Origin: Bacteroidales bacterium | Lineage (GTDB): Bacteria > Bacteroidota > Bacteroidia > Bacteroidales > P3 | NCBI GenBank assembly: GCA_017429685.1 | Contig: JAFROL010000027.1 | Coordinates: forward strand, 62,001-126,000 | Direction of reading: 5' to 3' | DNA: 64,000 nt | Shown here: piece by piece, positions 1 to 64,000 of the stretch | Layout: every line of letters begins with the position of its first letter | How positions within the stretch are numbered: position 1 is the stretch's first letter | Notes under the pieces: model-generated | Told to the model about the DNA's origin: nothing | What the model saw: only the letters and a program-made list of their open reading frames with translations | Databases searched by the model: none | Program-made: the position numbers and the translations under genes

Positions 1-222
1 GCTGTTGATGGTAATAGTGGCAATGAGGCTCAGCACCACCAGCGCGATGGCAAGACCCCAAGTCAGTTTCTCAAGGAAATCTGTGGTTTTGCGCACACCC
101 ATAATCTGGTTGGGAGCCGAAAAATTGGCAGCCAATCCGCCGCCCTTCGAATTCTGAACAAGTACTACCAGCGCTAAAACGATGCTGACAATCAGAATAA
201 GTATTACGATAAAGTTGTACAT
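1..222 (-). CDS. secG: SecG, preprotein translocase subunit (partial, C-terminus outside window)
   Basis: The minus-strand frame opens with ATG at 222 (MYNFIVILILIVSIV...) and stays open to the window edge. The 74 visible residues show the SecG pattern: a first membrane helix (about residues 2-22), a short loop with QNSKGGGLAANF, and a second helix starting near residue 55. SecG is the small accessory subunit of the SecYEG inner-membrane protein channel. The QxxKGGGL loop is the family hallmark. It lies 8 bp downstream of the 223-residue gene at 231-902, so the two are probably co-transcribed. The C-terminal tail is not visible. Confidence 0.88.
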   Translation of the reverse strand, partial: MYNFIVILILIVSIVLALVVLVQNSKGGGLAANFSAPNQIMGVRKTTDFLEKLTWGLAIALVVLSLIATITINS

Positions 223-230
223 AATTTTTA

Positions 231-902
231 TTACTTTTTATTATTTTCTAATTTTAATTTAAGTTCCGAAATTCGGATTGCAAAAGTACTACTTTTTTCG
301 GGATATTTTGCAATTAATTTTTCATATACAGCAATAGCGCGCTCGAAACGGCCCTGCTTCTCAAGCACAACTGCAAGAGTTTCAGTCTCTAACGATTCAT
401 CTTTCAGAATACTCTTTTTTCCAAGAACTTCGACAGGAACGTCCTCCATCTCGCCCAAATCTTCCGGATTGTAATTGCCCGATTCAAGAAATTTGGACAG
501 AATGACACTTTTGGGAGCCGTCTTGAACGACACCTCCTGATAGGCATTGATTTCTTTCATAATATCAAAGGCGTCAGGCTCGGCAGGAGCCTCCACCTTG
601 GCTTTCGGCTGCTCTTCGGGCTCACTGGCCTTCTGTTCCACCAGCGTGGGAAGTTCAGAATACGCAACGCGCTCCAGATAATCTTCAAATCTTGCATTAT
701 CAATGAAATACAGCATTGCTTTGGGCAGATAGCGTTCTTCCCAACCCGAGGTGCCGGTGGCCTTGTCGCACAGGATATCCATCATCTGCAACAACGAACA
801 ATACGGAAACCGGTTTTTCTCCGTCTGGATCTCCGACTTGTCCAACATTGAATATCGGCACAGATCACCCAACTTGGCATTAAACATTGATTTATCCATC
901 AT
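231..902 (-). CDS. Conserved hypothetical protein with C-terminal TPR-like helices, upstream of secG
   Basis: This 223-residue soluble protein has no signal peptide or membrane segment. Residues 1-90 are helical, the middle (about 90-115) is rich in Glu, Pro, Ala and Lys and probably disordered, and the last 50 residues (TLAVVLEKQGRFERAIAVYE then KLIAKYPEKSSTFAIRISEL) look like a single tetratricopeptide hairpin. A protein of this type commonly sits just upstream of secG in Bacteroidales. Its function is not established. Two Met codons (902 and 899) can serve as start. A TACATTTG -7-like box lies on the minus strand at 935-942. Confidence 0.7.
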   Translation of the reverse strand: MMDKSMFNAKLGDLCRYSMLDKSEIQTEKNRFPYCSLLQMMDILCDKATGTSGWEERYLPKAMLYFIDNARFEDYLERVAYSELPTLVEQKASEPEEQPKAKVEAPAEPDAFDIMKEINAYQEVSFKTAPKSVILSKFLESGNYNPEDLGEMEDVPVEVLGKKSILKDESLETETLAVVLEKQGRFERAIAVYEKLIAKYPEKSSTFAIRISELKLKLENNKK

Positions 903-934
903 TTTGTAATATTTGTATATGAAAAATCAAAATG

Positions 935-942
935 CAAATGTA
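935..942 (-). promoter_or_regulatory. Putative -7 box of the hypothetical-secG operon promoter
   Basis: On the minus strand these bases read TACATTTG, a match to the Bacteroidota TAnnTTTG -7 element, 33 bp before the start at 902. A -33 TTTG at the ideal spacing is not evident (it reads TTTT), so this is a partial match. Confidence 0.4.
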
Positions 943-1068
943 CAAGTTTTTTTTGAAATGGAAAAACAACAATTCAAAAATAATATTTTTAGTACTATAT
1001 TTCAATGATTTATGCATTAAACAAAAAAGTTTTAAACATTTTTATGTTTCCATATCAATTTTTTTGTG

Positions 1069-1076
1069 TACTTTTG
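1069..1076 (+). promoter_or_regulatory. Putative -7 box for rpmH
   Basis: TACTTTTG matches TAnnTTTG and lies 22 bp before the rpmH start, divergent from the box at 935-942. The -33 region is T-rich without an exact TTTG at 19-20 bp. Confidence 0.45.
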
Positions 1077-1097
1077 CACTTCCAAATTTGAGTAAAA

Positions 1098-1244
1098 ATG
1101 AAGAGAACATTTCAACCATCACGCAGAAAAAGAGCAAATAAGCACGGTTTTCGTCAGAGAATGTCGACGGCAAATGGCAGAAAAGTTTTGGCTGCTCGCC
1201 GCAGAAAAGGCAGAAAAAAATTAACTGTTTCCGACGAACGATAA
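1098..1244 (+). CDS. rpmH: 50S ribosomal protein L34
   Basis: This 48-residue, very basic protein begins [20 protein letters not shown] and continues [20 protein letters not shown]. That is the unmistakable L34 pattern (KRTFQPS, HGFRxRM, GRxVLxxRRxKGRxxL). L34 is a component of the large ribosomal subunit. The tail KLTVSDER is slightly longer than in E. coli L34. A -7 promoter box lies 22 bp upstream and a strong intrinsic terminator 50 bp downstream, so it is probably transcribed alone. It is short enough to be missed by length-filtered gene calling. Confidence 0.96.
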
Positions 1245-1293
1245 GAAGTGCCGGTTCTCCGTGGACGGAGATTCCGTTTGCCAATTTAAAGAT

Positions 1294-1324
1294 AAGAAGT
1301 ATTGTCGTCAATACTTCTTTTTTA
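1294..1324 (+). terminator. Intrinsic terminator after rpmH
   Basis: An 11-bp perfect stem AAGAAGTATTG / CAATACTTCTT with loop TCGT is followed immediately by a T-run (TTTTATT). Confidence 0.9.
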
Positions 1325-1465
1325 TTATAGCAACAGTCAAAACTATCGCGTCAATGGGTCGGGCAAGCCAAAAGAAGACAAAACCGAGTGCCGAAAATTG
1401 AGGCACCCTCAACGGATACCACTTCTCAACTTTAGGCCGCTCTCACCAGCAACGCTCATCAGAAA

Positions 1466-2902
1466 ATGATGAAAATGAGAAAAACAAAGCAGGAGACAAT
1501 CATCACCGATGTCGAGGTCAGCGATGCCGGAGCAGAAGGCAAAGCCATTGTGCGTCACGACGGAATGGTCATCTTTGTACCCTTTGTGGTGCCAGGCGAC
1601 GTCATCGATGTCAAGATATTCAAAAAGAAAAAGAACTACGCCGAAGGACGTGCTGTGGCCATCAAAAAACCGTCGCCACTTCGCGTCGATGCGCAATGCA
1701 CACACTTCGGCATTTGTGGTGGATGCAAATGGCAGACCTTCGACTATGCCGGACAGCTGCGATGCAAGGAACAGCAAGTGCGCGACAACCTCGAACGGCT
1801 GGGACACATCGACACATCTGGGCTACGCACCATTTGCGGTTCCGACAACATCTTCTACTATCGCAACAAACTGGAATTCACCTTTTCGACAAAACGGTGG
1901 CTGAACGATGGCGAAGTTCGGGACGAGGCCGACCCCGGCGCCGTAGGATTCCACGTGCCACAGGTCTTCGACAAAGTGTTGCCCATCGAGCACTGTGCCC
2001 TGCAGCGCGACCCCTCCAACCAGATCCGGAACGCAGTGCGCGACTTCGCCTTGCAACATTCCATCCCCTTCTACGACATACGCAACCATACGGGATTTCT
2101 CCGCAATCTGGTGATTCGCAACACTTCGACCGGCGAATGGATGGTCATCGTCATCGTTGCCGAACGCAACGACGGAATGCTGATGCCTATTATGGAATTC
2201 CTAAAAGAGACCTTCCCCTGCATCACCTCGCTCCTCTACATCATCAACGACAAATTCAACGATTCCTACACCGACCTCGAGGTCACGACCTACAGCGGAC
2301 AGGGTTACATCACCGAGCAAATGCCACGCTACGGCGGAGGCACACCGCTGCAGTTCCGCATCAATCCCAAGTCGTTCTACCAGACCAATTCCGAGCAGGC
2401 ATTCAAACTATACAGCTTCGTCGCCGAATTTGCGCAACTGCGCGGCGACGAAAATGTCTACGACCTCTACACAGGCACAGGCACCATTGCACAGTTCCTG
2501 GCAGGAATGTGCCGTCGGGTTATAGGCATAGAATATGTAGAAGAGGCCATTGTCGATGCACGCCTTAACGCCAAGCTCAACGGATTCGACAACTGCACCT
2601 TCTACGCCGGCGATATGGCCAAAGTACTCACCCCAGACTTCATCGCCGCCAACGGGCGTCCCGAAGTCGTCATCACCGATCCACCGCGAGCCGGAATGCA
2701 CGAAAAAGTAGTCGAACAGCTCCTCGCCGTCGAGGCTCCGCGCATCGTCTACGTCAGCTGCAACCCCGCCACGCAGGCTCGCGACCTGCAGATGCTGGCC
2801 GCAAAATACGACATCGGACGCATCCAGCCCGTCGATATGTTTCCTCACACACAGCACGTCGAAAACGTCGCCGAATTGACATTAAAAAAAGAAAAAAAAT
2901 AA
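1466..2902 (+). CDS. rlmD: 23S rRNA (uracil-5-)-methyltransferase, RlmD/TrmA family
   Basis: The 478-residue SAM-dependent RNA methyltransferase makes 5-methyluridine. An N-terminal TRAM domain (about residues 10-68) is followed by the iron-sulfur cysteine cluster (Cys78, Cys84, Cys87 in CTHFGICGGC, with a fourth Cys near HCALQRD). The C-terminal Rossmann domain has the SAM motif VYDLYTGTGTIAQFLAG, the DPPRAGMHEK motif and the catalytic Cys in VYVSCNPATQARDL. Length and motif order fit RlmD/RumA; the exact target uridine cannot be read from sequence. Alternative Met starts occur at codons 2 and 4. The C-terminus is Lys-rich. Confidence 0.9.
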   Translation: MMKMRKTKQETIITDVEVSDAGAEGKAIVRHDGMVIFVPFVVPGDVIDVKIFKKKKNYAEGRAVAIKKPSPLRVDAQCTHFGICGGCKWQTFDYAGQLRCKEQQVRDNLERLGHIDTSGLRTICGSDNIFYYRNKLEFTFSTKRWLNDGEVRDEADPGAVGFHVPQVFDKVLPIEHCALQRDPSNQIRNAVRDFALQHSIPFYDIRNHTGFLRNLVIRNTSTGEWMVIVIVAERNDGMLMPIMEFLKETFPCITSLLYIINDKFNDSYTDLEVTTYSGQGYITEQMPRYGGGTPLQFRINPKSFYQTNSEQAFKLYSFVAEFAQLRGDENVYDLYTGTGTIAQFLAGMCRRVIGIEYVEEAIVDARLNAKLNGFDNCTFYAGDMAKVLTPDFIAANGRPEVVITDPPRAGMHEKVVEQLLAVEAPRIVYVSCNPATQARDLQMLAAKYDIGRIQPVDMFPHTQHVENVAELTLKKEKK

Positions 2903-2930
2903 ATTTTTCATCTATTATAAAAAAAAATGC

Positions 2931-2938
2931 TATCTTTG
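2931..2938 (+). promoter_or_regulatory. Putative -7 box for the T9SS protein at 3050
   Basis: TATCTTTG is an exact TAnnTTTG match followed by GCATATTG. It implies a roughly 105-nt AT-rich 5' leader. The -33 region (TTTTTC) is imperfect. Confidence 0.45.
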
Positions 2939-3049
2939 CATATTGATATTTTGACGCCAGAAAGCTCAAATTATCACATAGCATATTGAAAAATAAATTT
3001 ATATAGATAATAAATAAATAAAGTATAACATATTAATTCAATCCGCAAG

Positions 3050-4414
3050 ATGAAAAAAAGAGTATTCTTTCTCCTTTTGGCTGCCTTGATGATGCCTCTG
3101 GCTATGAACGCTCAGCAAAATGTTTCTGTCCACATCGACACAACCATCAATGCGTGTACTTCCTACACTTGGCCTGTCAACGGAACCACCTACACCGTTA
3201 CCGGCGTACATACCGCCATTGTCGGTGACACACTCTACATACTGGACCTCACCATCAATCCAGTATATACCGAGATCATATCGACTCCCATTCAGGGCGG
3301 TTGCTCCTACACCTGGGGCGACAGTGTCATCACCACAAGCGGCACTCACACACAGACCTTCCAGTCGCAAGCCGGATGCGACAGCACCGTCACCATCACC
3401 CTCTCGCTGGCTACATCGGCAACAAAGGCCTACACTGTAACCGCCTGCGAATCCTACATTTGGAAGGGTGACACCCTCACAACAACGGGCACCACCATTA
3501 TCAACGACAACTCTAACCCCCTGTGCGACTCAATCCTGACGCTCAACCTCACCATCATCGAACCCGAGCAGAAAGCCTACGACACCACCATCTCGGCTTG
3601 CGAATCGACCCGTTTCCGCTGGTCGCCGCAGTCCAGCTGGATCAACATCTCGCAAGATGGCTACACCATCACCTCCGAGGCCTACTCGCAGACTTCCGCT
3701 GCCACCCTCGACCGTTTCCACCCCCGTACCGTTGAAAGATGCTTCGATAGCCTCGTAACCATCCATTTCAACATCAAGAGCAAAAACTACACAACCCTTA
3801 ACGAAAAAGCCTGCGACGAATTGACCATTTCCGTCTTCGGTAAAGATTATACATACTACTACAGCAAAAACGATACCATCACCGGTGCAAAGGGCGTCAA
3901 CGGATGCGACAGCGTCGTCTATATGAATGTCACCATCAACAAGACTCCCGAGGTTTACATCAGCGGCGATCTCCGCGTGGCTCCCGGCTCAAACGCCACT
4001 CTCTATGCCAACAGCAACCAGACCGTCAACTACACCTGGAGCAATGGTTCCACCGCCGAAAGCATCACCCTGACCAATGTCCAGGCCAATACCGAAGTGT
4101 CGCTGAACGGCAAGAACGTCTCCACGGGATGCGAGAGCACATCGCACGTCACCATTATGGCCAACCTGGCCATCGATGGCGTCAACGACGATATGCTGCA
4201 GATCTACCCCAACCCCACCACTGCCCAGATCAACATCAACAGCACTGAGAGCCTGAAGAACGTCAGCATCTTCAACTTGATGGGCCAGCAGGTCATCAAT
4301 GCCGGCACCGCCAACGTCATCGACCTTGGCAACCTCAACAACGGCTCCTACGTAGTCCGCATCGAGATGAACAACGGCACCGTGGCAACTCGCACCGTAG
4401 TCCTCAGCAAGTAA
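3050..4414 (+). CDS. Secreted repeat protein with T9SS type A sorting domain
   Basis: The 454-residue protein starts MKKRVFFLLLAALMM and has a clear signal peptide ending near AMNAQQ. The body holds about five degenerate repeats, each with an early AC-ES-Y-W/AC-TSYTW core and a late CDSxxTLNLTI element (around residues 35, 80, 125, 180 and 250). The last 80 residues, from IYPNPTTAQININS through NVSIFNLMGQQV to NGSYVVRIEM, form a type A T9SS sorting domain. The sequence therefore predicts export by Sec, then T9SS, to the cell surface or medium. No enzymatic motif is visible; an adhesin or structural role is only a guess. A strong terminator follows. Confidence 0.85.
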   Translation: MKKRVFFLLLAALMMPLAMNAQQNVSVHIDTTINACTSYTWPVNGTTYTVTGVHTAIVGDTLYILDLTINPVYTEIISTPIQGGCSYTWGDSVITTSGTHTQTFQSQAGCDSTVTITLSLATSATKAYTVTACESYIWKGDTLTTTGTTIINDNSNPLCDSILTLNLTIIEPEQKAYDTTISACESTRFRWSPQSSWINISQDGYTITSEAYSQTSAATLDRFHPRTVERCFDSLVTIHFNIKSKNYTTLNEKACDELTISVFGKDYTYYYSKNDTITGAKGVNGCDSVVYMNVTINKTPEVYISGDLRVAPGSNATLYANSNQTVNYTWSNGSTAESITLTNVQANTEVSLNGKNVSTGCESTSHVTIMANLAIDGVNDDMLQIYPNPTTAQININSTESLKNVSIFNLMGQQVINAGTANVIDLGNLNNGSYVVRIEMNNGTVATRTVVLSK

Positions 4415-4434
4415 GAAACATTACCCCTAACACC

Positions 4435-4464
4435 AAAGCGTTCGGAGCTCCGGACGCTTTTTTT
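4435..4464 (+). terminator. Intrinsic terminator after the T9SS gene
   Basis: The stem AAAGCGTTCGG / CCGGACGCTTT has an AGCT loop and one G-T pair and runs into a T7 tract. It ends only 8 bp before the apbE start. Confidence 0.88.
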
Positions 4465-4472
4465 GTGAACGA

Positions 4473-5510
4473 ATGAAACCACGCCATAGACTTACAGCCG
4501 CTGTGCTGACGGCACTTTTGCTGTCCCTAACGGCCTGCAAACCGACAATGCTGCCCATACGCCTGCAAGGCGAAGCACAAGGCACATACTACAGCATCAC
4601 CTACTTCGATGCCCAGCAGCGCAACCTGCAGAGCTCTATCGATTCGCTGCTCGACGACTTCGACCAGACAGCGTCGCTATGGGTCGACAGCTCCTTGCTG
4701 CGACGTGTAAACGACAATAGCGACAGCGTCGTCAACGAGCTTTTCGCCACCCTGGTAGACCTGTCGGCCGAAATGAACAGATTCACCAACGGAGCCTTCG
4801 ACTGTACCGTAGGCCGCTTGGTCAATGCCTGGGGATTTGGATTTTCCAAACGCGAAAAGCTGACCGACGAAACCATCGACAGCCTGCTGCAACACGTGGG
4901 CAAACAGCCCTCCGCAGTGCGCCATCACGACGGTACCATCGTGGTGCGCAAAGCCGACAGCGAAGCCTCGTTCGACTTCAACGCCATAGCCCAAGGCTAC
5001 GCCAGCGACCTCATCGGCCACTTCCTTGAACAGCAAGGCATCACCGACTATATTGTCGACATCGGAGGCGAAGTCTGCGCCAAAGGTGCCAAACCCGACG
5101 GCAAAGCCTGGCGCGTAGGCATTGAACGCCCCGCCGAGAACCGCTACAGCAGTCCCGAAGTGGAGACAACCATCGAGCTGCGCGACAAAGCCGTGGTGAC
5201 CTCCGGCAACTATCGCAAGTATTACGAAAAAGACGGCGTGCGCTATTCGCACACCATCGACCCCTCCACGGGACATCCCGTCGAGCACAGCCTCCTCAGC
5301 GTTTCGGTCGTCGACACCGCTGCCTGGCGTGCCGACGCACTGGCAACGGCATTTATGGTTATGGGACTCGACAAAGCCCTCCAATTCATCGGACAGCACA
5401 GCGACGATTCCGGCACACAAGCCGTATTCTTCATCTACAGCGACAGCACCGGCTACAAAACCTATGCCACACCGGCATTCGAAGCGCTAATCATCGAACA
5501 AAATCTTTAA
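4473..5510 (+). CDS. apbE: FAD:protein FMN transferase (ApbE), lipoprotein
   Basis: This 345-residue ApbE-family enzyme transfers FMN from FAD to Thr/Ser of periplasmic or membrane flavoproteins such as Rnf/Nqr subunits. A lipobox (LLSLTAC, Cys22) indicates a lipid-anchored periplasmic protein. Family motifs in order are GEAQGTYYSITYFD, a WGFGFSK segment, DFNAIAQGYASDLI, the nucleotide-binding VDIGGEVCAKG, VVTSGNYRKYYE and the metal-binding YSHTIDPSTGHPV. Length is normal for ApbE. It starts 8 bp after the previous terminator, so it depends on read-through or a promoter inside that gene. It is 23 bp upstream of yicC. Confidence 0.93.
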   Translation: MKPRHRLTAAVLTALLLSLTACKPTMLPIRLQGEAQGTYYSITYFDAQQRNLQSSIDSLLDDFDQTASLWVDSSLLRRVNDNSDSVVNELFATLVDLSAEMNRFTNGAFDCTVGRLVNAWGFGFSKREKLTDETIDSLLQHVGKQPSAVRHHDGTIVVRKADSEASFDFNAIAQGYASDLIGHFLEQQGITDYIVDIGGEVCAKGAKPDGKAWRVGIERPAENRYSSPEVETTIELRDKAVVTSGNYRKYYEKDGVRYSHTIDPSTGHPVEHSLLSVSVVDTAAWRADALATAFMVMGLDKALQFIGQHSDDSGTQAVFFIYSDSTGYKTYATPAFEALIIEQNL

Positions 5511-5533
5511 AAACATCATATCCCCCTTACCAA

Positions 5534-6403
5534 ATGAAATCAATGACAGGATTTGCCAAAAGGCAATGCAATATCGACGAAAAAAAATACACCATCGAGA
5601 TAAAGACTCTCAACAGCAAGCAGATGGATGCCATCGTAAAGATTCCTATCGACCTGAAGGAACACGAGCTTGAAATCCGCTCTATGCTGAACCGCCTGGA
5701 GCGCGGCAAGATCGACTTCATCATCAGCGAAGAGCTGGGCACAGCCAACGCCACGCAGCTCGACCGCGAGTTGGCCACACAGCGCTACAACGAGTTGCGA
5801 TCACTGACCGCCGACCTGGGCAGCACCGCCGACGAGAAAATGCTGCTCGGCATAGTCCTGCAGCAGAGCGACATCTGGATTGCCAACAACGACCTGACGC
5901 TTAACGGCGACGAATGGGTCGAACTTGCCAACAACATCAGCGGCGCCATCGACGAACTCGACGCCACGCGATGCCACGAAGGCGCAATCCTGAAGTGCGA
6001 CTTCATAAAGCATCTGGACCTTATAGAGAACTACCTGAACCAGATTCCACAATACGAAAGCGAACGCATCGATACCGCCAAAGAGCGCATCCGCACCCTG
6101 ATGAACGATGCTGCCGTAAAAGACGTCGACGAGAACCGCTTCGAGCAGGAGCTCATCTACTATCTCGAAAAGCTCGACATTACCGAAGAGAAGGTACGCC
6201 TTAAGAAACACATCGACTATTTCCGCGAAGTGATGGACAACGAGGAAGGCAGCGGAAAGAAACTTGGTTTCATAGTCCAAGAGATGGGCCGAGAGATTAA
6301 CACCACCGGTTCAAAAGCCAACCACGTCGAAATCCAGCGTCTGGTCGTCAAGATGAAAGACGAGCTGGAAAAAATCAAAGAGCAGCTGGGGAATATACTC
6401 TAG
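5534..6403 (+). CDS. yicC: YicC family endoribonuclease-like protein
   Basis: The 289-residue protein starts MKSMTGFAKRQCNIDEKKYT, the conserved YicC N-terminus (MTGF, then EIKTLNSKQMD). It ends with the DUF1732 block FIVQEMGREINTTGSKANH, which is nearly invariant in the family. YicC proteins act in RNA turnover in characterised bacteria. The central part is a long helical segment (about residues 120-220). The stop codon is itself part of the ACTAGT-type array that begins at 6400. Confidence 0.92.
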   Translation: MKSMTGFAKRQCNIDEKKYTIEIKTLNSKQMDAIVKIPIDLKEHELEIRSMLNRLERGKIDFIISEELGTANATQLDRELATQRYNELRSLTADLGSTADEKMLLGIVLQQSDIWIANNDLTLNGDEWVELANNISGAIDELDATRCHEGAILKCDFIKHLDLIENYLNQIPQYESERIDTAKERIRTLMNDAAVKDVDENRFEQELIYYLEKLDITEEKVRLKKHIDYFREVMDNEEGSGKKLGFIVQEMGREINTTGSKANHVEIQRLVVKMKDELEKIKEQLGNIL

Positions 6404-6469
6404 TAATACTAGTAGCACTAGTATTACTAGTATAACTAGTATTACTAGTATAACTAGTCCTACTAGTAA
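6400..6469 (+). repeat. ACTAGT/ACTAGTATTA short tandem array (copy 1)
   Basis: About seven CTAGT units about 10 bp apart alternate as ACTAGTATTA and ACTAGTATAA. The array begins on the last codon and stop of yicC. A second array of the same kind lies at 16904-16970. CTAG is otherwise scarce in the window. Confidence 0.9.
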
Positions 6470-6470
6470 C

Positions 6471-6502
6471 AGAGAGGCCCGCGCTGATGCGCGGGCCTCT
6501 CT
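6471..6502. terminator. Strong GC-rich hairpin between convergent genes
   Basis: A 14-bp perfect stem (AGAGAGGCCCGCGC and its complement) with a TGAT loop lies between yicC (+) and the T9SS gene (-). The T-tract on either side is weak, but position and stability suggest a bidirectional terminator. Confidence 0.75.
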
Positions 6503-6528
6503 CTATTTGTTGATGTCAACTAAAAGGA

Positions 6529-9129
6529 TTAGCGGACAATGAGTTTTTCAATCTTGTTGAACTTGTCGTTGGTGATGCGAACGAAGTAAGCACCCTTGGC
6601 AAGGTTCGACACATTGAGGTTGTAGCCGTTCTCAGCATTGAACTTCGAGGTGGTGACAACACGGCCGCTCATATCGATAAGAGCCATATTGACAGTACCG
6701 GTAACGCCCTTCATAACGATGTTGACGTTCGAAGTTGCCGGGTTGGGCTGGAGCTTCATAGAAACGTTGGCGACGGGGTCGAATCCAATAGGAGCTTCCT
6801 TGAAGAAGCATTTCAGTGTGGCCTCGGCGGTGACATTCTCGATGGTAACAACACCATACTTGGCACCGTCTTCGTCCTCACGCTCGCTCCATTCAACGGG
6901 CTGGCCGTTGTAGAGGATCTGGTCGATTACATAGCCAGGAGCGGGCATAACGATATAGGAAGTCGAAGCGCCTTCGACAATGCTGTCGACATAGTCGCAG
7001 AGGACATTGTAGTTGCCATCCATAAACGAACCGTAGTCCTCATTGTCGCACTCGAGGTGGACAGCCACCTTGGGGATGAAGTGGTAAGGACCGACAAGGA
7101 GACGGATCATAGGATACTGCGAAGTGCTGAACCAGTGGGCTCCACCATCGTAAGCGTCGAGCACCATAACGGTGTAGCGGTTGGAGATAGGCAGAGTGTG
7201 GCTGTAGGAAGCCATACCGTCCTCTTCATAGTATCCGATAGCGTTGGTGTCGCCGTCATAGTAGTAGTTGCTGTTGCAAGCAACGGCGAAATCAGCATCC
7301 TCGGCCAGCTCGTATCCAACACGGTAAGCCGAATTGGGACGGAGCACAGGCTGGTTGGGGAACATAATCTTAACGGTAGGATAGTTGCCGTTCAGCTCAT
7401 AGGTGAAAGCATTGTCGCCGGAGGCGTTGAGTTCCTGGTTGCTGATAACCTCATTGGCCTGGACAACGTGCGTACCGGCACCGTGATCCTGATAGAAGAA
7501 GCTGACATAGTTGCCATAGGTAGAGTCGCGGAAGAGGACCGGCTCGAGGCGCGAACCAACCGCCTGCCTACCAACCTGGGTAGCAGCAACCAATTCCATA
7601 CCAAGGATGCGCCAGGGCTTGCCTTCAGCATCGGTAGGAATCTGGTCACCAGTCACATAAGAAACCAGAACACCGTAACCGGCCTTGTTCCACATAGTCT
7701 CGTTGGGGTTAGTCGAGAAGGTGTTTGGGCCGACAAGACCAGCTGCATAGTAGGAGAATCTGCGCAGAGCGCCGTTGTCGCGAGCCCAAACGCCATAGGG
7801 GCTGTCGCCCTCGGTATTCCAGTTCACATCGTAGCGGAGCGTGTCGAACGTGCTGGTGTCGCCATACAGGTGGACACTGTAGTGGTCGGTAGTCAGGTCG
7901 GTGAAGAAGTGGTGCGTACCAGTGTCGGCAGTGGGAAGGCTAGCATAAGGACCGGTAGCGAAGTTGCTGTCCTGATAGCCCCAGCCGTTACGGTCATAGA
8001 GGCTGTCGTACCATCCGAGGGGGTCGATAACGAGCGAACGGGTGTTGAAAGGAGCGGAAACAACAGTTCCGAGGTTCTTGCTGGTCAGCTCAGTGGCAGC
8101 CTGGCCAGAAGGATAGGTATAGATGTGACCGGTTAAGTTGGTCTGGCTGTTTTTACCGTCGTTGACGAAAGAAGAAACCCAAACAGTGGGGACAGTCAGA
8201 TTCTGAGGCATCATCTGATAGAAGCCCTCATAGTACTGGTTGCTCTTGATGGCCAAGCTGTTGTCGGGAGCGGGGATAACCTGGAAGTCATCGACAAACC
8301 AGATGTAGCCGTAGGCACCACCGCCGTTGTTGCTGCTCGTCCAGCGGAGACGGAGGCTGACGTTGCTCTGGTTACCGATAGAAGCAGGCATAGTGGTGGT
8401 TTTCCAACCAAAGGTCCAATCGTTAACATCGACATCGACGCCACGGATGTTGATTTCGACACCACCCCAGGTGTTGCCACCGTCGGTGCTATAGTCGATC
8501 CAGCACTCGTCGTAGTTGAATTTGCAGAAATGCTGAAAGAAACGAACGCGGACAAGCGACTGACCGGTAGTGTTGATGTTGTCGAAACGCATATAGGCGT
8601 CGAAAGCGCCTGTCATACCGTGTCCGCCCCAGTCGCCAGGAACCTGGTCCTGCATAGTCATAACCATAATACCCTCGTTAGCCGTGGTGCTACCGAAAAG
8701 GGGGTATCTGCTGGGATTGGTACCGCAGATGTAGACGCCCCAAGCATCGTAAGAAACAGGATACTCAGTAGCGCCGAAGAAAGGAACAGCCTGGATCTCC
8801 GAAAGGACGTTGCTGGGCAGACGATGCCACTGCGAGTGGGCTTTGGTCTGAGCGTGGGCAACGATGTTGGTACCGTTGACCTGCTCACCAGCGACAACAG
8901 CACCGACTGTATAGCCAACGCCTTCCTGTGCAAAGGTGCAGAGGAAAATCTCACCATCTTTGGTGAAGATGGAACCCGTGTAGCCAGCTTTCTGGGCGAT
9001 ATTCTCGCTCTGGGCGGCCACATTTCTGTCGACAACCATATCCTTTTTCACGGTTATCGACTTGTTTGTCTGTGCAAACGCAAAACTGGCGCACAAGGCA
9101 AAACTAAGAACCATTAATGTTTTTTTCAT
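6529..9129 (-). CDS. Large secreted protein with T9SS type A sorting domain (choice-of-anchor/cleaved-adhesin type)
   Basis: The 866-residue protein starts at 9129 (MKKTLMVLSFALCASFAFAQ, a clear signal peptide). The frame is open farther upstream, but that part lacks a signal and crosses the promoter. A jelly-roll adhesin-like region has WIDYSTDGGNTWGGVEIN and GYIWFVDDFQVIPAP (about residues 200-285). The last about 80 residues, LQPNPATSNVNIVM through ALIDMSGRVV to KGAYFVRITND, form the T9SS sorting domain. A DNEDYGSFMDGNYNV / CFFKEAP region before it resembles an InlB-type repeat. Predicted cell-surface or secreted; the substrate is unknown. It has a near-perfect promoter at 9244-9274. Confidence 0.82.
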   Translation of the reverse strand: MKKTLMVLSFALCASFAFAQTNKSITVKKDMVVDRNVAAQSENIAQKAGYTGSIFTKDGEIFLCTFAQEGVGYTVGAVVAGEQVNGTNIVAHAQTKAHSQWHRLPSNVLSEIQAVPFFGATEYPVSYDAWGVYICGTNPSRYPLFGSTTANEGIMVMTMQDQVPGDWGGHGMTGAFDAYMRFDNINTTGQSLVRVRFFQHFCKFNYDECWIDYSTDGGNTWGGVEINIRGVDVDVNDWTFGWKTTTMPASIGNQSNVSLRLRWTSSNNGGGAYGYIWFVDDFQVIPAPDNSLAIKSNQYYEGFYQMMPQNLTVPTVWVSSFVNDGKNSQTNLTGHIYTYPSGQAATELTSKNLGTVVSAPFNTRSLVIDPLGWYDSLYDRNGWGYQDSNFATGPYASLPTADTGTHHFFTDLTTDHYSVHLYGDTSTFDTLRYDVNWNTEGDSPYGVWARDNGALRRFSYYAAGLVGPNTFSTNPNETMWNKAGYGVLVSYVTGDQIPTDAEGKPWRILGMELVAATQVGRQAVGSRLEPVLFRDSTYGNYVSFFYQDHGAGTHVVQANEVISNQELNASGDNAFTYELNGNYPTVKIMFPNQPVLRPNSAYRVGYELAEDADFAVACNSNYYYDGDTNAIGYYEEDGMASYSHTLPISNRYTVMVLDAYDGGAHWFSTSQYPMIRLLVGPYHFIPKVAVHLECDNEDYGSFMDGNYNVLCDYVDSIVEGASTSYIVMPAPGYVIDQILYNGQPVEWSEREDEDGAKYGVVTIENVTAEATLKCFFKEAPIGFDPVANVSMKLQPNPATSNVNIVMKGVTGTVNMALIDMSGRVVTTSKFNAENGYNLNVSNLAKGAYFVRITNDKFNKIEKLIVR

Positions 9130-9243
9130 TGTAATTGAATTTTGATTAATAAAAATTTTTCTCCGTTTCAAATCTACAACCCCCTTGTTTTCAGTATATT
9201 TAACACACTTCGACAAGGCAGATGCAGGGTTGGTATTTGGATG

Positions 9244-9274
9244 CAAATTTAGCACAAAAAAACAAACTGGCAAA
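9244..9274 (-). promoter_or_regulatory. Bacteroidota promoter for the 6529-9129 gene
   Basis: On the minus strand: TTTG (9274-9271), a 19-bp spacer, TAAATTTG (9251-9244). This is an exact match to TTTG-N19-TAnnTTTG and gives a leader of about 110 nt. Confidence 0.8.
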
Positions 9275-9361
9275 AAAAATTTGATTATTTTTTGTTTTTT
9301 TAAGAATGTAGCCCTCGCGACAAGCCCCCCTCGCCAGGCCGGAACGGCAGGGTCTGGACCG

Positions 9362-9428
9362 CCAGTTCTTATATCGTTCTTATATTGTTCTTATATCGTT
9401 CTTATATTGCGGATATGGGAACGGGGTT
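9362..9428 (+). repeat. TTCTTATAT repeat, copy A (direct repeats, no intact hairpin)
   Basis: Four head-to-tail GTTCTTATAT(C/T) units are followed by a decayed half (GATATGGGAAC). It is related to the palindromes at 23795, 41398 and 53307. It lies in the 494-bp space between divergent genes; the rest of that space (9275-9361 and 9429-9623) holds the 6529-gene promoter and no other recognisable gene. Confidence 0.8.
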
Positions 9429-9623
9429 CAAAAACCGTCAGAACAGTATGCGAAGGGGCTTAGCCGACACCCCTTGGGGCGCCACGCGTCCCTCAGCCAA
9501 GAATATTTCGTTTACTATAAAATAAAATAAGAAGAATTCAGTTATTGGTTGAAAACGCGCACCAAAGCAAGCGCAAAAAAACTGTATCAACTTAGAATGC
9601 GACAATCAGCAAAACTGCACAAA

Positions 9624-11309
9624 ATGCAACACATCAGACTTCACCGCACCCCGGCGGCCCTGGCGGCGGCCGTGTGCGTCCTGCTGCTGCTGGCAACGGG
9701 ATGCGGAGGCGCCAAGAAAGTGGCCGACGGCAAACAGCACTCGAAATACGAGCGCAAGCCGATAGTGGAACGCAACGACGAGCAGCTGAAGACCGAGACG
9801 ATGATGATCGACGCCAAGATGCTGGAAGAGACCGGACACGAGGACGAGGCGGCACGCAGATACGCCGACGTCTTGTCGCGCGAGCCCCGCAACGCCGCGG
9901 CAATGTACGAGCTGAGCCGCCTGATGGCGGCACGCGGTATGGCCGACAGCGCCATAGCCCTGACGAAACGCGCCGTGGAGACCGACCGCGGCAACATATG
10001 GTATGCCCTGCACCTCGCCACCCTCTACCGTATGACCCACAACATCAAAGAGTACATAGCCACCTGGCAGCGCATCGTCGACCTGCGTCCCGACGTGCTG
10101 GACTACTACTACGAGCTGAGCAATGCTTACCTGGCCGCCAAAGACTACAAGAACGCCATCGCCACCCTGAACCGCGTGGAGCATACCGTGGGCGTCACCG
10201 AACCCGTGTCGACCCAGAAAGCCAAGCTTTGGACCGCTATGGGCCGCAACGACAAGGCCACGCAGGAACTTGAAGCCCTGGCCCGGACTATGCCGAACGA
10301 CAGCCGATACAACGGCATCCTGGCCGAGACCTATATGTCGCAAGGCAAATACGACAAGGCCAAGGCCTGCTACGACCGCGTGCTGGCCACCAACCCCGAC
10401 GACGAGTACATACACATCTCGCTGGCCGAATACTACAAAGCCGTGGGGCAGCCCCGCAAAGCCTACGAGGAGCTGCGCATCGGGATGGCACAGAAGAACC
10501 TTTCGACCACCAACAAGGTGCAGATTCTGACCAACTTCTATACCAACGACGAGTTCTACGGCATCTATTCGCAGTATGCCTTCGACCTGCTCGAGGTGGC
10601 TATGCGCAGCAGCGACGACAGCGTCACCTTTGCCGGCTTCTACGGCGACATACTGATGCGGCAGCGCAAATATGCCGAGGCGGCGCACCAGTTTGCCCTC
10701 TACCTGACGCGCGACAGCAGCCGCTACGAGGTGTGGGAAGCCCTGCTGGTCAGCGAGCTGTCGGCCTACACCGACACCGCCGCCCTGGGCCGCGACGCAC
10801 GGCGCGCCTCGGCCCTGTTCCCGCTCCACCCCCTGCCCTATTATATGCAGGCCGTCGTGGAACACGACAACGGGCGCTACGAACGCGCCATCGAGCTGGC
10901 AAAACGCTGCGAGCAGATGGGCTTCGACAAAGGATATCTCGAGACAGAGACCTATGTATTGCTGGCCGAATGCTATAACCGCCTGGACGACACGGCCTGC
11001 TATGCCTACTACGAGCGCGCGCTGAAGATGCATCCCGACGACATCAACCTGATGAACAGCTACGCCTACCGCCTGGCCGTCGACGGACGCAATCTGGACA
11101 AGGCCGAACAGATGTCGAAACGCACCATCAAAGCCGAGCCCGACAACCCCTACTATCTCGACACCTACGCTTGGATCCTGCACCGTATGGGACGCGACGA
11201 CGAGGCGCGCCCCTATATCGAAAAGGCCATCCAGCGCGAGAAAGGCGAAACATCGCAAGAGGTCATCGACCACTACGAAGCAATAATGAAAAAACAAAAC
11301 AGCCGATAA
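9624..11309 (+). CDS. Tetratricopeptide-repeat lipoprotein
   Basis: I start this 561-residue protein at ATG 9624, because MQHIRLHRTPAALAAAV... then forms a standard lipoprotein signal with lipobox LLATGC. ATG 9597 or TTG 9549 would give unusually long leaders. After Cys26 there are about ten TPR-like helix pairs along the whole length, e.g. AETYMSQGKYDKAKACYDRV and AYRLAVDGRNLDKAEQMSKR. It is probably an outer-membrane-anchored periplasmic scaffold. It is separated by 2 bp from the DUF4292 lipoprotein gene, a pairing common in Bacteroidota that suggests a joint envelope role. Direct function is unknown. Confidence 0.82.
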   Translation: MQHIRLHRTPAALAAAVCVLLLLATGCGGAKKVADGKQHSKYERKPIVERNDEQLKTETMMIDAKMLEETGHEDEAARRYADVLSREPRNAAAMYELSRLMAARGMADSAIALTKRAVETDRGNIWYALHLATLYRMTHNIKEYIATWQRIVDLRPDVLDYYYELSNAYLAAKDYKNAIATLNRVEHTVGVTEPVSTQKAKLWTAMGRNDKATQELEALARTMPNDSRYNGILAETYMSQGKYDKAKACYDRVLATNPDDEYIHISLAEYYKAVGQPRKAYEELRIGMAQKNLSTTNKVQILTNFYTNDEFYGIYSQYAFDLLEVAMRSSDDSVTFAGFYGDILMRQRKYAEAAHQFALYLTRDSSRYEVWEALLVSELSAYTDTAALGRDARRASALFPLHPLPYYMQAVVEHDNGRYERAIELAKRCEQMGFDKGYLETETYVLLAECYNRLDDTACYAYYERALKMHPDDINLMNSYAYRLAVDGRNLDKAEQMSKRTIKAEPDNPYYLDTYAWILHRMGRDDEARPYIEKAIQREKGETSQEVIDHYEAIMKKQNSR

Positions 11310-11311
11310 CG

Positions 11312-12082
11312 ATGAAGAGAAATCACCTGCATCTCATTGCCGTCCTGACACTTATCGTCTGCATAGCACTGACCGGATGCCGCTCGCACCGCGACCTGCA
11401 GCGCAACGACGACAACGGCCGGCAGCACGATACCACGGCGACGAAACCACACGCAACCACACCTCGGGCGCCGCGGCTGGACTCGATTGCCAACACCAGC
11501 TTCGCCACGCTCACGGCCAACTTCCGCTGCACCGTCGACGGCATCAGCGTCAACGGACAACTCAGAATGTCCAACGACAGCATCATCTGGATCAGCGCCA
11601 GCAAAATCGTAGAGCTCGGACGCGCCCTGCTGACACCTTCGCGCGCGCAAGCCTACACCAAGTTGATAAGCAAGAAATACAACCTCACATACAACGACAT
11701 ACGCCAGCGGTGGGGCATCGATGTCGATTTCGCCACACTGCAGGCCCTGCTGCTGGGCAACTGTCCGCCGGACTGCCGCAAAAGCCGCGAACCGCAACGC
11801 TCGGGCGACACCGTGACGATGTGGATGGCGCAGGGCGGCGAACGCCAGCTGACGCTGAAATACAACTACGTCACCCGACGGCTTACCGCCGCCACGCTGA
11901 CAAGCAAAGCCACCGGACAGCAGGTCACGCTCACCTACAGCAACCGGCAGAATTTCAGCGGACAGTTTCTGCCGACAACAGTAAGCGCCAGCATCAAAAG
12001 CCGCCAATTCAACGAACAGACGACAATATCACTCGACCGCATCACGCTGAACCAACCACAGAAATACCCATTCAATATGTGA
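11312..12082 (+). CDS. DUF4292 lipoprotein (LolB-like)
   Basis: This 256-residue lipoprotein (MKRNHLHLIAVLTLIVCIAL, lipobox ALTGC) matches the DUF4292 pattern: FATLTANFRCTVDGISVNGQ, MSNDSIIWISASKIVELGRA, then YNDIRQRWGIDVDFATLQAL and LLGN. The family is predicted to have a LolA/LolB-like half-barrel that binds lipids or lipoproteins. It follows the TPR lipoprotein by 2 bp and precedes another LolA-like secreted protein, so this may be a small outer-membrane lipoprotein handling unit (inference). Confidence 0.82.
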   Translation: MKRNHLHLIAVLTLIVCIALTGCRSHRDLQRNDDNGRQHDTTATKPHATTPRAPRLDSIANTSFATLTANFRCTVDGISVNGQLRMSNDSIIWISASKIVELGRALLTPSRAQAYTKLISKKYNLTYNDIRQRWGIDVDFATLQALLLGNCPPDCRKSREPQRSGDTVTMWMAQGGERQLTLKYNYVTRRLTAATLTSKATGQQVTLTYSNRQNFSGQFLPTTVSASIKSRQFNEQTTISLDRITLNQPQKYPFNM

Positions 12083-12189
12083 ATTGGAAATTGAAATCAA
12101 ATCTGGTAGCTTTAAATATTCGTCCGATTCGCTTAATTCAATAATAAAAAAAACTTACGAGAAGAAGATTAACGTTAAACCCAAAACAT

Positions 12190-12945
12190 ATGAAACGACT
12201 GATTATAATAGCATTGCTGCTTTCGTGCTGGGGTGGTGCCACAGCCCAGAAGGCTATGAGCAACGCCGACACGGCCGAACAAATCGTGCAACGATATTTC
12301 GACATCACAAACTACGAGGCCTTACGCCGCGACAGTATACTATATATAGAAACAATAATTTATAAAAGTATCGACACCACCGATACGGCGATTCTGAAAC
12401 GCTGGTTTCTGCCCCCAAACCGGTTCCGCGCCGAGCTATGGCACAATGACACGCTGATAGAAGGCTGCTACACCGACGGCAAAAGCATCTACAAGGAATA
12501 CAGCCTCGGCGTCATCAACGGTTGGGCCACGATAACCCAGTCGCGCTACTATGTGCTGGAGCCGGGCTACGACTTCCGCGGCCATCTGTACCACCGCGCA
12601 GCCAACGCCGCCGAGCTGACCTACAAAGGGGAGTGGAACTTCAACGGACAGTCTGTGCTGCGCGTCTTTGTCGACACGCCTTTGCAGTACTGCCGCAACT
12701 ACCTGTTCGAGAAAGACAACGGTTTGCTGTTCCTGATAGAGGAAACCAACCAGCACTCCGAATATACCGACCATCAGGCCTATACCCACCCCAAATGGCA
12801 CGCCTTCCACGAATACCAGCCCCTGGGGACCGTCCTGCTGCCGAGCGTGGAAAGCTACCAGATGGACGGCGAACAGGTCTACCACTTCTCACACTATCGG
12901 TATATTCCACTGGATATGAAAATTTTCACACAGAACGAGCAATGA
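12190..12945 (+). CDS. Secreted hypothetical protein, possibly LolA-like
   Basis: The 251-residue protein has a signal peptide (MKRLIIIALLLSCWGGATAQ). Its pattern of alternating strands (ILKRWFLPPNRFRAELWHND, GCYTDGKSIYKEYS, GEWNFNGQSVLRVFVDTPLQ, LFLIEETNQHSEYTDHQAY) recalls outer-membrane lipoprotein-sorting proteins with a LolA/LolB fold, though this is an impression and not a motif match. It lies 107 bp after the DUF4292 gene and its stop overlaps the tadA start (ATGA), so translation may be coupled. Confidence 0.65.
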   Translation: MKRLIIIALLLSCWGGATAQKAMSNADTAEQIVQRYFDITNYEALRRDSILYIETIIYKSIDTTDTAILKRWFLPPNRFRAELWHNDTLIEGCYTDGKSIYKEYSLGVINGWATITQSRYYVLEPGYDFRGHLYHRAANAAELTYKGEWNFNGQSVLRVFVDTPLQYCRNYLFEKDNGLLFLIEETNQHSEYTDHQAYTHPKWHAFHEYQPLGTVLLPSVESYQMDGEQVYHFSHYRYIPLDMKIFTQNEQ

Positions 12946-13391
12946 GCATTTTCGACAACGAGGACGAATTCTATATGCAGCAGGCGCTGCGCGAGGCACG
13001 TGCGGCACGCGACGAGGACGAGGTGCCGATAGGCGCTGTCATTGTCTGCAACGGCCAGATTGTGGCACGTGCCCACAACAACACCGAACGGCTGCACGAC
13101 GTGACGGCCCACGCCGAGATGATAGCCTTCACAGCAGCAGCCAACACACTGGGCACCAAATACCTGCCCGACTGCACGCTGTATGTCACCGTCGAGCCCT
13201 GCCCGATGTGTGCCGGAGCCGCCGGATGGATGCAAATAGGCCGCATCGTCTATGGCGCCGGCGACCCGAAAAAAGGGTTCGAAAAGCTGGGACACGGTAT
13301 GCTGCACCCAAAAACGAAGGTTGAGAAGGGTGTCCTCGAAGAGGATTGCGCCGCACTGATGAAGGAATTCTTCAGGCGGAAGAGGGGGTGA
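12942..13391 (+). CDS. tadA: tRNA adenosine(34) deaminase TadA / nucleoside deaminase
   Basis: This 149-residue zinc deaminase converts A34 to inosine in tRNA-Arg(ACG). The HAE zinc/catalytic triad is at residues 57-59 (TAHAEM) and PCPMC at 86-90, with VPIGAVIV and the C-terminal FFRRKR typical of TadA. The start overlaps the stop of the previous gene by 4 nt. A paralogous guanine or cytosine deaminase role cannot be fully excluded, but length and motifs favour TadA. Confidence 0.9.
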   Translation: MSIFDNEDEFYMQQALREARAARDEDEVPIGAVIVCNGQIVARAHNNTERLHDVTAHAEMIAFTAAANTLGTKYLPDCTLYVTVEPCPMCAGAAGWMQIGRIVYGAGDPKKGFEKLGHGMLHPKTKVEKGVLEEDCAALMKEFFRRKRG

Positions 13392-13393
13392 GG

Positions 13394-13440
13394 TATTTTA
13401 GGCTTTTTAGGCAGGTTAGGCGTTTTTAGGCGTTTTAGGC
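13394..13440 (+). repeat. TTTTAGGC short repeat array
   Basis: Five to six copies of TTTTAGGC/GTTAGGC, 7-10 bp apart, occupy the space immediately after tadA (TTTTAGGCTTTTTAGGC...). No coding potential. Confidence 0.8.
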
Positions 13441-13487
13441 TGATTAATTTGATGAGACAATAAATATATAATATAACATTTATAATT

Positions 13488-14378
13488 ATGAAACCAACAT
13501 TATTAGTGCTTGCTGCCGGAATGGGCAGCCGCTATGGCGGACTGAAGCAGATGGACGGCGTCGGCCCCAATGGCGAAATCATTATGGACTATTCGATTAT
13601 GGATGCCATCCGCGCCGGTTTCGGCAAGGTGGTCTTCGTGATTCGCCACAGCTTCGAGCAGGAATTCAAGTCCAAAATCAACGCCGAGCATTTCGGCAAC
13701 AAAATCGCGGTGGAGTATGTGTTCCAGGAGCTGGACAACCTGCCTGCCGGCTTCAGCGTTCCCGAGGGCCGCGAGAAACCCTGGGGCACCAACCACGCCA
13801 TCCTGATGGCCAAGGACGCCATCAAGGAGCCTTTTGCCGTCATCAACGCCGACGACTTCTACGGCGCTGACGCCTTCAAGGTCATCGGCGACTACCTGCG
13901 CGGACTGGAAGGCAAGAAGGGCGACTACTGTATGGTGGGCTACCGCCTGGAGAACACCCTGTCGGAGAACGGCACCGTCAGCCGCGGAGTGTGCGAGGTG
14001 GACGAGAAGGGCTACCTGAAGGGTATGACCGAGCGCACCAGCATCGGCCGCACCGCCAACGGCATAGAATACAAGGACGACGACGGCTCGATGCATCCGC
14101 TGGCAGCCGATGCCACGGTGTCGATGAACCTGTTCGGCTTCACACCCGACTACTTCGTGGAGAGCGAAAAACTGTTTGTCGACTTCCTGAAGGCCCGTGG
14201 CACGGAGATGAAGTCCGAGTACTACATCCCCTTCGCCGTCAACACTTTCCTTGCCAACGGCTACGCCACAATGCGCGTGCTGAAGACCACCGCCCAGTGG
14301 TTCGGCGTGACCTACAAGGAAGACCGCCCGATGGTGGTGGACCGCCTGAAGAAACTGCACGAGCAGGGAGTGTATTAA
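13488..14378 (+). CDS. Sugar-phosphate nucleotidyltransferase family protein
   Basis: This 296-residue protein opens with the nucleotidyltransferase signature LVLAAGMGSRYGGLKQMDGV (the G-x-G-x-R loop and downstream Lys). It continues with PWGTNHAILMA and the metal-binding AVINADDFYG. This fold transfers NMP from NTP to a sugar phosphate. The overall sequence resembles a Bacteroidota-wide nucleotidyltransferase group of uncertain substrate rather than the well-defined GalU or RfbA. No partner kinase lies beside it, so the substrate remains open. A terminator follows. Confidence 0.83.
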   Translation: MKPTLLVLAAGMGSRYGGLKQMDGVGPNGEIIMDYSIMDAIRAGFGKVVFVIRHSFEQEFKSKINAEHFGNKIAVEYVFQELDNLPAGFSVPEGREKPWGTNHAILMAKDAIKEPFAVINADDFYGADAFKVIGDYLRGLEGKKGDYCMVGYRLENTLSENGTVSRGVCEVDEKGYLKGMTERTSIGRTANGIEYKDDDGSMHPLAADATVSMNLFGFTPDYFVESEKLFVDFLKARGTEMKSEYYIPFAVNTFLANGYATMRVLKTTAQWFGVTYKEDRPMVVDRLKKLHEQGVY

Positions 14379-14392
14379 TTCATTCTGCATTT

Positions 14393-14437
14393 CTGCCGCT
14401 GGCGGGATTTTATTTCCACCAGCGGCAGATTTTTTAT
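14393..14437 (+). terminator. Intrinsic terminator after the nucleotidyltransferase gene
   Basis: A 10-bp stem CTGCCGCTGG / CCAGCGGCAG with a 16-nt loop is followed by ATTTTTTAT. Confidence 0.75.
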
Positions 14438-14439
14438 CT

Positions 14440-14605
14440 CCCCGCCTGCGGCGGAAATCTTGGAAATCGAGCCGCACATTATTCCCGCTTGCGGGAATAA
14501 CTATTTCCAAGATTAAAAAAGATTTCCAAGATTTGCCCGTACCCATCCAATGACAGTGAAAAAAGATTTCCAGGATTTCCAAGATCTCGCGAAGCGGGAG
14601 ACGAT
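14440..14605 (+). repeat. GATTTCCAAG / inverted C-G-C-C-T-G-C-G-G-C-G element
   Basis: A repeat-rich stretch carries two small hairpins (CGCCTGCGGCG, CCCGCTTGCGGG). Repeated AGATTTCCAAGATTT blocks lead into GATCTCGCGAAGCGGGAG. The layout parallels the 58-bp repeat at 19806-19977. Its last part is read as the N-terminus of the methyltransferase that follows. Confidence 0.6.
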
Positions 14606-15821
14606 TTTGTTCGCCAAAGAGCATATCAATGACGACCCGCTTGAGTTGCTGCTGCACAAGCAACGCTATCCTGACGTGGACATAGAGTTTGCCGTGCAAC
14701 AGATGGAAGGGCTACGCACAGCCAGCGAGAAGTGGCCGTCGCTGCTGCAATACGACGACTTCCTCTACCCGCCCCGACTGAACCGTGAGCAGGCATCGTC
14801 GGAAGAAACCGCTTTCCACAAAGCTGACATCATTCGGAGTATCTACGGCGAAAGGCAACATCAATTGAGCATCGCCGACCTGACAGGCGGAATGGGGATA
14901 GACAGCATCGCCTTTGCAAAGATGCCAGACACAGATGTAGACTATGTGGAATGCAACGCGGAACTATGCCGTCTAATGGAGCACAATAGCAGCGTCCTCG
15001 GGCTGAACAACATAGTTGTACACTGCGGTGACGGCATAGAATGGCTGCGCAACAGCAAAAAGAAATACAATGTTATATTTATTGATCCCGCGCGTAGAGA
15101 CACACACGGTAAAAAGGTTGCAGCATTCGAGGACTGCACGCCCAACATTCTGGAGCACAAAGAGCTGCTGACTGAACATTGCGACTTCCTGATGGTCAAA
15201 GCATCGCCTATGATGGACATCGACAAAGGGATAGAGCAATTGGGCAACGTCAGCGATGTATACGTAGTGGCAGTGAGAAATGAATGCAAAGAACTGGTTT
15301 TCGTCTGTGGCGACAGCGACTTGGAAGCCAGAATACACTGCACAGACATCATTCCCGGCGACGGAGTATACAACAACGAACCGTTCACCCGCAGTCAGGA
15401 AGCCCAAGCAGAGTGCGTTTATTGCAAGAGCGTAGGGCGCTACATTTACGAGCCCGACGCGTCACTTATGAAAGGCGGGCCATACAAACTGCTGAGTGAC
15501 GAATGGGGAATGCAGAAACTGGCGAGGAACACACACCTTTACACCAGCGACAACTTTCACGACTGGATGGGACGCACCTTTTGTGTGCTGAAAGAAGTTT
15601 CACTCAACAAGAAAGCCATCGCCGCGCTCATTCCCGACAGGAAGGCTCACGTGATTACGCGCAACCATCCTGTGGCTGCCGCCGAACTGCAGAAACAACT
15701 GGGACTGAAAGAAGGAGGCGACCTCTTCGTCATTGCCACCACCGTGGGCACCAAAAAGAGAGGTTTCGTTTGCTGCCTTCCGGAAAATTATCAACATTTT
15801 TTGGAAGAAATCAACAAATAA
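14550..15821 (+). CDS. PG_1098-like class I SAM methyltransferase with THUMP-like domain
   Basis: The 423-residue protein has an N-terminal helical part, a Rossmann core with LSIADLTGGMGIDSIAFAKM (SAM motif I), VDYVECNAELC, and the catalytic-type motif VIFIDPARRDTHGKK. A ferredoxin-like and THUMP-like C-terminus (HVITRNHPVAAAELQKQL, TTVGTKKRGFVCC) follows. This domain order defines a Bacteroidota RNA-methyltransferase-like family typified by P. gingivalis PG_1098; its target is not known. The first about 17 residues (MTVKKDFQDFQDLAKRE) are encoded by intergenic-type repeat DNA, so the ancestral start may lie farther in or the repeat has extended the protein. Confidence 0.82.
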   Translation: MTVKKDFQDFQDLAKRETILFAKEHINDDPLELLLHKQRYPDVDIEFAVQQMEGLRTASEKWPSLLQYDDFLYPPRLNREQASSEETAFHKADIIRSIYGERQHQLSIADLTGGMGIDSIAFAKMPDTDVDYVECNAELCRLMEHNSSVLGLNNIVVHCGDGIEWLRNSKKKYNVIFIDPARRDTHGKKVAAFEDCTPNILEHKELLTEHCDFLMVKASPMMDIDKGIEQLGNVSDVYVVAVRNECKELVFVCGDSDLEARIHCTDIIPGDGVYNNEPFTRSQEAQAECVYCKSVGRYIYEPDASLMKGGPYKLLSDEWGMQKLARNTHLYTSDNFHDWMGRTFCVLKEVSLNKKAIAALIPDRKAHVITRNHPVAAAELQKQLGLKEGGDLFVIATTVGTKKRGFVCCLPENYQHFLEEINK

Positions 15822-15823
15822 AT

Positions 15824-15854
15824 TTTGTCAGTATCAAAAATGTTCGTAATTTTG
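15824..15854 (+). promoter_or_regulatory. Promoter of the rplM-rpsI operon
   Basis: TTTG (15824-15827), a 19-bp spacer, TAATTTTG (15847-15854): an exact Bacteroidota housekeeping promoter. It predicts a leader of about 180 nt before rplM. The leader contains an inverted repeat CAAAAGAT / ATCTTTTG (15874-15881 and 15899-15906) that could be a ribosomal-protein autoregulatory structure. Confidence 0.85.
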
Positions 15855-16044
15855 CACCCTCTTAAAATGGTGTCAAAAGATGTGATTACCCGTTCAAAAT
15901 CTTTTGCATCAGATAGATAGGCGTGTGCGCGGATTATCCGTCAGCCGTTGCACAAGCCCTGAAATCAAGAGAAAAGGAATCGGGCAACAGAAAAAACTGT
16001 TGTCGAATAAAAACAATTTAAGAACATCATCGTAAAACAAAAGA

Positions 16045-16500
16045 ATGAATACGTTAAGTTACAAGACCGTTTCGGCCAACAAGAACACCGTCACCAAAGA
16101 ATGGGTTCTCGTTGATGCAGAAAACCAGACCGTGGGACGTCTGGCCACCCGCGTAGCCAACATCCTCAGAGGCAAGACCAAACCTTGCTTCACCCCGCAC
16201 GTTGATTGCGGCGACAATGTTATCATCATCAATGCAGAGAAGGTAGTCTTCACGGGTAAGAAAGAGACCGACAAGATCTATCAGCACTACACCGGCTATC
16301 CCGGCGGCCAGCGCGAGACCACCCCTGCAAAGGTTCGCGCCATCCATCCCGAGCGTATCCTCGAGCACGCCATCCGCGGTATGCTTCCGAAGAACAGACT
16401 GGGAGATGCCCTCTACCGCAACCTCTACATCTATGCCGGCAGCGAGCATCCGCATCAGGCTCAGAATCCCAAAGTCATCAACATTAACGATATAAGATAA
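16045..16500 (+). CDS. rplM: 50S ribosomal protein L13
   Basis: The 151-residue protein has the L13 hallmarks WVLVDAENQTVGRLATRVAN, ILRGKTKPCFTPHVDCGDNV, VFTGKKETDK, YTGYPGG and the C-terminal LYIYAGSEHPHQAQNP. It is the first gene of the conserved rplM-rpsI pair, with the next start 5 bp downstream, and has its own near-perfect promoter and long leader. Confidence 0.97.
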   Translation: MNTLSYKTVSANKNTVTKEWVLVDAENQTVGRLATRVANILRGKTKPCFTPHVDCGDNVIIINAEKVVFTGKKETDKIYQHYTGYPGGQRETTPAKVRAIHPERILEHAIRGMLPKNRLGDALYRNLYIYAGSEHPHQAQNPKVININDIR

Positions 16501-16505
16501 TAGCA

Positions 16506-16895
16506 ATGGAGCAAGTAATCAACACCATAGGTAGAAGAAAAACCGCTGTTGCACGCATTTATATGAAACCCGGCAGCGGCAAAATCACTGTCAACAACAG
16601 AGACTATAAAGAATATTTCCCCACTGGCCCGCTGCAGTTCATCGTCAACCAGGCTTTCCAGATTGTCGACGCCGAGGGTAAATGGGATGTCAAAGCCAAC
16701 CTTGACGGAGGTGGAATCACCGGCCAGGCCGAAGCTCTGAGAATGGCTATTGCCCGCGCCCTTTGCGAGAACAACGCCGAGGACCGCCCCGCACTGAAAG
16801 CCAAGAGCCTGCTGATGCGCGACCCGCGTATGGTCGAGCGTAAGAAACCCGGTCAGCCCAAAGCCCGCAAACGCTTCCAGTTCAGCAAACGTTAA
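16506..16895 (+). CDS. rpsI: 30S ribosomal protein S9
   Basis: This 129-residue S9 shows NTIGRRKTAVARIYMKPGSG at the N-terminus, GGGITGQAEALRMAIARAL in the middle and the universal tail GQPKARKRFQFSKR that reaches the ribosomal P site. It follows rplM by 5 bp and is followed by an ACTAGT array 8 bp after its stop. Confidence 0.97.
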   Translation: MEQVINTIGRRKTAVARIYMKPGSGKITVNNRDYKEYFPTGPLQFIVNQAFQIVDAEGKWDVKANLDGGGITGQAEALRMAIARALCENNAEDRPALKAKSLLMRDPRMVERKKPGQPKARKRFQFSKR

Positions 16896-16903
16896 TGGCA
16901 TAT

Positions 16904-16970
16904 CTAGTAATACTAGTAAAACTAGTAGAACTAGTCGAACTAGCAATACTAGAAATACTAGAAGTACTAG
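16904..16970 (+). repeat. ACTAGT short tandem array (copy 2)
   Basis: Seven to eight CTAG(T/C/A) units about 9-10 bp apart (TACTAGTAAAACTAGTAGAA...) start just after the rpsI stop. The layout matches 6400-6469, directly after a gene end, but the right part has decayed (CTAGAA, CTAGGA). Confidence 0.88.
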
Positions 16971-17018
16971 GAAATCTAAAAACAAAAAACAGTTTAGTAT
17001 CCAAATTGTCAAGACTCT

Positions 17019-17063
17019 GTCCGGTTGCCAGTTCGGTGGCATAGGATCGCCGAAAAACCGGAC
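17019..17063 (+). promoter_or_regulatory. Structured leader before rpsB (candidate autoregulatory RNA)
   Basis: The outer stem GTCCGGTT (17019-17026) pairs with AACCGGAC (17056-17063). An inner stem TTCGG(TGG) pairs with the (ATC)GCCGAA region at 17032-17054, leaving a small internal loop. It lies 57 bp before rpsB. Ribosomal-protein operons are often controlled by such leaders; no match to a named leader is claimed. Confidence 0.5.
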
Positions 17064-17119
17064 CCAAAAGGACTACTTGCCAATTGGTATTTTAAGGAAC
17101 GTAAACAATATCAAAAACA

Positions 17120-17950
17120 ATGACAGAATTAAAATTCGAAGAATTGCTTGAAGCAGGTTGCCACTTCGGACACCTGAAAAGAAAATGGAATCCCAAAATG
17201 GCTCCCTACATTTTCAAGGAGCACAACGGTATTCACGTCATCGACCTGCAGAAGACCATCGCCAAAGCCGACGAGGCCGCTGCAGCACTGAAACAGATTG
17301 CCAAATCGGGCAAGAAGGTTCTCTTCGTTGCCACGAAAAAACAAGCCAAGGATGTCGTCGCCGAGATCGTGAAGACCGTCGATATGCCGTTCGTCACCGA
17401 GCGCTGGCCTGGCGGTATGCTGACCAACTTCAGCACCATCCGCAAAGCCGTCAAGAAAATGAACGCTCTTGACCAGATGATGCACGACAAGGATTTCAAC
17501 AATATCTCGAAACGCGAACGCCTCCAGGTGCAGCGCGAACGCACCAAGCTGGACAAGAACCTCGGCAGCATCGCCGACCTGACCCGTCTGCCCAGCGCAC
17601 TGTTCATCATCGACATCAACAAGGAGCACATTGCCGTTGCTGAAGCCCGCAGACTGAACATCCCCACTTTCGCTATCGTCGACACCAACTGCAATCCTGA
17701 CCTCATCGACTTCCCGATTCCTGCCAACGATGATGCTTCGAAGTCGATTGCAGCCATCCTGAAACATATGGTCGAGGCCATCCAGGAAGGTCTGAACGAG
17801 CGTATGCTTGACAAGGAGAACAACACCGCCGAGGACGAGGTTGAAAACGACGCCGCCGAAAACAACGACGAGGAAGGCAAGAGCGAAAACAACGACGAGG
17901 CCCGTCCGCGCCGTCCCAGAAGAAAAAATGCACCTGCCAACAACCAATAA
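17120..17950 (+). CDS. rpsB: 30S ribosomal protein S2
   Basis: The 276-residue S2 has FEELLEAGCHFGHLKRKWNP, YIFKEHNGIHVIDLQKT, KKVLFVATKKQAKDVV, RWPGGMLTNFSTI and the C-terminal LNIPTFAIVDTNCNPDLIDF. After about residue 230 comes a low-complexity acidic/Asn-rich tail (NNTAEDEVENDAAENNDEEG) ending in a basic PRRPRRK patch, an extension commonly seen in Bacteroidota S2. It sits 21 bp upstream of tsf. Confidence 0.97.
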   Translation: MTELKFEELLEAGCHFGHLKRKWNPKMAPYIFKEHNGIHVIDLQKTIAKADEAAAALKQIAKSGKKVLFVATKKQAKDVVAEIVKTVDMPFVTERWPGGMLTNFSTIRKAVKKMNALDQMMHDKDFNNISKRERLQVQRERTKLDKNLGSIADLTRLPSALFIIDINKEHIAVAEARRLNIPTFAIVDTNCNPDLIDFPIPANDDASKSIAAILKHMVEAIQEGLNERMLDKENNTAEDEVENDAAENNDEEGKSENNDEARPRRPRRKNAPANNQ

Positions 17951-17971
17951 TCAATCAGGAGGAAAGAAAAA

Positions 17972-18961
17972 ATGGCAAATATCACTGCAAAACAGGTTAA
18001 TGAACTGCGCCAACTCACAGGCGTAGGTATGATGGACTGCAAGAAAGCCCTCGTGGAATGCGATGGCGACGTGCAGAAAGCCATCGAACTGCTGCGCCAG
18101 AAAGGCCAGAAAATGGCCGCCAAGCGTGCTGACCGCGATGCCAACGAAGGTTGCGTCCTGGCCAAGAGCAACGGCAAATACGGCGCCATCGTTATGCTGA
18201 GCTGCGAGACTGACTTCGTGGCCACCAACGCCGACTTCGTTGCTTTCACCACTTCTATCCTCGACACCGCTATGGCAAAGGGCCTCACCACCAAAGATGA
18301 GGTTATGGATATGGACCTCAATGGCCGCAAGGTCAGCGACTGCATTACCGACCAGATTGCCAAGATCGGCGAAAAGATTGAACTGGCCCACTTCGAGGCC
18401 ATCAATGCCGAGGCCGTCTACGCCTACATCCATCCTGGCAACCGTATGGCCAGCATCGTGGGTATGAACAAGGCCGGATACGACGAGGTTGGACACAACG
18501 TGGCTATGCAGGTTGTGGCTATGCGCCCCGTGGCCCTCGACGAGAAGAGCGTTCCGCAGAGCGTCATCGACAGCGAGCTGAACGTCTATCGCGAGAAGAC
18601 CAAAGAGGAACTCGTAGGCAAGGCTATCGACGCCGCCCTGAAGAAAGCCGGTATCAACCCCGCCCACGTCGACAGCGACGACCATATCAACTCGAATATG
18701 GCCAAAGGCTGGATCACCGAAGAGCAGGCCAAGATGGCTCGCGAAATCAAGGAGAAAGTCGGTGCCGAAGCTGCCGCCAGCCTCCCCGAAGCCAAGATCG
18801 AAGGCATTGCCAAAGGCCGTCTGAACAAGTTCTTCCAGGAAAGCACCCTGATGAACCAGGAGTACATTATGGAGAGCAAGGTCAGCGTCAAGGACTTCAT
18901 CGCCCGTACGGACAAGGAACTCTGCTGCACCGGTTTCAAACGCCTCGAACTTGGAGCATAA
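17972..18961 (+). CDS. tsf: Elongation factor Ts
   Basis: This 329-residue nucleotide-exchange factor for EF-Tu starts MANITAKQVNELRQLTGVGM, followed by MDCKKALVECDGDVQKAIEL and LRQKG, the invariant UBA-type N-domain. The two dimerisation subdomains follow (MLSCETDFVATNADFVAFTT, then YIHPGNRMASIVGMN). Length is within the Bacteroidales range. It forms an operon with rpsB. Every internal Met codon is preceded by a codon ending in T, A or G, an effect of the CATG exclusion. Confidence 0.97.
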   Translation: MANITAKQVNELRQLTGVGMMDCKKALVECDGDVQKAIELLRQKGQKMAAKRADRDANEGCVLAKSNGKYGAIVMLSCETDFVATNADFVAFTTSILDTAMAKGLTTKDEVMDMDLNGRKVSDCITDQIAKIGEKIELAHFEAINAEAVYAYIHPGNRMASIVGMNKAGYDEVGHNVAMQVVAMRPVALDEKSVPQSVIDSELNVYREKTKEELVGKAIDAALKKAGINPAHVDSDDHINSNMAKGWITEEQAKMAREIKEKVGAEAAASLPEAKIEGIAKGRLNKFFQESTLMNQEYIMESKVSVKDFIARTDKELCCTGFKRLELGA

Positions 18962-19008
18962 ATAAAGATTCAGAATTTCGGAAGTCACATTTCGAATTCA
19001 GATAACAG

Positions 19009-19046
19009 AAAGAGCGGTTGTGTGATTTGCGCAGCCGCTCTTTTTT
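19009..19046 (+). terminator. Intrinsic terminator after tsf
   Basis: The stem AAGAGCGGTTGT / GCAGCCGCTCTT has two G-T pairs and is followed by a T6 run. It ends 10 bp before the rnhA start. Confidence 0.82.
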
Positions 19047-19056
19047 CGAAAACAAT

Positions 19057-19725
19057 ATGGCAAAGAAGCAGAAATACTACGTCGTCTGGCAGGGCAACCA
19101 GCCAGGCATCTACGACAGCTGGGCAGAATGCGAAAAGCAGATAAAAGGTGTTGCCGGCGCCAAGTTCAAGTCGTACGAGAGCCGCACTCTGGCCGAGCAG
19201 GCCCTGCGCATCGGACCCGAAATGGCAGCATCGGTGATTGAACGGCAAACCAAAGGCGAGTCGATACTGGCCGTCGACAATGACGGAATGACCGTGGTGC
19301 GCCCCGATGCACAGGGTCCGAAACCGATTCTCGACGCCATAGCCGTCGACGCCGCCTGCAGCGGCAATCCCGGCGTGATGGAATACCAAGGTGTGTATAT
19401 CGCCAGCCGCACTCAGCTGTTCCACTTCAAAGTTCCCGTAGGGACAAACAACATCGGCGAATTCCTTGCCATAGTCCACGGCCTGGCATACCTCAAGAAG
19501 AACAATCTGCAACAACCGCTATACACAGATTCCAAAACCGCTTTGGGCTGGATTCGCGCCAAGCAGTGCCGCACCAAACTGCCTCTGACGCCCGACACTG
19601 CCAAACTCTACGACGTGATACGCCGCGCCGAGGCCTGGCTGCACAACAACAGCTACACCACGCAAATCCTGAAATGGGACACCGACCACTGGGGCGAAAT
19701 ACCCGCCGACTTTGGAAGAAAGTAG
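19057..19725 (+). CDS. rnhA: Ribonuclease H1 with N-terminal hybrid-binding domain
   Basis: The start is MAKKQKYYVVWQGNQPGIYD, giving 222 residues. Residues 5-50 form the caulimovirus-type RNA/DNA hybrid-binding domain (YYVVWQGNQPGIYDSWAECE, KFKSYESRTLAE). The catalytic RNase H domain has the D-E-D-D residues in AIAVDAACSGNPG, TNNIGEFLAIVHGL, LYTDSKTALGW and WDTDHWGE. It degrades the RNA strand of RNA:DNA hybrids. This two-domain layout is usual in Bacteroidota. The gene is alone, flanked by a terminator upstream and a repeat array downstream. Confidence 0.9.
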   Translation: MAKKQKYYVVWQGNQPGIYDSWAECEKQIKGVAGAKFKSYESRTLAEQALRIGPEMAASVIERQTKGESILAVDNDGMTVVRPDAQGPKPILDAIAVDAACSGNPGVMEYQGVYIASRTQLFHFKVPVGTNNIGEFLAIVHGLAYLKKNNLQQPLYTDSKTALGWIRAKQCRTKLPLTPDTAKLYDVIRRAEAWLHNNSYTTQILKWDTDHWGEIPADFGRK

Positions 19726-19730
19726 GGAAG

Positions 19731-19775
19731 CGGAAAGCGGAAAACGGAAAGCGGAAAACGGAAAGCGGAAAGCGA
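19731..19775 (+). repeat. CGGAAAG array, copy 1, ending in CTGACGCGG
   Basis: Alternating GCGGAAA and ACGGAAA units (7 bp, six copies) start 6 bp after rnhA and end in GAGCTGACGCGG. The same combination recurs at 23546-23760, 43348-43440 and 49609-49655. Confidence 0.9.
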
Positions 19776-19805
19776 GCTGACGCGGCAGCATTTTCCGACG
19801 AAGTC

Positions 19806-19977
19806 GGAATAAATTTACAAGATTTACAAGATTTCGCTCGCTTGCGAGCAGGAGAATAAAACAAACGGAAATATACAAGATCCACTAGATCTCGCTCGCT
19901 TGCGAGCAGGAGAATAAAACAAACGGAAATCTACAAGATCTACGAGATTTCGCTCGCTTGCGAGCAGGAGAACAGAA
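19806..19977 (+). repeat. 58-bp tandem triplicate with CGCTCGCTTGCGAG hairpin
   Basis: Three units at a 58-bp period each contain TACAAGAT...ACAAGAT, the hairpin CTCGCTTGCGAG and AGGAGAATAAAACAAACGG. The hairpin cores start at 19835, 19893 and 19951. A single related unit lies at 23608-23660. No coding potential; it lies between rnhA and prmC. Confidence 0.9.
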
Positions 19978-20002
19978 AGTGACGACAGAATAAGAACGAC
20001 TT

Positions 20003-20895
<893 letters not shown>

Positions 20896-20899
<4 letters not shown>

Positions 20900-21846
20900 A
20901 ACCCCACCAAACAAATAATATGCAAAACTCATCTACAACACTGGCATTCAAGCCTCTGACAACCAACCTGAAAAACAGCATACAGGCCGTGACGCTGAAT
21001 GCCGGACGGCGCAACTGCAATTTCACCTTTGCCAACCTGATAGGATGGCAATTCCTCTTCGACACCGAGGTCTGCCTGATGCCCGGCATTGTCATTTTCC
21101 GATATATGTTCAGCCACCGCCAGCCAGCCTATTTCATCAGCTCGTCCTCCCTGCCGTCCACCTACATCATCGAAAAGCTGCGAAACAGGACAGCCGACAA
21201 AGGGTTGCCGCTGACGCTGATAGCCGTCGAAGACGACTGGGCAGCACAGCTGAAAGAGCAATACGGCGACACCATAACCGTCGAGCCATTGCGCAACAGC
21301 TACGACTACATCTATCGTCGCGACGAGCTGGAACTGATGCAAGGCAAAAACCTCAAAGCCAAACGCAACCACGTCAACAAGTTCCTCAGCGAGCATCCGG
21401 ATTATGAATACCGTGAACTGACACCCGAACACTTCGACGAATGCAGACGGCTGCAAGTGTTATGGAACGAAGAGATACACCACGACAACCCCTGGTATGG
21501 CAACACGATAGAATCCGAGCACCATATGATAGAGACCGTCTTCGCCAATTGGAGCGAACTGGATATCCTCGGCGGGGCGATATTCGTCGACGGCAAAATG
21601 ATAGCATTCAGCTTCGGGGCGGCCGTGACCAACGACACCTTCGACACCTGCGTCGAGAAGGCCGACCGCAACATCAGCGGAGCCTTCAGCATCATCAACC
21701 AGCAGATGGCCCAACACCTGCCGCCACAGTTCCGCTACATCAACCGCGAGGAGGATATGGGCCTTGAAGGGCTGCGCAAGTCCAAGACCTCCTACCATCC
21801 CGACAGGCTGCTCAGTTACAACATCATAACCTTCGCCACCCTATGA
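20896..21846 (+). CDS. DUF2156 (phosphatidylglycerol lysyltransferase C-domain-like) protein
   Basis: The 316-residue cytosolic protein has the tandem GNAT-like fold of DUF2156. Recognisable parts are FTFANLIGWQFLFDTEV, DYIYRRDELELMQGKNLKAK, RNHVNKFL and the C-terminal FRYINREEDMGLEGLRKSKT (the NREEDMGxxGLRxxK signature). Family members aminoacylate lipids or act in related acyl/peptidyl transfer; without the membrane half, lipid modification is uncertain here. It overlaps prmC and the following GNAT gene by 4 nt each, forming a tightly coupled trio. Confidence 0.83.
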
Positions 21847-22364
21847 ACACCACGCTACGCCGAATGACCCCTGCCGACAGCGGCGAAACCGTCGACTGGA
21901 TAAGCCGCCAGTATGGATTTGACCGCAACGAAGTGGCCTGGTGGGTCGACAATCTGCACTTCAACTGGCCACTCAGCGTCAAGGCCGTCGACGGACAGGG
22001 ACATACCGTCGGGCTGCTGAACATAAGCGACTATCGCATCGAGGAAGAAACCGAGGCCATCGTCAGCGAACAACCCGAACTACTGCGCCGGCTCAACGCA
22101 TTGCGCTACACTGCCGTCTTCTCGTTCATCGTCGCCGAGCCGTATCGCCACACGCCACTCAACCATCTGATGATAATGGACATTTGGGACGAGCTGCAAC
22201 AGAACTACGACTTTCTCTTCGTTCCCGTTATGCACCACCTCAAGACCCACCAGTACTGGCAGCGGCGTGGCGCCATCGAATTCTTCCGCGACAAAATGTC
22301 GATCTACTACCTGATTCCACTTCAAAACAACAAGCTACTATACAACCTATTAGCACAAAACTAA
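21843..22364 (+). CDS. GNAT-like N-acetyltransferase family protein
   Basis: The 173-residue protein starts with MNTTLRRMTPADSGETVDWI, a GNAT-type opening. Later parts include GLLNISDYRIEEE and AVFSFIVAEPYRHTPLNHLM. The acetyl-CoA pyrophosphate loop (R/Q-x-x-G-x-G/A) is replaced by YRHTPLN, so catalytic competence is doubtful. It shares an ATGA overlap with the DUF2156 gene. It is probably a partner of that protein and not a stand-alone acetyltransferase (inference). Confidence 0.65.
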   Translation: MNTTLRRMTPADSGETVDWISRQYGFDRNEVAWWVDNLHFNWPLSVKAVDGQGHTVGLLNISDYRIEEETEAIVSEQPELLRRLNALRYTAVFSFIVAEPYRHTPLNHLMIMDIWDELQQNYDFLFVPVMHHLKTHQYWQRRGAIEFFRDKMSIYYLIPLQNNKLLYNLLAQN

Positions 22365-22372
22365 CCTTTCCG

Positions 22373-22633
22373 GCAAAAAAAATTTTCATCAAGGTGTCAC
22401 ATTTTTGAATTTTAGACCTATACGCCTAAAACCATATAGACCGAACGATGGTGGCGGTTTGCAAATCCGACACAAAACGCCAGTGGCGACAGAGATTTTA
22501 ATTTTGATTTAAAATATTGATTCTGAACAATAACAGTAAAACAACCAAAAAAAATTTTCAACAAGTGTCAAATTTTTACTAATTTTGCATCTAATATATT
22601 AGGAAAGAAAATTTTTCAACAATGTCACAAATC
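22373..22633 (+). repeat. Three dispersed AAAATTTTCA-CAAG-GTCA-ATTTTT boxes with a promoter
   Basis: Similar boxes occur at about 22373-22405, 22543-22577 and 22607-22633 (each AAAATTTTCAWCAAKGTSA-like). A TAATTTTG -7 box lies at 22580-22587, with a TTTC-like -33 about 20 bp upstream inside the second box. The 376-bp space before the lipoprotein gene holds no other recognisable gene. Confidence 0.5.
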
Positions 22634-22740
22634 GGCAAAAAAATATGCATTTATATATATGAGGAATGCTGAATTCTGTTGCTGCAAATCTTCAAAAAAA
22701 CAAAAAAAACAATGATTTTAAATTAAATAGCAAAAAAACT

Positions 22741-23232
22741 ATGAAAACAAAAGCGATATTAATGATTTCAGCATTATTCTTGCTTACGTGCTGCAAGAAA
22801 AAAGAATGTATATTTTGGCTGTATCCCGAAAGCGAAGGAATAACAATTAGCAAAACAGACTACAACAAAGCTTCAGATGTTGGTAAAAAATTTGCGGTTG
22901 ATTACTCCTCTAACGCCTGTGACGATTCAAAGCTAATAGAATTACTTGATATGGACGGAGATACCTTGAAGGTGTTTGGAATGCTTACAGAGGATTACCC
23001 CGGCGGCGTGAGATTATACAATCCAGGCGAAGACGGTTCTGTGCATATCTCAGGAAATATGATGGACTCATTACAATTAGATAGTCAGATATATTACGTT
23101 ACGGGAATTCTTCATTTGAAATGCTTTAGCACTTATGATAACTTTAAAACCAGGATTAATAAGTATGGAAATACAGACTCCTGTGTGTTGATTAGTCTTT
23201 ATCCTTTATCTTATTATGTAAAACAAATTTAG
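22741..23232 (+). CDS. Hypothetical lipoprotein
   Basis: I start at ATG 22741, giving 163 residues with a lipoprotein signal (MKTKAILMISALFLLTCCKK; lipobox LLTC). The upstream 25-codon extension is AT-rich and lacks signal features. The mature part is small and acidic with one WLYPESEGITISKTDYNKAS segment and no motif I recognise. The gene is more AT-rich than its neighbours. It is flanked by repeat-filled intergenic DNA on both sides, so it may be recently acquired (inference). Confidence 0.6.
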   Translation: MKTKAILMISALFLLTCCKKKECIFWLYPESEGITISKTDYNKASDVGKKFAVDYSSNACDDSKLIELLDMDGDTLKVFGMLTEDYPGGVRLYNPGEDGSVHISGNMMDSLQLDSQIYYVTGILHLKCFSTYDNFKTRINKYGNTDSCVLISLYPLSYYVKQI

Positions 23233-23794
23233 TTATAAAAAAAACAATATTATTTTTAATCCTCATCTTGCCCGTTGCGGCGGATTTGTAATCCGACGCA
23301 ACTTAATATAAGGATTTGCAATCCGCAAAACTATTCTAGAATCGCGTGCTTTTGGGGTCGCTTCGCTCAAAATCTTTCAAAAATAGTTTTTAAAAACTTT
23401 CAAAATATTAAAAATATGAAATTTACATTAAAAAAATAACAAGCAAGCATAGCTTTTTAAAGATTTTTCAATTTGATTTTTTGATGATTTTGAGGCCAGA
23501 GGCCGACCACATAAACGTCCTAAACCACGAAGGGGTGAAAGGAAAACTAAGAACGAAAAGCGGAAAACGGGAAGCGGCTGACGCGGTAGCCATTCCCGAC
23601 GAAGTCGGAATAAAATTTACAAGATTTACAAGATTTCGCTCGCCTGCAAGCAGGAGAACAAATAAGCGGAAAACGGAGAACTGGCTGACGCGGCAGCATA
23701 GTTCTCCGTTCTCATTTCTCCGTTCTCCGCTCTCAGTTCTCCGTTCTCAGTTCTCCGTTCTCAGTTCCTTCGCCTGTTGGCATAGTTTTCGGAG
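23233..23794. repeat. Repeat-filled intergenic region
   Basis: The region holds, in order: small hairpins GCGGATTTGTAATCCG and GGATTTGCAATCC (23279-23325); a CGGAAA array ending in GGCTGACGCGG (23546-23585); a single copy of the 58-bp unit (23608-23660); a second CGGAAAACGG stretch ending in GGCTGACGCGG (23663-23695); and a long TTCTCCGTTCTC array (23700-23765). The last two arrays are inverted with respect to each other and can pair. I see no real gene; the open frame across 23481-23840 is a translation of these repeats. Confidence 0.8.
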
Positions 23795-23875
23795 GCAGTT
23801 CTTATATCGTTCTTATATCGCGAATATAAGAACGATATAAGAACTGCATAGGAACGATATAAGAACGGCCCTGCC
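23795..23875. repeat. TTCTTATAT palindrome, copy B, plus an extra half
   Basis: The left arm 23795-23818 and right arm 23824-23847 are perfectly complementary over 24 bp, with the loop CGCGA. The arm is GCAGTTCTTATATCG followed by TTCTTATAT. An additional half unit (GGAACGATATAAGAACGG) follows. It lies between a plus-strand lipoprotein gene and a minus-strand transporter gene. Confidence 0.92.
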
Positions 23876-23963
23876 GGGTTCTATCTGATTATAGCAGTTT
23901 AACTCCGCTTGTGGCGACAATGCAATTCTAGTGTGGGAGTGCGTCAATGGGTCAGAGCGTCAG

Positions 23964-25457
23964 CTATTTTGGCCATTTACTTGCCAAAAAAACAGTCATT
24001 GCCGAGGCTGCCAGGCCGTAGTACATCGCATCGGGCGGCAGGTGCAATATGCCTGCGGCCAGCATCGCCACCGAACCGACAACCATCGACCGCGTTACGG
24101 CCCTGGCGCCGAAGCGGCCCGGAAGCCACAAGGCAAAACTGAGCGGCAATAGCAGCACCACAGCACGCAAGCCCAGCGAAAGGAATCCCAGGTCGTTGAT
24201 GAACGACCCTCGGACGAACAACGCTGCCACAACGCCCAGCAGCAGGATGACGACTATGGCCAGGCGTGTCTGCGCCAGCGGTTCGAGGCGTGCCTTGCGG
24301 CGGAAGAGCGACAAGATGTTGCCAACCAGGTCGCGCGAAGCGATAGTCGCCGCGCCAAGCACCAGGCCGCTGCCGCAGCCCAAAATGTTGACCAGCAAAG
24401 CGCCCAAGGCTATTCCGCCCAACCACGACGGCAGATGCGCCAGAATGAAGGTGGGAAAAGCCTGCAGCGAGTTCTCCAAAACGCCGACACCGTCGGGCAG
24501 CGAGCCTCCGGCAGCGACGACGGCTTCCATCTCGGCAGCAGTCACGTAATGGCCACGCATATAGATGCCCACCAGCGTGCAGGCGGCTCCTATCAAAGGG
24601 ATGAGGGCGGCGCAGAGCACGGCTCCGCGACGTGCCTTGCGCGTGGTGGCCGCCGACCAGATGGCCTGGGCGTAGGTCTGGGTGCAGACCACGCCGAGGG
24701 TCAGCGAGAGGCAGCCGCCGAGGTCTTTCAGCGGCCCGCGGGCCAGGAGCGACCCATAGCGGCGATGCACTTCGTCGGCACTGCCGATGTCGTTGATTGC
24801 CGCCAGCTGCGGATTGGCAAACACCTCTTCCAATCCTGACCTCATACCGCCAAGGCCACCGGCCAATCGCCACACCGCGATGCCGGCCGCCAGCGAGCTG
24901 ACGTAGAGCAGCACCAGCTTGACAATGCCGCCGGCGCCGGCACTGCGTATGCCACCAAACAGCACCAGCAGCGCTATCAGCACGGCACCGACCAGCAACG
25001 CCGTCACCGTAGGCAGCCCGAACAGGCTGGTAATCATTGCCGACGACGACAGCAGCTGCGACATAATGCTGATGAAAATGCCAACGAGGAACAGCACCGA
25101 CCCCACCGTCTCGGCGCGGCGGCCGTACTGCTGGCGCACCACCTCCATCACCGTCGTGCATCCGCTGCCGCGCAGCGGTTTGGCATAGACCAGACCCAAC
25201 ACCAGCGAGCCCAGGGCGGCGCCGATGGTGAACCACCACGCCGAGAGGCCGTAGGTGAAGGCCAGCTGCGCCGTGCCGATGGTGCTTTGGCCACCGACCA
25301 GGGTGCCCAGTATGGCACCGCACACCATCCAGCTTCCGGCTTTGCCGCCAGTGGTGAACCCTTTGGCATCCTTCACCTTGCGTCCTGAAAGGACACTCAC
25401 CGCCACCAGGAGGCCCACGGTGGCGAGTATTCCGACAATATGTACCGAGGTGAGCAT
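23964..25457 (-). CDS. Sodium:solute symporter family transporter
   Basis: The 497-residue integral membrane protein has about 13 hydrophobic helices. The N-terminus (KVKDAKGFTTGGKAGSWMV, then LGTLVGGQSTIGTAQLAFTY and GLSAWWF) is the SSS-family pattern, including the G-G-S/T-I-G-T-A sodium-site region. The family co-transports Na+ with sugars, amino acids, pantothenate or other solutes; the substrate is not inferable here. Its start overlaps the stop of the upstream lipoprotein gene by 1 nt (TGATG on the minus strand), implying coupled translation. Confidence 0.87.
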   Translation of the reverse strand: MLTSVHIVGILATVGLLVAVSVLSGRKVKDAKGFTTGGKAGSWMVCGAILGTLVGGQSTIGTAQLAFTYGLSAWWFTIGAALGSLVLGLVYAKPLRGSGCTTVMEVVRQQYGRRAETVGSVLFLVGIFISIMSQLLSSSAMITSLFGLPTVTALLVGAVLIALLVLFGGIRSAGAGGIVKLVLLYVSSLAAGIAVWRLAGGLGGMRSGLEEVFANPQLAAINDIGSADEVHRRYGSLLARGPLKDLGGCLSLTLGVVCTQTYAQAIWSAATTRKARRGAVLCAALIPLIGAACTLVGIYMRGHYVTAAEMEAVVAAGGSLPDGVGVLENSLQAFPTFILAHLPSWLGGIALGALLVNILGCGSGLVLGAATIASRDLVGNILSLFRRKARLEPLAQTRLAIVVILLLGVVAALFVRGSFINDLGFLSLGLRAVVLLLPLSFALWLPGRFGARAVTRSMVVGSVAMLAAGILHLPPDAMYYGLAASAMTVFLASKWPK

Positions 25458-25891
25458 CAGCGGATGTATTGTTTAACGCTCTGCAGCGTGGGTCTTTCGT
25501 CGGCCACCTTGGCGATGTTCCAGGGTCCGTCGGGGTCGGCGGTGCGATAGGGATAGACGACGTACCACACCTCGGCGCCGTAGGTCGACGAGCGGTCGAA
25601 GGTGCGGACCACATAGGCGACGGCAACCACAGAGTCATCAATGGTGTCGAGCACTATGCGGCCATCGTCATTGCGCACATAGTCCGTGTTGGCAGTGCCT
25701 ACCAGTTCCTGCAGTTCATCGCAATAGTATAGCTCCAGTTGCGACAGATCGCCGTCGCCGAGCAGATGCAGCTCGGCCGACTGGCCCAACCTGAAGGATG
25801 CCACCTGTTCCATTTCGGGAGCTTTGGCCGCAGGTTGCCGACAGCATCCCGCCACCATTACAAGCAGAAGCGACAGTATAAGTCTTCTCAT
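25457..25891 (-). CDS. Hypothetical lipoprotein coupled to the SSS transporter
   Basis: A 144-residue protein starts at 25891 (MRRLILSLLLVMVAGCC, lipobox MVAGC). The mature domain has SAELHLLGDGDLSQLELYYC and EVWYVVYPYRTADPDGPWNI. I do not recognise a family. Overlap with the symporter gene suggests a functional link, for example an outer-membrane or periplasmic accessory (inference). Confidence 0.7.
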   Translation of the reverse strand: MRRLILSLLLVMVAGCCRQPAAKAPEMEQVASFRLGQSAELHLLGDGDLSQLELYYCDELQELVGTANTDYVRNDDGRIVLDTIDDSVVAVAYVVRTFDRSSTYGAEVWYVVYPYRTADPDGPWNIAKVADERPTLQSVKQYIR

Positions 25892-25906
25892 TTTTTTGTC
25901 CAATAA

Positions 25907-25937
25907 TGAAGCCGCGGAGCTGCGCTCCGCGGCTTCA
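25907..25937 (-). terminator. Hairpin downstream of iorB
   Basis: A 13-bp perfect GC-rich stem GAAGCCGCGGAGC / GCTCCGCGGCTTC with a 3-nt loop lies 22 bp after the iorB stop. The U-tract on the minus strand is short (TTATT), so termination is likely but not certain. Confidence 0.65.
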
Positions 25938-25958
25938 AACTCGCTATAATTTAAGTCT

Positions 25959-26522
25959 TTACTTGGCGTCGCGACCGGCGCGGATGGCCTTGATGTTGGT
26001 CTCGACCACGGCGTCGCCCTTGCGGCCGAAGATGGCCTTGATGGCTTTCTCAAGTTCCTCGAAAGCAATCTCGAGGTAGGGGGCGGCAGCACCCAGCAGG
26101 ACCATATTGCCGCGAGCGTTGAGCTCCTTGGCGATGGCGTTGGCATTGAAGCACACCAGGCGGGGTAGCTTCTTCAGTTCGGCATACACCTTCTCGATGT
26201 CGGGATAGTTGGTGATGTTGACGAAGGGGTCGCTGTTGGTGATGACCACGCCGTCGGGAGCCAGGAAGTTGATGTAGCGCAGGGCCTCCATAGGCTCCGA
26301 GCTGAGGATGATGTCGGCCTTGCCTTCGGGGATGACGTCGGCGAAGATGGGGTCGCTGCTGACGCGGAGGTGGCTGAACACCGAGCCGCCACGCTGCGAC
26401 ATACCGTGGATTTCACTTTGCTTGACGTTGAGGCCCAGATTAAGGGCTGCGTCGCTTATTATCTTGGCTACGGAGACGATACCATCGCCGCCCACGCCAC
26501 AAAGTATGATGTCTTTTTTCAT
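25959..26522 (-). CDS. iorB: Indolepyruvate:ferredoxin oxidoreductase, beta subunit
   Basis: The 187-residue gamma/beta-type 2-oxoacid oxidoreductase subunit starts KKDIILCGVGGDGIVSVAKI (the GxGGxG nucleotide/CoA loop). It has the family motif EIHGMSQRGGSVFSHLR. With IorA it oxidatively decarboxylates aryl pyruvates to aryl-acetyl-CoA, reducing ferredoxin. It lies 112 bp downstream of iorA; the spacer carries a TTAACGTTAACC repeat. Confidence 0.92.
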   Translation of the reverse strand: MKKDIILCGVGGDGIVSVAKIISDAALNLGLNVKQSEIHGMSQRGGSVFSHLRVSSDPIFADVIPEGKADIILSSEPMEALRYINFLAPDGVVITNSDPFVNITNYPDIEKVYAELKKLPRLVCFNANAIAKELNARGNMVLLGAAAPYLEIAFEELEKAIKAIFGRKGDAVVETNIKAIRAGRDAK

Positions 26523-26537
26523 TGTCTTTTATGTTTT

Positions 26538-26561
26538 TAACATTAACCTTAACGTTAACCT
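26538..26561 (-). repeat. TTAACATTAACCTTAACG repeat in the iorA-iorB spacer
   Basis: A 24-bp sequence starts TTAACATTAACCTTAACG and ends TTAACC. It is identical to 60242-60265 between etfA and the acyl-CoA dehydrogenase gene. A diverged relative (GTTAACGTTAAAGTTCAGGT) lies at 26603-26622. Confidence 0.85.
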
Positions 26562-26634
26562 TAACTGTATGACGCAATGTATGAATGCTGGAAGTTTCTG
26601 GAGTTAACGTTAAAGTTCAGGTTAAGGTTTTTAA

Positions 26635-28221
26635 TTATTTGTTTGCTGCAATTCTCTTCTTGTTCTCGACGATGCAGACGCGCTGCGGGATGATGACGCT
26701 GACGCCGTTGTAGGCAATCTCCTCTTCGAGGATCTTGACAAACTCGTCGTGGTTCTTCTTCAGCGGCACGATGGTGCGGATGTGGTCGGGGTCGACGCCG
26801 AGGCCCTTGCAGATATTGAAGAGTTTCTGGTTGGCGCTCGAGGGCTGGCCGCCGGTCATAGCCGTGATGTCGTTGTCGAGAATCATAATGATGACGTTGG
26901 CCTTCTCGTTGACGCAGTCAAGCAGGCCGGTCATACCGCTGTGGCCGAACGTACCGTCGCCGATGACGCCGATGGCGGGGAAGATGCCCATCTCCGAGGC
27001 ACCCTTGGCCATAGTTACCGAAGCACCCATACAGACAGTGGTGTTGATGGCACCCATATTGAAGCCCAGCGTGTAGCATCCGATGTCGCCGAAAACGCGG
27101 CCGTTGGGATACTTCTTCATCACGTCGATGACGGCCTCATAGCTGTCGATGTGGGGGCAACCCACGCAGAGGGCCGGCGGACGGTTGGTGACAACCTCGG
27201 GAACGGCAGGACCGTTGGCGACCTTCATACCCAGTGCCTTAGCCACCTTCTCGGCGTTCAGCTCGCCGTCGCGGCGGATGGTCTCGTCCAAGCGGCCGTG
27301 GACAGGCTTGCCTTTGCCCAGGAAGCCCTTGATGTGCTCCTCGACGAAGGGCTGGCCATCTTCGAGAACGAGGATTTCGTCGACCTCGTCATACAGCTTG
27401 TTGAGCATATTGAACGGCAGCGGATACTGGGTGATTTTGACCACCGGGTAGGGGCACTTGCCGCCGGGAAAATTCTCTTGCAGATAGTTGAAGGCGATGC
27501 CGGTGGTGATGATACCGCGGCTCTTGTCGGTGCCTTCGAAATACTTGTTGTAGCCAGACTCCTCGCTGCATTTGGTGAAAGCGGGCTGCTTGTCGATCAG
27601 GCTGCGATAGAGGTTCTTGGCGTTGGCCGGCAGCAGCACGAAGCTCTTCGGGTCGCTGGGGCTGGTCAGCGGGTTCTGCGGCAGGACGGGTTTGCGCTCC
27701 ACACCGGCGCGGCTGTGGGCCAGACGGGTGGGGATGCGATAGAGGATGGGCGTGCCCAGCTTCTCGCTCAGTTCATAGCCGAAAAAGACCATATCGTAGG
27801 CCTCCTGCTGGTTCGAGGGTTCCAGCATCGGAATCATAGCCCAGTGGCCATAGTAGCGGCTGTCCTGCTCGTCCTGGCTCGAGAACATCGACGGGTCGTC
27901 GGCAACGACGATGATGACGCCCTTGGTGCCGATGATGGCGGCATTCATAAAGGGGTCGCCGCAGACGTTGAGGCCCACGTGCTTCATACAGGTCATAGCG
28001 CGCTTGCCGGCGTAGGCCACGCCGATCGAAGCCTCGAGGGCCGTCTTCTCGTTGGCGCACCAATTGGCGACAACACCCTGTTCTTTAGCCTGTTTTGATT
28101 TCATCACATACTCAGTGATCTGAGTCGAGGGGGTTCCGGGGTAGCTGTTGATGGCACTACCGCCAGCGTCTATAAAAGCCTGAGCGATAGCCTCATCGCC
28201 CAGCAAAAGCATTTTTGACAT
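26635..28221 (-). CDS. iorA: Indolepyruvate:ferredoxin oxidoreductase, alpha subunit
   Basis: This 528-residue TPP enzyme subunit begins MSKMLLLGDEAIAQAFIDAG with SAINSYPGTPSTQITEYV. The C-terminal TPP-binding half has CVGCPHIDSYEAVIDVMKK, FGDIGCYTLGFNMGAINTTV and VIGDGTFGHSGMTGLLDCVN, then MILDNDITAMTGGQPS (GDG-x-NDN motif). The C-terminal two-[4Fe-4S] domain of archaeal IorA is absent; the protein ends after the TPP domain in IIPQRVCIVENKKR, as in other Bacteroidales homologs. Well-formed promoter upstream. It is involved in aromatic amino-acid fermentation. Confidence 0.92.
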   Translation of the reverse strand: MSKMLLLGDEAIAQAFIDAGGSAINSYPGTPSTQITEYVMKSKQAKEQGVVANWCANEKTALEASIGVAYAGKRAMTCMKHVGLNVCGDPFMNAAIIGTKGVIIVVADDPSMFSSQDEQDSRYYGHWAMIPMLEPSNQQEAYDMVFFGYELSEKLGTPILYRIPTRLAHSRAGVERKPVLPQNPLTSPSDPKSFVLLPANAKNLYRSLIDKQPAFTKCSEESGYNKYFEGTDKSRGIITTGIAFNYLQENFPGGKCPYPVVKITQYPLPFNMLNKLYDEVDEILVLEDGQPFVEEHIKGFLGKGKPVHGRLDETIRRDGELNAEKVAKALGMKVANGPAVPEVVTNRPPALCVGCPHIDSYEAVIDVMKKYPNGRVFGDIGCYTLGFNMGAINTTVCMGASVTMAKGASEMGIFPAIGVIGDGTFGHSGMTGLLDCVNEKANVIIMILDNDITAMTGGQPSSANQKLFNICKGLGVDPDHIRTIVPLKKNHDEFVKILEEEIAYNGVSVIIPQRVCIVENKKRIAANK

Positions 28222-28261
28222 TTCTTTTATATTTAGTTATTAATTAATGAATTCAATTTTG

Positions 28262-28293
28262 CAAAGATACGAACATTTTGCGACGTGGACAAA
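28262..28293 (-). promoter_or_regulatory. Promoter of iorAB
   Basis: On the minus strand: TTTG (28293-28290), a 20-bp spacer, TATCTTTG (28269-28262), 40 bp before the iorA start. Confidence 0.8.
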
Positions 28294-28361
28294 TCTTTTT
28301 TTCACATCACTGATTTTCAAACCGTCACATCAGCATATCAACACCTATAGTTCCGACAAAA

Positions 28362-29117
28362 TCACCCTTTTATCTGCACTGCGAAGCCCTCGTCGATGAT
28401 GGGTTTGAGCAGCGAGCGCATCTCGTCAGGGGTCACCTTCTGCAGGTTCTGGGCTGGGGTGGGGCGGTCGATGGTGTAGGCCATAACCTCACGCGGACGC
28501 AGAGTGCGGATGATGTCGAGCATTGGCAGCACCACCTCGTCGCGCGTCGAGTCGAAATCAGGGCTGCGCAACAGGCACCATTGCAGGATGAAATCGCCTC
28601 CGAACTGCTTCAGGGATTCGATGACGCGCTGCACGTCATAGCCCGGCGCAGGGTTGTTTATCTTGGCAATCAGCGCGTTGGTAGGCGCATCGATTTTCAT
28701 TATCGGGTTGTCGACCTTGCGCAGCGCGGCAAACACCTCGGGGATGTGGACGCGCGTGGCGTTGCTGAGGACGGAAACTTTGGCGGATGGTGCAAACTGG
28801 TCGCGCAGGGCCAGCGTATCGTCGATAATCTGCGGAAACTCAGGGTTTAGCGTCGATTCACCGTCGCCGCTGAAGGTGATGGAATCGACCTTGACTTTGT
28901 CGGCATAGAGGTCCTGCAGCTTGTTGCTAAGGTCGTGGCGCACCTTGGCGGCCGTGGGCAGCACGGTGTCGCCGCGCCCGTCGCGGTTCCAGCCGCATTC
29001 GCAGTAGATGCAGTCGAAGTTACAAATCTTGCCCTTTTCGGGCAGCAGGTTGATTCCCAGCGAGGTGCCGAGGCGTCGGCTATATATGGGTCCGAAGACC
29101 GTTTCTTCTCTAAGCAT
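28362..29117 (-). CDS. Radical SAM protein (COG0731/Taw1-like group)
   Basis: I start at 29117 (MLREETVFGPIYSRRLGTSL), giving 251 residues; an in-frame Met 16 codons earlier is less likely. The radical SAM cluster motif is CNFDCIYC (C-x3-C-x2-C), followed by SITFSGDGESTLNPEFPQII (the GGE-like motif, here SGDGE) and KVSVLSNATRV. The order VFGPIxSRRLGxSLGxNxLP is typical of the COG0731 group, whose characterised members modify wyosine tRNA in archaea; the bacterial role is unknown. The enzyme would use SAM and a [4Fe-4S] cluster. Confidence 0.85.
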   Translation of the reverse strand: MLREETVFGPIYSRRLGTSLGINLLPEKGKICNFDCIYCECGWNRDGRGDTVLPTAAKVRHDLSNKLQDLYADKVKVDSITFSGDGESTLNPEFPQIIDDTLALRDQFAPSAKVSVLSNATRVHIPEVFAALRKVDNPIMKIDAPTNALIAKINNPAPGYDVQRVIESLKQFGGDFILQWCLLRSPDFDSTRDEVVLPMLDIIRTLRPREVMAYTIDRPTPAQNLQKVTPDEMRSLLKPIIDEGFAVQIKG

Positions 29118-29579
29118 AATTGGTATTTTTAGAAAATGACTCAAATAATTTGCAAAAATACACATTTTTTTTGAGCCGACAGTCTATCATTTGTGCACAA
29201 TCGGTCGAACAATTTGAACCACAGCAGAATAAAGGTGCAAAAATCCGCATTGCCGCCGCCAGGCAATTTTACCCTTCGCCCAGCACAACCTGCCTCCATT
29301 CCTTAAACGACGCTTCGTTAATCAATTGTTAAATTTTAAGTTAAGATGTTAATGATTTTAACTTAAAAACAGTTAAAATAGGCAACTTTTTGTATTTTTT
29401 TCATCATATTGTTTCCCAGACTTCTAACTGGACCAAAGTTTACCCAAACTTTTACCAAATTCTTATCAAAGTTTTGTTAAATTCTAAATCAGTAAACTTT
29501 GGTAGAATTAAGTTAAAATTTTGGTCAGTTTATCCTACGATCGATTCCTATTGTTTTGCGAATCGCGACGACGTTGGCG
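29118..29579. other. AT-rich intergenic region with an inverted repeat
   Basis: No gene is visible. ACCAAAGTTTAC (29432-29443) and its exact complement GTAAACTTTGGT (29492-29503) can form a 12-bp stem with a 48-nt loop. The loop itself repeats CAAAGTTT-like words. Several TTAAGTTAAGA/TTTTAACTTAA words occur near 29330-29375. Confidence 0.6.
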
Positions 29580-29610
29580 TTGGCCGATTCGGCGGAAATG
29601 AGTATTTTTG
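29580..29610 (+). promoter_or_regulatory. Promoter of the BASS transporter gene
   Basis: TTG (29580-29582), a 20-bp spacer, TATTTTTG (29603-29610): a good Bacteroidota promoter about 75 bp before the start. Confidence 0.65.
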
Positions 29611-29685
29611 CAGGGCGAAAAAGGAATGCCGTATTGGGCAAACGCCTGATACCAAACCTTTTGCCAACCGATTAAAGAAACAAAA

Positions 29686-30603
29686 ATGCAGAAATACAGA
29701 AGCTATGTCCTTCCCGCGGCCATCGTTCTTGGCCTTTTGCTGCACCGCTGGTGCGCCGTGCTCAATTTTTTGGTCCCCTATCTGATTTTCAGCATTCTGC
29801 TGCTGACGTTTTGTGCCGTCGACATCCGTCGGCTGCGGATGAGCCGGCTCGATGTGTGGCTGATGCTATTCCAGATTGTGGTCAGCCTGGGTTCATACCT
29901 GATACTGAAGTGGTTCGGCGTGGGCGACATTGTGGCGCAGGGTGTGCTGATAGGCGTGCTGTGCCCGGTGGCGTCGAGCGTGGCGGTAATCAGCTGTATG
30001 CTAGGCGCCAACCGCGAGACGGTGACGGCCTACACCATCATCGGCAACCTGATGGTGGCGGTGGTGGCGCCCGTCTATTTCTCGTTTATCGGCACACACC
30101 AGGATATGCCGTTCCTTGAGTCGTTCTGGATGATTCTCAGGCGGATAAGCATCGTCCTGGGCCTGCCCTTCTTTGCGGCGTGGGCCATCGAGACGTGGCT
30201 ACTGCGCACGGGCGAGCTGCTGCGCCGCCACAAGGGGCTGTCGTTCTACCTTTGGGCTGTGGCTCTGCTACTTACGCTTGGCAAGACCATCGATTTCATC
30301 TTCCTGCACGGCGAGGGCAACTGGGGCAGCATTGCGTGGCTGGGCGTGGCGTCGCTGGCGTTCTGCGTCCTGCAGTTCGGTTTCGGCCGCTGGCTGGGGG
30401 CGCGCTTTGGCGACAAAATCAGTGGCGGACAGCTGCTTGGGCAGAAAAACACGGCTATGGGAATCTGGATGGCGGGCTACTATCTGACGCCGCTGGCGTC
30501 GGTGTTTCTGGCCTTCTACTCTGTGTTCCAGAACGTTTGGAACAGCTGGCAGATGTGGCAGGTCAGAAACGAAAACCAAAACGAAAACGAAAACGAAAAT
30601 TAA
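29686..30603 (+). CDS. Bile acid:sodium symporter (BASS) family transporter
   Basis: The 305-residue membrane protein has about nine hydrophobic helices. The fourth is LIGVLCPVASSVAVISCMLG (BASS-like P-x-A motif), and later QKNTAMGIWMAGYYLTPLAS matches the second crossover-helix motif of the BASS/PSE fold. The substrate is unknown (bile acids, keto acids or other anions in the family). The C-terminus ends in the low-complexity NENQNENENEN, encoded by an AACGAAA-type tandem repeat at 30567-30600. A nitroreductase gene follows 23 bp downstream. Confidence 0.8.
   Translation: MQKYRSYVLPAAIVLGLLLHRWCAVLNFLVPYLIFSILLLTFCAVDIRRLRMSRLDVWLMLFQIVVSLGSYLILKWFGVGDIVAQGVLIGVLCPVASSVAVISCMLGANRETVTAYTIIGNLMVAVVAPVYFSFIGTHQDMPFLESFWMILRRISIVLGLPFFAAWAIETWLLRTGELLRRHKGLSFYLWAVALLLTLGKTIDFIFLHGEGNWGSIAWLGVASLAFCVLQFGFGRWLGARFGDKISGGQLLGQKNTAMGIWMAGYYLTPLASVFLAFYSVFQNVWNSWQMWQVRNENQNENENEN
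30567..30600 (+). repeat. AAAACGA tandem repeat forming the transporter C-terminus
   Basis: Six-base units AACGAA/AACCAA repeat about five times and encode alternating Asn-Glu residues up to the stop. Confidence 0.85.
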
Positions 30604-30626
30604 TTATACAATTAAAAACTAATACA

Positions 30627-31256
30627 ATGAAAGCTAATCTTTTTTTCGCAGCCGCAATGACGCTCGTGATGTTGTCGGGCTGCACAGGCAACAAAGAAAA
30701 CACTATCCAAACCAGCGAGGCCGTCACCTTTGACGAGGTGCTGGCCACGCGCCGCAGCGTCCGCAGCTACGATGCATCGAAAACCATCAGCGAAGCCGAG
30801 GTGCGCGAACTGCTCGTCGCAACGCAGGAAGCCCCCTCGTGGGCCAACCAGCAGCCGTCGAAATACTACGTCGCGATGAGTCCCGAAAAGGTCGAGGCCG
30901 TCAGCAACCTGGTCGGCGAGCGCAACAAGCAGAATATCGCCGGCGCGCCGGTGCTGATAGTCTGCACCTACGAGAAAGGCAAGTCGGGCTTCTTCCAGGG
31001 CCAGCAGACCAACGAGATAGGCGACGGTTGGGGTGCCTACGACAACGGCCTGAGCAACGCCTACTTCATCCTTGCCGCCCGCGCCAAGGGCTACGACACC
31101 CTCATTATGGGTATGCGCGACAGCGACGAGCTGCGCAAGCTCTTCAACATCCCCGCCAACGAAGAGGTGATGGCCGTCATTTCGCTCGGCTACCGCGCCT
31201 CGGAACCAAACCAGCCCACCCATCGCCCCCTGGACGAAATCGCGCAGTTTTCATAG
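30627..31256 (+). CDS. Nitroreductase family lipoprotein
   Basis: The start at 30627 gives 209 residues with lipobox VMLSGC. The FMN-binding nitroreductase fold is seen in EVLATRRSVRSYDASKTISE (the RRSVR phosphate-binding motif), APSWANQQPSKYYVAM, AYFILAARAKGYDTLIMGMR and a C-terminal VISLGYRA. Nitroreductases reduce flavins, quinones or nitro compounds with NAD(P)H; the predicted periplasmic lipid anchor is unusual for a NAD(P)H-dependent enzyme, so the electron donor may differ (inference). It follows the BASS transporter by 23 bp. Confidence 0.85.
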   Translation: MKANLFFAAAMTLVMLSGCTGNKENTIQTSEAVTFDEVLATRRSVRSYDASKTISEAEVRELLVATQEAPSWANQQPSKYYVAMSPEKVEAVSNLVGERNKQNIAGAPVLIVCTYEKGKSGFFQGQQTNEIGDGWGAYDNGLSNAYFILAARAKGYDTLIMGMRDSDELRKLFNIPANEEVMAVISLGYRASEPNQPTHRPLDEIAQFS

Positions 31257-31277
31257 GCTGACGCATTATCTGGGAAC

Positions 31278-31314
31278 AAACGACGCGGAAGCCCGTTGGG
31301 TTTCCGTGTCGTTT
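31278..31314. terminator. Bidirectional terminator between convergent genes
   Basis: A 17-bp stem (AAACGACGCGGAAGCCC / GGGTTTCCGTGTCGTTT, two G-T pairs) with loop GTT lies 22 bp after the nitroreductase stop and 1 bp before the minus-strand gene end. Confidence 0.82.
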
Positions 31315-31315
31315 G

Positions 31316-31897
31316 TTATTCTTCCTTCAGCAGTTCGTCCACCTCGTCGCCAAGTTCGCGGTATTTCTTTTTCTCGCGTTTGTTGACAAGGAAGCCGACC
31401 AACAGACCTGTCGGGACAGTGCTAAACAACGTGATGAGGCCGTCGAAGGTGCTTCGGTTGAATTGATAGACAATAATTGCAACGATAAGTATTCCGCCCA
31501 GAATTTGAATTATGCGGTTTCCGCGCCGGCTGCTGTCGGTACAGTTGTTCACCGTCTCGCGCAATGTCTGCAGCCCGTCGCGACTGCCCGTAAGTGGACG
31601 TATAAGGTTGAATGTGGTCAGAATACCGGAAACTATAATCAGTGCCATTAAAAAATCGAAAGCCACAACCAGCCACAGGTCGAGTATGCCTTCCGTGAAA
31701 TGCAGAAACGTAACAAACGCAGCTCCCACAGCCAAGACAATGCTGTAGAATAGGTTACGGTTAAAGAGATGCTTTGCGTGGCGTTCGACGGCACGCCGCC
31801 ATACGTCGCTGCGAAATGTGCTGTGATGTTCGATATGCTGTTGCAGGCCGCAGAGTTCCTGTTGCAGTTCCTGCTTGATGTCCAAATTGTTTTCCAT
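31316..31897 (-). CDS. Membrane protein paired with ECF sigma factor
   Basis: The 193-residue protein has a soluble N-terminus of about 50 residues (MENNLDIKQELQQELCGLQQ) followed by two pairs of membrane helices (LFYSIVLAVGAAFVTFL, LWLVVAFDFLMALIIVSGI; IIQILGGILIVAIIVYQF, LITLFSTVPTGLLVGFLV) and a charged C-terminus. It starts 12 bp after the sigma factor stop. No known anti-sigma domain (ZAS, FecR, RskA) is apparent. Position makes it a candidate anti-sigma or sensor partner (inference). Compare the gene at 48301-48933. Confidence 0.7.
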   Translation of the reverse strand: MENNLDIKQELQQELCGLQQHIEHHSTFRSDVWRRAVERHAKHLFNRNLFYSIVLAVGAAFVTFLHFTEGILDLWLVVAFDFLMALIIVSGILTTFNLIRPLTGSRDGLQTLRETVNNCTDSSRRGNRIIQILGGILIVAIIVYQFNRSTFDGLITLFSTVPTGLLVGFLVNKREKKKYRELGDEVDELLKEE

Positions 31898-31909
31898 TTT
31901 GCAAGTGAT

Positions 31910-32395
31910 TTAATCGGTTATTTTTTTGAGTTTTTCGCGAATGCGGACCAGTCGCACGCTTACATTGTCGACGCTGATGCCCATTATGGCTGCAATCTCG
32001 TCGTAGGGCAAATCCTCGAGCCACAGCAGTATCAGCGCGCGGTCGAAGGGGTGGAGCTTGCCGATGCGGCGGTGCAGGCGCGAGGCTGCCGGGCATTGCT
32101 CCTCATCGGCGAAAAGATCCACATCGACATCGAGGGGGTTGCTGTAGGGTCGGCGACGCGAATGGCGGTCGGCACTGATGCAGGTGTTCAGCGCCACACG
32201 GTACACCCACGTCTTCTCTGAACTTTGCTCTCTAAAGCTATCGAACCCCTGCCACAGCCGAATAAGCACCTCCTGTGCCAGGTCGTCGGCTTCTTGCCGC
32301 TCGTTGGCGAAGAGATAGCAGACCGAATAGATTGTCTGCCGCTGCCGTTCGACAAGTTGCTCAAAGGCTCGTTCTATTTCTTCTTTGTTTTTCAT
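31910..32395 (-). CDS. ECF-type RNA polymerase sigma-70 factor
   Basis: The 161-residue protein has region 2 (SVCYLFANERQEADDLAQEV, then LIRLWQGFDSF), a short linker with RVALNTCISADRHSRRR, and region 4 (LHPFDRALILLWLEDLPYDE, IAAIMGISVDNVSVRLVRIR). This is the two-domain ECF pattern. It directs RNA polymerase to a specific promoter set. It is followed after 12 bp by a membrane protein gene, presumably its regulator. Confidence 0.92.
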   Translation of the reverse strand: MKNKEEIERAFEQLVERQRQTIYSVCYLFANERQEADDLAQEVLIRLWQGFDSFREQSSEKTWVYRVALNTCISADRHSRRRPYSNPLDVDVDLFADEEQCPAASRLHRRIGKLHPFDRALILLWLEDLPYDEIAAIMGISVDNVSVRLVRIREKLKKITD

Positions 32396-32579
32396 TGTTT
32401 TGTATTTACACGTTAATCCCAGTGAATTGCCTCGATGGGCGTTGGGGATTTAAACCATTTTTGCCCATTAGACGCAATTCTTTTCAAAAAACTACACCCA
32501 GGTCTAAGATTTTTTGCAACTGCCCCAAAAATCCATCCGGGAACGCACAGCAACACAGGTACGCTTGCTGTTCGGACGG

Positions 32580-34043
32580 TTACAATCCCATCACGTCGCG
32601 GGTGCGGTTTAGGGTGTTGCGGCCCACGATGTAGGCGTAGCAGGCCGAGGGCATAAACTGCAGGTTGCCCCAGGGCAGGCTCTTCAGTCCGCTTTGCGTC
32701 ATCGTGGTGACCAGAGCCTGCGAAAGGCCGTTTTTCTGCATAAAGGCGCGGAGCGAGCTCAAATCGTCGGGATTCTCGTAATAGCGGTCGCTCCATTTAA
32801 CCTCGACTGCCCAATCGGGCTTCATACGCCCCATATTCACGCCGACGATGTCCACCTCGCCCATAGCTTTCTTGCCTTGCCGCCAGCTGGCGTAGGCGAT
32901 GTCGGCCCCCAAGCGCGGTATCCACTGGGCATAGATGGCCGTCTCGACCATTGCGCCGATCTCGGCGTCGCTCTGCTCGATAGGCTGGAAAAGAGCGCAA
33001 CGCAGCGACGGGTTGGTCAGGTAGATTTTGAAGCTGTGGTCGCGCTGGTAGCGTTTGCCCATATCGTCGGTGCGGCGTATCACCTTGATGAGGAATGCCG
33101 CTTCGAGATACTGCACGTACTTGCGCAACGTCTCCTTGTTCACGCCCGAATTGGTGGCCAGGCTTTCGTACGAGAACTCGCCTGCCGAATTGTAGGCTAT
33201 CTGCGTGAAAAGCGAGTTCAGCTCTTGCACGTCCGATATGCCGTAGAGGCTGGGCAGGTCGCGCAGCAGCACCTTGTCGATGATGTCGTGGCGGATATAC
33301 TGGCGCGGGTCGGCCTGGTCGTGCAGGTTGAACGCCACTTCGGGATAGCCACCATAATTGATATAGTCTATAAATGTCTTGTTCAGCAATTTGATGTCGG
33401 TGGCCTCGAAGCAGTGGGTCTTGTGGCCGTTCCATTGTATCGACGACTCGCGCAACAGGTGTTCCTCGCTGCGCAGCCTGATATACTCATAGAAGGTCAG
33501 CGGCGGAAGGCTGAAGTCGCTGAAGCGGCCGGCGCCACTCTCGTTGCTGCTCTTCTTGAGGGCTGCGGCGGCACTGCCCGAAGCCACAAAGCGGACGTTG
33601 TGATATGTGTCGAAAAGCGATTTGAGGTGCACCTCCCAGTCTTTCAGGTACTGCACCTCGTCGAAGAATACAAAGCATTCGTTGCCCATCCAGCCGCTGT
33701 TGCCATTGGCCTGCATCGCAAGATATAGCAGCCTTTCGAGGTCTACGCCATTGTATATGGGCGTTTCGACCGATACGAAAACGATATTTTTCGGGCTAAC
33801 GCCTTCGTCTATCAATCGTTGGATTGTATGGAAAATCATAACCGTTTTCCCAACACGGCGTGGTCCCATCAGTATTTGCGCCCGATGCACCTTGTGGTTT
33901 TTCACTAACGAAAAGAAGATGTCCAGATATGATCGTGGTGTCATCCGCTGATAATCGGGCAATATTTCGCCTGTCTGCCACCACGGATTATCAATCCGCA
34001 ATCTTGCAATTATATGTTTTTCAATATTTTCGTTAGGTATCAT
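32580..34043 (-). CDS. AAA-type ATPase with DUF4143 domain
   Basis: The 487-residue protein has Walker A GPRRVGKT (about residues 60-67), Walker B CFVFFDEVQYL, sensor-like VRFVASGSAAAALKKSS, and a C-terminal DUF4143/nuclease-like part with the PD-(D/E)xK-like pieces AMGEVDIVGVN and WAVEVKWSDRY. This common prokaryotic family (AAA_14-DUF4143) has no settled function; toxin, defence or mobile-element roles have been proposed. It stands alone with its own promoter, overlapped by a duplicated palindrome that looks like an operator. Confidence 0.85.
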   Translation of the reverse strand: MIPNENIEKHIIARLRIDNPWWQTGEILPDYQRMTPRSYLDIFFSLVKNHKVHRAQILMGPRRVGKTVMIFHTIQRLIDEGVSPKNIVFVSVETPIYNGVDLERLLYLAMQANGNSGWMGNECFVFFDEVQYLKDWEVHLKSLFDTYHNVRFVASGSAAAALKKSSNESGAGRFSDFSLPPLTFYEYIRLRSEEHLLRESSIQWNGHKTHCFEATDIKLLNKTFIDYINYGGYPEVAFNLHDQADPRQYIRHDIIDKVLLRDLPSLYGISDVQELNSLFTQIAYNSAGEFSYESLATNSGVNKETLRKYVQYLEAAFLIKVIRRTDDMGKRYQRDHSFKIYLTNPSLRCALFQPIEQSDAEIGAMVETAIYAQWIPRLGADIAYASWRQGKKAMGEVDIVGVNMGRMKPDWAVEVKWSDRYYENPDDLSSLRAFMQKNGLSQALVTTMTQSGLKSLPWGNLQFMPSACYAYIVGRNTLNRTRDVMGL

Positions 34044-34071
34044 AACGCTCTGTCATTATGTTTTCAAAATG

Positions 34072-34102
34072 CAAAATTACACATTTTTCCTAAATAAGCA
34101 AA
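34072..34102 (-). promoter_or_regulatory. Promoter of the DUF4143 ATPase gene
   Basis: On the minus strand: TTTG (34102-34099), a 19-bp spacer, TAATTTTG (34079-34072). It is an exact consensus match; the -33 box lies inside the 34095-34116 palindrome. Confidence 0.8.
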
Positions 34103-34251
34103 AAAATATTTGCTTAATTGGGATTTTAGGGTAATTTTAGTGAAAAAATGCCTGATTTTTAGGTGGTATTTTTCTTATTTTGCCAACATATACTATTGGT
34201 CTACATTGCGTTATATAGTGTTGGCAAATTAAGCAAAAAAATATTTGCTTA
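34095..34251. promoter_or_regulatory. Duplicated palindrome (operator-like) flanking an inverted repeat
   Basis: The 22-bp word TAAGCAAAAAAA-TATTTGCTTA occurs identically at 34095-34116 and 34230-34251, each an imperfect palindrome. Between them TTGCCAACA (34180-34188) and TGTTGGCAA (34219-34227) form an inverted repeat. The first copy covers the -33 box of the ATPase promoter, as expected for repressor binding. The remaining bases to 34418 hold no recognisable gene. Confidence 0.6.
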
Positions 34252-34418
34252 TTTTTCCATTCCACTATTTTCTTGCTTTTTTTCCAAAAATACTATCATC
34301 ATTCGCTGCAGAATCGGCCCCAAAAAGGACAAAACCGACATTCCGCAAACAAACAGAACCTCTTTGAAACTAATGCGCTGATTCTGCCTTGAACGGAAAG
34401 CAAAAGCTATTTATTTAT

Positions 34419-35432
34419 TCAACGGCGAATGGGGTCGTCGGACTCTATGGATTCGATGATATTCAGATAGTTCTGGTAACGCTCGCTGCTTATCTCGCCA
34501 TTTTCGACGGCCTCCTTGACGGCACAGCCGGGTTCGTGGCGATGGGTGCAGTTGGCGAAGCGGCAGTCCTGCAGTCGCGAGCGCATCTCGGGGAAGAAAT
34601 GCGACAGCTCCCACGGCTGGAAATCGACCATTCCGAACTCCTTGATGCCGGGGGTGTCGATAAGGAAAGCGGAAAGCGGAAAGCGGAAAGCGGAAAACGA
34701 TGGGTTTAGGCTTTCTTCTGACGTGATTTCCTTGTCGTCGAGCTTTATCGGGAATATTTCGGCAAAGGTGGTGGTGTGGGTGCCTTTGAGCGACCATTCG
34801 CTGATCTCGCCGGTGCGCAGCTGCAGCGACGGGTCGATGGCGTTGAGCAGGGCCGACTTGCCCACGCCGCTGTGACCGCTAAAGAGGCACGTCTTGCCGG
34901 CAATGAGCTTTTTGACAGCATCGATGCCCGTCCCCTTCAAAGCCGAAACCTCATAGACCGGATAGCCCGCCGAGGTGTATATCGCCTTGATTTCGTTGTG
35001 CATCTGCCAAAGTTCGTCGTCGTAGAGGTCGCACTTGTTGAAGATGATTACGGCCGGGATATGGTAGGCTTCGGCGGTGACCAGCAGGCGGTCGATGAAG
35101 CCCGTCGAGGTGCGCGGCAGGCCCAGCGTGGCCACAAGGCACAGCAGGTCGATGTTGGCGGCGATGACGTGGGTCTGCTTGCTGAGCTTGGTCGAGCGGC
35201 GGACGATGTAGTTTCTCCGATCCTCTATGTCGGTAATCATCCCCGTACCGTCGTCGAGCGGCTGGAAAGCGACGCGGTCGCCAACGGCAATAGGATTGGT
35301 CTGCTTGCTGCCGCGAATGCGGAAATTGCCCCTCAGACGGCACTCAACAACCGTGCCGTCGGCCAGCAGGACGTTATACCAACTACCTGTGGTTCTTATC
35401 ACTAACCCTCTATTTTCTGTCGCGTCTGACAT
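34419..35432 (-). CDS. rsgA: Ribosome small subunit-dependent GTPase A
   Basis: The 337-residue circularly permuted GTPase acts in 30S maturation. An OB fold (residues 8-75) precedes G4 FNKCDLYDDE (NKCD 132-135), G5 EVSALKG, P-loop GHSGVGKS (186-193), the THTTTFAEIF switch and G3 DTPG (259-262), then the zinc finger (Cys290, Cys295, His, Cys303). About 25 extra residues (roughly 231-256, including [10 protein letters not shown]) sit between switch I and G3; they are encoded by a CGGAAAG repeat at 34664-34700. The frame is preserved and all GTPase motifs are intact. Confidence 0.94.
   Translation of the reverse strand: MSDATENRGLVIRTTGSWYNVLLADGTVVECRLRGNFRIRGSKQTNPIAVGDRVAFQPLDDGTGMITDIEDRRNYIVRRSTKLSKQTHVIAANIDLLCLVATLGLPRTSTGFIDRLLVTAEAYHIPAVIIFNKCDLYDDELWQMHNEIKAIYTSAGYPVYEVSALKGTGIDAVKKLIAGKTCLFSGHSGVGKSALLNAIDPSLQLRTGEISEWSLKGTHTTTFAEIFPIKLDDKEITSEESLNPSFSAFRFPLSAFLIDTPGIKEFGMVDFQPWELSHFFPEMRSRLQDCRFANCTHRHEPGCAVKEAVENGEISSERYQNYLNIIESIESDDPIRR
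34664..34700 (-). repeat. CGGAAAG array inside rsgA
   Basis: Five 7-bp GGAAAGC-type units on the plus strand (GGAAAGCGGAAAGCGGAAAG...), ending in GGAAAACG. On the coding strand they read as the peptide [11 protein letters not shown] just before the G3 motif. Confidence 0.92.
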
Positions 35433-35518
35433 TCTTTATGAAAATGGTTTCCGATTGCAAAAGTAACATTTTTTTTACAAAGTTCGACCACTCGGCCGCC
35501 AATACAAAAAAAAAATCG

Positions 35519-35526
35519 TACTTTTG
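35519..35526 (+). promoter_or_regulatory. Putative -7 box for the 35550 gene
   Basis: TACTTTTG followed by CATTGCC, 23 bp before the start. No clear -33 TTTG. A divergent TACTTTTG lies on the minus strand at 35458-35465 for rsgA. Confidence 0.5.
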
Positions 35527-35549
35527 CATTGCCAATTCTGTACGCATTT

Positions 35550-41338
<5,789 letters not shown>

Positions 41339-41397
41339 TTACCGGCTGCACATTCTGCCCTCCGCCCCTCTCCGGCTGCCACCAGGTAGGCCCGTCT

Positions 41398-41480
41398 GCA
41401 AATTGTTTCTATGCAGTTCTTATATCGTTCTTATATTTGCGATATAAGAACGATATAAGAACTGCATAGAAACAATTTGC
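41398..41480. repeat. TTCTTATAT palindrome, copy C: perfect 39-bp hairpin
   Basis: The left arm 41398-41436 (GCAAATTGTTTCTATGCAG + TTCTTATATCGTTCTTATAT) is exactly complementary to the right arm 41442-41480; the loop is TTGCG. It extends the 24-bp core shared with copies B and D outward by 15 bp per arm. It lies between convergent genes. Confidence 0.95.
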
Positions 41481-41528
41481 AAAATGGCGGAGCAGGTCGG
41501 TGTCTGTCCCGCCCCAAAATCTACGCTG

Positions 41529-43214
41529 CTACAGCAGCGTTATCTTTTCGGCTTTGCGGTTCCCGACCTTGACGAGGCAGATGCCCGAAGCCGACGTCGG
41601 ACGCCGGATTTCGAAGACCGCGGTCCGTATCTCGCTTTCATACAGCAGGCGGCCCATTATGTCGAAAATCCACACCGGCTCGCCCGCGGCGCCTTCGACG
41701 ACGATATTGCCATTCGAGGTATAGACCTTCACGGTTTGCGCCATCTCCGTCTCGCCGATGCCTGCCGTCTGCTCGAAGATGGCTTTGCGGTGCACCAATC
41801 CTGTGCCGTTATGCGCAATCTGGCGAGGGTTGTCGGTGTTGTTGTCGTCCCACCGCACAAAGCGGCAGCCCTCTTCCGGCTGTGCCTCGATGGTGGCGGT
41901 GTTGTCGTCGCAGGTGGGTTGCTGCGTGCAGGTGGCCTGCCCCCAGCTGGGGTTGTTGGCGGTTGTCACCACATAATATTGTTGGCCCTGTATGTTCTCA
42001 AAGCGCTGCCATTGCTCCGCCTGCCGGTACTGGTTTTCCTTGCCGCAAGGCACAACGACCTCGATTGCCGAGTCGATGCTGTCGAAAGCGTGGCTGCCCA
42101 CGCTGGGGACAGTGCTGCCCATACTTACAATGCTGCCGACGCTGCTGCATCCACAGAAGGCAAAGCTGCCAATGCCTATGATTGATGTGGGGAGGATAAT
42201 TTGACTAAGGGATGTGCAGTTTCTGAAAGCGAACGAACGGATGTTCTGCAAGTTGTCGGGCATCGAGATGTGCTTTAGGCTGGTGCATCCTTCAAACATA
42301 CCCGTGCTGATGCCTACTTCGCAAAGGCCGTTGCCTATTGTGGCCGACTCCAGCGATGTGCAGTCGATAAAGGCATCGGTTCCGACACTGACGATGTTGT
42401 CTGGTATCACGATGCTTTGCAACGACGAGCATCCCGAACAGAAGCTGTAGGGAATCACCGCCATTGTTTCGCCCAATGTCAGCTGCCTCAGGCTGGTGCA
42501 GCCCGAAAATGTATATCCCTCCGACGATTTTGCGTCGTAGTAAACACTTTCGAGGCCTGTGCAGTTTTGGAATGCCTCCGATTCGACATTGTCGATTGTG
42601 CTGTCGATGGTCAGCGATGTGATGTTGGTGCAGTAGCTGAACGCATTAGCTCCTATCGATGTGACCGACGACGGTATTGTGGCGTCGGTGGCGTCGCGCT
42701 GGCAGCAGACAATATGCGTTTTCTGGTTGTCGGAATAATAGTATTGTCCTTCGTGGTAGGCGTTCAGGTAATAGGCTCCCCACGGCGCACCCTGTGCCGG
42801 GCCCGAGTATTCCACATTGAGGACGAAAGCGAAGGCATCATCCGCGATATTTTCCACTGTCGCGGGTACGGCGAAGCTGCCCAGGCCGAAGCATCTGTTG
42901 AAAGCATCCCGGCCTATGCTTTTTACCGATGCGGGAATCTGCACGTCAACTAGCCAGAAGCAATATATAAACGCGCTGTCGCCGATGGCGACGACATTCA
43001 GGTTGGTGCTCCCGTTGCTGACGTGCGAAGGGATGACGAGGTGTATGGGCTCTGCGTTTTGCGGGGAATAGTCCATCCCCACTATCGCCGCCCCGCCTTG
43101 CACAACATCGCAGTAGAGCGTGTGGCCCGATGGCGACACTACGTCGAAATCCCTTGCCGACAGCGAGAACGCCAACGCCAGCAAGACAGCCGTCAAAATA
43201 CTTGTTTTTTTCAT
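41529..43214 (-). CDS. BspA-like leucine-rich repeat surface protein with T9SS-like C-terminus
   Basis: The 561-residue protein has a signal peptide (MKKTSILTAVLLALAFSLSA) and about ten LRR_5 repeats of the type I-P-x-S-V-x-S-I-G-x-x-A-F-x-x-C (e.g. PSSVTSIGANAFSYCTNITS). A W-DDNNTDNPR InlB-like element follows (about residues 450-480). The C-terminal QTVKVYTSNGNIVVEGAAGE / VWIFDIMGRLLYESEI region, ending ICLVKVGNRKAEKITLL, resembles a T9SS sorting domain. BspA-like repeats mediate binding to host or matrix proteins. A GTTAAT array lies directly upstream. Confidence 0.82.
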   Translation of the reverse strand: MKKTSILTAVLLALAFSLSARDFDVVSPSGHTLYCDVVQGGAAIVGMDYSPQNAEPIHLVIPSHVSNGSTNLNVVAIGDSAFIYCFWLVDVQIPASVKSIGRDAFNRCFGLGSFAVPATVENIADDAFAFVLNVEYSGPAQGAPWGAYYLNAYHEGQYYYSDNQKTHIVCCQRDATDATIPSSVTSIGANAFSYCTNITSLTIDSTIDNVESEAFQNCTGLESVYYDAKSSEGYTFSGCTSLRQLTLGETMAVIPYSFCSGCSSLQSIVIPDNIVSVGTDAFIDCTSLESATIGNGLCEVGISTGMFEGCTSLKHISMPDNLQNIRSFAFRNCTSLSQIILPTSIIGIGSFAFCGCSSVGSIVSMGSTVPSVGSHAFDSIDSAIEVVVPCGKENQYRQAEQWQRFENIQGQQYYVVTTANNPSWGQATCTQQPTCDDNTATIEAQPEEGCRFVRWDDNNTDNPRQIAHNGTGLVHRKAIFEQTAGIGETEMAQTVKVYTSNGNIVVEGAAGEPVWIFDIMGRLLYESEIRTAVFEIRRPTSASGICLVKVGNRKAEKITLL

Positions 43215-43227
43215 AACTTTTTTAATT

Positions 43228-43346
43228 TGTTAATTCGTTAATGTGTTAATTCGTTAGTGTGGGAATGTGTTAATGCGTTAATGTGTTAATGCGTTAATGC
43301 GTTAATGTGTTAATGTGTTAATGCGTTAATGTGTTAATGCGTTAGT
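43228..43346 (-). repeat. GTTAATGC/GTTAATGT 8-bp array
   Basis: About fourteen 8-10 bp units of GTTAAT(G/T)(C/T/G) run from the start of the BspA-like gene to the CTGACGCGG flank at 43348. The array replaces any recognisable promoter for the BspA-like gene. Confidence 0.9.
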
Positions 43347-43347
43347 G

Positions 43348-43440
43348 CTGACGCGGTTCTCCGCTCTCCGCTTTCCGTTCTCCGCTTTCCGCTTTCCGCT
43401 TTCCGTTTTCCGTTTTCCGCTCTCCGCTTTCCGCTTTCCG
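43348..43440 (-). repeat. CGGAAAG array, copy 6, with CTGACGCGG flank
   Basis: GCTGACGCGG is followed by about twelve 7-bp units TTCTCCG / CTTTCCG / TTTTCCG. The array ends exactly at the stop codon of the minus-strand T9SS gene (TAG in CGCTATTTTT), so that gene's stop is at the array edge. Confidence 0.9.
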
Positions 43441-45162
43441 CTATTTTTTGATTATCGTCTTCGTTCCGTGGTTCTTTTTGTCGTGCAAGAGGAGGATGTA
43501 TTTTCCTGCGGGGAGGGCGCTGAAGTCGATTTCGGTTGCCGAGTTGTTGCCTTTTCTGGTCAGCAGCGCCTTGCCGGTCATATCGAACACTGTCAGGTCG
43601 TAGCTGCCCGGCTGGGCGGGCGTTATCGTCAAGAGACCTGTGGTCGGGTTTGGCGAGACGGTGAACTCCAAGGTCCCCACCGTTTCGATGCCTGCGGCCC
43701 AGGTGGAGTCGTAGTCGAAGAGGGCTGTGAAAAGGGTGTCCTGCGTGACGGTGACCGTGCGCGGCAGGTCCCAGCTGCCGTCTGTCCATCCGTCGAAGAT
43801 GCAGAACTGCGCCGTCGTGACCGTAAGGGTGGCTTCTTCGCCTTCCATATAGGTGCCGCCGCCTTCGACGGTGCCCCACTCGTCGTTGTTGGTGGCTGTC
43901 TGGACGTTGTAGAGGGCTTTCTGCGCGAAGATGGCGACAAAGGCCGTGTCGCTTGTTAGGTGGACGATGCGCGGGTTGTCGGTCACGCCGTCGTTCCAGT
44001 GCAGGAACTTGCAGCCGTAGTTGGGCGTGGCGGCGATGGTGTTGTCGGTGCCGCCGTAGAAGGTGCCGCCACCGCTGACGGTGCCCAGCGCCTCGTCGGA
44101 CGACGAGACCTGCAGGTTGAAGCTCTCGTTACTGTAGAAGATTGCCACAAACGAGGTGTCGCTGGTGAGGTGTATCACTCGGGGGTTGTCGGTGCTGCCG
44201 TCGTTCCACGAGTCGAAATGGTACCCTGGCGAGGGCACGGCCTCGATGGTGTCGTAGGTGTCGTCGGGCCAGCGTCCGCCACCAAGCACGGCGCCAAAGG
44301 CTGTGTCGTTCGGCACGGCGTCGAGATTCCATTGGTCAACGATGGGAAGATAGTAGCCCCAAGGGCTGTCGGGGTACGGAGAGACCCAGCCCATTTCGGG
44401 GTTCGGCTGTTCGATAAGGGCCACATAGCCACCTTGACCTATGCATTGGGAACTATAAGAAGTTATTGCTATACTATCCTTATCATACTTATATCTACCT
44501 GTTCCAAAATCCATAAAATCAAGGTAGATTGTTGCAATATATTGATGATTGACTAACCCAGGCACGTTACTATTGGTTGTGCCAAAGATATAGAAATCCG
44601 AATCGACATATACCGGTTGTTCGAAATATGCCTCATAAAGATAGATGTATTTTGTAAACTCACCATTCCATCCTCGCTTATATTCCATCACACGGGCCGT
44701 CGCCGTGTCCCACCTTACAGAGTCAATCAACTCAAAGTCAAGGCCATCTTTAATGCCCAATCTTTCGAGATACGCATAATGTCTGCCAACCAACTGGTAG
44801 AGATACAGGTATTCAGGAAGTTTTCGGCTGGAATCAGCTGCATCAGGAGCAGAATACTTGTCAACCATAGCCACAAGGCCTTTCACTTTCATCCGCTGGT
44901 TTGTGTGCTCCCATTTGGCGAAAGGATATTCGTTATAGAAGTTCCTAACATCAAAGAATCGACAGTGAGCACTGTCGATAACGCCTCCATTAGGGTAGAA
45001 GCTAGGACACTCGTCAAACCACTTGGTATAATAATAATTCTCATATCTTATCTCTGCCGGTATTGTGTCGTCAACATCCAACGGCTTCACTGTTGACGCA
45101 AAGGCTATCGTCGGCATAATGAGCAGCGCAAGGCTGATTATATTTCTAATTATTGGCTTCAT
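43441..45162 (-). CDS. Secreted InlB-repeat protein with T9SS type A sorting domain
   Basis: The 573-residue protein has a signal peptide (MKPIIRNIISLALLIMPTIA). The N-terminal 270 residues are of unknown fold (YYYTKWFDECPSFYPNGGVI). Three divergent InlB B-repeats of about 75 residues follow, each with G-T-V-x-G-G-G, a Y-x-F-x-x-W-N-D-G and DNPRxxxLTSDTxFVAIF. The sorting domain closes the protein: VSPNPTTGLLTITPAQPG, LTVFDMTGKALLTR, LPAGKYILLLHD. Predicted surface-exposed. The 5' half is more AT-rich than the repeats. An upstream box TATATAAGTCGCAAAAAA at 45210-45227 resembles one before the second sigma factor. Confidence 0.84.
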   Translation of the reverse strand: MKPIIRNIISLALLIMPTIAFASTVKPLDVDDTIPAEIRYENYYYTKWFDECPSFYPNGGVIDSAHCRFFDVRNFYNEYPFAKWEHTNQRMKVKGLVAMVDKYSAPDAADSSRKLPEYLYLYQLVGRHYAYLERLGIKDGLDFELIDSVRWDTATARVMEYKRGWNGEFTKYIYLYEAYFEQPVYVDSDFYIFGTTNSNVPGLVNHQYIATIYLDFMDFGTGRYKYDKDSIAITSYSSQCIGQGGYVALIEQPNPEMGWVSPYPDSPWGYYLPIVDQWNLDAVPNDTAFGAVLGGGRWPDDTYDTIEAVPSPGYHFDSWNDGSTDNPRVIHLTSDTSFVAIFYSNESFNLQVSSSDEALGTVSGGGTFYGGTDNTIAATPNYGCKFLHWNDGVTDNPRIVHLTSDTAFVAIFAQKALYNVQTATNNDEWGTVEGGGTYMEGEEATLTVTTAQFCIFDGWTDGSWDLPRTVTVTQDTLFTALFDYDSTWAAGIETVGTLEFTVSPNPTTGLLTITPAQPGSYDLTVFDMTGKALLTRKGNNSATEIDFSALPAGKYILLLHDKKNHGTKTIIKK

Positions 45163-45209
45163 ATCTATATGTTTTTAATGATTTCTATTTTTAAAAATTA
45201 GTGCTAATA

Positions 45210-45227
45210 TATATAAGTCGCAAAAAA
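45210..45227 (-). promoter_or_regulatory. TTTTTTGCGACTTATATA box upstream of the InlB-repeat gene
   Basis: It matches 17 of 18 bases with the box at 49520-49537 before the sigma factor gene, in the same orientation relative to the downstream gene. It lies 47 bp before the start at 45162. Confidence 0.45.
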
Positions 45228-45266
45228 GGAACTTTTCGCTGCAAAAAAAAATGTTAAAAATATTAA

Positions 45267-46835
45267 TTATTCTTTGATGCATTGAAACTCTTTGTCAAAT
45301 TCATAAGGGTCGAAATGAATATATGTTACGGGATATGTGACTTCGTCATAGGGAAAACGCACTTGTATATTCAGTATTTTAGATTCAACAGTATGATTGA
45401 TAGTTACAGGAAATGCAGCATCATCATCCTTAGAATGGCACGTTTTTTTATATCCGCCACCCAATTCTCCTCTTTGAGACATAATGTACATTGGCGACAG
45501 GGAATTGCTTGCTTCCTTTCCAGTCCAGAAAAGATGTTCATACCCGTTCCTTTTCTGAAGCGTTAGCGAATGGAGAATGCAATTGTTGTTATAGAACATT
45601 TTTACAGGATATTTACAACTATTATTGTTTAGTTTCCAATTTAAAACCGTTATATAATCGGAATTGTCGTCATACAGAATGGCCGTGGCATTATTTTCCG
45701 GCATATGTATTAAATCCTTCACCAGAGGTGCGCTTTTCAGATATGCACCTTGCAAAAAATACAGTGTCCCGTTTGCGTACTTGTATTGGCTATAAAGATG
45801 CCCGTCATAGCTTTGACTTTGCATACAATAACTTACCGCAATATCATCGTTGCTGATATGACATAATTTAGCAGGGGAACATCTGCTGTAATTCTCGATA
45901 GCAATAGTGTTGTTGCATCCTGTTTGCATTGTGAGCAGTGAGAAATCAATTGAATTCACGTAATTATTAAGCTGCAATCCCCCATAAACAAGATGGTCTT
46001 CCTGGTCGCTATATCTGATCCACAAACTGTCACCTGTGACATTATGCGATGTGGTAACGACGTAGTTGTTAGTTTTTGTTATATCGGTCAATATATCATA
46101 ATCATTACATCTAATATTGTTGTCCCAACGGACACCACCTCCACCATATACAGGATAGAATTTTACTCTGCAGAAACAGGAGGGCTTATAGAGAGTATCC
46201 TCAAGACCGATAATGTCCAAAACGGCATTGTCAAGGAATGAATTCTGTTGATAATAATAATAACCGTGCTGCTCTGCATAGCACGTCATCCTATGCAATT
46301 CTTGTGTCTTTTCTACATCACGAATTTTTGCCGTAAAAGATGTTGTCGGGTTCAAGGCTTCATTCATCGAGAAAAATCCTGCGAACCCGTGTTTTGAGTA
46401 TGCATAATAGGATGTTGAGGGTTGACCAGGAAGGGATGGAAGATATACAATGCCATCAAACTGTGTCCTTGTACCGCAGAAAACGCAGAAGTCTTCAGTC
46501 GACACACCGTCTATTTTGCGCAGGGTGACAAAGCGGACATCATTGACTTGATATCCTCCGGGCAAACCGACAATGTGCGTGATGTCTCCGCTATTTGTGT
46601 TTTGAATCATAAATGAAGAATGCCCTCTAATAGAGTCGTTATTAGTATTGGTTGAATTTGAAAAATACCCATACTGCATTATGACATTGTATTTGTCATC
46701 ATAATTACGCACAATTGAGGTGTACTGTACATAATCATTTGGTGAGCGGAATATCTGCTCAATTTCAGAAATCTGTGCCGCTATTCTTACAATGGGCAAA
46801 AAGAAAAGCAGTATTAATAATAATTTCTTTACCAT
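45267..46835 (-). CDS. Secreted hypothetical protein
   Basis: The 522-residue protein has a signal peptide (MVKKLLLILLFFLPIVRIAA). The mature chain is rich in Tyr, Asn and Cys, with strand-like segments (HIVGLPGGYQVNDVRFVTLR, VEKTQELHRMTCYAEQHGYY, SKHGFAGFFSMNEALNPTTS). I do not recognise a family; the alternating strand pattern could be a beta-propeller. No T9SS domain is seen at the C-terminus (DPYEFDKEFQCIKE). It is clearly more AT-rich than the flanking housekeeping genes. Context with the T9SS genes suggests an envelope role. Confidence 0.65.
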   Translation of the reverse strand: MVKKLLLILLFFLPIVRIAAQISEIEQIFRSPNDYVQYTSIVRNYDDKYNVIMQYGYFSNSTNTNNDSIRGHSSFMIQNTNSGDITHIVGLPGGYQVNDVRFVTLRKIDGVSTEDFCVFCGTRTQFDGIVYLPSLPGQPSTSYYAYSKHGFAGFFSMNEALNPTTSFTAKIRDVEKTQELHRMTCYAEQHGYYYYQQNSFLDNAVLDIIGLEDTLYKPSCFCRVKFYPVYGGGGVRWDNNIRCNDYDILTDITKTNNYVVTTSHNVTGDSLWIRYSDQEDHLVYGGLQLNNYVNSIDFSLLTMQTGCNNTIAIENYSRCSPAKLCHISNDDIAVSYCMQSQSYDGHLYSQYKYANGTLYFLQGAYLKSAPLVKDLIHMPENNATAILYDDNSDYITVLNWKLNNNSCKYPVKMFYNNNCILHSLTLQKRNGYEHLFWTGKEASNSLSPMYIMSQRGELGGGYKKTCHSKDDDAAFPVTINHTVESKILNIQVRFPYDEVTYPVTYIHFDPYEFDKEFQCIKE

Positions 46836-46927
46836 AACATTTAATATTTAATGATTATTAAAAAATGTGTGGATTGATATACTCCAGCAGGTTATAAATC
46901 AAGTGTAAATTACTCTATATTTATAAG

Positions 46928-47341
46928 CTATTTTATCGCATCGCAGGTGTATACTCCTGTTTTCTTGTCAAAACTTACAATTACAGTATAGCCCTCGTTC
47001 GTCATTTTCTCGGCCCAAGTATATGCTTCTTCACGATTAGTAGTGGTGTAGGTTACACTTTCTTTTGATGAAGCAACACGCGAAGCTCTTTCCTCGTTGC
47101 GGAAACTGACCTTGTGGCCTTCTTCTACCAAGGCAAACATACGGTTGAGAAAATCGTGCCAAGCCTCGTCGCCGATAAGCGTAATCTGGTGATTAACGCC
47201 GTCAACCGAATAACTCACGGTGTAAATTTTTGCATTTTCCTCGACGATGGATGTTTCGTCAATAATGTTTTCTTTCTGGCAACTGACTGCCAGAGTTCCG
47301 AGCACTGCCAAGAGTGCGAGTGTAATGAATGTTTTTTTCAT
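46928..47341 (-). CDS. Small hypothetical lipoprotein
   Basis: A 137-residue protein has a lipoprotein signal (MKKTFITLALLAVLGTLAVS, then Cys) and a mature part with YTVSYSVDGVNHQITLIGDE and a C-terminal GYTVIVSFDKKTGVYTCDA. No family recognised. It lies 12 bp downstream of the 47354-47845 gene; the two are probably co-transcribed. Confidence 0.65.
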   Translation of the reverse strand: MKKTFITLALLAVLGTLAVSCQKENIIDETSIVEENAKIYTVSYSVDGVNHQITLIGDEAWHDFLNRMFALVEEGHKVSFRNEERASRVASSKESVTYTTTNREEAYTWAEKMTNEGYTVIVSFDKKTGVYTCDAIK

Positions 47342-47353
47342 AATGATATGTTT

Positions 47354-47845
47354 TTATTGGTTTACTGATTTGTCCCAGTTATAGCGTCTAACTATGTAAA
47401 GTTCAAATTCATTAGTAACGTGGAAAAAAGTTAAAGTACGATTCAAGTAGGATGTGGCAAGACAATCGCTGGGGTAAGAGTTGCGAAGGGTGTCCGTAAC
47501 AATGGTTTTTGGTATTATTTTTGTAGCAATCAAATCTTTCCCTTCATCTATAAGCCGTTGGGAATTTGGAGATGGGTCGGGTACTTCAAAAGATTTTTTT
47601 AGGCTAATCCAAGTTGCGGAATCTTTGGCTTTGAGAATGGTGACATCGACAAAAACGATGTCGTTGATTTTGTAATCCTTTATGAACATTGCGTCGACAC
47701 TATCTATGTCTGCATATTTTTTGTAGACTTCGCTGCACTGGTCGAAGGGGACAGTGCGAGGCCAAAGCCGCACAGCCAACGCCACCGCGACAACGGCGAG
47801 GAAGGCAACGGCCGGCAAGATGATATGTCTGGGTTTTATGTCCAT
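47354..47845 (-). CDS. Hypothetical single-pass membrane protein
   Basis: The 163-residue protein has one N-terminal membrane segment (ILPAVAFLAVVAVALAVRLW) and an extracytoplasmic domain of about 130 residues (FDQCSEVYKKYADIDSVDAM; IVFVDVTILKAKDSATWISL). I see no known motif. It is probably an operon with the lipoprotein at 46928-47341. Confidence 0.6.
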   Translation of the reverse strand: MDIKPRHIILPAVAFLAVVAVALAVRLWPRTVPFDQCSEVYKKYADIDSVDAMFIKDYKINDIVFVDVTILKAKDSATWISLKKSFEVPDPSPNSQRLIDEGKDLIATKIIPKTIVTDTLRNSYPSDCLATSYLNRTLTFFHVTNEFELYIVRRYNWDKSVNQ

Positions 47846-48300
47846 AATAAAGGTTTAAGACTTATGGTTTTTTTAATGATTACACTCAACTTTCTTTTTA
47901 ACAGGAATTAAGTAATTGTTCAAATTTTTTTTACATATAATTATCATCTAATTAACCATTAATTTATGGATAATTCGTGGCAATTCGTGTTATTTTTAGA
48001 ACGTGAATGTCCGTGAATGTCCGTGAATTATCATAAATATATAAGTAAATGCGTTTGTGTTCTTTTAACAGCAATTATCAGCAATTTAACAGCAATTATC
48101 AGCAATTATTATTTTGAACGTGAATGTCCGTGAATTATCGTAAATGTCAAATGGATTAGACTGGTTATTTGCATAATTTGTTTTTATTTTGTTTAATTTC
48201 TGCTCGAAGAGCATTTTTTACAACAGGAATTATCAGTAATTGGCCAGGAATTAACCAGAAATTTAATTTTTGGGAGGTTTTGTTATAAAAAGTTCGTTTG
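47846..48300. repeat. AT-rich intergenic region with CGTGAATGTC and CAGCAATTAT repeats
   Basis: GTGAATGTCC/GTGAATTATC words repeat four to five times (48001-48025, 48120-48140). CAGCAATTATCAGCAATTTAA repeats lie at 48068-48110 and are echoed by AACAGGAATTATCAGTAATT at 48220-48240. No gene is visible. Confidence 0.7.
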
Positions 48301-48933
48301 CTAAATTTGCGACAAGACGTATGAGACATTTGCCATTGCCGCACTGCGCTGCGAAAGCGTGGCGTGCGACATCGAGCGTCCGTTCTGGACAGGAAGGGCG
48401 GTGAAGAGAAGCAGCACGACGACAGAGGCGAAGACGGCGGCACGGGAAAGCTGAAGGCCGAAAGTCGAAGGCCGAAAGTCGACAGGGTGCCTCAGAAGCC
48501 TCAGCTGGCGCAGGTTGCGGAAGGAAACCAGCACAAGCATCAGCACGAGAAACAGGAAGAACAGCAGGTCGAAAGTGTCGGAGACAAACTGCCGACGGAG
48601 GATGACCATTCCGGCAATGACGGCAAGGCTGGCGATGGCGACAGCCATAGAGGCGAACGCGCTGCGTCGGCGTGAGGAAAAGACCAGCGCGCGTGGTGCA
48701 AGCCTGATCTGCGACAGGTCGTGATGCCGGGCTATCTGCTCGAGGCGTTCGCTGTGCTGCTGCCAGACGACCATCAGCTCGTCCAGTATGTCGTCGTCCT
48801 GCGACACGCCACGCTGCGCTTGGTTTGGTATGGCGCCGTCGGGACGCGGCTCTGTGCTTGCTGCATCCGGCTTGTTTCCAGCGATGTTTGTCGCCCTTTC
48901 GGGGGTCGGGACTTTATTGACTTTTGTATTCAT
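48301..48933 (-). CDS. Membrane protein paired with the second ECF sigma factor
   Basis: The 210-residue protein has a long soluble N-terminus (about 90 residues, Pro/Ala/Asp-rich, with WQQHSERLEQIARHHDLSQI) and three to four membrane helices (FASMAVAIASLAVIAGMVIL, FDLLFFLFLVLMLVLVSF, AAVFASVVVLLLFTALPV). It lies 80 bp downstream of the sigma factor gene, so it is a candidate regulator of it. The segment PVDFRPSTFGLQLS is encoded by GGCCGAAAGTCGAAG units repeated twice (48452-48482), another in-gene repeat. Confidence 0.65.
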   Translation of the reverse strand: MNTKVNKVPTPERATNIAGNKPDAASTEPRPDGAIPNQAQRGVSQDDDILDELMVVWQQHSERLEQIARHHDLSQIRLAPRALVFSSRRRSAFASMAVAIASLAVIAGMVILRRQFVSDTFDLLFFLFLVLMLVLVSFRNLRQLRLLRHPVDFRPSTFGLQLSRAAVFASVVVLLLFTALPVQNGRSMSHATLSQRSAAMANVSYVLSQI

Positions 48934-49013
48934 TGTTGATAGGTATATTTGTTCTATTTGGTGGTACCATTCTGCGGCAGGGGATAACAGGCGTGGTTGT
49001 TATCTTCGTGCTT

Positions 49014-49505
49014 TTAAGAATTGTTGAGGGTTCGGAGTCTTTTCTTTATGCGCTCGATGCGATGGTTTACGGCGGCCTCGGTGATGCCAAGTGTCAGGCC
49101 CATTTCGCGTGCCGGGATTCCGTCGAGGTAGAGTAAAAGGATTGTTTTTTCGTCGGGCGCGAGGCGGTCGATAAGCTCGTAGAGCCGTTCCACAAGGCTG
49201 CTCTGGCTTTCCTCGGCGAGGTTGTTGTAGGTCACGTCGTCGAGACGGGTGAACATAGGCGAGAGGGAGCGGTGGCGCACCTGCGACACGGCGGTATTGA
49301 AGGCTACGCGATAGACCCAGGTGCTCTCTTTGCTCTGGCCCCGGAAGCTGGGCCAACTCTCCCACAGTGAGCACACGATGTCCTGATACATATCCTTGAC
49401 GTTCTCGGGGTCGCGGTCGGTAAACATAAGGCACACCTTGAAGATGGTGCTGTCGCATCGGTGCAGCATCTCCAAAAATGCAATATGTTGGCTGTCGGGT
49501 TCCAC
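49014..49505 (-). CDS. ECF-type RNA polymerase sigma-70 factor
   Basis: The 163-residue sigma factor has region 2 (FKVCLMFTDRDPENVKDMYQ, IVCSLWESWPSFRGQS, WVYRVAFNTAVSQVRHR) and region 4 (ELIDRLAPDEKTILLLYLDG, PAREMGLTLGITEAAVNHRI). The box TATATTAGTCGCAAAAAA (49520-49537) lies only 15-32 bp upstream of the start, so the 5' leader would be very short if it is a promoter. It is followed by a membrane protein gene. Confidence 0.92.
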   Translation of the reverse strand: MEPDSQHIAFLEMLHRCDSTIFKVCLMFTDRDPENVKDMYQDIVCSLWESWPSFRGQSKESTWVYRVAFNTAVSQVRHRSLSPMFTRLDDVTYNNLAEESQSSLVERLYELIDRLAPDEKTILLLYLDGIPAREMGLTLGITEAAVNHRIERIKKRLRTLNNS

Positions 49506-49519
49506 AAAAGCGCTTTTTC

Positions 49520-49537
49520 TATATTAGTCGCAAAAAA
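49520..49537 (-). promoter_or_regulatory. TTTTTTGCGACTAATATA box upstream of the second sigma factor
   Basis: It is a near-identical copy of the box at 45210-45227. It is a candidate promoter recognised by this sigma factor itself (autoregulation), or another shared site. Confidence 0.4.
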
Positions 49538-49608
49538 CGACGAAAACTACTATAAGAGAACGAAAAAAAAAAGCAGTTTTATTATTACAGCACTGATGTT
49601 CAGCGCGA

Positions 49609-49655
49609 TGAAAGCGGAAAACGGAAAGCGGAGAGCGGAAAGCGAAGAACCGCGT
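49609..49655 (+). repeat. CGGAAAG array, copy 7, ending in CCGCGTCAGC
   Basis: Five to six GCGGAAA/GCGGAGA units run into GAAGAACCGCGTCAGCAC, the reverse complement of the CTGACGCGG flank. The element order is the mirror image of 43348-43440. Confidence 0.9.
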
Positions 49656-49706
49656 CAGCACTAACGTACTGTCGTTATAACGTTATATCGATTTAACGTT
49701 ATAACG

Positions 49707-49760
49707 ATTCACGAATTAACTCATTCACAAATTAACTCATTCACAAATTAACTCATTCCA
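49707..49760 (-). repeat. 16-bp triplicate ATTCACAAATTAACTC
   Basis: Three tandem units at 49707, 49723 and 49739. The last one supplies the stop codon and final residues (GMS) of the EFR1 protein gene. Just upstream, GTTATAACGTTATATCGATT forms further AT palindromes (49673-49705). Confidence 0.9.
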
Positions 49761-50539
49761 AAAGTGTACTGTCCTTTGCCCTGCGTAGCTTTGCCGAACT
49801 GGATGGCGTTGTTCGGACAGTGGTGGTAGCAGGCCATACAGTTGGTGCAGTTGCCGTGCCATACGGGGCGGAGGCCCTGCTTGACGCTGCCTTGTGGGTC
49901 GGCGTAGTCGCCCGACATCGTGATGTTACCCAGCGGACACACCTTGGCGCAAAGTCCGCACGAGATGCAGCGGTCGGTGGTGTAAAACTTCTTGTCGGTA
50001 ATCAGCAGGCTGTAGAACAGGGCGTTGGTGACGTAAGTGTTAATCCAGGGCACCTTGCCGCGAACCACGTCGACCACCTTCTCGCGGCGCCCGATGCGTT
50101 CCGCCACCTGCGGCAGGCGCTCGCGGACGGCGGCAATCTTGCGCGCCGCGTTCTCGTCGCTGTCGAGGTCGAAACCCTTCAAATTGACGTATGTTTCCGG
50201 CATCACAAATGAGAAGGCGGCATCAAGGGCTATACTTTTCTTCTTCAGCTCTTTGGCAAAGCGTTCGGGCGTGCGGCCCACGTTGTCGCCACAGGTGCAG
50301 GCAAGGTAGCAATACGACGGTTGGGCGTTGATTTCGAGCCGTTTCACATAGCCGCTCACAATGCGCGGCACCGCCCACGAATAGACGGGACAGACAAAAC
50401 CCAACGCCTCGCCGGACGAGAGATCGACCTTCGGTGCTGATTCCAAAGGATTTATAAGCATCAGGCGGTCACCCGTCAGACGGGCCAACTCTTCGGCCAC
50501 AAACTTGCTGTTGCCACAGCCGGAAAAATAGAGAATCAT
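49748..50539 (-). CDS. EFR1 family ferredoxin-flavodoxin
   Basis: The 263-residue protein has a flavodoxin-like N-terminus (MILYFSGCGNSKFVAEELAR, with the FMN phosphate loop TGNS replaced by SGCGNS). At about residues 190-235 lie two [4Fe-4S] motifs, CISCGLCAKVCP and CTNCMACYHHCP. This matches the EFR1 family of electron carriers found in anaerobes. Its start overlaps the stop of the small membrane protein gene by 4 nt. The stop codon and last three residues come from the 16-bp repeat. Confidence 0.9.
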   Translation of the reverse strand: MILYFSGCGNSKFVAEELARLTGDRLMLINPLESAPKVDLSSGEALGFVCPVYSWAVPRIVSGYVKRLEINAQPSYCYLACTCGDNVGRTPERFAKELKKKSIALDAAFSFVMPETYVNLKGFDLDSDENAARKIAAVRERLPQVAERIGRREKVVDVVRGKVPWINTYVTNALFYSLLITDKKFYTTDRCISCGLCAKVCPLGNITMSGDYADPQGSVKQGLRPVWHGNCTNCMACYHHCPNNAIQFGKATQGKGQYTFGMS

Positions 50540-50874
50540 ATCTTGTTGTTTTTAAAGCATTTCAACCAATGGAAAGCCTGAACCGACGGCCTTGCGCCAC
50601 TTTGCGCTTCGAGCAGATAGGCCGACCGCTCGAACGGGATTTCACGGTAGGCGCGTTCGGCGTTGCGGTAGCGCAACAACCCCACCAGCCAGAAGAGTAG
50701 ATAGAGCAGATAGAAGCCCACCAGCAGCAACGCCGCCTGCTGCCACAGGTGTACCGTCTCGTGGCGCAACTCGCGTTCGTTCAGCCCCTTGCCGTTGTAG
50801 AACACAAAGGGGAACAGCGTGATGGCGTGGAAACGACGCGGCGGGAAACGACGTGTATTTACCAGTAAAGCCAT
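50536..50874 (-). CDS. Small membrane protein with HExxH-like motif
   Basis: The 112-residue protein carries RHETVHLWQQ (His-Glu-x-x-His, zinc-binding type) at about residues 37-46, followed by a membrane helix (LLVGFYLLYLLFWLVGLLRY) and FERSAYLLEAQ. The pattern H-E-x-x-H-x-x-Q-Q then a hydrophobic helix is typical of a conserved family of unknown function in this phylum. The size is very small for a metallopeptidase. It lies between the TonB_C-like gene (6 bp) and EFR1 (4-nt overlap). Confidence 0.65.
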   Translation of the reverse strand: MALLVNTRRFPPRRFHAITLFPFVFYNGKGLNERELRHETVHLWQQAALLLVGFYLLYLLFWLVGLLRYRNAERAYREIPFERSAYLLEAQSGARPSVQAFHWLKCFKNNKI

Positions 50875-50880
50875 CGGAAT

Positions 50881-52431
50881 CTATTTGTAGTTGGCGTTGG
50901 TCAGCGTGCCGTTGCTTACGGTGAATTCCAGCACCTGCCAGCAGTCCATCTTGTTGCCCTTCTTGTCCTCGGCGGGGCTCCATTTCTGCGGCATCGTCTT
51001 CACGATGTCGAGCACCATATTGGCAAACTCGAACAGCTCGCCCTTGCCTTTGCTGATCACCTGCCAGCGGCCGGCCTCGCCCTTGCAGTTGACCATAAAG
51101 CCGATGCGCACGCGGAACAGGCGGTCCTTGGCGCGCTCGTCGGTCAGCGGACGGTTGAGGAACCAGTTGCGCAGCGCCGTCTTGCCGCCTTCGTATTCGG
51201 GCGACTTCTTGGGTGCCTTGAAATTGCCCACAGCCTCAGCCAGTTGCTTGTCTTCGACCGAACGGACGCTGGCCTCGTTGCAGAGCACAAACGACGTTGC
51301 CGCCATCTCGGCCTCATCCTCCTCGAAGCTGCGCGGCGAGAACTTCGACGACACGACGACGCCCTCCTTCACCCTGATTTCCTGAGTCTTCGACACCACA
51401 TAGTCGCTCACGCCGAAGCTGTTGGTCTGCCAGCTGCCGTAGTGAATCACATATTCGCCGGTAATCCAGTCGGCAAAGTAGCAGCTGTCGTGGACAAAAC
51501 GGCGGTGGCCAAACGCCATACCGCCCACAACACTGTCTGCCAGATAGTCAAACATTTGCTGCCAATGTTGGCCACTACTGTTGTGCGTCTTGATTTCGGA
51601 AACAAAAAGCGAGTCGTCGTGGAGCAGCCACGTCCCGAACGGGGCACCATTTACCGAAGGTACTCCAATCCAGCTGGAGCCACACTTCAGAGGGTCGTTG
51701 CCAAAGAATTCCATCACAAGGGTCAAGCCGTTGGCTTTCTGCTTGAAAAGCCCTTTGTGGCCATTGTAGGTCACCGCCTCGCGGTCCGATGCGCAATGCA
51801 GATAGAACTCCTTGAAGCGCTCGTTCATATTATATATCTTGGCCTGGTCGTGTCCCAACTTCGCACGGCCCGACTGATATTCGGCCATTATCTTGTCCGA
51901 AATGAAAACATTGTCAACCACTTGCCCGTTGACGACATTCAAGTAGCGCGTGCCCCGGGCCTCGTCGCTCTTCTGCTCCTTTTTGTCTTTAGGTAACAGC
52001 CTCAGTTCCAGAATGCCGGAATACCAGTCGGCCTCCACGGCCGTCTCGCCAAGAGGCTGCTCGGAATGCAGCGGCGCAATCAGGAAATAGTCGGGCGCGA
52101 CAACGGTGTCGATGCCCGTCTCGGTCCACAGGTTGCCAGTGCGTGTGCGGAAGCGCATCGCCTTGACAGACAGCAGCTTTATCTTTTCGTCGATCAGCTC
52201 CATCTTGGCGATATGGCCGCGGTTGTTGTTGAGGCTCCACGACTCGAAAGGAGTCTCGCTCATAGTGCGCTGAAAATAAGACATCACCACCGACGGCGCA
52301 CAGCGGTCGACGGCGACGGCATACCGTTTGCCGTTCCACAGCAGGGTGTCGGCATCCTGCGCAGTCTGTGCATTGGTAGTCAGCACGCTGGCTATCAGCA
52401 GTATCGTCAAAAGAAAGGGATTGCGTTTCAT
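50881..52431 (-). CDS. Secreted protein with C-terminal TonB-like domain
   Basis: The 516-residue protein has a signal peptide (MKRNPFLLTILLIASVLTTN). The long central domain is unrecognised (about 30-400). The last 90 residues (RVRIGFMVNCKGEAGRWQVI, then FEFANMVLDIVKTMPQKWSP and CWQVLEFTV) fit the TonB C-terminal fold used in many Bacteroidota envelope proteins, but there is no N-terminal anchor or Pro-rich linker as in true TonB. It is 9 bp downstream of the YiiX lipoprotein gene and so part of the same transcription unit. Confidence 0.72.
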   Translation of the reverse strand: MKRNPFLLTILLIASVLTTNAQTAQDADTLLWNGKRYAVAVDRCAPSVVMSYFQRTMSETPFESWSLNNNRGHIAKMELIDEKIKLLSVKAMRFRTRTGNLWTETGIDTVVAPDYFLIAPLHSEQPLGETAVEADWYSGILELRLLPKDKKEQKSDEARGTRYLNVVNGQVVDNVFISDKIMAEYQSGRAKLGHDQAKIYNMNERFKEFYLHCASDREAVTYNGHKGLFKQKANGLTLVMEFFGNDPLKCGSSWIGVPSVNGAPFGTWLLHDDSLFVSEIKTHNSSGQHWQQMFDYLADSVVGGMAFGHRRFVHDSCYFADWITGEYVIHYGSWQTNSFGVSDYVVSKTQEIRVKEGVVVSSKFSPRSFEEDEAEMAATSFVLCNEASVRSVEDKQLAEAVGNFKAPKKSPEYEGGKTALRNWFLNRPLTDERAKDRLFRVRIGFMVNCKGEAGRWQVISKGKGELFEFANMVLDIVKTMPQKWSPAEDKKGNKMDCWQVLEFTVSNGTLTNANYK

Positions 52432-52440
52432 ATTTCAGGT

Positions 52441-53130
52441 TTATTTTCGTTCAATGGTTGTGACATACCGCAGGTTCGTGTCGCGCAGCATATCGTTGGG
52501 TATCGTGCCCATAACATCCTGTGGTATAGGCATTCCAAGCAATCCGAACAGCTCGACCCAATAGGTGGGAAACTCGCCGTCGGCTTTCTTGAAGTTCATC
52601 GGCGCCTCGCCGAAGACAAACGAACCGTCGCTGGAAATATAGGCGTTGCGGACCAGCTCGCTGCAGTACTGCTCCTCGTTGTCGGCCAGGAAACACATAT
52701 CGTAGCCGCGCCCGACATAACGTTTGGCATTTGCCACAAAGGCGTCTCGGTTTGCATTGTCTTTCAACCGCATAACGTCGAAGCGCGGATATGAACCGTC
52801 CTTGAGCTTGAAGTCGGCAAAGAAGGTGTCGATAGGGTAGCGCGCCACACCGCGCTTGATGGTGGCATCGATGACAAAGGTCGAATCACCGTCGACCTCG
52901 ACAATCGCTACGTGGATATAATTGGTTGAACTGCTGTCGTCTGTGGCGTCGGCGAGGGCCTGGTCTGCAGAGGCCGAGTCGGACAGGGTGTAGCTCATTG
53001 GTATGCCGACGAAAATCAAATCGCCGTTTTGCAGTCCGTTATCGTCCACACCGGCCGGCCTGTCGGTAGTGTTTCGGCACGAGACAAAAGCAAAAAACGC
53101 CAAAAATAAAGATAATAATAACTGTTTCAT
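52441..53130 (-). CDS. YiiX family permuted NlpC/P60 lipoprotein
   Basis: The 229-residue protein has a lipoprotein signal (MKQLLLSLFLAFFAFVSC) followed by LQNGDLIFVGIP, the catalytic His in NYIHVAIVEVDGD, VGRGYDMCFLADNEEQYCSE (catalytic-type Cys in YCSELV) and APMNF. This is the permuted papain-like amidase fold of YiiX/YaeF. It is a close relative of the C-terminal domain of the 35550-37907 protein. It is likely to act on a periplasmic amide or ester bond; substrate unknown. Confidence 0.85.
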   Translation of the reverse strand: MKQLLLSLFLAFFAFVSCRNTTDRPAGVDDNGLQNGDLIFVGIPMSYTLSDSASADQALADATDDSSSTNYIHVAIVEVDGDSTFVIDATIKRGVARYPIDTFFADFKLKDGSYPRFDVMRLKDNANRDAFVANAKRYVGRGYDMCFLADNEEQYCSELVRNAYISSDGSFVFGEAPMNFKKADGEFPTYWVELFGLLGMPIPQDVMGTIPNDMLRDTNLRYVTTIERK

Positions 53131-53306
53131 AACTTTTGGGAAACGGCAAAAAGGGGAAAATATTGTATTGGCCGACGTTTAAATGCCACAGAACCGACCC
53201 GACAGCCAAAAGAGCTGAATAGCAAGTAGATAGCACAAAACGCCGAAAAACAGGACAGCATAGCGCCAAAATGACACCACCGCAATATTTTCGCACACCG
53301 TTAGCA
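53131..53306. other. Intergenic region upstream of the YiiX lipoprotein gene
   Basis: No TAnnTTTG promoter or gene is evident here. It is bounded on the right by palindrome copy D. Confidence 0.4.
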
Positions 53307-53361
53307 GGCAGTTCTTATATCGTTCTTATATCGCGAATATAAGAACGATATAAGAACTGCC
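53307..53361. repeat. TTCTTATAT palindrome, copy D
   Basis: The left arm 53307-53331 and right arm 53337-53361 are perfectly complementary over 25 bp, with loop CGCGA. The 53-bp core is identical to copy B. It lies between two minus-strand genes, downstream of the LytTR regulator gene. Confidence 0.94.
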
Positions 53362-53455
53362 CTCGAACGAAAGGCCAAAATACGGCACAGATGCCGACCG
53401 AATAGCCGGCATAGAAGCCGAAGCATCATATTTCCCCAAGCTTCCGGAGCTTGAA

Positions 53456-54322
53456 CTACAACTTGTCGCCGGCAAAAACCTCTACAACGCGCTGATTATA
53501 TGAGCGAGAGACCGGTATCGGACGCGACCCTTGAACCAGCTCGATCACAAGGCCGTCCTTTTCTTTGCGCAGAAGCTTAACATTTTCAATATTAACCATA
53601 TATCCACGATGACACCGCAGCAGGCCCTGATATTTTTCGGTATCGTCGAGCAGCTTCATCGAGCTGTGAAGAATGAACGTCTGCTCCTTTCCCTCATTGA
53701 TATAGTGGATGTTACTATAATTATCGGCGGCTTCGACATAGAGGACATTGCTGCGTCTGGTCGAAAAAGCCAGCTTGCCGCCGCGGTCATAGAAAAGCAT
53801 ATTCTCGCCCTCGGTAGGCAACTGCGCCGAAACCGAGTCGACAATGCGTTGAAGGCTGTGAACCTGCTGCTTACGATCGTCAAGATACGACACCAGCACC
53901 GCTATGGCATAGGGCACCACGATGACCGAAAGGAAATCGAGCAGCACGTGCCAAAGCATATCGGAGAATGCCAGGTTAGCCTCGTTGCCAAGAAAAAAAG
54001 CTATAACCGTCAACAGAACGGTGATGACGACCAGCTCGCCGACCATCCATATTATGAAGTGGAAAAACTCCATAGTATGCTTATGTTCAATATAGTACAG
54101 CAGCATCCGGCTAATGATGAACATAGCCGAGCCACTCGAAAACATAATGACAGTAAATATGTATATATTCAGCTTCGACACAGGCTCCTCGGCACGCATA
54201 TACGCCGCCGGCTGGTAAAAGACGACAAAGAGCATAGCGACGACAATCATCGTGCCAATAAAAAGCCATATACTCTTCATCTCGTTAAAGAATTTCGGTA
54301 TTTTAACAATGTTTTTCGCCAT
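53456..54322 (-). CDS. LytTR-type transcriptional regulator with membrane domain
   Basis: The 288-residue protein has four N-terminal membrane helices (SIWLFIGTMIVVAMLFVVFY, LNIYIFTVIMFSSGSAMFII, and two pairs to about residue 150). A coiled linker follows (DDRKQQVHSLQRIVDSVSAQ), then a LytTR DNA-binding domain at the C-terminus (VLYVEAADNYSNIHYINEGK, LHSSMKLLDDTEKYQGLLRC, HRGYMVNIENV). Membrane-tethered LytTR proteins respond to envelope signals. Three direct repeats at 54346-54396 lie in its own upstream region. Confidence 0.88.
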   Translation of the reverse strand: MAKNIVKIPKFFNEMKSIWLFIGTMIVVAMLFVVFYQPAAYMRAEEPVSKLNIYIFTVIMFSSGSAMFIISRMLLYYIEHKHTMEFFHFIIWMVGELVVITVLLTVIAFFLGNEANLAFSDMLWHVLLDFLSVIVVPYAIAVLVSYLDDRKQQVHSLQRIVDSVSAQLPTEGENMLFYDRGGKLAFSTRRSNVLYVEAADNYSNIHYINEGKEQTFILHSSMKLLDDTEKYQGLLRCHRGYMVNIENVKLLRKEKDGLVIELVQGSRPIPVSRSYNQRVVEVFAGDKL

Positions 54323-54345
54323 AATGTTAAAAAGATTTCACGTAA

Positions 54346-54397
54346 TTCACCCAAAAATATATAATTTCACCCAAAAAAACGCACTTTTACCCAAAAT
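54346..54397. promoter_or_regulatory. Three TTCACCCAAAA direct repeats at 20-bp spacing (LytTR operator candidate)
   Basis: TTCACCCAAAAA at 54346, TTCACCCAAAAA at 54366 and TTTACCCAAAAT at 54386 are exactly 20 bp apart, so all face nearly the same side of the helix. They lie between the LytTR gene and fabH. On the minus strand the first copy contains a TATTTTTG -7-type box (54359-54352). Confidence 0.65.
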
Positions 54398-54508
54398 ATT
54401 GCCCCAAACATCACTTTTAACAAAAATAATTTTGTATTTTTTTCTTATTTTGCAACCCGAAACGCAAAATCTGCTTGTGCAGGTTTTATTAAAAAAGAAT
54501 ACTATAAT

Positions 54509-55504
54509 ATGAAAATAATTGGAACAGGTAGCGCACTTCCCGAAAAAGTTGTAACCAACGATATGCTTACCGGATTTCTGGACACAAGCGACAGTTGGAT
54601 CACTTCACGGACAGGAATCCGTACTCGTCATCTACTGAGCACCGAAACGCTGGGCGAGTTGGCTATCACCGCAGCACAGTCTGCCATCGAATCGTCCGGG
54701 CTTCAACCCGAAGAAATAGACTATCTTATTTGCTCGAATGTTGCAAACAGCTATGTGTCGCCCTCGTTGGGCAGCATCATTCTGGCACCACTGGGGCTTT
54801 GCTGCCCCTGCTTCGACCTCAACGGTGCCTGCGCCGGACTGATTTATTCGCTCGACATCGCCGACGCCTTCATCAAGACCGGCAAAGCGAAAAAGATCCT
54901 TATCGTGGCAGCCGAGGAACCGTCGCGCTTCTGCAACTGGCACGAACGCGAGACCTCCGTCCTGTTCGGCGATGGCGCTTCGGCGCTGGTAGTCACTGAA
55001 GGTGAAGGTTTTAAAGACTTCCGTCTGACCGGCGAGACACACACCGACGCGCTGTATTACAAACGTTCGCTCGAGTCGACCCCATACGACCGCGTCGACG
55101 AAAGGACGATGCCGCTCGTGATGAATGGACGCGAAGTTTTCAAACTGGCAGTGAAATCCTGCATCAAGGATGTGGACACGATACTGGAACGCAACAACCT
55201 GAAGGGCGACGACATCGATATGTATCTGCTTCACCAGGCCAATCTGCGCATCATCGACTCAATCCGCGAACACCTTGAGCAACCGAAAGAAAAATTCCCG
55301 ACAAACCTGCAGAAATACGGCAACACGTCGTCGGCAAGCATCGGAATCCTTATCGACGAGATGTCCAGAGCCGGCGAGCTCAAGGACGGTTCCACGCTTG
55401 TTCTCAGCGCTTTTGGTGGCGGATTTGTGACGGCTGCCGCAATACTGAAATGGAGCGCCATATCGTATCCTGAAAAGGCTGACAATGAAAATAACAATCA
55501 ATAA
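54509..55504 (+). CDS. fabH: 3-oxoacyl-ACP synthase III (FabH)
   Basis: This 331-residue KAS III starts elongation by condensing acyl-CoA with malonyl-ACP. The catalytic triad is Cys108 (LNGACAGLIY), His242 (LLHQANLRI) and Asn272 (YGNTSSAS). It is first in the fabH-fabF-fabZ-fabG-acpP order, 27 bp before fabF. The LytTR-type repeats lie 112 bp upstream, so envelope-responsive control of the cluster is possible (inference). Confidence 0.93.
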   Translation: MKIIGTGSALPEKVVTNDMLTGFLDTSDSWITSRTGIRTRHLLSTETLGELAITAAQSAIESSGLQPEEIDYLICSNVANSYVSPSLGSIILAPLGLCCPCFDLNGACAGLIYSLDIADAFIKTGKAKKILIVAAEEPSRFCNWHERETSVLFGDGASALVVTEGEGFKDFRLTGETHTDALYYKRSLESTPYDRVDERTMPLVMNGREVFKLAVKSCIKDVDTILERNNLKGDDIDMYLLHQANLRIIDSIREHLEQPKEKFPTNLQKYGNTSSASIGILIDEMSRAGELKDGSTLVLSAFGGGFVTAAAILKWSAISYPEKADNENNNQ

Positions 55505-55531
55505 TATTCACGAAATCAAATTATTAAATAT

Positions 55532-56770
55532 ATGAAACGAGTAGTTATTACCGGACTGGGTTGTATATCACCCCTTGGCAACAACGTAGACACAATGTGG
55601 AGCGAACTGCTGAAAGGCTCTTGCGCCATAGATACCATAAAATCAATAAACACCGACGCTCTCACCGTCAAGGTGGCCGCCGAGGTGAAAGACTTCAGAC
55701 CCGAAGATTTCGACATCGACAAGGCTATGATTCGCCATAACGACCGCTATGCGCTCTATGCCATAGCCGCAGCAACGCAGGCTATGCGCGACAGCGGCCT
55801 CGAGGTGGGCAAAGACGTGGATTCCAGCCGTTTCGGCTGCGCCATCGGATCGGGCATCGGTGGCATCCAGACCTTCTGCCGCGAGCACGCATCGCTGCTC
55901 GAGAACGGTCCGCGCCGCGTGTCGCCCCTTTTCATCCCCGAAATGATTGCCAACATCGCATCGGGCAACACAGCCATCGTCTTCCACGCCGAAGGTCCCA
56001 ACCTGCCGGTGGTGACGGCCTGCGCAACAGGCACACATTCAATCGGTGAGGCCTACCGTATGATTCGCGAAGGCCGCGCCGACGCTATGATTACCGGCGG
56101 TACCGAGGCTGCCATCTGCGAAATAGCCATCGCCGGCTTCGCCAACAGCAAGGCCCTCTCGACCTGCGAGGACCCGATGGCCGCATCGCTGCCCTTCGAC
56201 CTGCGCCGCAAAGGCTTCGTTATGGGCGAAGGCGCTGGCGTTATGATTCTGGAAGACTATGAGATAGCTCGCCGCCGCGGAGCACACATCTATGCCGAGG
56301 TGTGCGGTTACGGCAACAGCTGCGACGCTTTCCACTACACCGCACCGCGCGCCGACGCCAAATGCGCCACCAACTGCATCAAGTGGGCTCTGGAAGAGGC
56401 CGGATACAAAGAGGGCGAAAAGGTGTATATCAACGCCCACGGCACCGGCACGCCGCTCAACGACAAGACCGAGACCCTGGCCATCAAGCAGGCTATGGGC
56501 GAAACGGCAGCACGCCAGGCTGTCATCAGCAGCACCAAGTCGATGATGGGCCATATGCTCGGAGCAACAGGCGCCATCGAACTGGTCATCTGCGCCAAGA
56601 CGCTGCAGGATGGCAAGGTGGCCCCCACCATCCATCTGGACCAACCCGACCCCGAATGCGACCTCGACTACACGCCGCACACCGCTCGCGACTACGCTGC
56701 CGACCTGACAATCAGCAACTCGTTCGGCTTCGGCGGACAGAACGCCTGCGTGGCACTGCGCAAAATCTGA
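55532..56770 (+). CDS. fabF: 3-oxoacyl-ACP synthase II (FabF)
   Basis: The 412-residue KAS I/II condensing enzyme has the N-terminus MKRVVITGLGCISPLGNNVD, nucleophile Cys in VVTACATGTHSIGEAYRM, and histidines in YINAHGTGTPLNDKTE and STKSMMGHMLGATGA. SFGFGGQNACVAL ends the fold. Length and motifs are standard. It is followed 38 bp later by fabZ. Confidence 0.95.
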   Translation: MKRVVITGLGCISPLGNNVDTMWSELLKGSCAIDTIKSINTDALTVKVAAEVKDFRPEDFDIDKAMIRHNDRYALYAIAAATQAMRDSGLEVGKDVDSSRFGCAIGSGIGGIQTFCREHASLLENGPRRVSPLFIPEMIANIASGNTAIVFHAEGPNLPVVTACATGTHSIGEAYRMIREGRADAMITGGTEAAICEIAIAGFANSKALSTCEDPMAASLPFDLRRKGFVMGEGAGVMILEDYEIARRRGAHIYAEVCGYGNSCDAFHYTAPRADAKCATNCIKWALEEAGYKEGEKVYINAHGTGTPLNDKTETLAIKQAMGETAARQAVISSTKSMMGHMLGATGAIELVICAKTLQDGKVAPTIHLDQPDPECDLDYTPHTARDYAADLTISNSFGFGGQNACVALRKI

Positions 56771-56808
56771 AAAAAATTGGTTATTATATATTGAAATCAT
56801 AAAGTATT

Positions 56809-57225
56809 ATGACTAGAGAAGAAATCAAAAACTATCTGCCACACCGCGAGCCTATGCTGCTTGTCGACGATGTGACTATGGAAGGCGACACTGCCGTAGG
56901 TCACTACCACGTGCGTGGCGACGAATATTTCGTTCAGGGCCACTTCCCGGGCTATCCTGTTGTACCCGGAGTGATACTGTGCGAAATAATGGGCCAGTGC
57001 TGCTGCACGCTGATGCTCGAAGAACTGCCCGGACGCCTCACTTTCTATGCCGGTATGGACAAGGTGCGCTTCAAAAACCAGGTGCGCCCCGGCGACACCA
57101 TCGAGGTGCGCGGCAAAATCACAGCCAAACGCGGACTGACATTCTTTGTCGATGCCGAAGCCAAGGTCGACGGCAAACTGTGCGCCAAAGGCAGCCTGAT
57201 TTTTATGCTGGCAGACAAGAAATAG
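56809..57225 (+). CDS. fabZ: 3-hydroxyacyl-ACP dehydratase (FabZ type)
   Basis: The 138-residue hotdog-fold dehydratase has LPHREPMLLVDDVTMEGDTA, catalytic His in VQGHFPGYPVVPGVI and the helix CEIMGQCCCTLMLEEL containing the catalytic Glu. It converts 3-hydroxyacyl-ACP to trans-2-enoyl-ACP. The GQCCCTLM segment is unusually cysteine-rich for this family. Confidence 0.93.
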   Translation: MTREEIKNYLPHREPMLLVDDVTMEGDTAVGHYHVRGDEYFVQGHFPGYPVVPGVILCEIMGQCCCTLMLEELPGRLTFYAGMDKVRFKNQVRPGDTIEVRGKITAKRGLTFFVDAEAKVDGKLCAKGSLIFMLADKK

Positions 57226-57321
57226 CATCCAAATTTATTAAAAAGCGCTCCGAAAATTCTGCCGACCGATATACGACAAGCATTTTTTCGGAGGAATAAA
57301 AACATCAATAAACGATAAACA

Positions 57322-58071
57322 ATGAAACTGTTAGAAAATAAAACCGCATTGATCACCGGTGCCTCGCGCGGCATCGGCAGAAGCCACGCCCTCCTCTTTG
57401 CCGAAGAAGGCGCCAACATCATCTTTACCGACCTCAAAGCCAACGAGAACAGCGACTCGCTGCTCGCCGAGCTGCGCGCCAAAGGCGTCCGCGCCGACTT
57501 CCTCGCCTCGAATGCCGCCGACAACGCACAGGCCAACGAGGTGGCACAGTGGGTGGCCGACAACTACGGCCGTCTCGACATCCTGGTCAACAACGCAGGC
57601 ATCACCAAGGACAACCTCATCCTGCGAATGAGCGTCGAAGACTGGAACCTCATTATGGACGTCAACCTGCGCTCGGTGTTCAACTACACCAAAGCTTTCG
57701 CCCCGATGATGATGAAACAGCGCGCAGGCTCGATCATCAACATCAGCTCCATCGTTGGACTCAACGGCAACGCCGGCCAGTGCAACTACTCGGCATCCAA
57801 AGCCGGAATCATCGGCTTCACCCGTTCGATAGCCAAAGAGCTGGGCTCGCGCAACATACGCTGCAACGCCGTGGCTCCCGGATTCATCGAGACCCCGATG
57901 ACGCAACAGCTGCCCGAAGACGTGCGCAAAGACTGGATGACCAAGATTCCGCTGCGCCGCGGCGGCCTCGACACCGATGTGGCACACGTGTCGCTCTTCC
58001 TGGCCAGCGACCTGGCTTCGTATGTCACCGGACAGGTCATCAGCTGCGATGGCGGCCTGGCTATCAACTAA
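57322..58071 (+). CDS. fabG: 3-oxoacyl-ACP reductase (FabG)
   Basis: The 249-residue short-chain dehydrogenase has the cofactor loop TGASRGIG (13-20), NNAG (90-93), catalytic Ser142/143, Tyr156 and Lys160 (NYSASK), and VTGQVISCDGGLAIN at the C-terminus. NADPH-dependent reduction of 3-oxoacyl-ACP is expected. It lies 96 bp after fabZ and 34 bp before acpP. Confidence 0.94.
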   Translation: MKLLENKTALITGASRGIGRSHALLFAEEGANIIFTDLKANENSDSLLAELRAKGVRADFLASNAADNAQANEVAQWVADNYGRLDILVNNAGITKDNLILRMSVEDWNLIMDVNLRSVFNYTKAFAPMMMKQRAGSIINISSIVGLNGNAGQCNYSASKAGIIGFTRSIAKELGSRNIRCNAVAPGFIETPMTQQLPEDVRKDWMTKIPLRRGGLDTDVAHVSLFLASDLASYVTGQVISCDGGLAIN

Positions 58072-58105
58072 AACAACATCAACGAAATAAAAAAGCACAC
58101 TGATA

Positions 58106-58363
58106 ATGAACATCAAAGAAATGACCACTGAACAGCTGACCGAAGAAATCAGCGCCATCATCGAAGAACGTCTTGGTGTGGCAGCCTCGGAAATCACCCC
58201 CGAGAAGAACCTCATCAACGACCTCGGCGCCGACTCGCTCGACAGCGTGGAACTGATAATGTCCATCGAACAAAAGTTCGGCATCACCATCCCCGAAGAA
58301 GCAGCCGAAAACATCAAGACCGTTGGCGACATCATCAATTACGTCAAAGAAAACAATAACTAA
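58106..58363 (+). CDS. acpP: Acyl carrier protein
   Basis: The 85-residue acidic protein has the phosphopantetheine site GADSLDSVELIM (Ser at about residue 46). It carries growing acyl chains. The N-terminus MNIKEMTTEQLTEEI is somewhat longer than in E. coli AcpP. It is followed 22 bp later by etfB. Confidence 0.94.
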   Translation: MNIKEMTTEQLTEEISAIIEERLGVAASEITPEKNLINDLGADSLDSVELIMSIEQKFGITIPEEAAENIKTVGDIINYVKENNN

Positions 58364-58385
58364 CCAGAACAAAACAGAACACAAT

Positions 58386-59186
58386 ATGTCATTCAAAATA
58401 GTAGTATTGGCCAAGCAGGTGCCCGACACACACAATGTCGGTGCCGACGCTATGAACGCCGACGGCACCGTGAACCGTGCCGCTCTGCCCACCGTCTTCA
58501 ACCCCGAAGACCTCAAGGCACTGGAAATGGCACTGCGCGTAAAAGACCAGATGTCTGACGCCATAGTCACCGTGGTGACGATGGGTCCGCCGCGTGCCGC
58601 AGAAATCATCAAGGACGCCCGTATGCGCGGAGCCGACGACGGCTTCGTGCTCAGCGATGCCCGCTTTGCCGGTGCCGACACCCTGGCCACCTCTTATGCC
58701 CTTTCGCAGGCCATCCGCCAGCTGGGCCACGTCGACCTGATTTTCGGTGGCCGTCAGGCCATCGACGGCGACACCGCACAGGTGGGTCCCCAGGTGGCCG
58801 AAAAGCTCGAAATACCGCAAATCACCTACGCCGAAGAACTCATTGCCGTCGACAGCAAGCAGATCACCATCCGCCGCCGCCTCGAGCGTGGCACCGAGTG
58901 CGTCAAAGCCTCTCTGCCCGTGCTCGTCACCGTCACCTCGGCCGGAGCCGACTGCCGCTTCCCCAACGCGCACCGTATGCTGCAACAGGCCAAAGAGGAG
59001 GTGCGTATGATCAACGCCGACAGCATCGATGCCGATATGGAACGCTTGGGCCTCAAAGGCTCGCCCACCAAGGTCAAGAAAATCGAGAACGTCGTGTTGG
59101 CACACAAAGAGTCGGTGGTGCTCCAACCTACCGAAGAAGCCCTCAACGAACTTTCGGCAACACTGATCAAAGAGCATATTCTGTAA
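58386..59186 (+). CDS. etfB: Electron transfer flavoprotein, beta subunit
   Basis: I start at ATG 58386 (MSFKIVVLAKQVPDTHNVGA), giving 266 residues. The EtfB signature VTVVTMGPPRAAEIIKDARM and the C-terminal AHRMLQQAKEEV fit; the AMP/FAD-site region VDLIFGGRQAIDGDTAQVGP is intact. With EtfA it carries electrons between acyl-CoA dehydrogenases and other redox partners. It lies 22 bp after acpP. Confidence 0.93.
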   Translation: MSFKIVVLAKQVPDTHNVGADAMNADGTVNRAALPTVFNPEDLKALEMALRVKDQMSDAIVTVVTMGPPRAAEIIKDARMRGADDGFVLSDARFAGADTLATSYALSQAIRQLGHVDLIFGGRQAIDGDTAQVGPQVAEKLEIPQITYAEELIAVDSKQITIRRRLERGTECVKASLPVLVTVTSAGADCRFPNAHRMLQQAKEEVRMINADSIDADMERLGLKGSPTKVKKIENVVLAHKESVVLQPTEEALNELSATLIKEHIL

Positions 59187-59216
59187 TTAACAACCTTAAC
59201 GAAACGAAGACGAAAA

Positions 59217-60239
59217 ATGAATAACGTATTAGTATATTGCGAGTTGTCGGAGAGAAACCAGATAGCCGACATCAGCCTCGAGCTTTGCACCAAAGGCCGT
59301 CAGCTGGCCACACAGCTTGGCTGCCGCCTGCAGGCCGCCGTGCTGGGCTGCAACGTCAAAGCCGCCGCCGAGTCTCTTTACCCTTACGGCGTCGACGATG
59401 TCTTTTTGGCCGACGACCGCCGTCTGGCACCTTACCGCACAATGCCCCACTTCGACGTCCTTTCCAAGCTCATACAGTCACAGAAACCCGACATCGTCCT
59501 CTTCGGTGCCTCGAGCGTGGGCCGCGACCTGGCACCGCGCATCGCCTCGTTCCTGCGCTGCGGACTTACGGCCGACTGCACATCACTCGAAATCGGTTCG
59601 CACCAGGATGCCAAAAGCGGCAAGAGCTACGACAACATCCTGATGCAGATGCGCCCCGCCTTCGGCGGCAACATCATCGCCACCATCGTGTGCCCCGAAA
59701 CGCGTCCTCAGATGGCCACCGTGCGCGAAGGCGTGATGAAGAAAGAAATTCTCGACCCCAACTATAAGGGTACCATCATCCCCGTCAGCGTCGACGCATC
59801 GCTCGACGCCGCCGACAAGGCCGTCCAGATCCTGAGCCGCGAAATCGAAGAGCAGAAAATCGACATCAAGGGTGCCCAGATCATCGTCGCCGGAGGCTAC
59901 GGTATGGGCAGCAAGGAGAACTTCCAGCTGCTGCACCAGTTTGCCCACCTCATAGGAGGCAGCGTCGGTGCCACCCGCGCCGCCGTCGATGCCGGCTTCT
60001 GCGAAGGCGAACGCCAGATAGGCCAGACCGGCGTCACTGTGCGCCCCAAACTCTACATAGCCTGCGGCATCAGCGGCGCCGTCCAGCACCGCGCCGGTAT
60101 GGAGCAGAGCGCCAAGATCATCAGCATCAACACCGACCCCGACGCTCCTATCAACGCCATTGCAGACTATACCATCATCGGCGACGTGATGACCGTCATT
60201 CCTCAGTTTATGGCTTGTTACAAAAACAATCTGAAATAA
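59217..60239 (+). CDS. etfA: Electron transfer flavoprotein, alpha subunit
   Basis: The 340-residue EtfA ends in the FAD-binding domain with VAGGYGMGSKENFQLLHQFA, HLIGGSVGATRAAVDAGF, VRPKLYIACGISGAVQHRAG and IISINTDPDAPINAIADYTI. The N-terminal domain (about 1-190) pairs with EtfB. It lies 30 bp after etfB and 57 bp before the acyl-CoA dehydrogenase gene; the spacer has a TTAACATTAACC repeat. Confidence 0.93.
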   Translation: MNNVLVYCELSERNQIADISLELCTKGRQLATQLGCRLQAAVLGCNVKAAAESLYPYGVDDVFLADDRRLAPYRTMPHFDVLSKLIQSQKPDIVLFGASSVGRDLAPRIASFLRCGLTADCTSLEIGSHQDAKSGKSYDNILMQMRPAFGGNIIATIVCPETRPQMATVREGVMKKEILDPNYKGTIIPVSVDASLDAADKAVQILSREIEEQKIDIKGAQIIVAGGYGMGSKENFQLLHQFAHLIGGSVGATRAAVDAGFCEGERQIGQTGVTVRPKLYIACGISGAVQHRAGMEQSAKIISINTDPDAPINAIADYTIIGDVMTVIPQFMACYKNNLK

Positions 60240-60241
60240 CG

Positions 60242-60265
60242 TTAACATTAACCTTAACGTTAACC
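60242..60265 (+). repeat. TTAACATTAACCTTAACG repeat in the etfA-acd spacer
   Basis: It is identical over 24 bp to 26538-26561 in the iorA-iorB spacer. TTGACGTTAATT follows. Confidence 0.85.
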
Positions 60266-60296
60266 CCTATGTTGACGTTAATTAGAACAAGGAATT

Positions 60297-61940
60297 ATGA
60301 ATTTTTACACAGATAACGAGAATCTTAGCTTCTACCTGCACCACCCCGAAATGGAACAGGTAGTAGCCGTAAAAGAGAAGAATTATGCTGAAGCCGGCGT
60401 ACACCCCGAGGCTCCGGCCAACGCCGAAGAGGCTGTGGAGCAGTACGATATGGTGATGCGTCTGCTGGGCGACATCGCCGGCGACGTCATTGCACCCAAC
60501 GCCGAAGAGGTGGACCACGTGGGTCCCTCGCTCGTCGACGGCCACGTCGAGTACGCCCCCGGCACTCGCCGCAACCTCGACGCCCTCATCCAGTCGGGCC
60601 TCTACGGTATGGCTCTCGAACGCAAATACAACGGCCTCAACTTCCCCCGTGTGGTCGAGGTTATGGCCGCCGAGATGATTGCTCGCGCCGACGTAGGCTT
60701 CGCCACCATCTGGGGCCTGCAGGACTGCGCCGAGACCATCCAGCATTTCGCCAGCGAAGAACTGAAAGACAAATACTTGCCCCGCATCTACCAGGGTGCC
60801 ACCTGCTCGATGGACCTCACCGAGCCCGACGCCGGCAGCGACCTGCAGTCGGTGCGCCTCAAGGCCACCTGGGATGAGGCCTCCAACTGCTGGCGCCTGA
60901 ACGGCGTGAAGCGTTTCATCACCAATGGCGACGCCGACCTGCACCTGGTGCTGGCACGCAGCGAAGAGGGCACCAACGACGGACGCGGCCTCTCCTACTT
61001 CGTTTTCGACAAAGCCGACGGCGGAATGACCGTGCGCCGCATCGAGAACAAAATGGGCATCAAGGGCTCGCCGACCGCCGAGCTGCAGTTCACCAACGCC
61101 CCCGCACAGATCGTCGGCGAACGCCGCCTGGGACTTATCAAATACGTGATGTCGCTGATGAACGGAGCCCGTCTGGGCGTCGGCGCACAGTCCATCGGAC
61201 TCTGCGAGGCCGCCTGCCGCGAAGCCGAAGCCTATGCCGCCAGCCGCGAACAGTTCGGTCACGCCATCAACCAGTTCGTCGCCGTCCAGGACCTCCTCGA
61301 CCAGATGCGCGCACGCACCGACGGCGCCCGCAGCCTGATGTACGAAACGGCACGCTACGTCGACCTCTCGTCCAGCTCCAAGGCCGCCTCGCGCGTGGCC
61401 GACATCCTGACGCCCCTCGTCAAGCTCAACGCCAGCGAGTTCGCCAACCGTTGCGCCTACGACTGCATCCAGGTACACGGCGGTAGTGGATTTATGAAAG
61501 AATACGCCTGCGAACGCCTCTATCGCGACGCACGCATCCTCAGTATCTACGAAGGCACCAGCCAGCTGCAGGTCGTCGCCGCTATGAAGGGCATCGCCAG
61601 CGGCGCCTACCTCAAGCAGATCGAGAGCTACGACGGACGTGCCGCCGAAGGCCTCGCCGCCGCACCCAACGCCGAGATGCAGCACTGCCTCGACGTGCTT
61701 CGCAAAGCCACAGGCCTCTACAGCAAGCTCTATGACCTCGCCGCTGCCGAAGGCACCACCAGCGAGCGTTTCGAGCACTCCACACGCGCCCTCACCGAGG
61801 TACTGAGCAACATCATTATGGGCTACCTGCTGCTGCTCGACAGCCAGCGCGACGCCCGCTTCCTCAAGTCCTGCAAGTACTTCGTCAAGGAAAGCATTGG
61901 CCAAGTCAGCCAGCACCTCGCCGAACTTGAGAACTGCTAA
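60297..61940 (+). CDS. Acyl-CoA dehydrogenase family protein
   Basis: The 547-residue flavoprotein has an acyl-CoA dehydrogenase core: GLYGMALERKYNGLNFPRVV, TCSMDLTEPDAGSDLQSVRL (FAD site), RFITNGDADLHLVLARS, YAASREQFGHAINQFVAVQD and the catalytic Glu region RILSIYEGTSQLQVVAAM. A C-terminal helical extension of about 100 residues is typical of the long Bacteroidales members. It follows the etfBA genes, its expected redox partner. It oxidises or reduces an acyl-thioester; substrate chain length unknown. Confidence 0.9.
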   Translation: MNFYTDNENLSFYLHHPEMEQVVAVKEKNYAEAGVHPEAPANAEEAVEQYDMVMRLLGDIAGDVIAPNAEEVDHVGPSLVDGHVEYAPGTRRNLDALIQSGLYGMALERKYNGLNFPRVVEVMAAEMIARADVGFATIWGLQDCAETIQHFASEELKDKYLPRIYQGATCSMDLTEPDAGSDLQSVRLKATWDEASNCWRLNGVKRFITNGDADLHLVLARSEEGTNDGRGLSYFVFDKADGGMTVRRIENKMGIKGSPTAELQFTNAPAQIVGERRLGLIKYVMSLMNGARLGVGAQSIGLCEAACREAEAYAASREQFGHAINQFVAVQDLLDQMRARTDGARSLMYETARYVDLSSSSKAASRVADILTPLVKLNASEFANRCAYDCIQVHGGSGFMKEYACERLYRDARILSIYEGTSQLQVVAAMKGIASGAYLKQIESYDGRAAEGLAAAPNAEMQHCLDVLRKATGLYSKLYDLAAAEGTTSERFEHSTRALTEVLSNIIMGYLLLLDSQRDARFLKSCKYFVKESIGQVSQHLAELENC

Positions 61941-61963
61941 CCAAAAGCGTTCCCTTTCAATAC

Positions 61964-62001
61964 AAAAAGCGGCTCAAAGTCAATCTTTGAGCCGCTTTTT
62001 T
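61964..62001 (+). terminator. Intrinsic terminator of the fab-etf-acd region
   Basis: The 16-bp stem AAAAAGCGGCTCAAAG / CTTTGAGCCGCTTTTT has a TCAAT loop and a T-run. A second hairpin, AGTAGCCTCC / GGAGGCTACT (62024-62064), lies beyond it near the end of the convergent gene. Confidence 0.9.
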
Positions 62002-62080
62002 CATTCTCATCTATTCAATCCGGAGTAGCCTCCTGGTTGGTGACGACGGATGGCGGAGGCTACTGACAATGCGACAAGCG

Positions 62081-64000
62081 TCATTTCTTGACAAACTTGC
62101 GCACAATGTTGACACCTTCGGCCTGTATGCGAACGAAATAAGAGCCTTGGGGCAAATCGGAGATATTCAGGCGGATACTGTTCACGCTGTCACTATTGCC
62201 ATCGACAATTGTCGTCTGGCAGGTGCGGCCGCTGAGGTCGATAATCGCAACTTCATAACTCCGGCGTGACTGGTCAGGATTCTGTATTTCAATGTATACC
62301 ACATCGCTGGCAGGGTTGGGATAGACATTGATGGTTGAGGTTTGTGCAGCAGGATTTTCGATGCCCGAAGACTGCTGGAAGTTGGCGGTATAAGTCGTTG
62401 TTGCTGTCACAACAACCTGACGTGGGTTATTATGGTTGCCGTCGCTCCATCCGGCGAAGACGTAGCCCGGATTGGGGTGTGCCTCGATTTCGATGGTATC
62501 CATATAGTGATATGTCCCGCCGCCGCTGACAGTACCGCCCTGCGTGGGATTGGCACCAACATTGATGGTGATTTCGCGCCCCACGAAGACTGCACGGATT
62601 GTGGAAGCCTCGACTGGACGGAAGGCAAAAACATAAGTATCAACGACATCGCCAGTATTAAGCTGAACATCATTCATACGGTCCACCCCATTCACATAGA
62701 GTGCATCGAGATGATACTCAAATTTTTGGCACTTGATATAGACATTAGTTGTCTGCTCCGAACTAAGACTAACCTGTTGGCCGCAAAGCGAATTGTCGGA
62801 GTCGGCTGATGTAGTGACCGTGCCGACAATGCCGCCTTCGCATTCGAATGTCACAGGATAAGTGCTTGGCTGCTGCATAGTTATCGTAACGTCGTCGATT
62901 TTCATCCAATACATATCAACGATGTCGAAATGGCGGAAAGCGATGTAGACGTGCTGTCCGGCATAATCGTCAAGGTTGATGGTTTTCTGCACCCAGTTGA
63001 CGGTAGTGATATCATATTCCTGCAAAAGCGTGAAGTCGCTCTGGTTCATCCCGGTAGTCGAGATGTAAACGCCGTAATGCTCAGCGTAATAGTTCTGGTC
63101 GACGGCACCGACATAAAAGGAGAGGGAAAAACCATTGCCCTGCGGCAGATATATCTGCGGCGAAATGAGCCAGTTGTCCGGTTCCAGGGCACCCGGTCCG
63201 TTGATATATGAGGCCGAGCTGATGCAACCCGAACCGGTGTGGGCCTGTTCGGACGATGAGAACACCGAGGGGTCCCACGTGTAGCCGTCGCCGTCGGCAT
63301 CAAGCACCGTCCAGCAGGCAACCGGATCGCTGCTCTCGAAGCCCATCGTGTAGGGGAACGTGCTGATTTCGGAGCATTCTACAACGTTGAGGACGACGGT
63401 ATCGCGAGCAGAGCCGTTGGCGTTGGTGGCCGTGGCAATGACATTGTAGGTTCCCGGGGTGTTCCATACGGCTGTTGCCGTATTGCCCGTCGCCGTCGAA
63501 GGGCTGCCGCCATTGAGTTGCCAGCTGACGGTGGCACCGGTGCTGGCCATAGCGCTGAATGTCAATTGCTGGCCTGTGGCGGCCATCGTCGGCCCACTGG
63601 CAATGACCGTGGGGGCGGCGTTGGCCGAAGCTTTGGTGACACACTTGATGAGCCACGAAAAACTCTGGTTGAGTCCGACATCAGGGTTGGCGTGCGACCA
63701 CGAGGTCCCGTTGGTCGAGAGCCAGTTGCTGTTAAGGTCATTGACGTATGCACAGGCAGCCGCGGGATAGAGGACGTCGGTGTTGGAGATGATGACCCAA
63801 AGGTTTTGGCCCGAAACGATAGCTTCAGGTGTAGTCAGAGCGCAGTCGACATAGCCTCCGGCCAACGACGTGCCGATATAGTAGGTCTGGGAGCATAGCT
63901 GTGTCTGCGGGGCAGTTGTCCCGCCTTGATAGAGCGTGACCGTGTAGGTTCCAGTGTCGCCCGAAGCGACATAAAGCAGGACGCTCATCACCGAATCGCG
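62081..64000 (-). CDS. Large secreted adhesin-like protein with T9SS type A sorting domain (partial, N-terminus outside window)
   Basis: The frame is open to the window edge (first visible residues RDSVMSVLLY), so the N-terminus is missing; 639 residues are visible. Order: an anchor/jelly-roll domain (about 1-130), a PKD-like domain (PTVIASGPTMAATGQQLTFS to NANGSARDTVVLNV), a gingipain-type cleaved-adhesin domain (VACWTVLDADGDGYTWDPSV, NWLISPQIYLPQ, IDDVTI), a divergent InlB repeat (GGTVSGGGTYHYMDTIEIEA, FAGWSDGNHNNPRQVV) and the sorting domain (INVYPNPASDVVYIEI, VAIIDLSGRTCQT, LPQGSYFVRIQAEG). Predicted surface adhesin or protein-binding factor. Confidence 0.85.
   Translation of the reverse strand, partial: RDSVMSVLLYVASGDTGTYTVTLYQGGTTAPQTQLCSQTYYIGTSLAGGYVDCALTTPEAIVSGQNLWVIISNTDVLYPAAACAYVNDLNSNWLSTNGTSWSHANPDVGLNQSFSWLIKCVTKASANAAPTVIASGPTMAATGQQLTFSAMASTGATVSWQLNGGSPSTATGNTATAVWNTPGTYNVIATATNANGSARDTVVLNVVECSEISTFPYTMGFESSDPVACWTVLDADGDGYTWDPSVFSSSEQAHTGSGCISSASYINGPGALEPDNWLISPQIYLPQGNGFSLSFYVGAVDQNYYAEHYGVYISTTGMNQSDFTLLQEYDITTVNWVQKTINLDDYAGQHVYIAFRHFDIVDMYWMKIDDVTITMQQPSTYPVTFECEGGIVGTVTTSADSDNSLCGQQVSLSSEQTTNVYIKCQKFEYHLDALYVNGVDRMNDVQLNTGDVVDTYVFAFRPVEASTIRAVFVGREITINVGANPTQGGTVSGGGTYHYMDTIEIEAHPNPGYVFAGWSDGNHNNPRQVVVTATTTYTANFQQSSGIENPAAQTSTINVYPNPASDVVYIEIQNPDQSRRSYEVAIIDLSGRTCQTTIVDGNSDSVNSIRLNISDLPQGSYFVRIQAEGVNIVRKFVKK

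Follow-up and report, generated by a model that had tools for sequence, protein, structure and literature searches.

Why a bacterial chromosome should be without one particular four-letter word is the question raised by the window analysed here, a stretch of 64,000 bases (G000:C46:62001-126000). The source bacterium is a relative of gut species, and its draft genome (G000) comprises 2,652,054 bp in 52 contigs, in which an exact-pattern search found none of eight conserved rRNA motifs. The tetranucleotide CATG does not occur in the window, although the tri- and dinucleotide counts of that stretch predict 248.3 copies (Poisson log10 P = -108), and it is the only one of the 256 tetranucleotides that is missing, the next lowest observed-to-expected ratios (O/E) being 0.26 for CTAG and 0.29 for GATC. 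This machine count bears out an earlier note on the same DNA, which had reported the absence of CATG with about 250 copies expected, and had also described GATC, GTAC, CTAG and the other palindromes as present. The scarcity extends beyond the window, with 293 copies in the whole draft genome where 10,275 would be expected (O/E 0.029), so that CATG is not common elsewhere; the total chromosomal loss supposed at that time was an overstatement, in view of these 293 sites. We consider it highly probable that G000 carries a Type II restriction-modification (R-M) system that targets exactly CATG and whose long residence has purged the sites by selection.

The remaining sites are clustered. With an island defined as at least 3 CATG sites with gaps of no more than 2.5 kb, 26 short islands totalling 75,100 bp (2.8% of the genome) contain 242 of the 293 sites, and the other 2,576,954 bp contain only 51 (O/E 0.005); the window is a sample of this CATG-free backbone. 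The density within islands is 3.22 per kb against a genome-wide expectation of 3.87 per kb, a value that is partly a matter of construction because islands are defined through CATG clustering itself. Several islands are internal to long contigs (C11, C18, C23, C37 and C46), others are placed at contig termini, where mis-binning is possible, and only four of the ten island proteins scanned are defence-like. Most of the remaining copies seem to be located in recently arrived DNA. Two D12 methyltransferases on C11, located together with an RE_AlwI protein within a CATG island, were set aside as candidates.

The window encodes no CATG-cutting enzyme, as the earlier note had stated; the candidate R-M locus lies elsewhere in the genome, on contig C19, where separate nuclease and methyltransferase genes stand close together in the layout of a Type II system (Table 1). 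The nuclease, predicted to recognise and cut CATG, had no matches in Pfam, PADLOC or PDB sequences. In the alignment of nine nuclease rows, D-x8-DLK is present in all eight that cover that region, and a glutamate (E) upstream of it is invariant in 9/9. The family is dissimilar from ICEA (best BLASTP E of 0.60 for three members against two ICEA proteins), and the NlaIII/FatI-like endonuclease envisaged earlier was not found in G000, where a search that detected ICEA/NlaIII (PF05315) genes in three congeners gave none. Relatives of the nuclease were found neither on viral contigs, searched with one peptide pattern, nor on the plasmids searched. The interval between the two genes of G000 was read as DNA only.

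Table 1. Coordinates of the candidate R-M genes and of the rejected pair
Feature	Location	Strand	Basis or remark
Putative CATG nuclease, 275 aa, PD-(D/E)XK-like	C19:18888-19715	-	sequence pattern and gene association
Small Xre-type HTH gene, presumed between nuclease and methyltransferase	C19		seen as an ORF only in G132
Xre-type gene ORF in G132	L175:1176-1499		HTH_3
C5-cytosine methyltransferase	C19:20062-21435	+	PF00145 5.4e-62; C5 motifs
N6_N4 methyltransferase of the rejected pair	C40:118766-119791
247-aa nuclease of the rejected pair (control)	C40:119983-120726

The methyltransferase is apparently intact, with all six C5 motifs sought, including PCQ, ENV, QKRERV and GN; a weak HTH_17 match, below the Pfam cut-off, stands ahead of its catalytic part. 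It shares the core motifs of Type II C5 methyltransferases (PF00145) and is set apart from the known ones by its predicted product, 5mC in CATG; no C5 methyltransferase specific for CATG was reported in the titles and abstract openings searched, which covered few subscription journals. A C5 methyltransferase gene is found near the nuclease in six of seven displayed loci (L183 and L185-L189), the seventh, L190, being cut by a contig end, and the two genes also occur together in G042 and G045. In G138 a homologue of this methyltransferase lies next to an ICEA gene, and on viral contig L202 next to an ICEA homologue; in L186 one shares a gene cluster with two ICEA homologues. In L189 the upstream portion of the nuclease frame is interrupted by stops; its genome is strongly depleted nonetheless.

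These loci bear on the proposal of the earlier note that the enzyme acts without reliable self-methylation, by motif exclusion instead of modification, the cell surviving a nuclease without a working methyltransferase through having no sites. The near-total depletion of the backbone, with 51 sites over 2.58 Mb, is in keeping with it, but the C5 gene with its readable motifs adjoins the nuclease and is the candidate for the cognate methyltransferase whose presence had been left as a question, and in every displayed locus that is not truncated by a contig end (L190 is), the nuclease or ICEA gene has a methyltransferase gene with it. Moreover, the 242 island sites, several of the islands lying inside long contigs, persist in the assembly and would be lethal to an unprotected cell if the nuclease is active. 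Exclusion without modification thus appears very improbable, and a complete R-M pair remains the preferred reading.

Within the genus, depletion was measured in 120 genomes as the ratio of YRCATGYR to control (median 1.44); 11 genomes fall below the threshold of 0.5 and are strongly depleted, and 109 lie above it. The nuclease is found in four genomes (E<=0.001), the C5 methyltransferase in five (E<=1e-60), the ICEA nuclease in three, all of them depleted congeners, and an HPPY-motif methyltransferase found beside ICEA in four (E<=1e-20). The union of these four CATG-type R-M genes amounts to eight genomes, which are exactly depletion ranks 1-8 of the 120, and at the same thresholds none of the 109 non-depleted genomes has any of them (Fisher 2.0e-10, uncorrected for kinship). 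G000 and its four nearest relatives by rpoB identity (98-99%), close kin on that measure, make up five of the eight, which are therefore not eight independent events. Three depleted congeners, G035, G083 and G016, lack every one of the genes; G016 is listed as 100% complete, and the other two genomes are 75-76% complete. A pair on C40, the initial candidate on account of containing no CATG, was rejected: its nuclease, which serves as a control, has matches in 12 of the 120 genomes, of which 10 are undepleted and 2 depleted (p 0.30), and at 66% identity or more in seven, six undepleted and one depleted (p 0.50).

Beyond this set, one genome from each of 84,980 species was scanned with two short peptide patterns, yielding nine loci, three of them in congeners. 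Five of the six further nuclease genomes, all outside the 120, are CATG-depleted (YRCATGYR/control 19/316, 55/111, 6/53, 7/340 and 3/272), although G157, at 0.495, is barely below the threshold; one of the five belongs to another phylum, Auribacterota. In a comparison set from other families of the same order, 1 of 32 genomes is depleted. The sixth, G156, is undepleted (608/384) even though the nuclease, the C5 methyltransferase and two ICEA homologues are all present (L186); the genes may have arrived recently, or the 6.4-kb contig may be mis-binned. With the exceptions of G156, G035, G083 and G016, the distribution follows the pattern of R-M site avoidance, in which the word is scarce in genomes that hold the system but not in relatives that lack it, and this cross-genome comparison supports the view, already suggested from the window, that an endonuclease specific for CATG is the likely cause. 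Pieces of two of three CRISPR spacers tried matched a viral contig (the third spacer was unmatched), which is CATG-poor, 5 against 38 in 10,585 of its 48,578 bases.

The same genomes could be read in the reverse order, with CATG lost for other reasons and the depleted genomes merely permissive to CATG R-M systems. G088, which rpoB identity puts with the closest relatives of G000 though its CATG system is different, and G085, whose system has next to it a homologue of the G000 system's flanking gene, are the pattern expected if systems swap within genomes that are already CATG-free. Such an order leaves the initial loss of CATG unexplained, however; genes and depletion coincide in five of the six further genomes, one of them from another phylum, and G156 keeps such genes in a CATG-rich genome, so we give this order of events little credence.

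The route by which sites disappear is visible in a comparison with a near relative, G120. Of 170 aligned CATG sites, 161 are coding sites in 36 framed genes, frames being kept only where at least 55% of mismatches fell in third positions; 160 of the 161 are lost in G000 and one is kept, with the encoded protein the same at 125. Six control words are kept at 21-60% in the same alignment. Sites in all 16 flanking contexts are equally purged (169 of 170 lost), so the target is CATG itself. The changes depend on codon phase: in CAT|G, 37 of 38 sites are lost, 27 of them to CACG; in.CA|TG., all 12, eight to CCTG and two to CGTG; and in ..C|ATG, 65 of 111 became TATG, 25 GATG and 5 AATG. Since the changes are mostly phase-specific and synonymous, they point to counter-selection rather than mutation, and the loss reflects selection acting wherever a base was free to change, not a single kind of mutation; the very strong counter-selection proposed in the earlier note is thereby upheld.

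Erosion by deamination of 5mC in CATG, C to T and without selection, would suit a C5-type methyltransferase and the predominance of C to T among changes in phase ..C|ATG (65 of 111), in which it is synonymous. The other phases are purged as fully (37/38 and 12/12), though, mainly through T to C or A to C/G, which are not deamination products, and G088, G107 and G085 are strongly depleted with an N6/N4-type HPPY methyltransferase, no gene of the C19 C5 family having been found in them; we therefore regard erosion as most unlikely. An ordinary word bias of the genus, from codon or dinucleotide usage and with no restriction, can practically be dismissed, for although the draft genome is likewise poor in CTAG (O/E 0.15) and GATC (0.33), the 109 genomes above the threshold and the median of 1.44 speak against it, and aligned GATC is nearly equal in G000 and G120 (59 against 48) where CATG stands at 1 against 170.

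The R-M reading would then run as follows. A PD-(D/E)XK-like nuclease and a C5 methyltransferase, both directed at CATG, would have been resident over evolutionary time, in this form or as same-target substitutes, making each CATG a small constant liability: transiently unmethylated after replication, upon enzyme dilution or upon loss of the locus, it would be open to cutting, and this self-restriction would be the selected cost. Sites would be removed singly, mainly via synonymous base changes, down to about 1/200 of expectation. Fresh CATG would enter chiefly with horizontally acquired DNA, the islands being recent arrivals in which methylation may allow temporary persistence.

Avoidance of R-M sites is reportedly the subject of earlier work by Gelfand and Koonin in 1997 and Rocha et al. 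in 2001. Rusinov et al. 2015 (PMC4687349) describe Type II target words as under-represented in genomes that carry, or once carried, the system, and ascribe the avoidance to methylation that sometimes fails and to how long a system lasts. In contrast to such under-representation, CATG in the G000 backbone is nearly eliminated and its residue clustered; a nearly absent tetranucleotide was not reported in the titles and abstract openings searched, with few subscription journals covered. The predicted target is that of NlaIII and iceA/HpyI (ICEA, PF05315), which have an adenine methyltransferase as partner, whereas the G000 nuclease has a C5 partner, D-x8-DLK and no ICEA match. PMC10423294 gives CATG as the target of iceA/HpyI and as the densest methylated motif in Helicobacter pylori, which also has M.HpyI, the CATG methyltransferase belonging to iceA, and notes that the iceA endonuclease is sometimes missing, which may explain that density. 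UpaP162 of Ureaplasma parvum, a reported CATG cutter, is comparable in being described as lacking recognisable homology; m6A and m4C, with m5C absent, are reported for that genome (PMC6191088).

A wider reading is possible, although we lean against it: CATG may be a taboo word upheld across lineages by interchangeable nucleases of at least three mutually dissimilar families, namely the 275-aa family, ICEA/NlaIII, and a 350-386-aa family, one member of which stands beside the G085 methyltransferase as the sole further likely R-M gene there. These families would share or exchange methyltransferases, swap at one chromosomal place and accumulate in single clusters such as L186. If this is true, a CATG-free genome would gain further CATG nucleases cheaply, which would lock in the taboo, and any CATG would be a readable mark of recent foreign DNA. 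R-M site avoidance is already known; what looks new is its degree here, together with the nuclease family and the replacement of one CATG nuclease by a dissimilar one. The genome is an extreme and cleanly comparable example of R-M systems rewriting a whole genome, in which comparison among close relatives that carry or lack the system can measure what self-restriction costs, how long purging takes and which codon route it follows. Genome statistics here predict which word an undescribed nuclease family and a C5 methyltransferase recognise, and in a genome of this kind a CATG offers a natural marker, a candidate sign that the DNA around it was acquired recently.

A machine count bore out the earlier note's claim that the window lacks CATG: there is none, against 248 copies expected from the window's own tri- and dinucleotides, and CATG is the sole missing tetranucleotide. 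The window spans positions 62001-126000 of contig C46. The word is scarce throughout the source genome as well (G000, a draft of 2,652,054 bp in 52 contigs, 96% complete), with 293 copies against 10,275 expected, the lowest observed/expected ratio of any tetranucleotide (0.029), followed by CTAG (0.15) and GATC (0.33). GATC is also low in the window (0.29). In aligned DNA it is about as scarce in G000 (59 copies) as in G120, a relative that is not depleted of CATG (48 copies), and its scarcity is probably older than the loss of CATG.

Depletion across 120 genomes of the genus was gauged with the palindromic pattern YRCATGYR, for which the reversed (GTAC) form served as control. The ratio of the two counts had a median of 1.44 and fell below 0.5 in 11 genomes: G088 (0.010), G042 (0.018), G000 (0.028), G085 (0.087), G132 (0.102), G107 (0.114), G045 (0.114), G138 (0.257), G035 (0.321), G083 (0.368) and G016 (0.474). 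According to rpoB, located in 82 of the 120, the four genomes nearest to G000 (G042, G088, G132 and G045; 98–99% identity) are all depleted, and none of the next five is (G120, G108, G135, G005 and G131; 96–97%). Depleted G138 and G016 are more distant (90–91%); no rpoB match was obtained for depleted G107, G085, G035 and G083. This identity ranking suggests that, on the time scale of the genus, CATG was lost recently and on more than one occasion. The sources of three close relatives include one sheep rectum and one reindeer.

Genes for putative CATG-specific restriction-modification systems were identified in several of these genomes. ICEA, a nuclease of the NlaIII family (PF05315), is encoded in three of the 120 (G088, G107 and G138), all depleted, and adjoins a methyltransferase with an HPPY motif, which is also found in G085. 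In G138 a C5 methyltransferase is present at the same locus; its homologue in G000 (77% identity) adjoins a gene for a predicted nuclease of 275 aa. This protein has no match in Pfam, PADLOC or PDB sequences but contains a PD-(D/E)XK-like pattern, a conserved D-x8-DLK stretch with an upstream E. The nuclease is encoded in G000, G042, G132 and G045, and the C5 methyltransferase in these four and G138. In G085 the gene after that of the HPPY methyltransferase encodes a 382-aa protein that shares 75% identity with a 386-aa protein of G088, and ICEA was not seen in the 3.8-kb locus; distant members of this putative third nuclease family occur in L186 and L187, two loci of further genomes. The three families share no significant BLASTP similarity (best E 0.60). 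One and the same gene flanks the CATG systems of G000, G042, G132 and G045, and its homologue adjoins that of G085.

Features of the putative CATG systems and associated loci
Feature	Contig or locus	Coordinates	Remarks
C5 methyltransferase	G000 C19	20062-21435	
Predicted nuclease, 275 aa	G000 C19		opposite strand to the C5 methyltransferase
Flanking gene	G000 C19	21749-22663	
Vsr homologue	G000 C2	113163-113846	on another contig than the C5 methyltransferase
C40 nuclease (control)	G000 C40	119983-120726	
Distant C40-type nuclease homologue (35%)	L167 (G035:C2)		near a homologue of the flanking gene
CRISPR array (L041)	G000 C37	11120-11640	beside Cas7 and Csd1 genes, at a CATG island edge
26-bp CATG-containing sequence	G000 C21	44	near contig end
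Same 26-bp sequence	G000 C25	31966	near contig end
Same 26-bp sequence	G000 C48	43698	near contig end
Gene cluster	L186	980-6087	two ICEA homologues, 350-aa protein, 275-aa-type nuclease, 222-aa protein, one C5 methyltransferase
Vsr homologue	L187	8462-8989	near C5 methyltransferase
Vsr homologue	L188	10910-11338	near C5 methyltransferase

The carriers of the nuclease, C5, ICEA or HPPY genes number eight and are the eight most depleted of the 120 genomes; at the thresholds used, none of the 109 non-depleted genomes encodes any of them (Fisher 2.0e-10, uncorrected for kinship). None of these genes was found in depleted G035, G083 and G016. The control, the C40 nuclease of G000 and itself a rejected CATG candidate, has matches in 12 genomes, two of them depleted.

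Two short peptide patterns of the 275-aa nuclease, scanned over one genome per species (84,980 species), yielded nine loci, three of them in congeners. Five of the other six genomes, including Ca. Erginobacter of the phylum Auribacterota, are depleted (YRCATGYR/control 19/316, 55/111, just under the threshold, 6/53, 7/340 and 3/272), as compared with one of 32 genomes from other families of the order with a ratio below 0.5 (Fisher 7e-5, a loose comparison). The exception, G156 (608/384), is the genome that carries the L186 cluster. A C5 gene lies close to the nuclease in six of the seven loci displayed (L183 and L185–L189; L190 is cut off), and the Vsr homologues of L187 and L188 would be fitting for 5mC. 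In L189 the frame of the nuclease is interrupted by stops in its upstream portion.

To follow the route of site loss, G000 was compared with 59 kb from G120, which leads the non-depleted genomes when these are ranked by rpoB; 38,110 bp aligned at 79% identity. Only one of 170 aligned CATG sites is kept, against 21–60% for six control words. Codon phase was analyzed for the 161 sites that lie in 36 securely framed genes, the direction of change being assumed from the two genomes. With hyphens marking codon boundaries, phase CAT-G has become CACG in 27 of 38 cases,.CA-TG. has become CCTG or CGTG in 10 of 12, and ..C-ATG has become TATG, GATG or AATG in 95 of 111; the meaning of both codons is unchanged at 125 of the 161 positions. 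Every codon phase offers a synonymous exit from CATG, and that exit is mostly taken. Deamination of methylated C accounts at most for the changes to TATG. Sites have disappeared equally from each of the 16 flanking contexts, so the counter-selected word is CATG itself and no longer site.

The remaining 293 sites of G000 are clustered, 242 of them in 26 islands (75,100 bp), some at contig ends. Islands were defined by CATG itself (at least three sites, gaps of at most 2.5 kb), so their density of 3.22/kb, close to the expected 3.87/kb, is partly a product of construction. The other 97.2% of the genome holds 51 sites (observed/expected 0.005). Island DNA on contig C11 contains an AlwI-type restriction-modification system adjoining an AbiH gene. 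A scan of ten more island proteins gave four that look like defence proteins (Cas7, Csd1, a HATPase-domain protein and another C5 methyltransferase); three match ordinary families (TetR regulator, ABC transporter, Sel1/PAD) and three have no family match. Because the contents are mixed, we only infer that the islands are recent arrivals, most strongly for the defence islands. RNA genes offer no synonymous exit from CATG; of 30 tRNA genes located, three contain the word, one of these in an island, and a search of the assembly for rRNA genes found none. The 26-bp sequence near three contig ends is probably a repeat at which the assembly was interrupted.

Pieces of two of the three spacers tried from the C37 CRISPR array match one IMG/VR viral contig, L199, without mismatch; it has five CATG sites against 38 expected (10,585 of 48,578 bases counted). 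Homologues of the C5 methyltransferase occur in ten viral loci, seven at 74–80% identity and three at 31–35%. Among the seven, three are nearly CATG-free (observed/expected 2/52 in L204, 1/45 in L205 and 1/49 in L206), two have lowered counts (L200, 21/67; L203, 19/59) and two have counts little or not lowered (L201, 66/103; L202, 27/25); the three more distant loci have 47/62, 49/84 and 73/85. In L202 the C5 gene adjoins an ICEA homologue. The nuclease families were not found in the stretch examined of L204, L205 and L206, where C5 modification and CATG loss perhaps both serve as anti-restriction.

The most economical reading is that a resident CATG restriction-modification system, of predicted specificity, methylation and cutting, purged the word: by cutting its own host's CATG sites it would impose a cost under which they are lost. 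The earlier note had proposed exclusion in place of modification, which is not needed and fits poorly, since a methyltransferase is present and 242 island sites persist. Avoidance of restriction sites is usually explained, in the accounts cited, by occasional failure of methylation (PMC4687349; PMC6629147). In Helicobacter pylori with the iceA/HpyI methyltransferase, one report gives CATG as the densest methylated motif but notes that the endonuclease can be missing (PMC10423294). What is distinctive here is the degree of CATG loss, and that the same word has been purged in most genomes hosting any of several dissimilar putative CATG systems.
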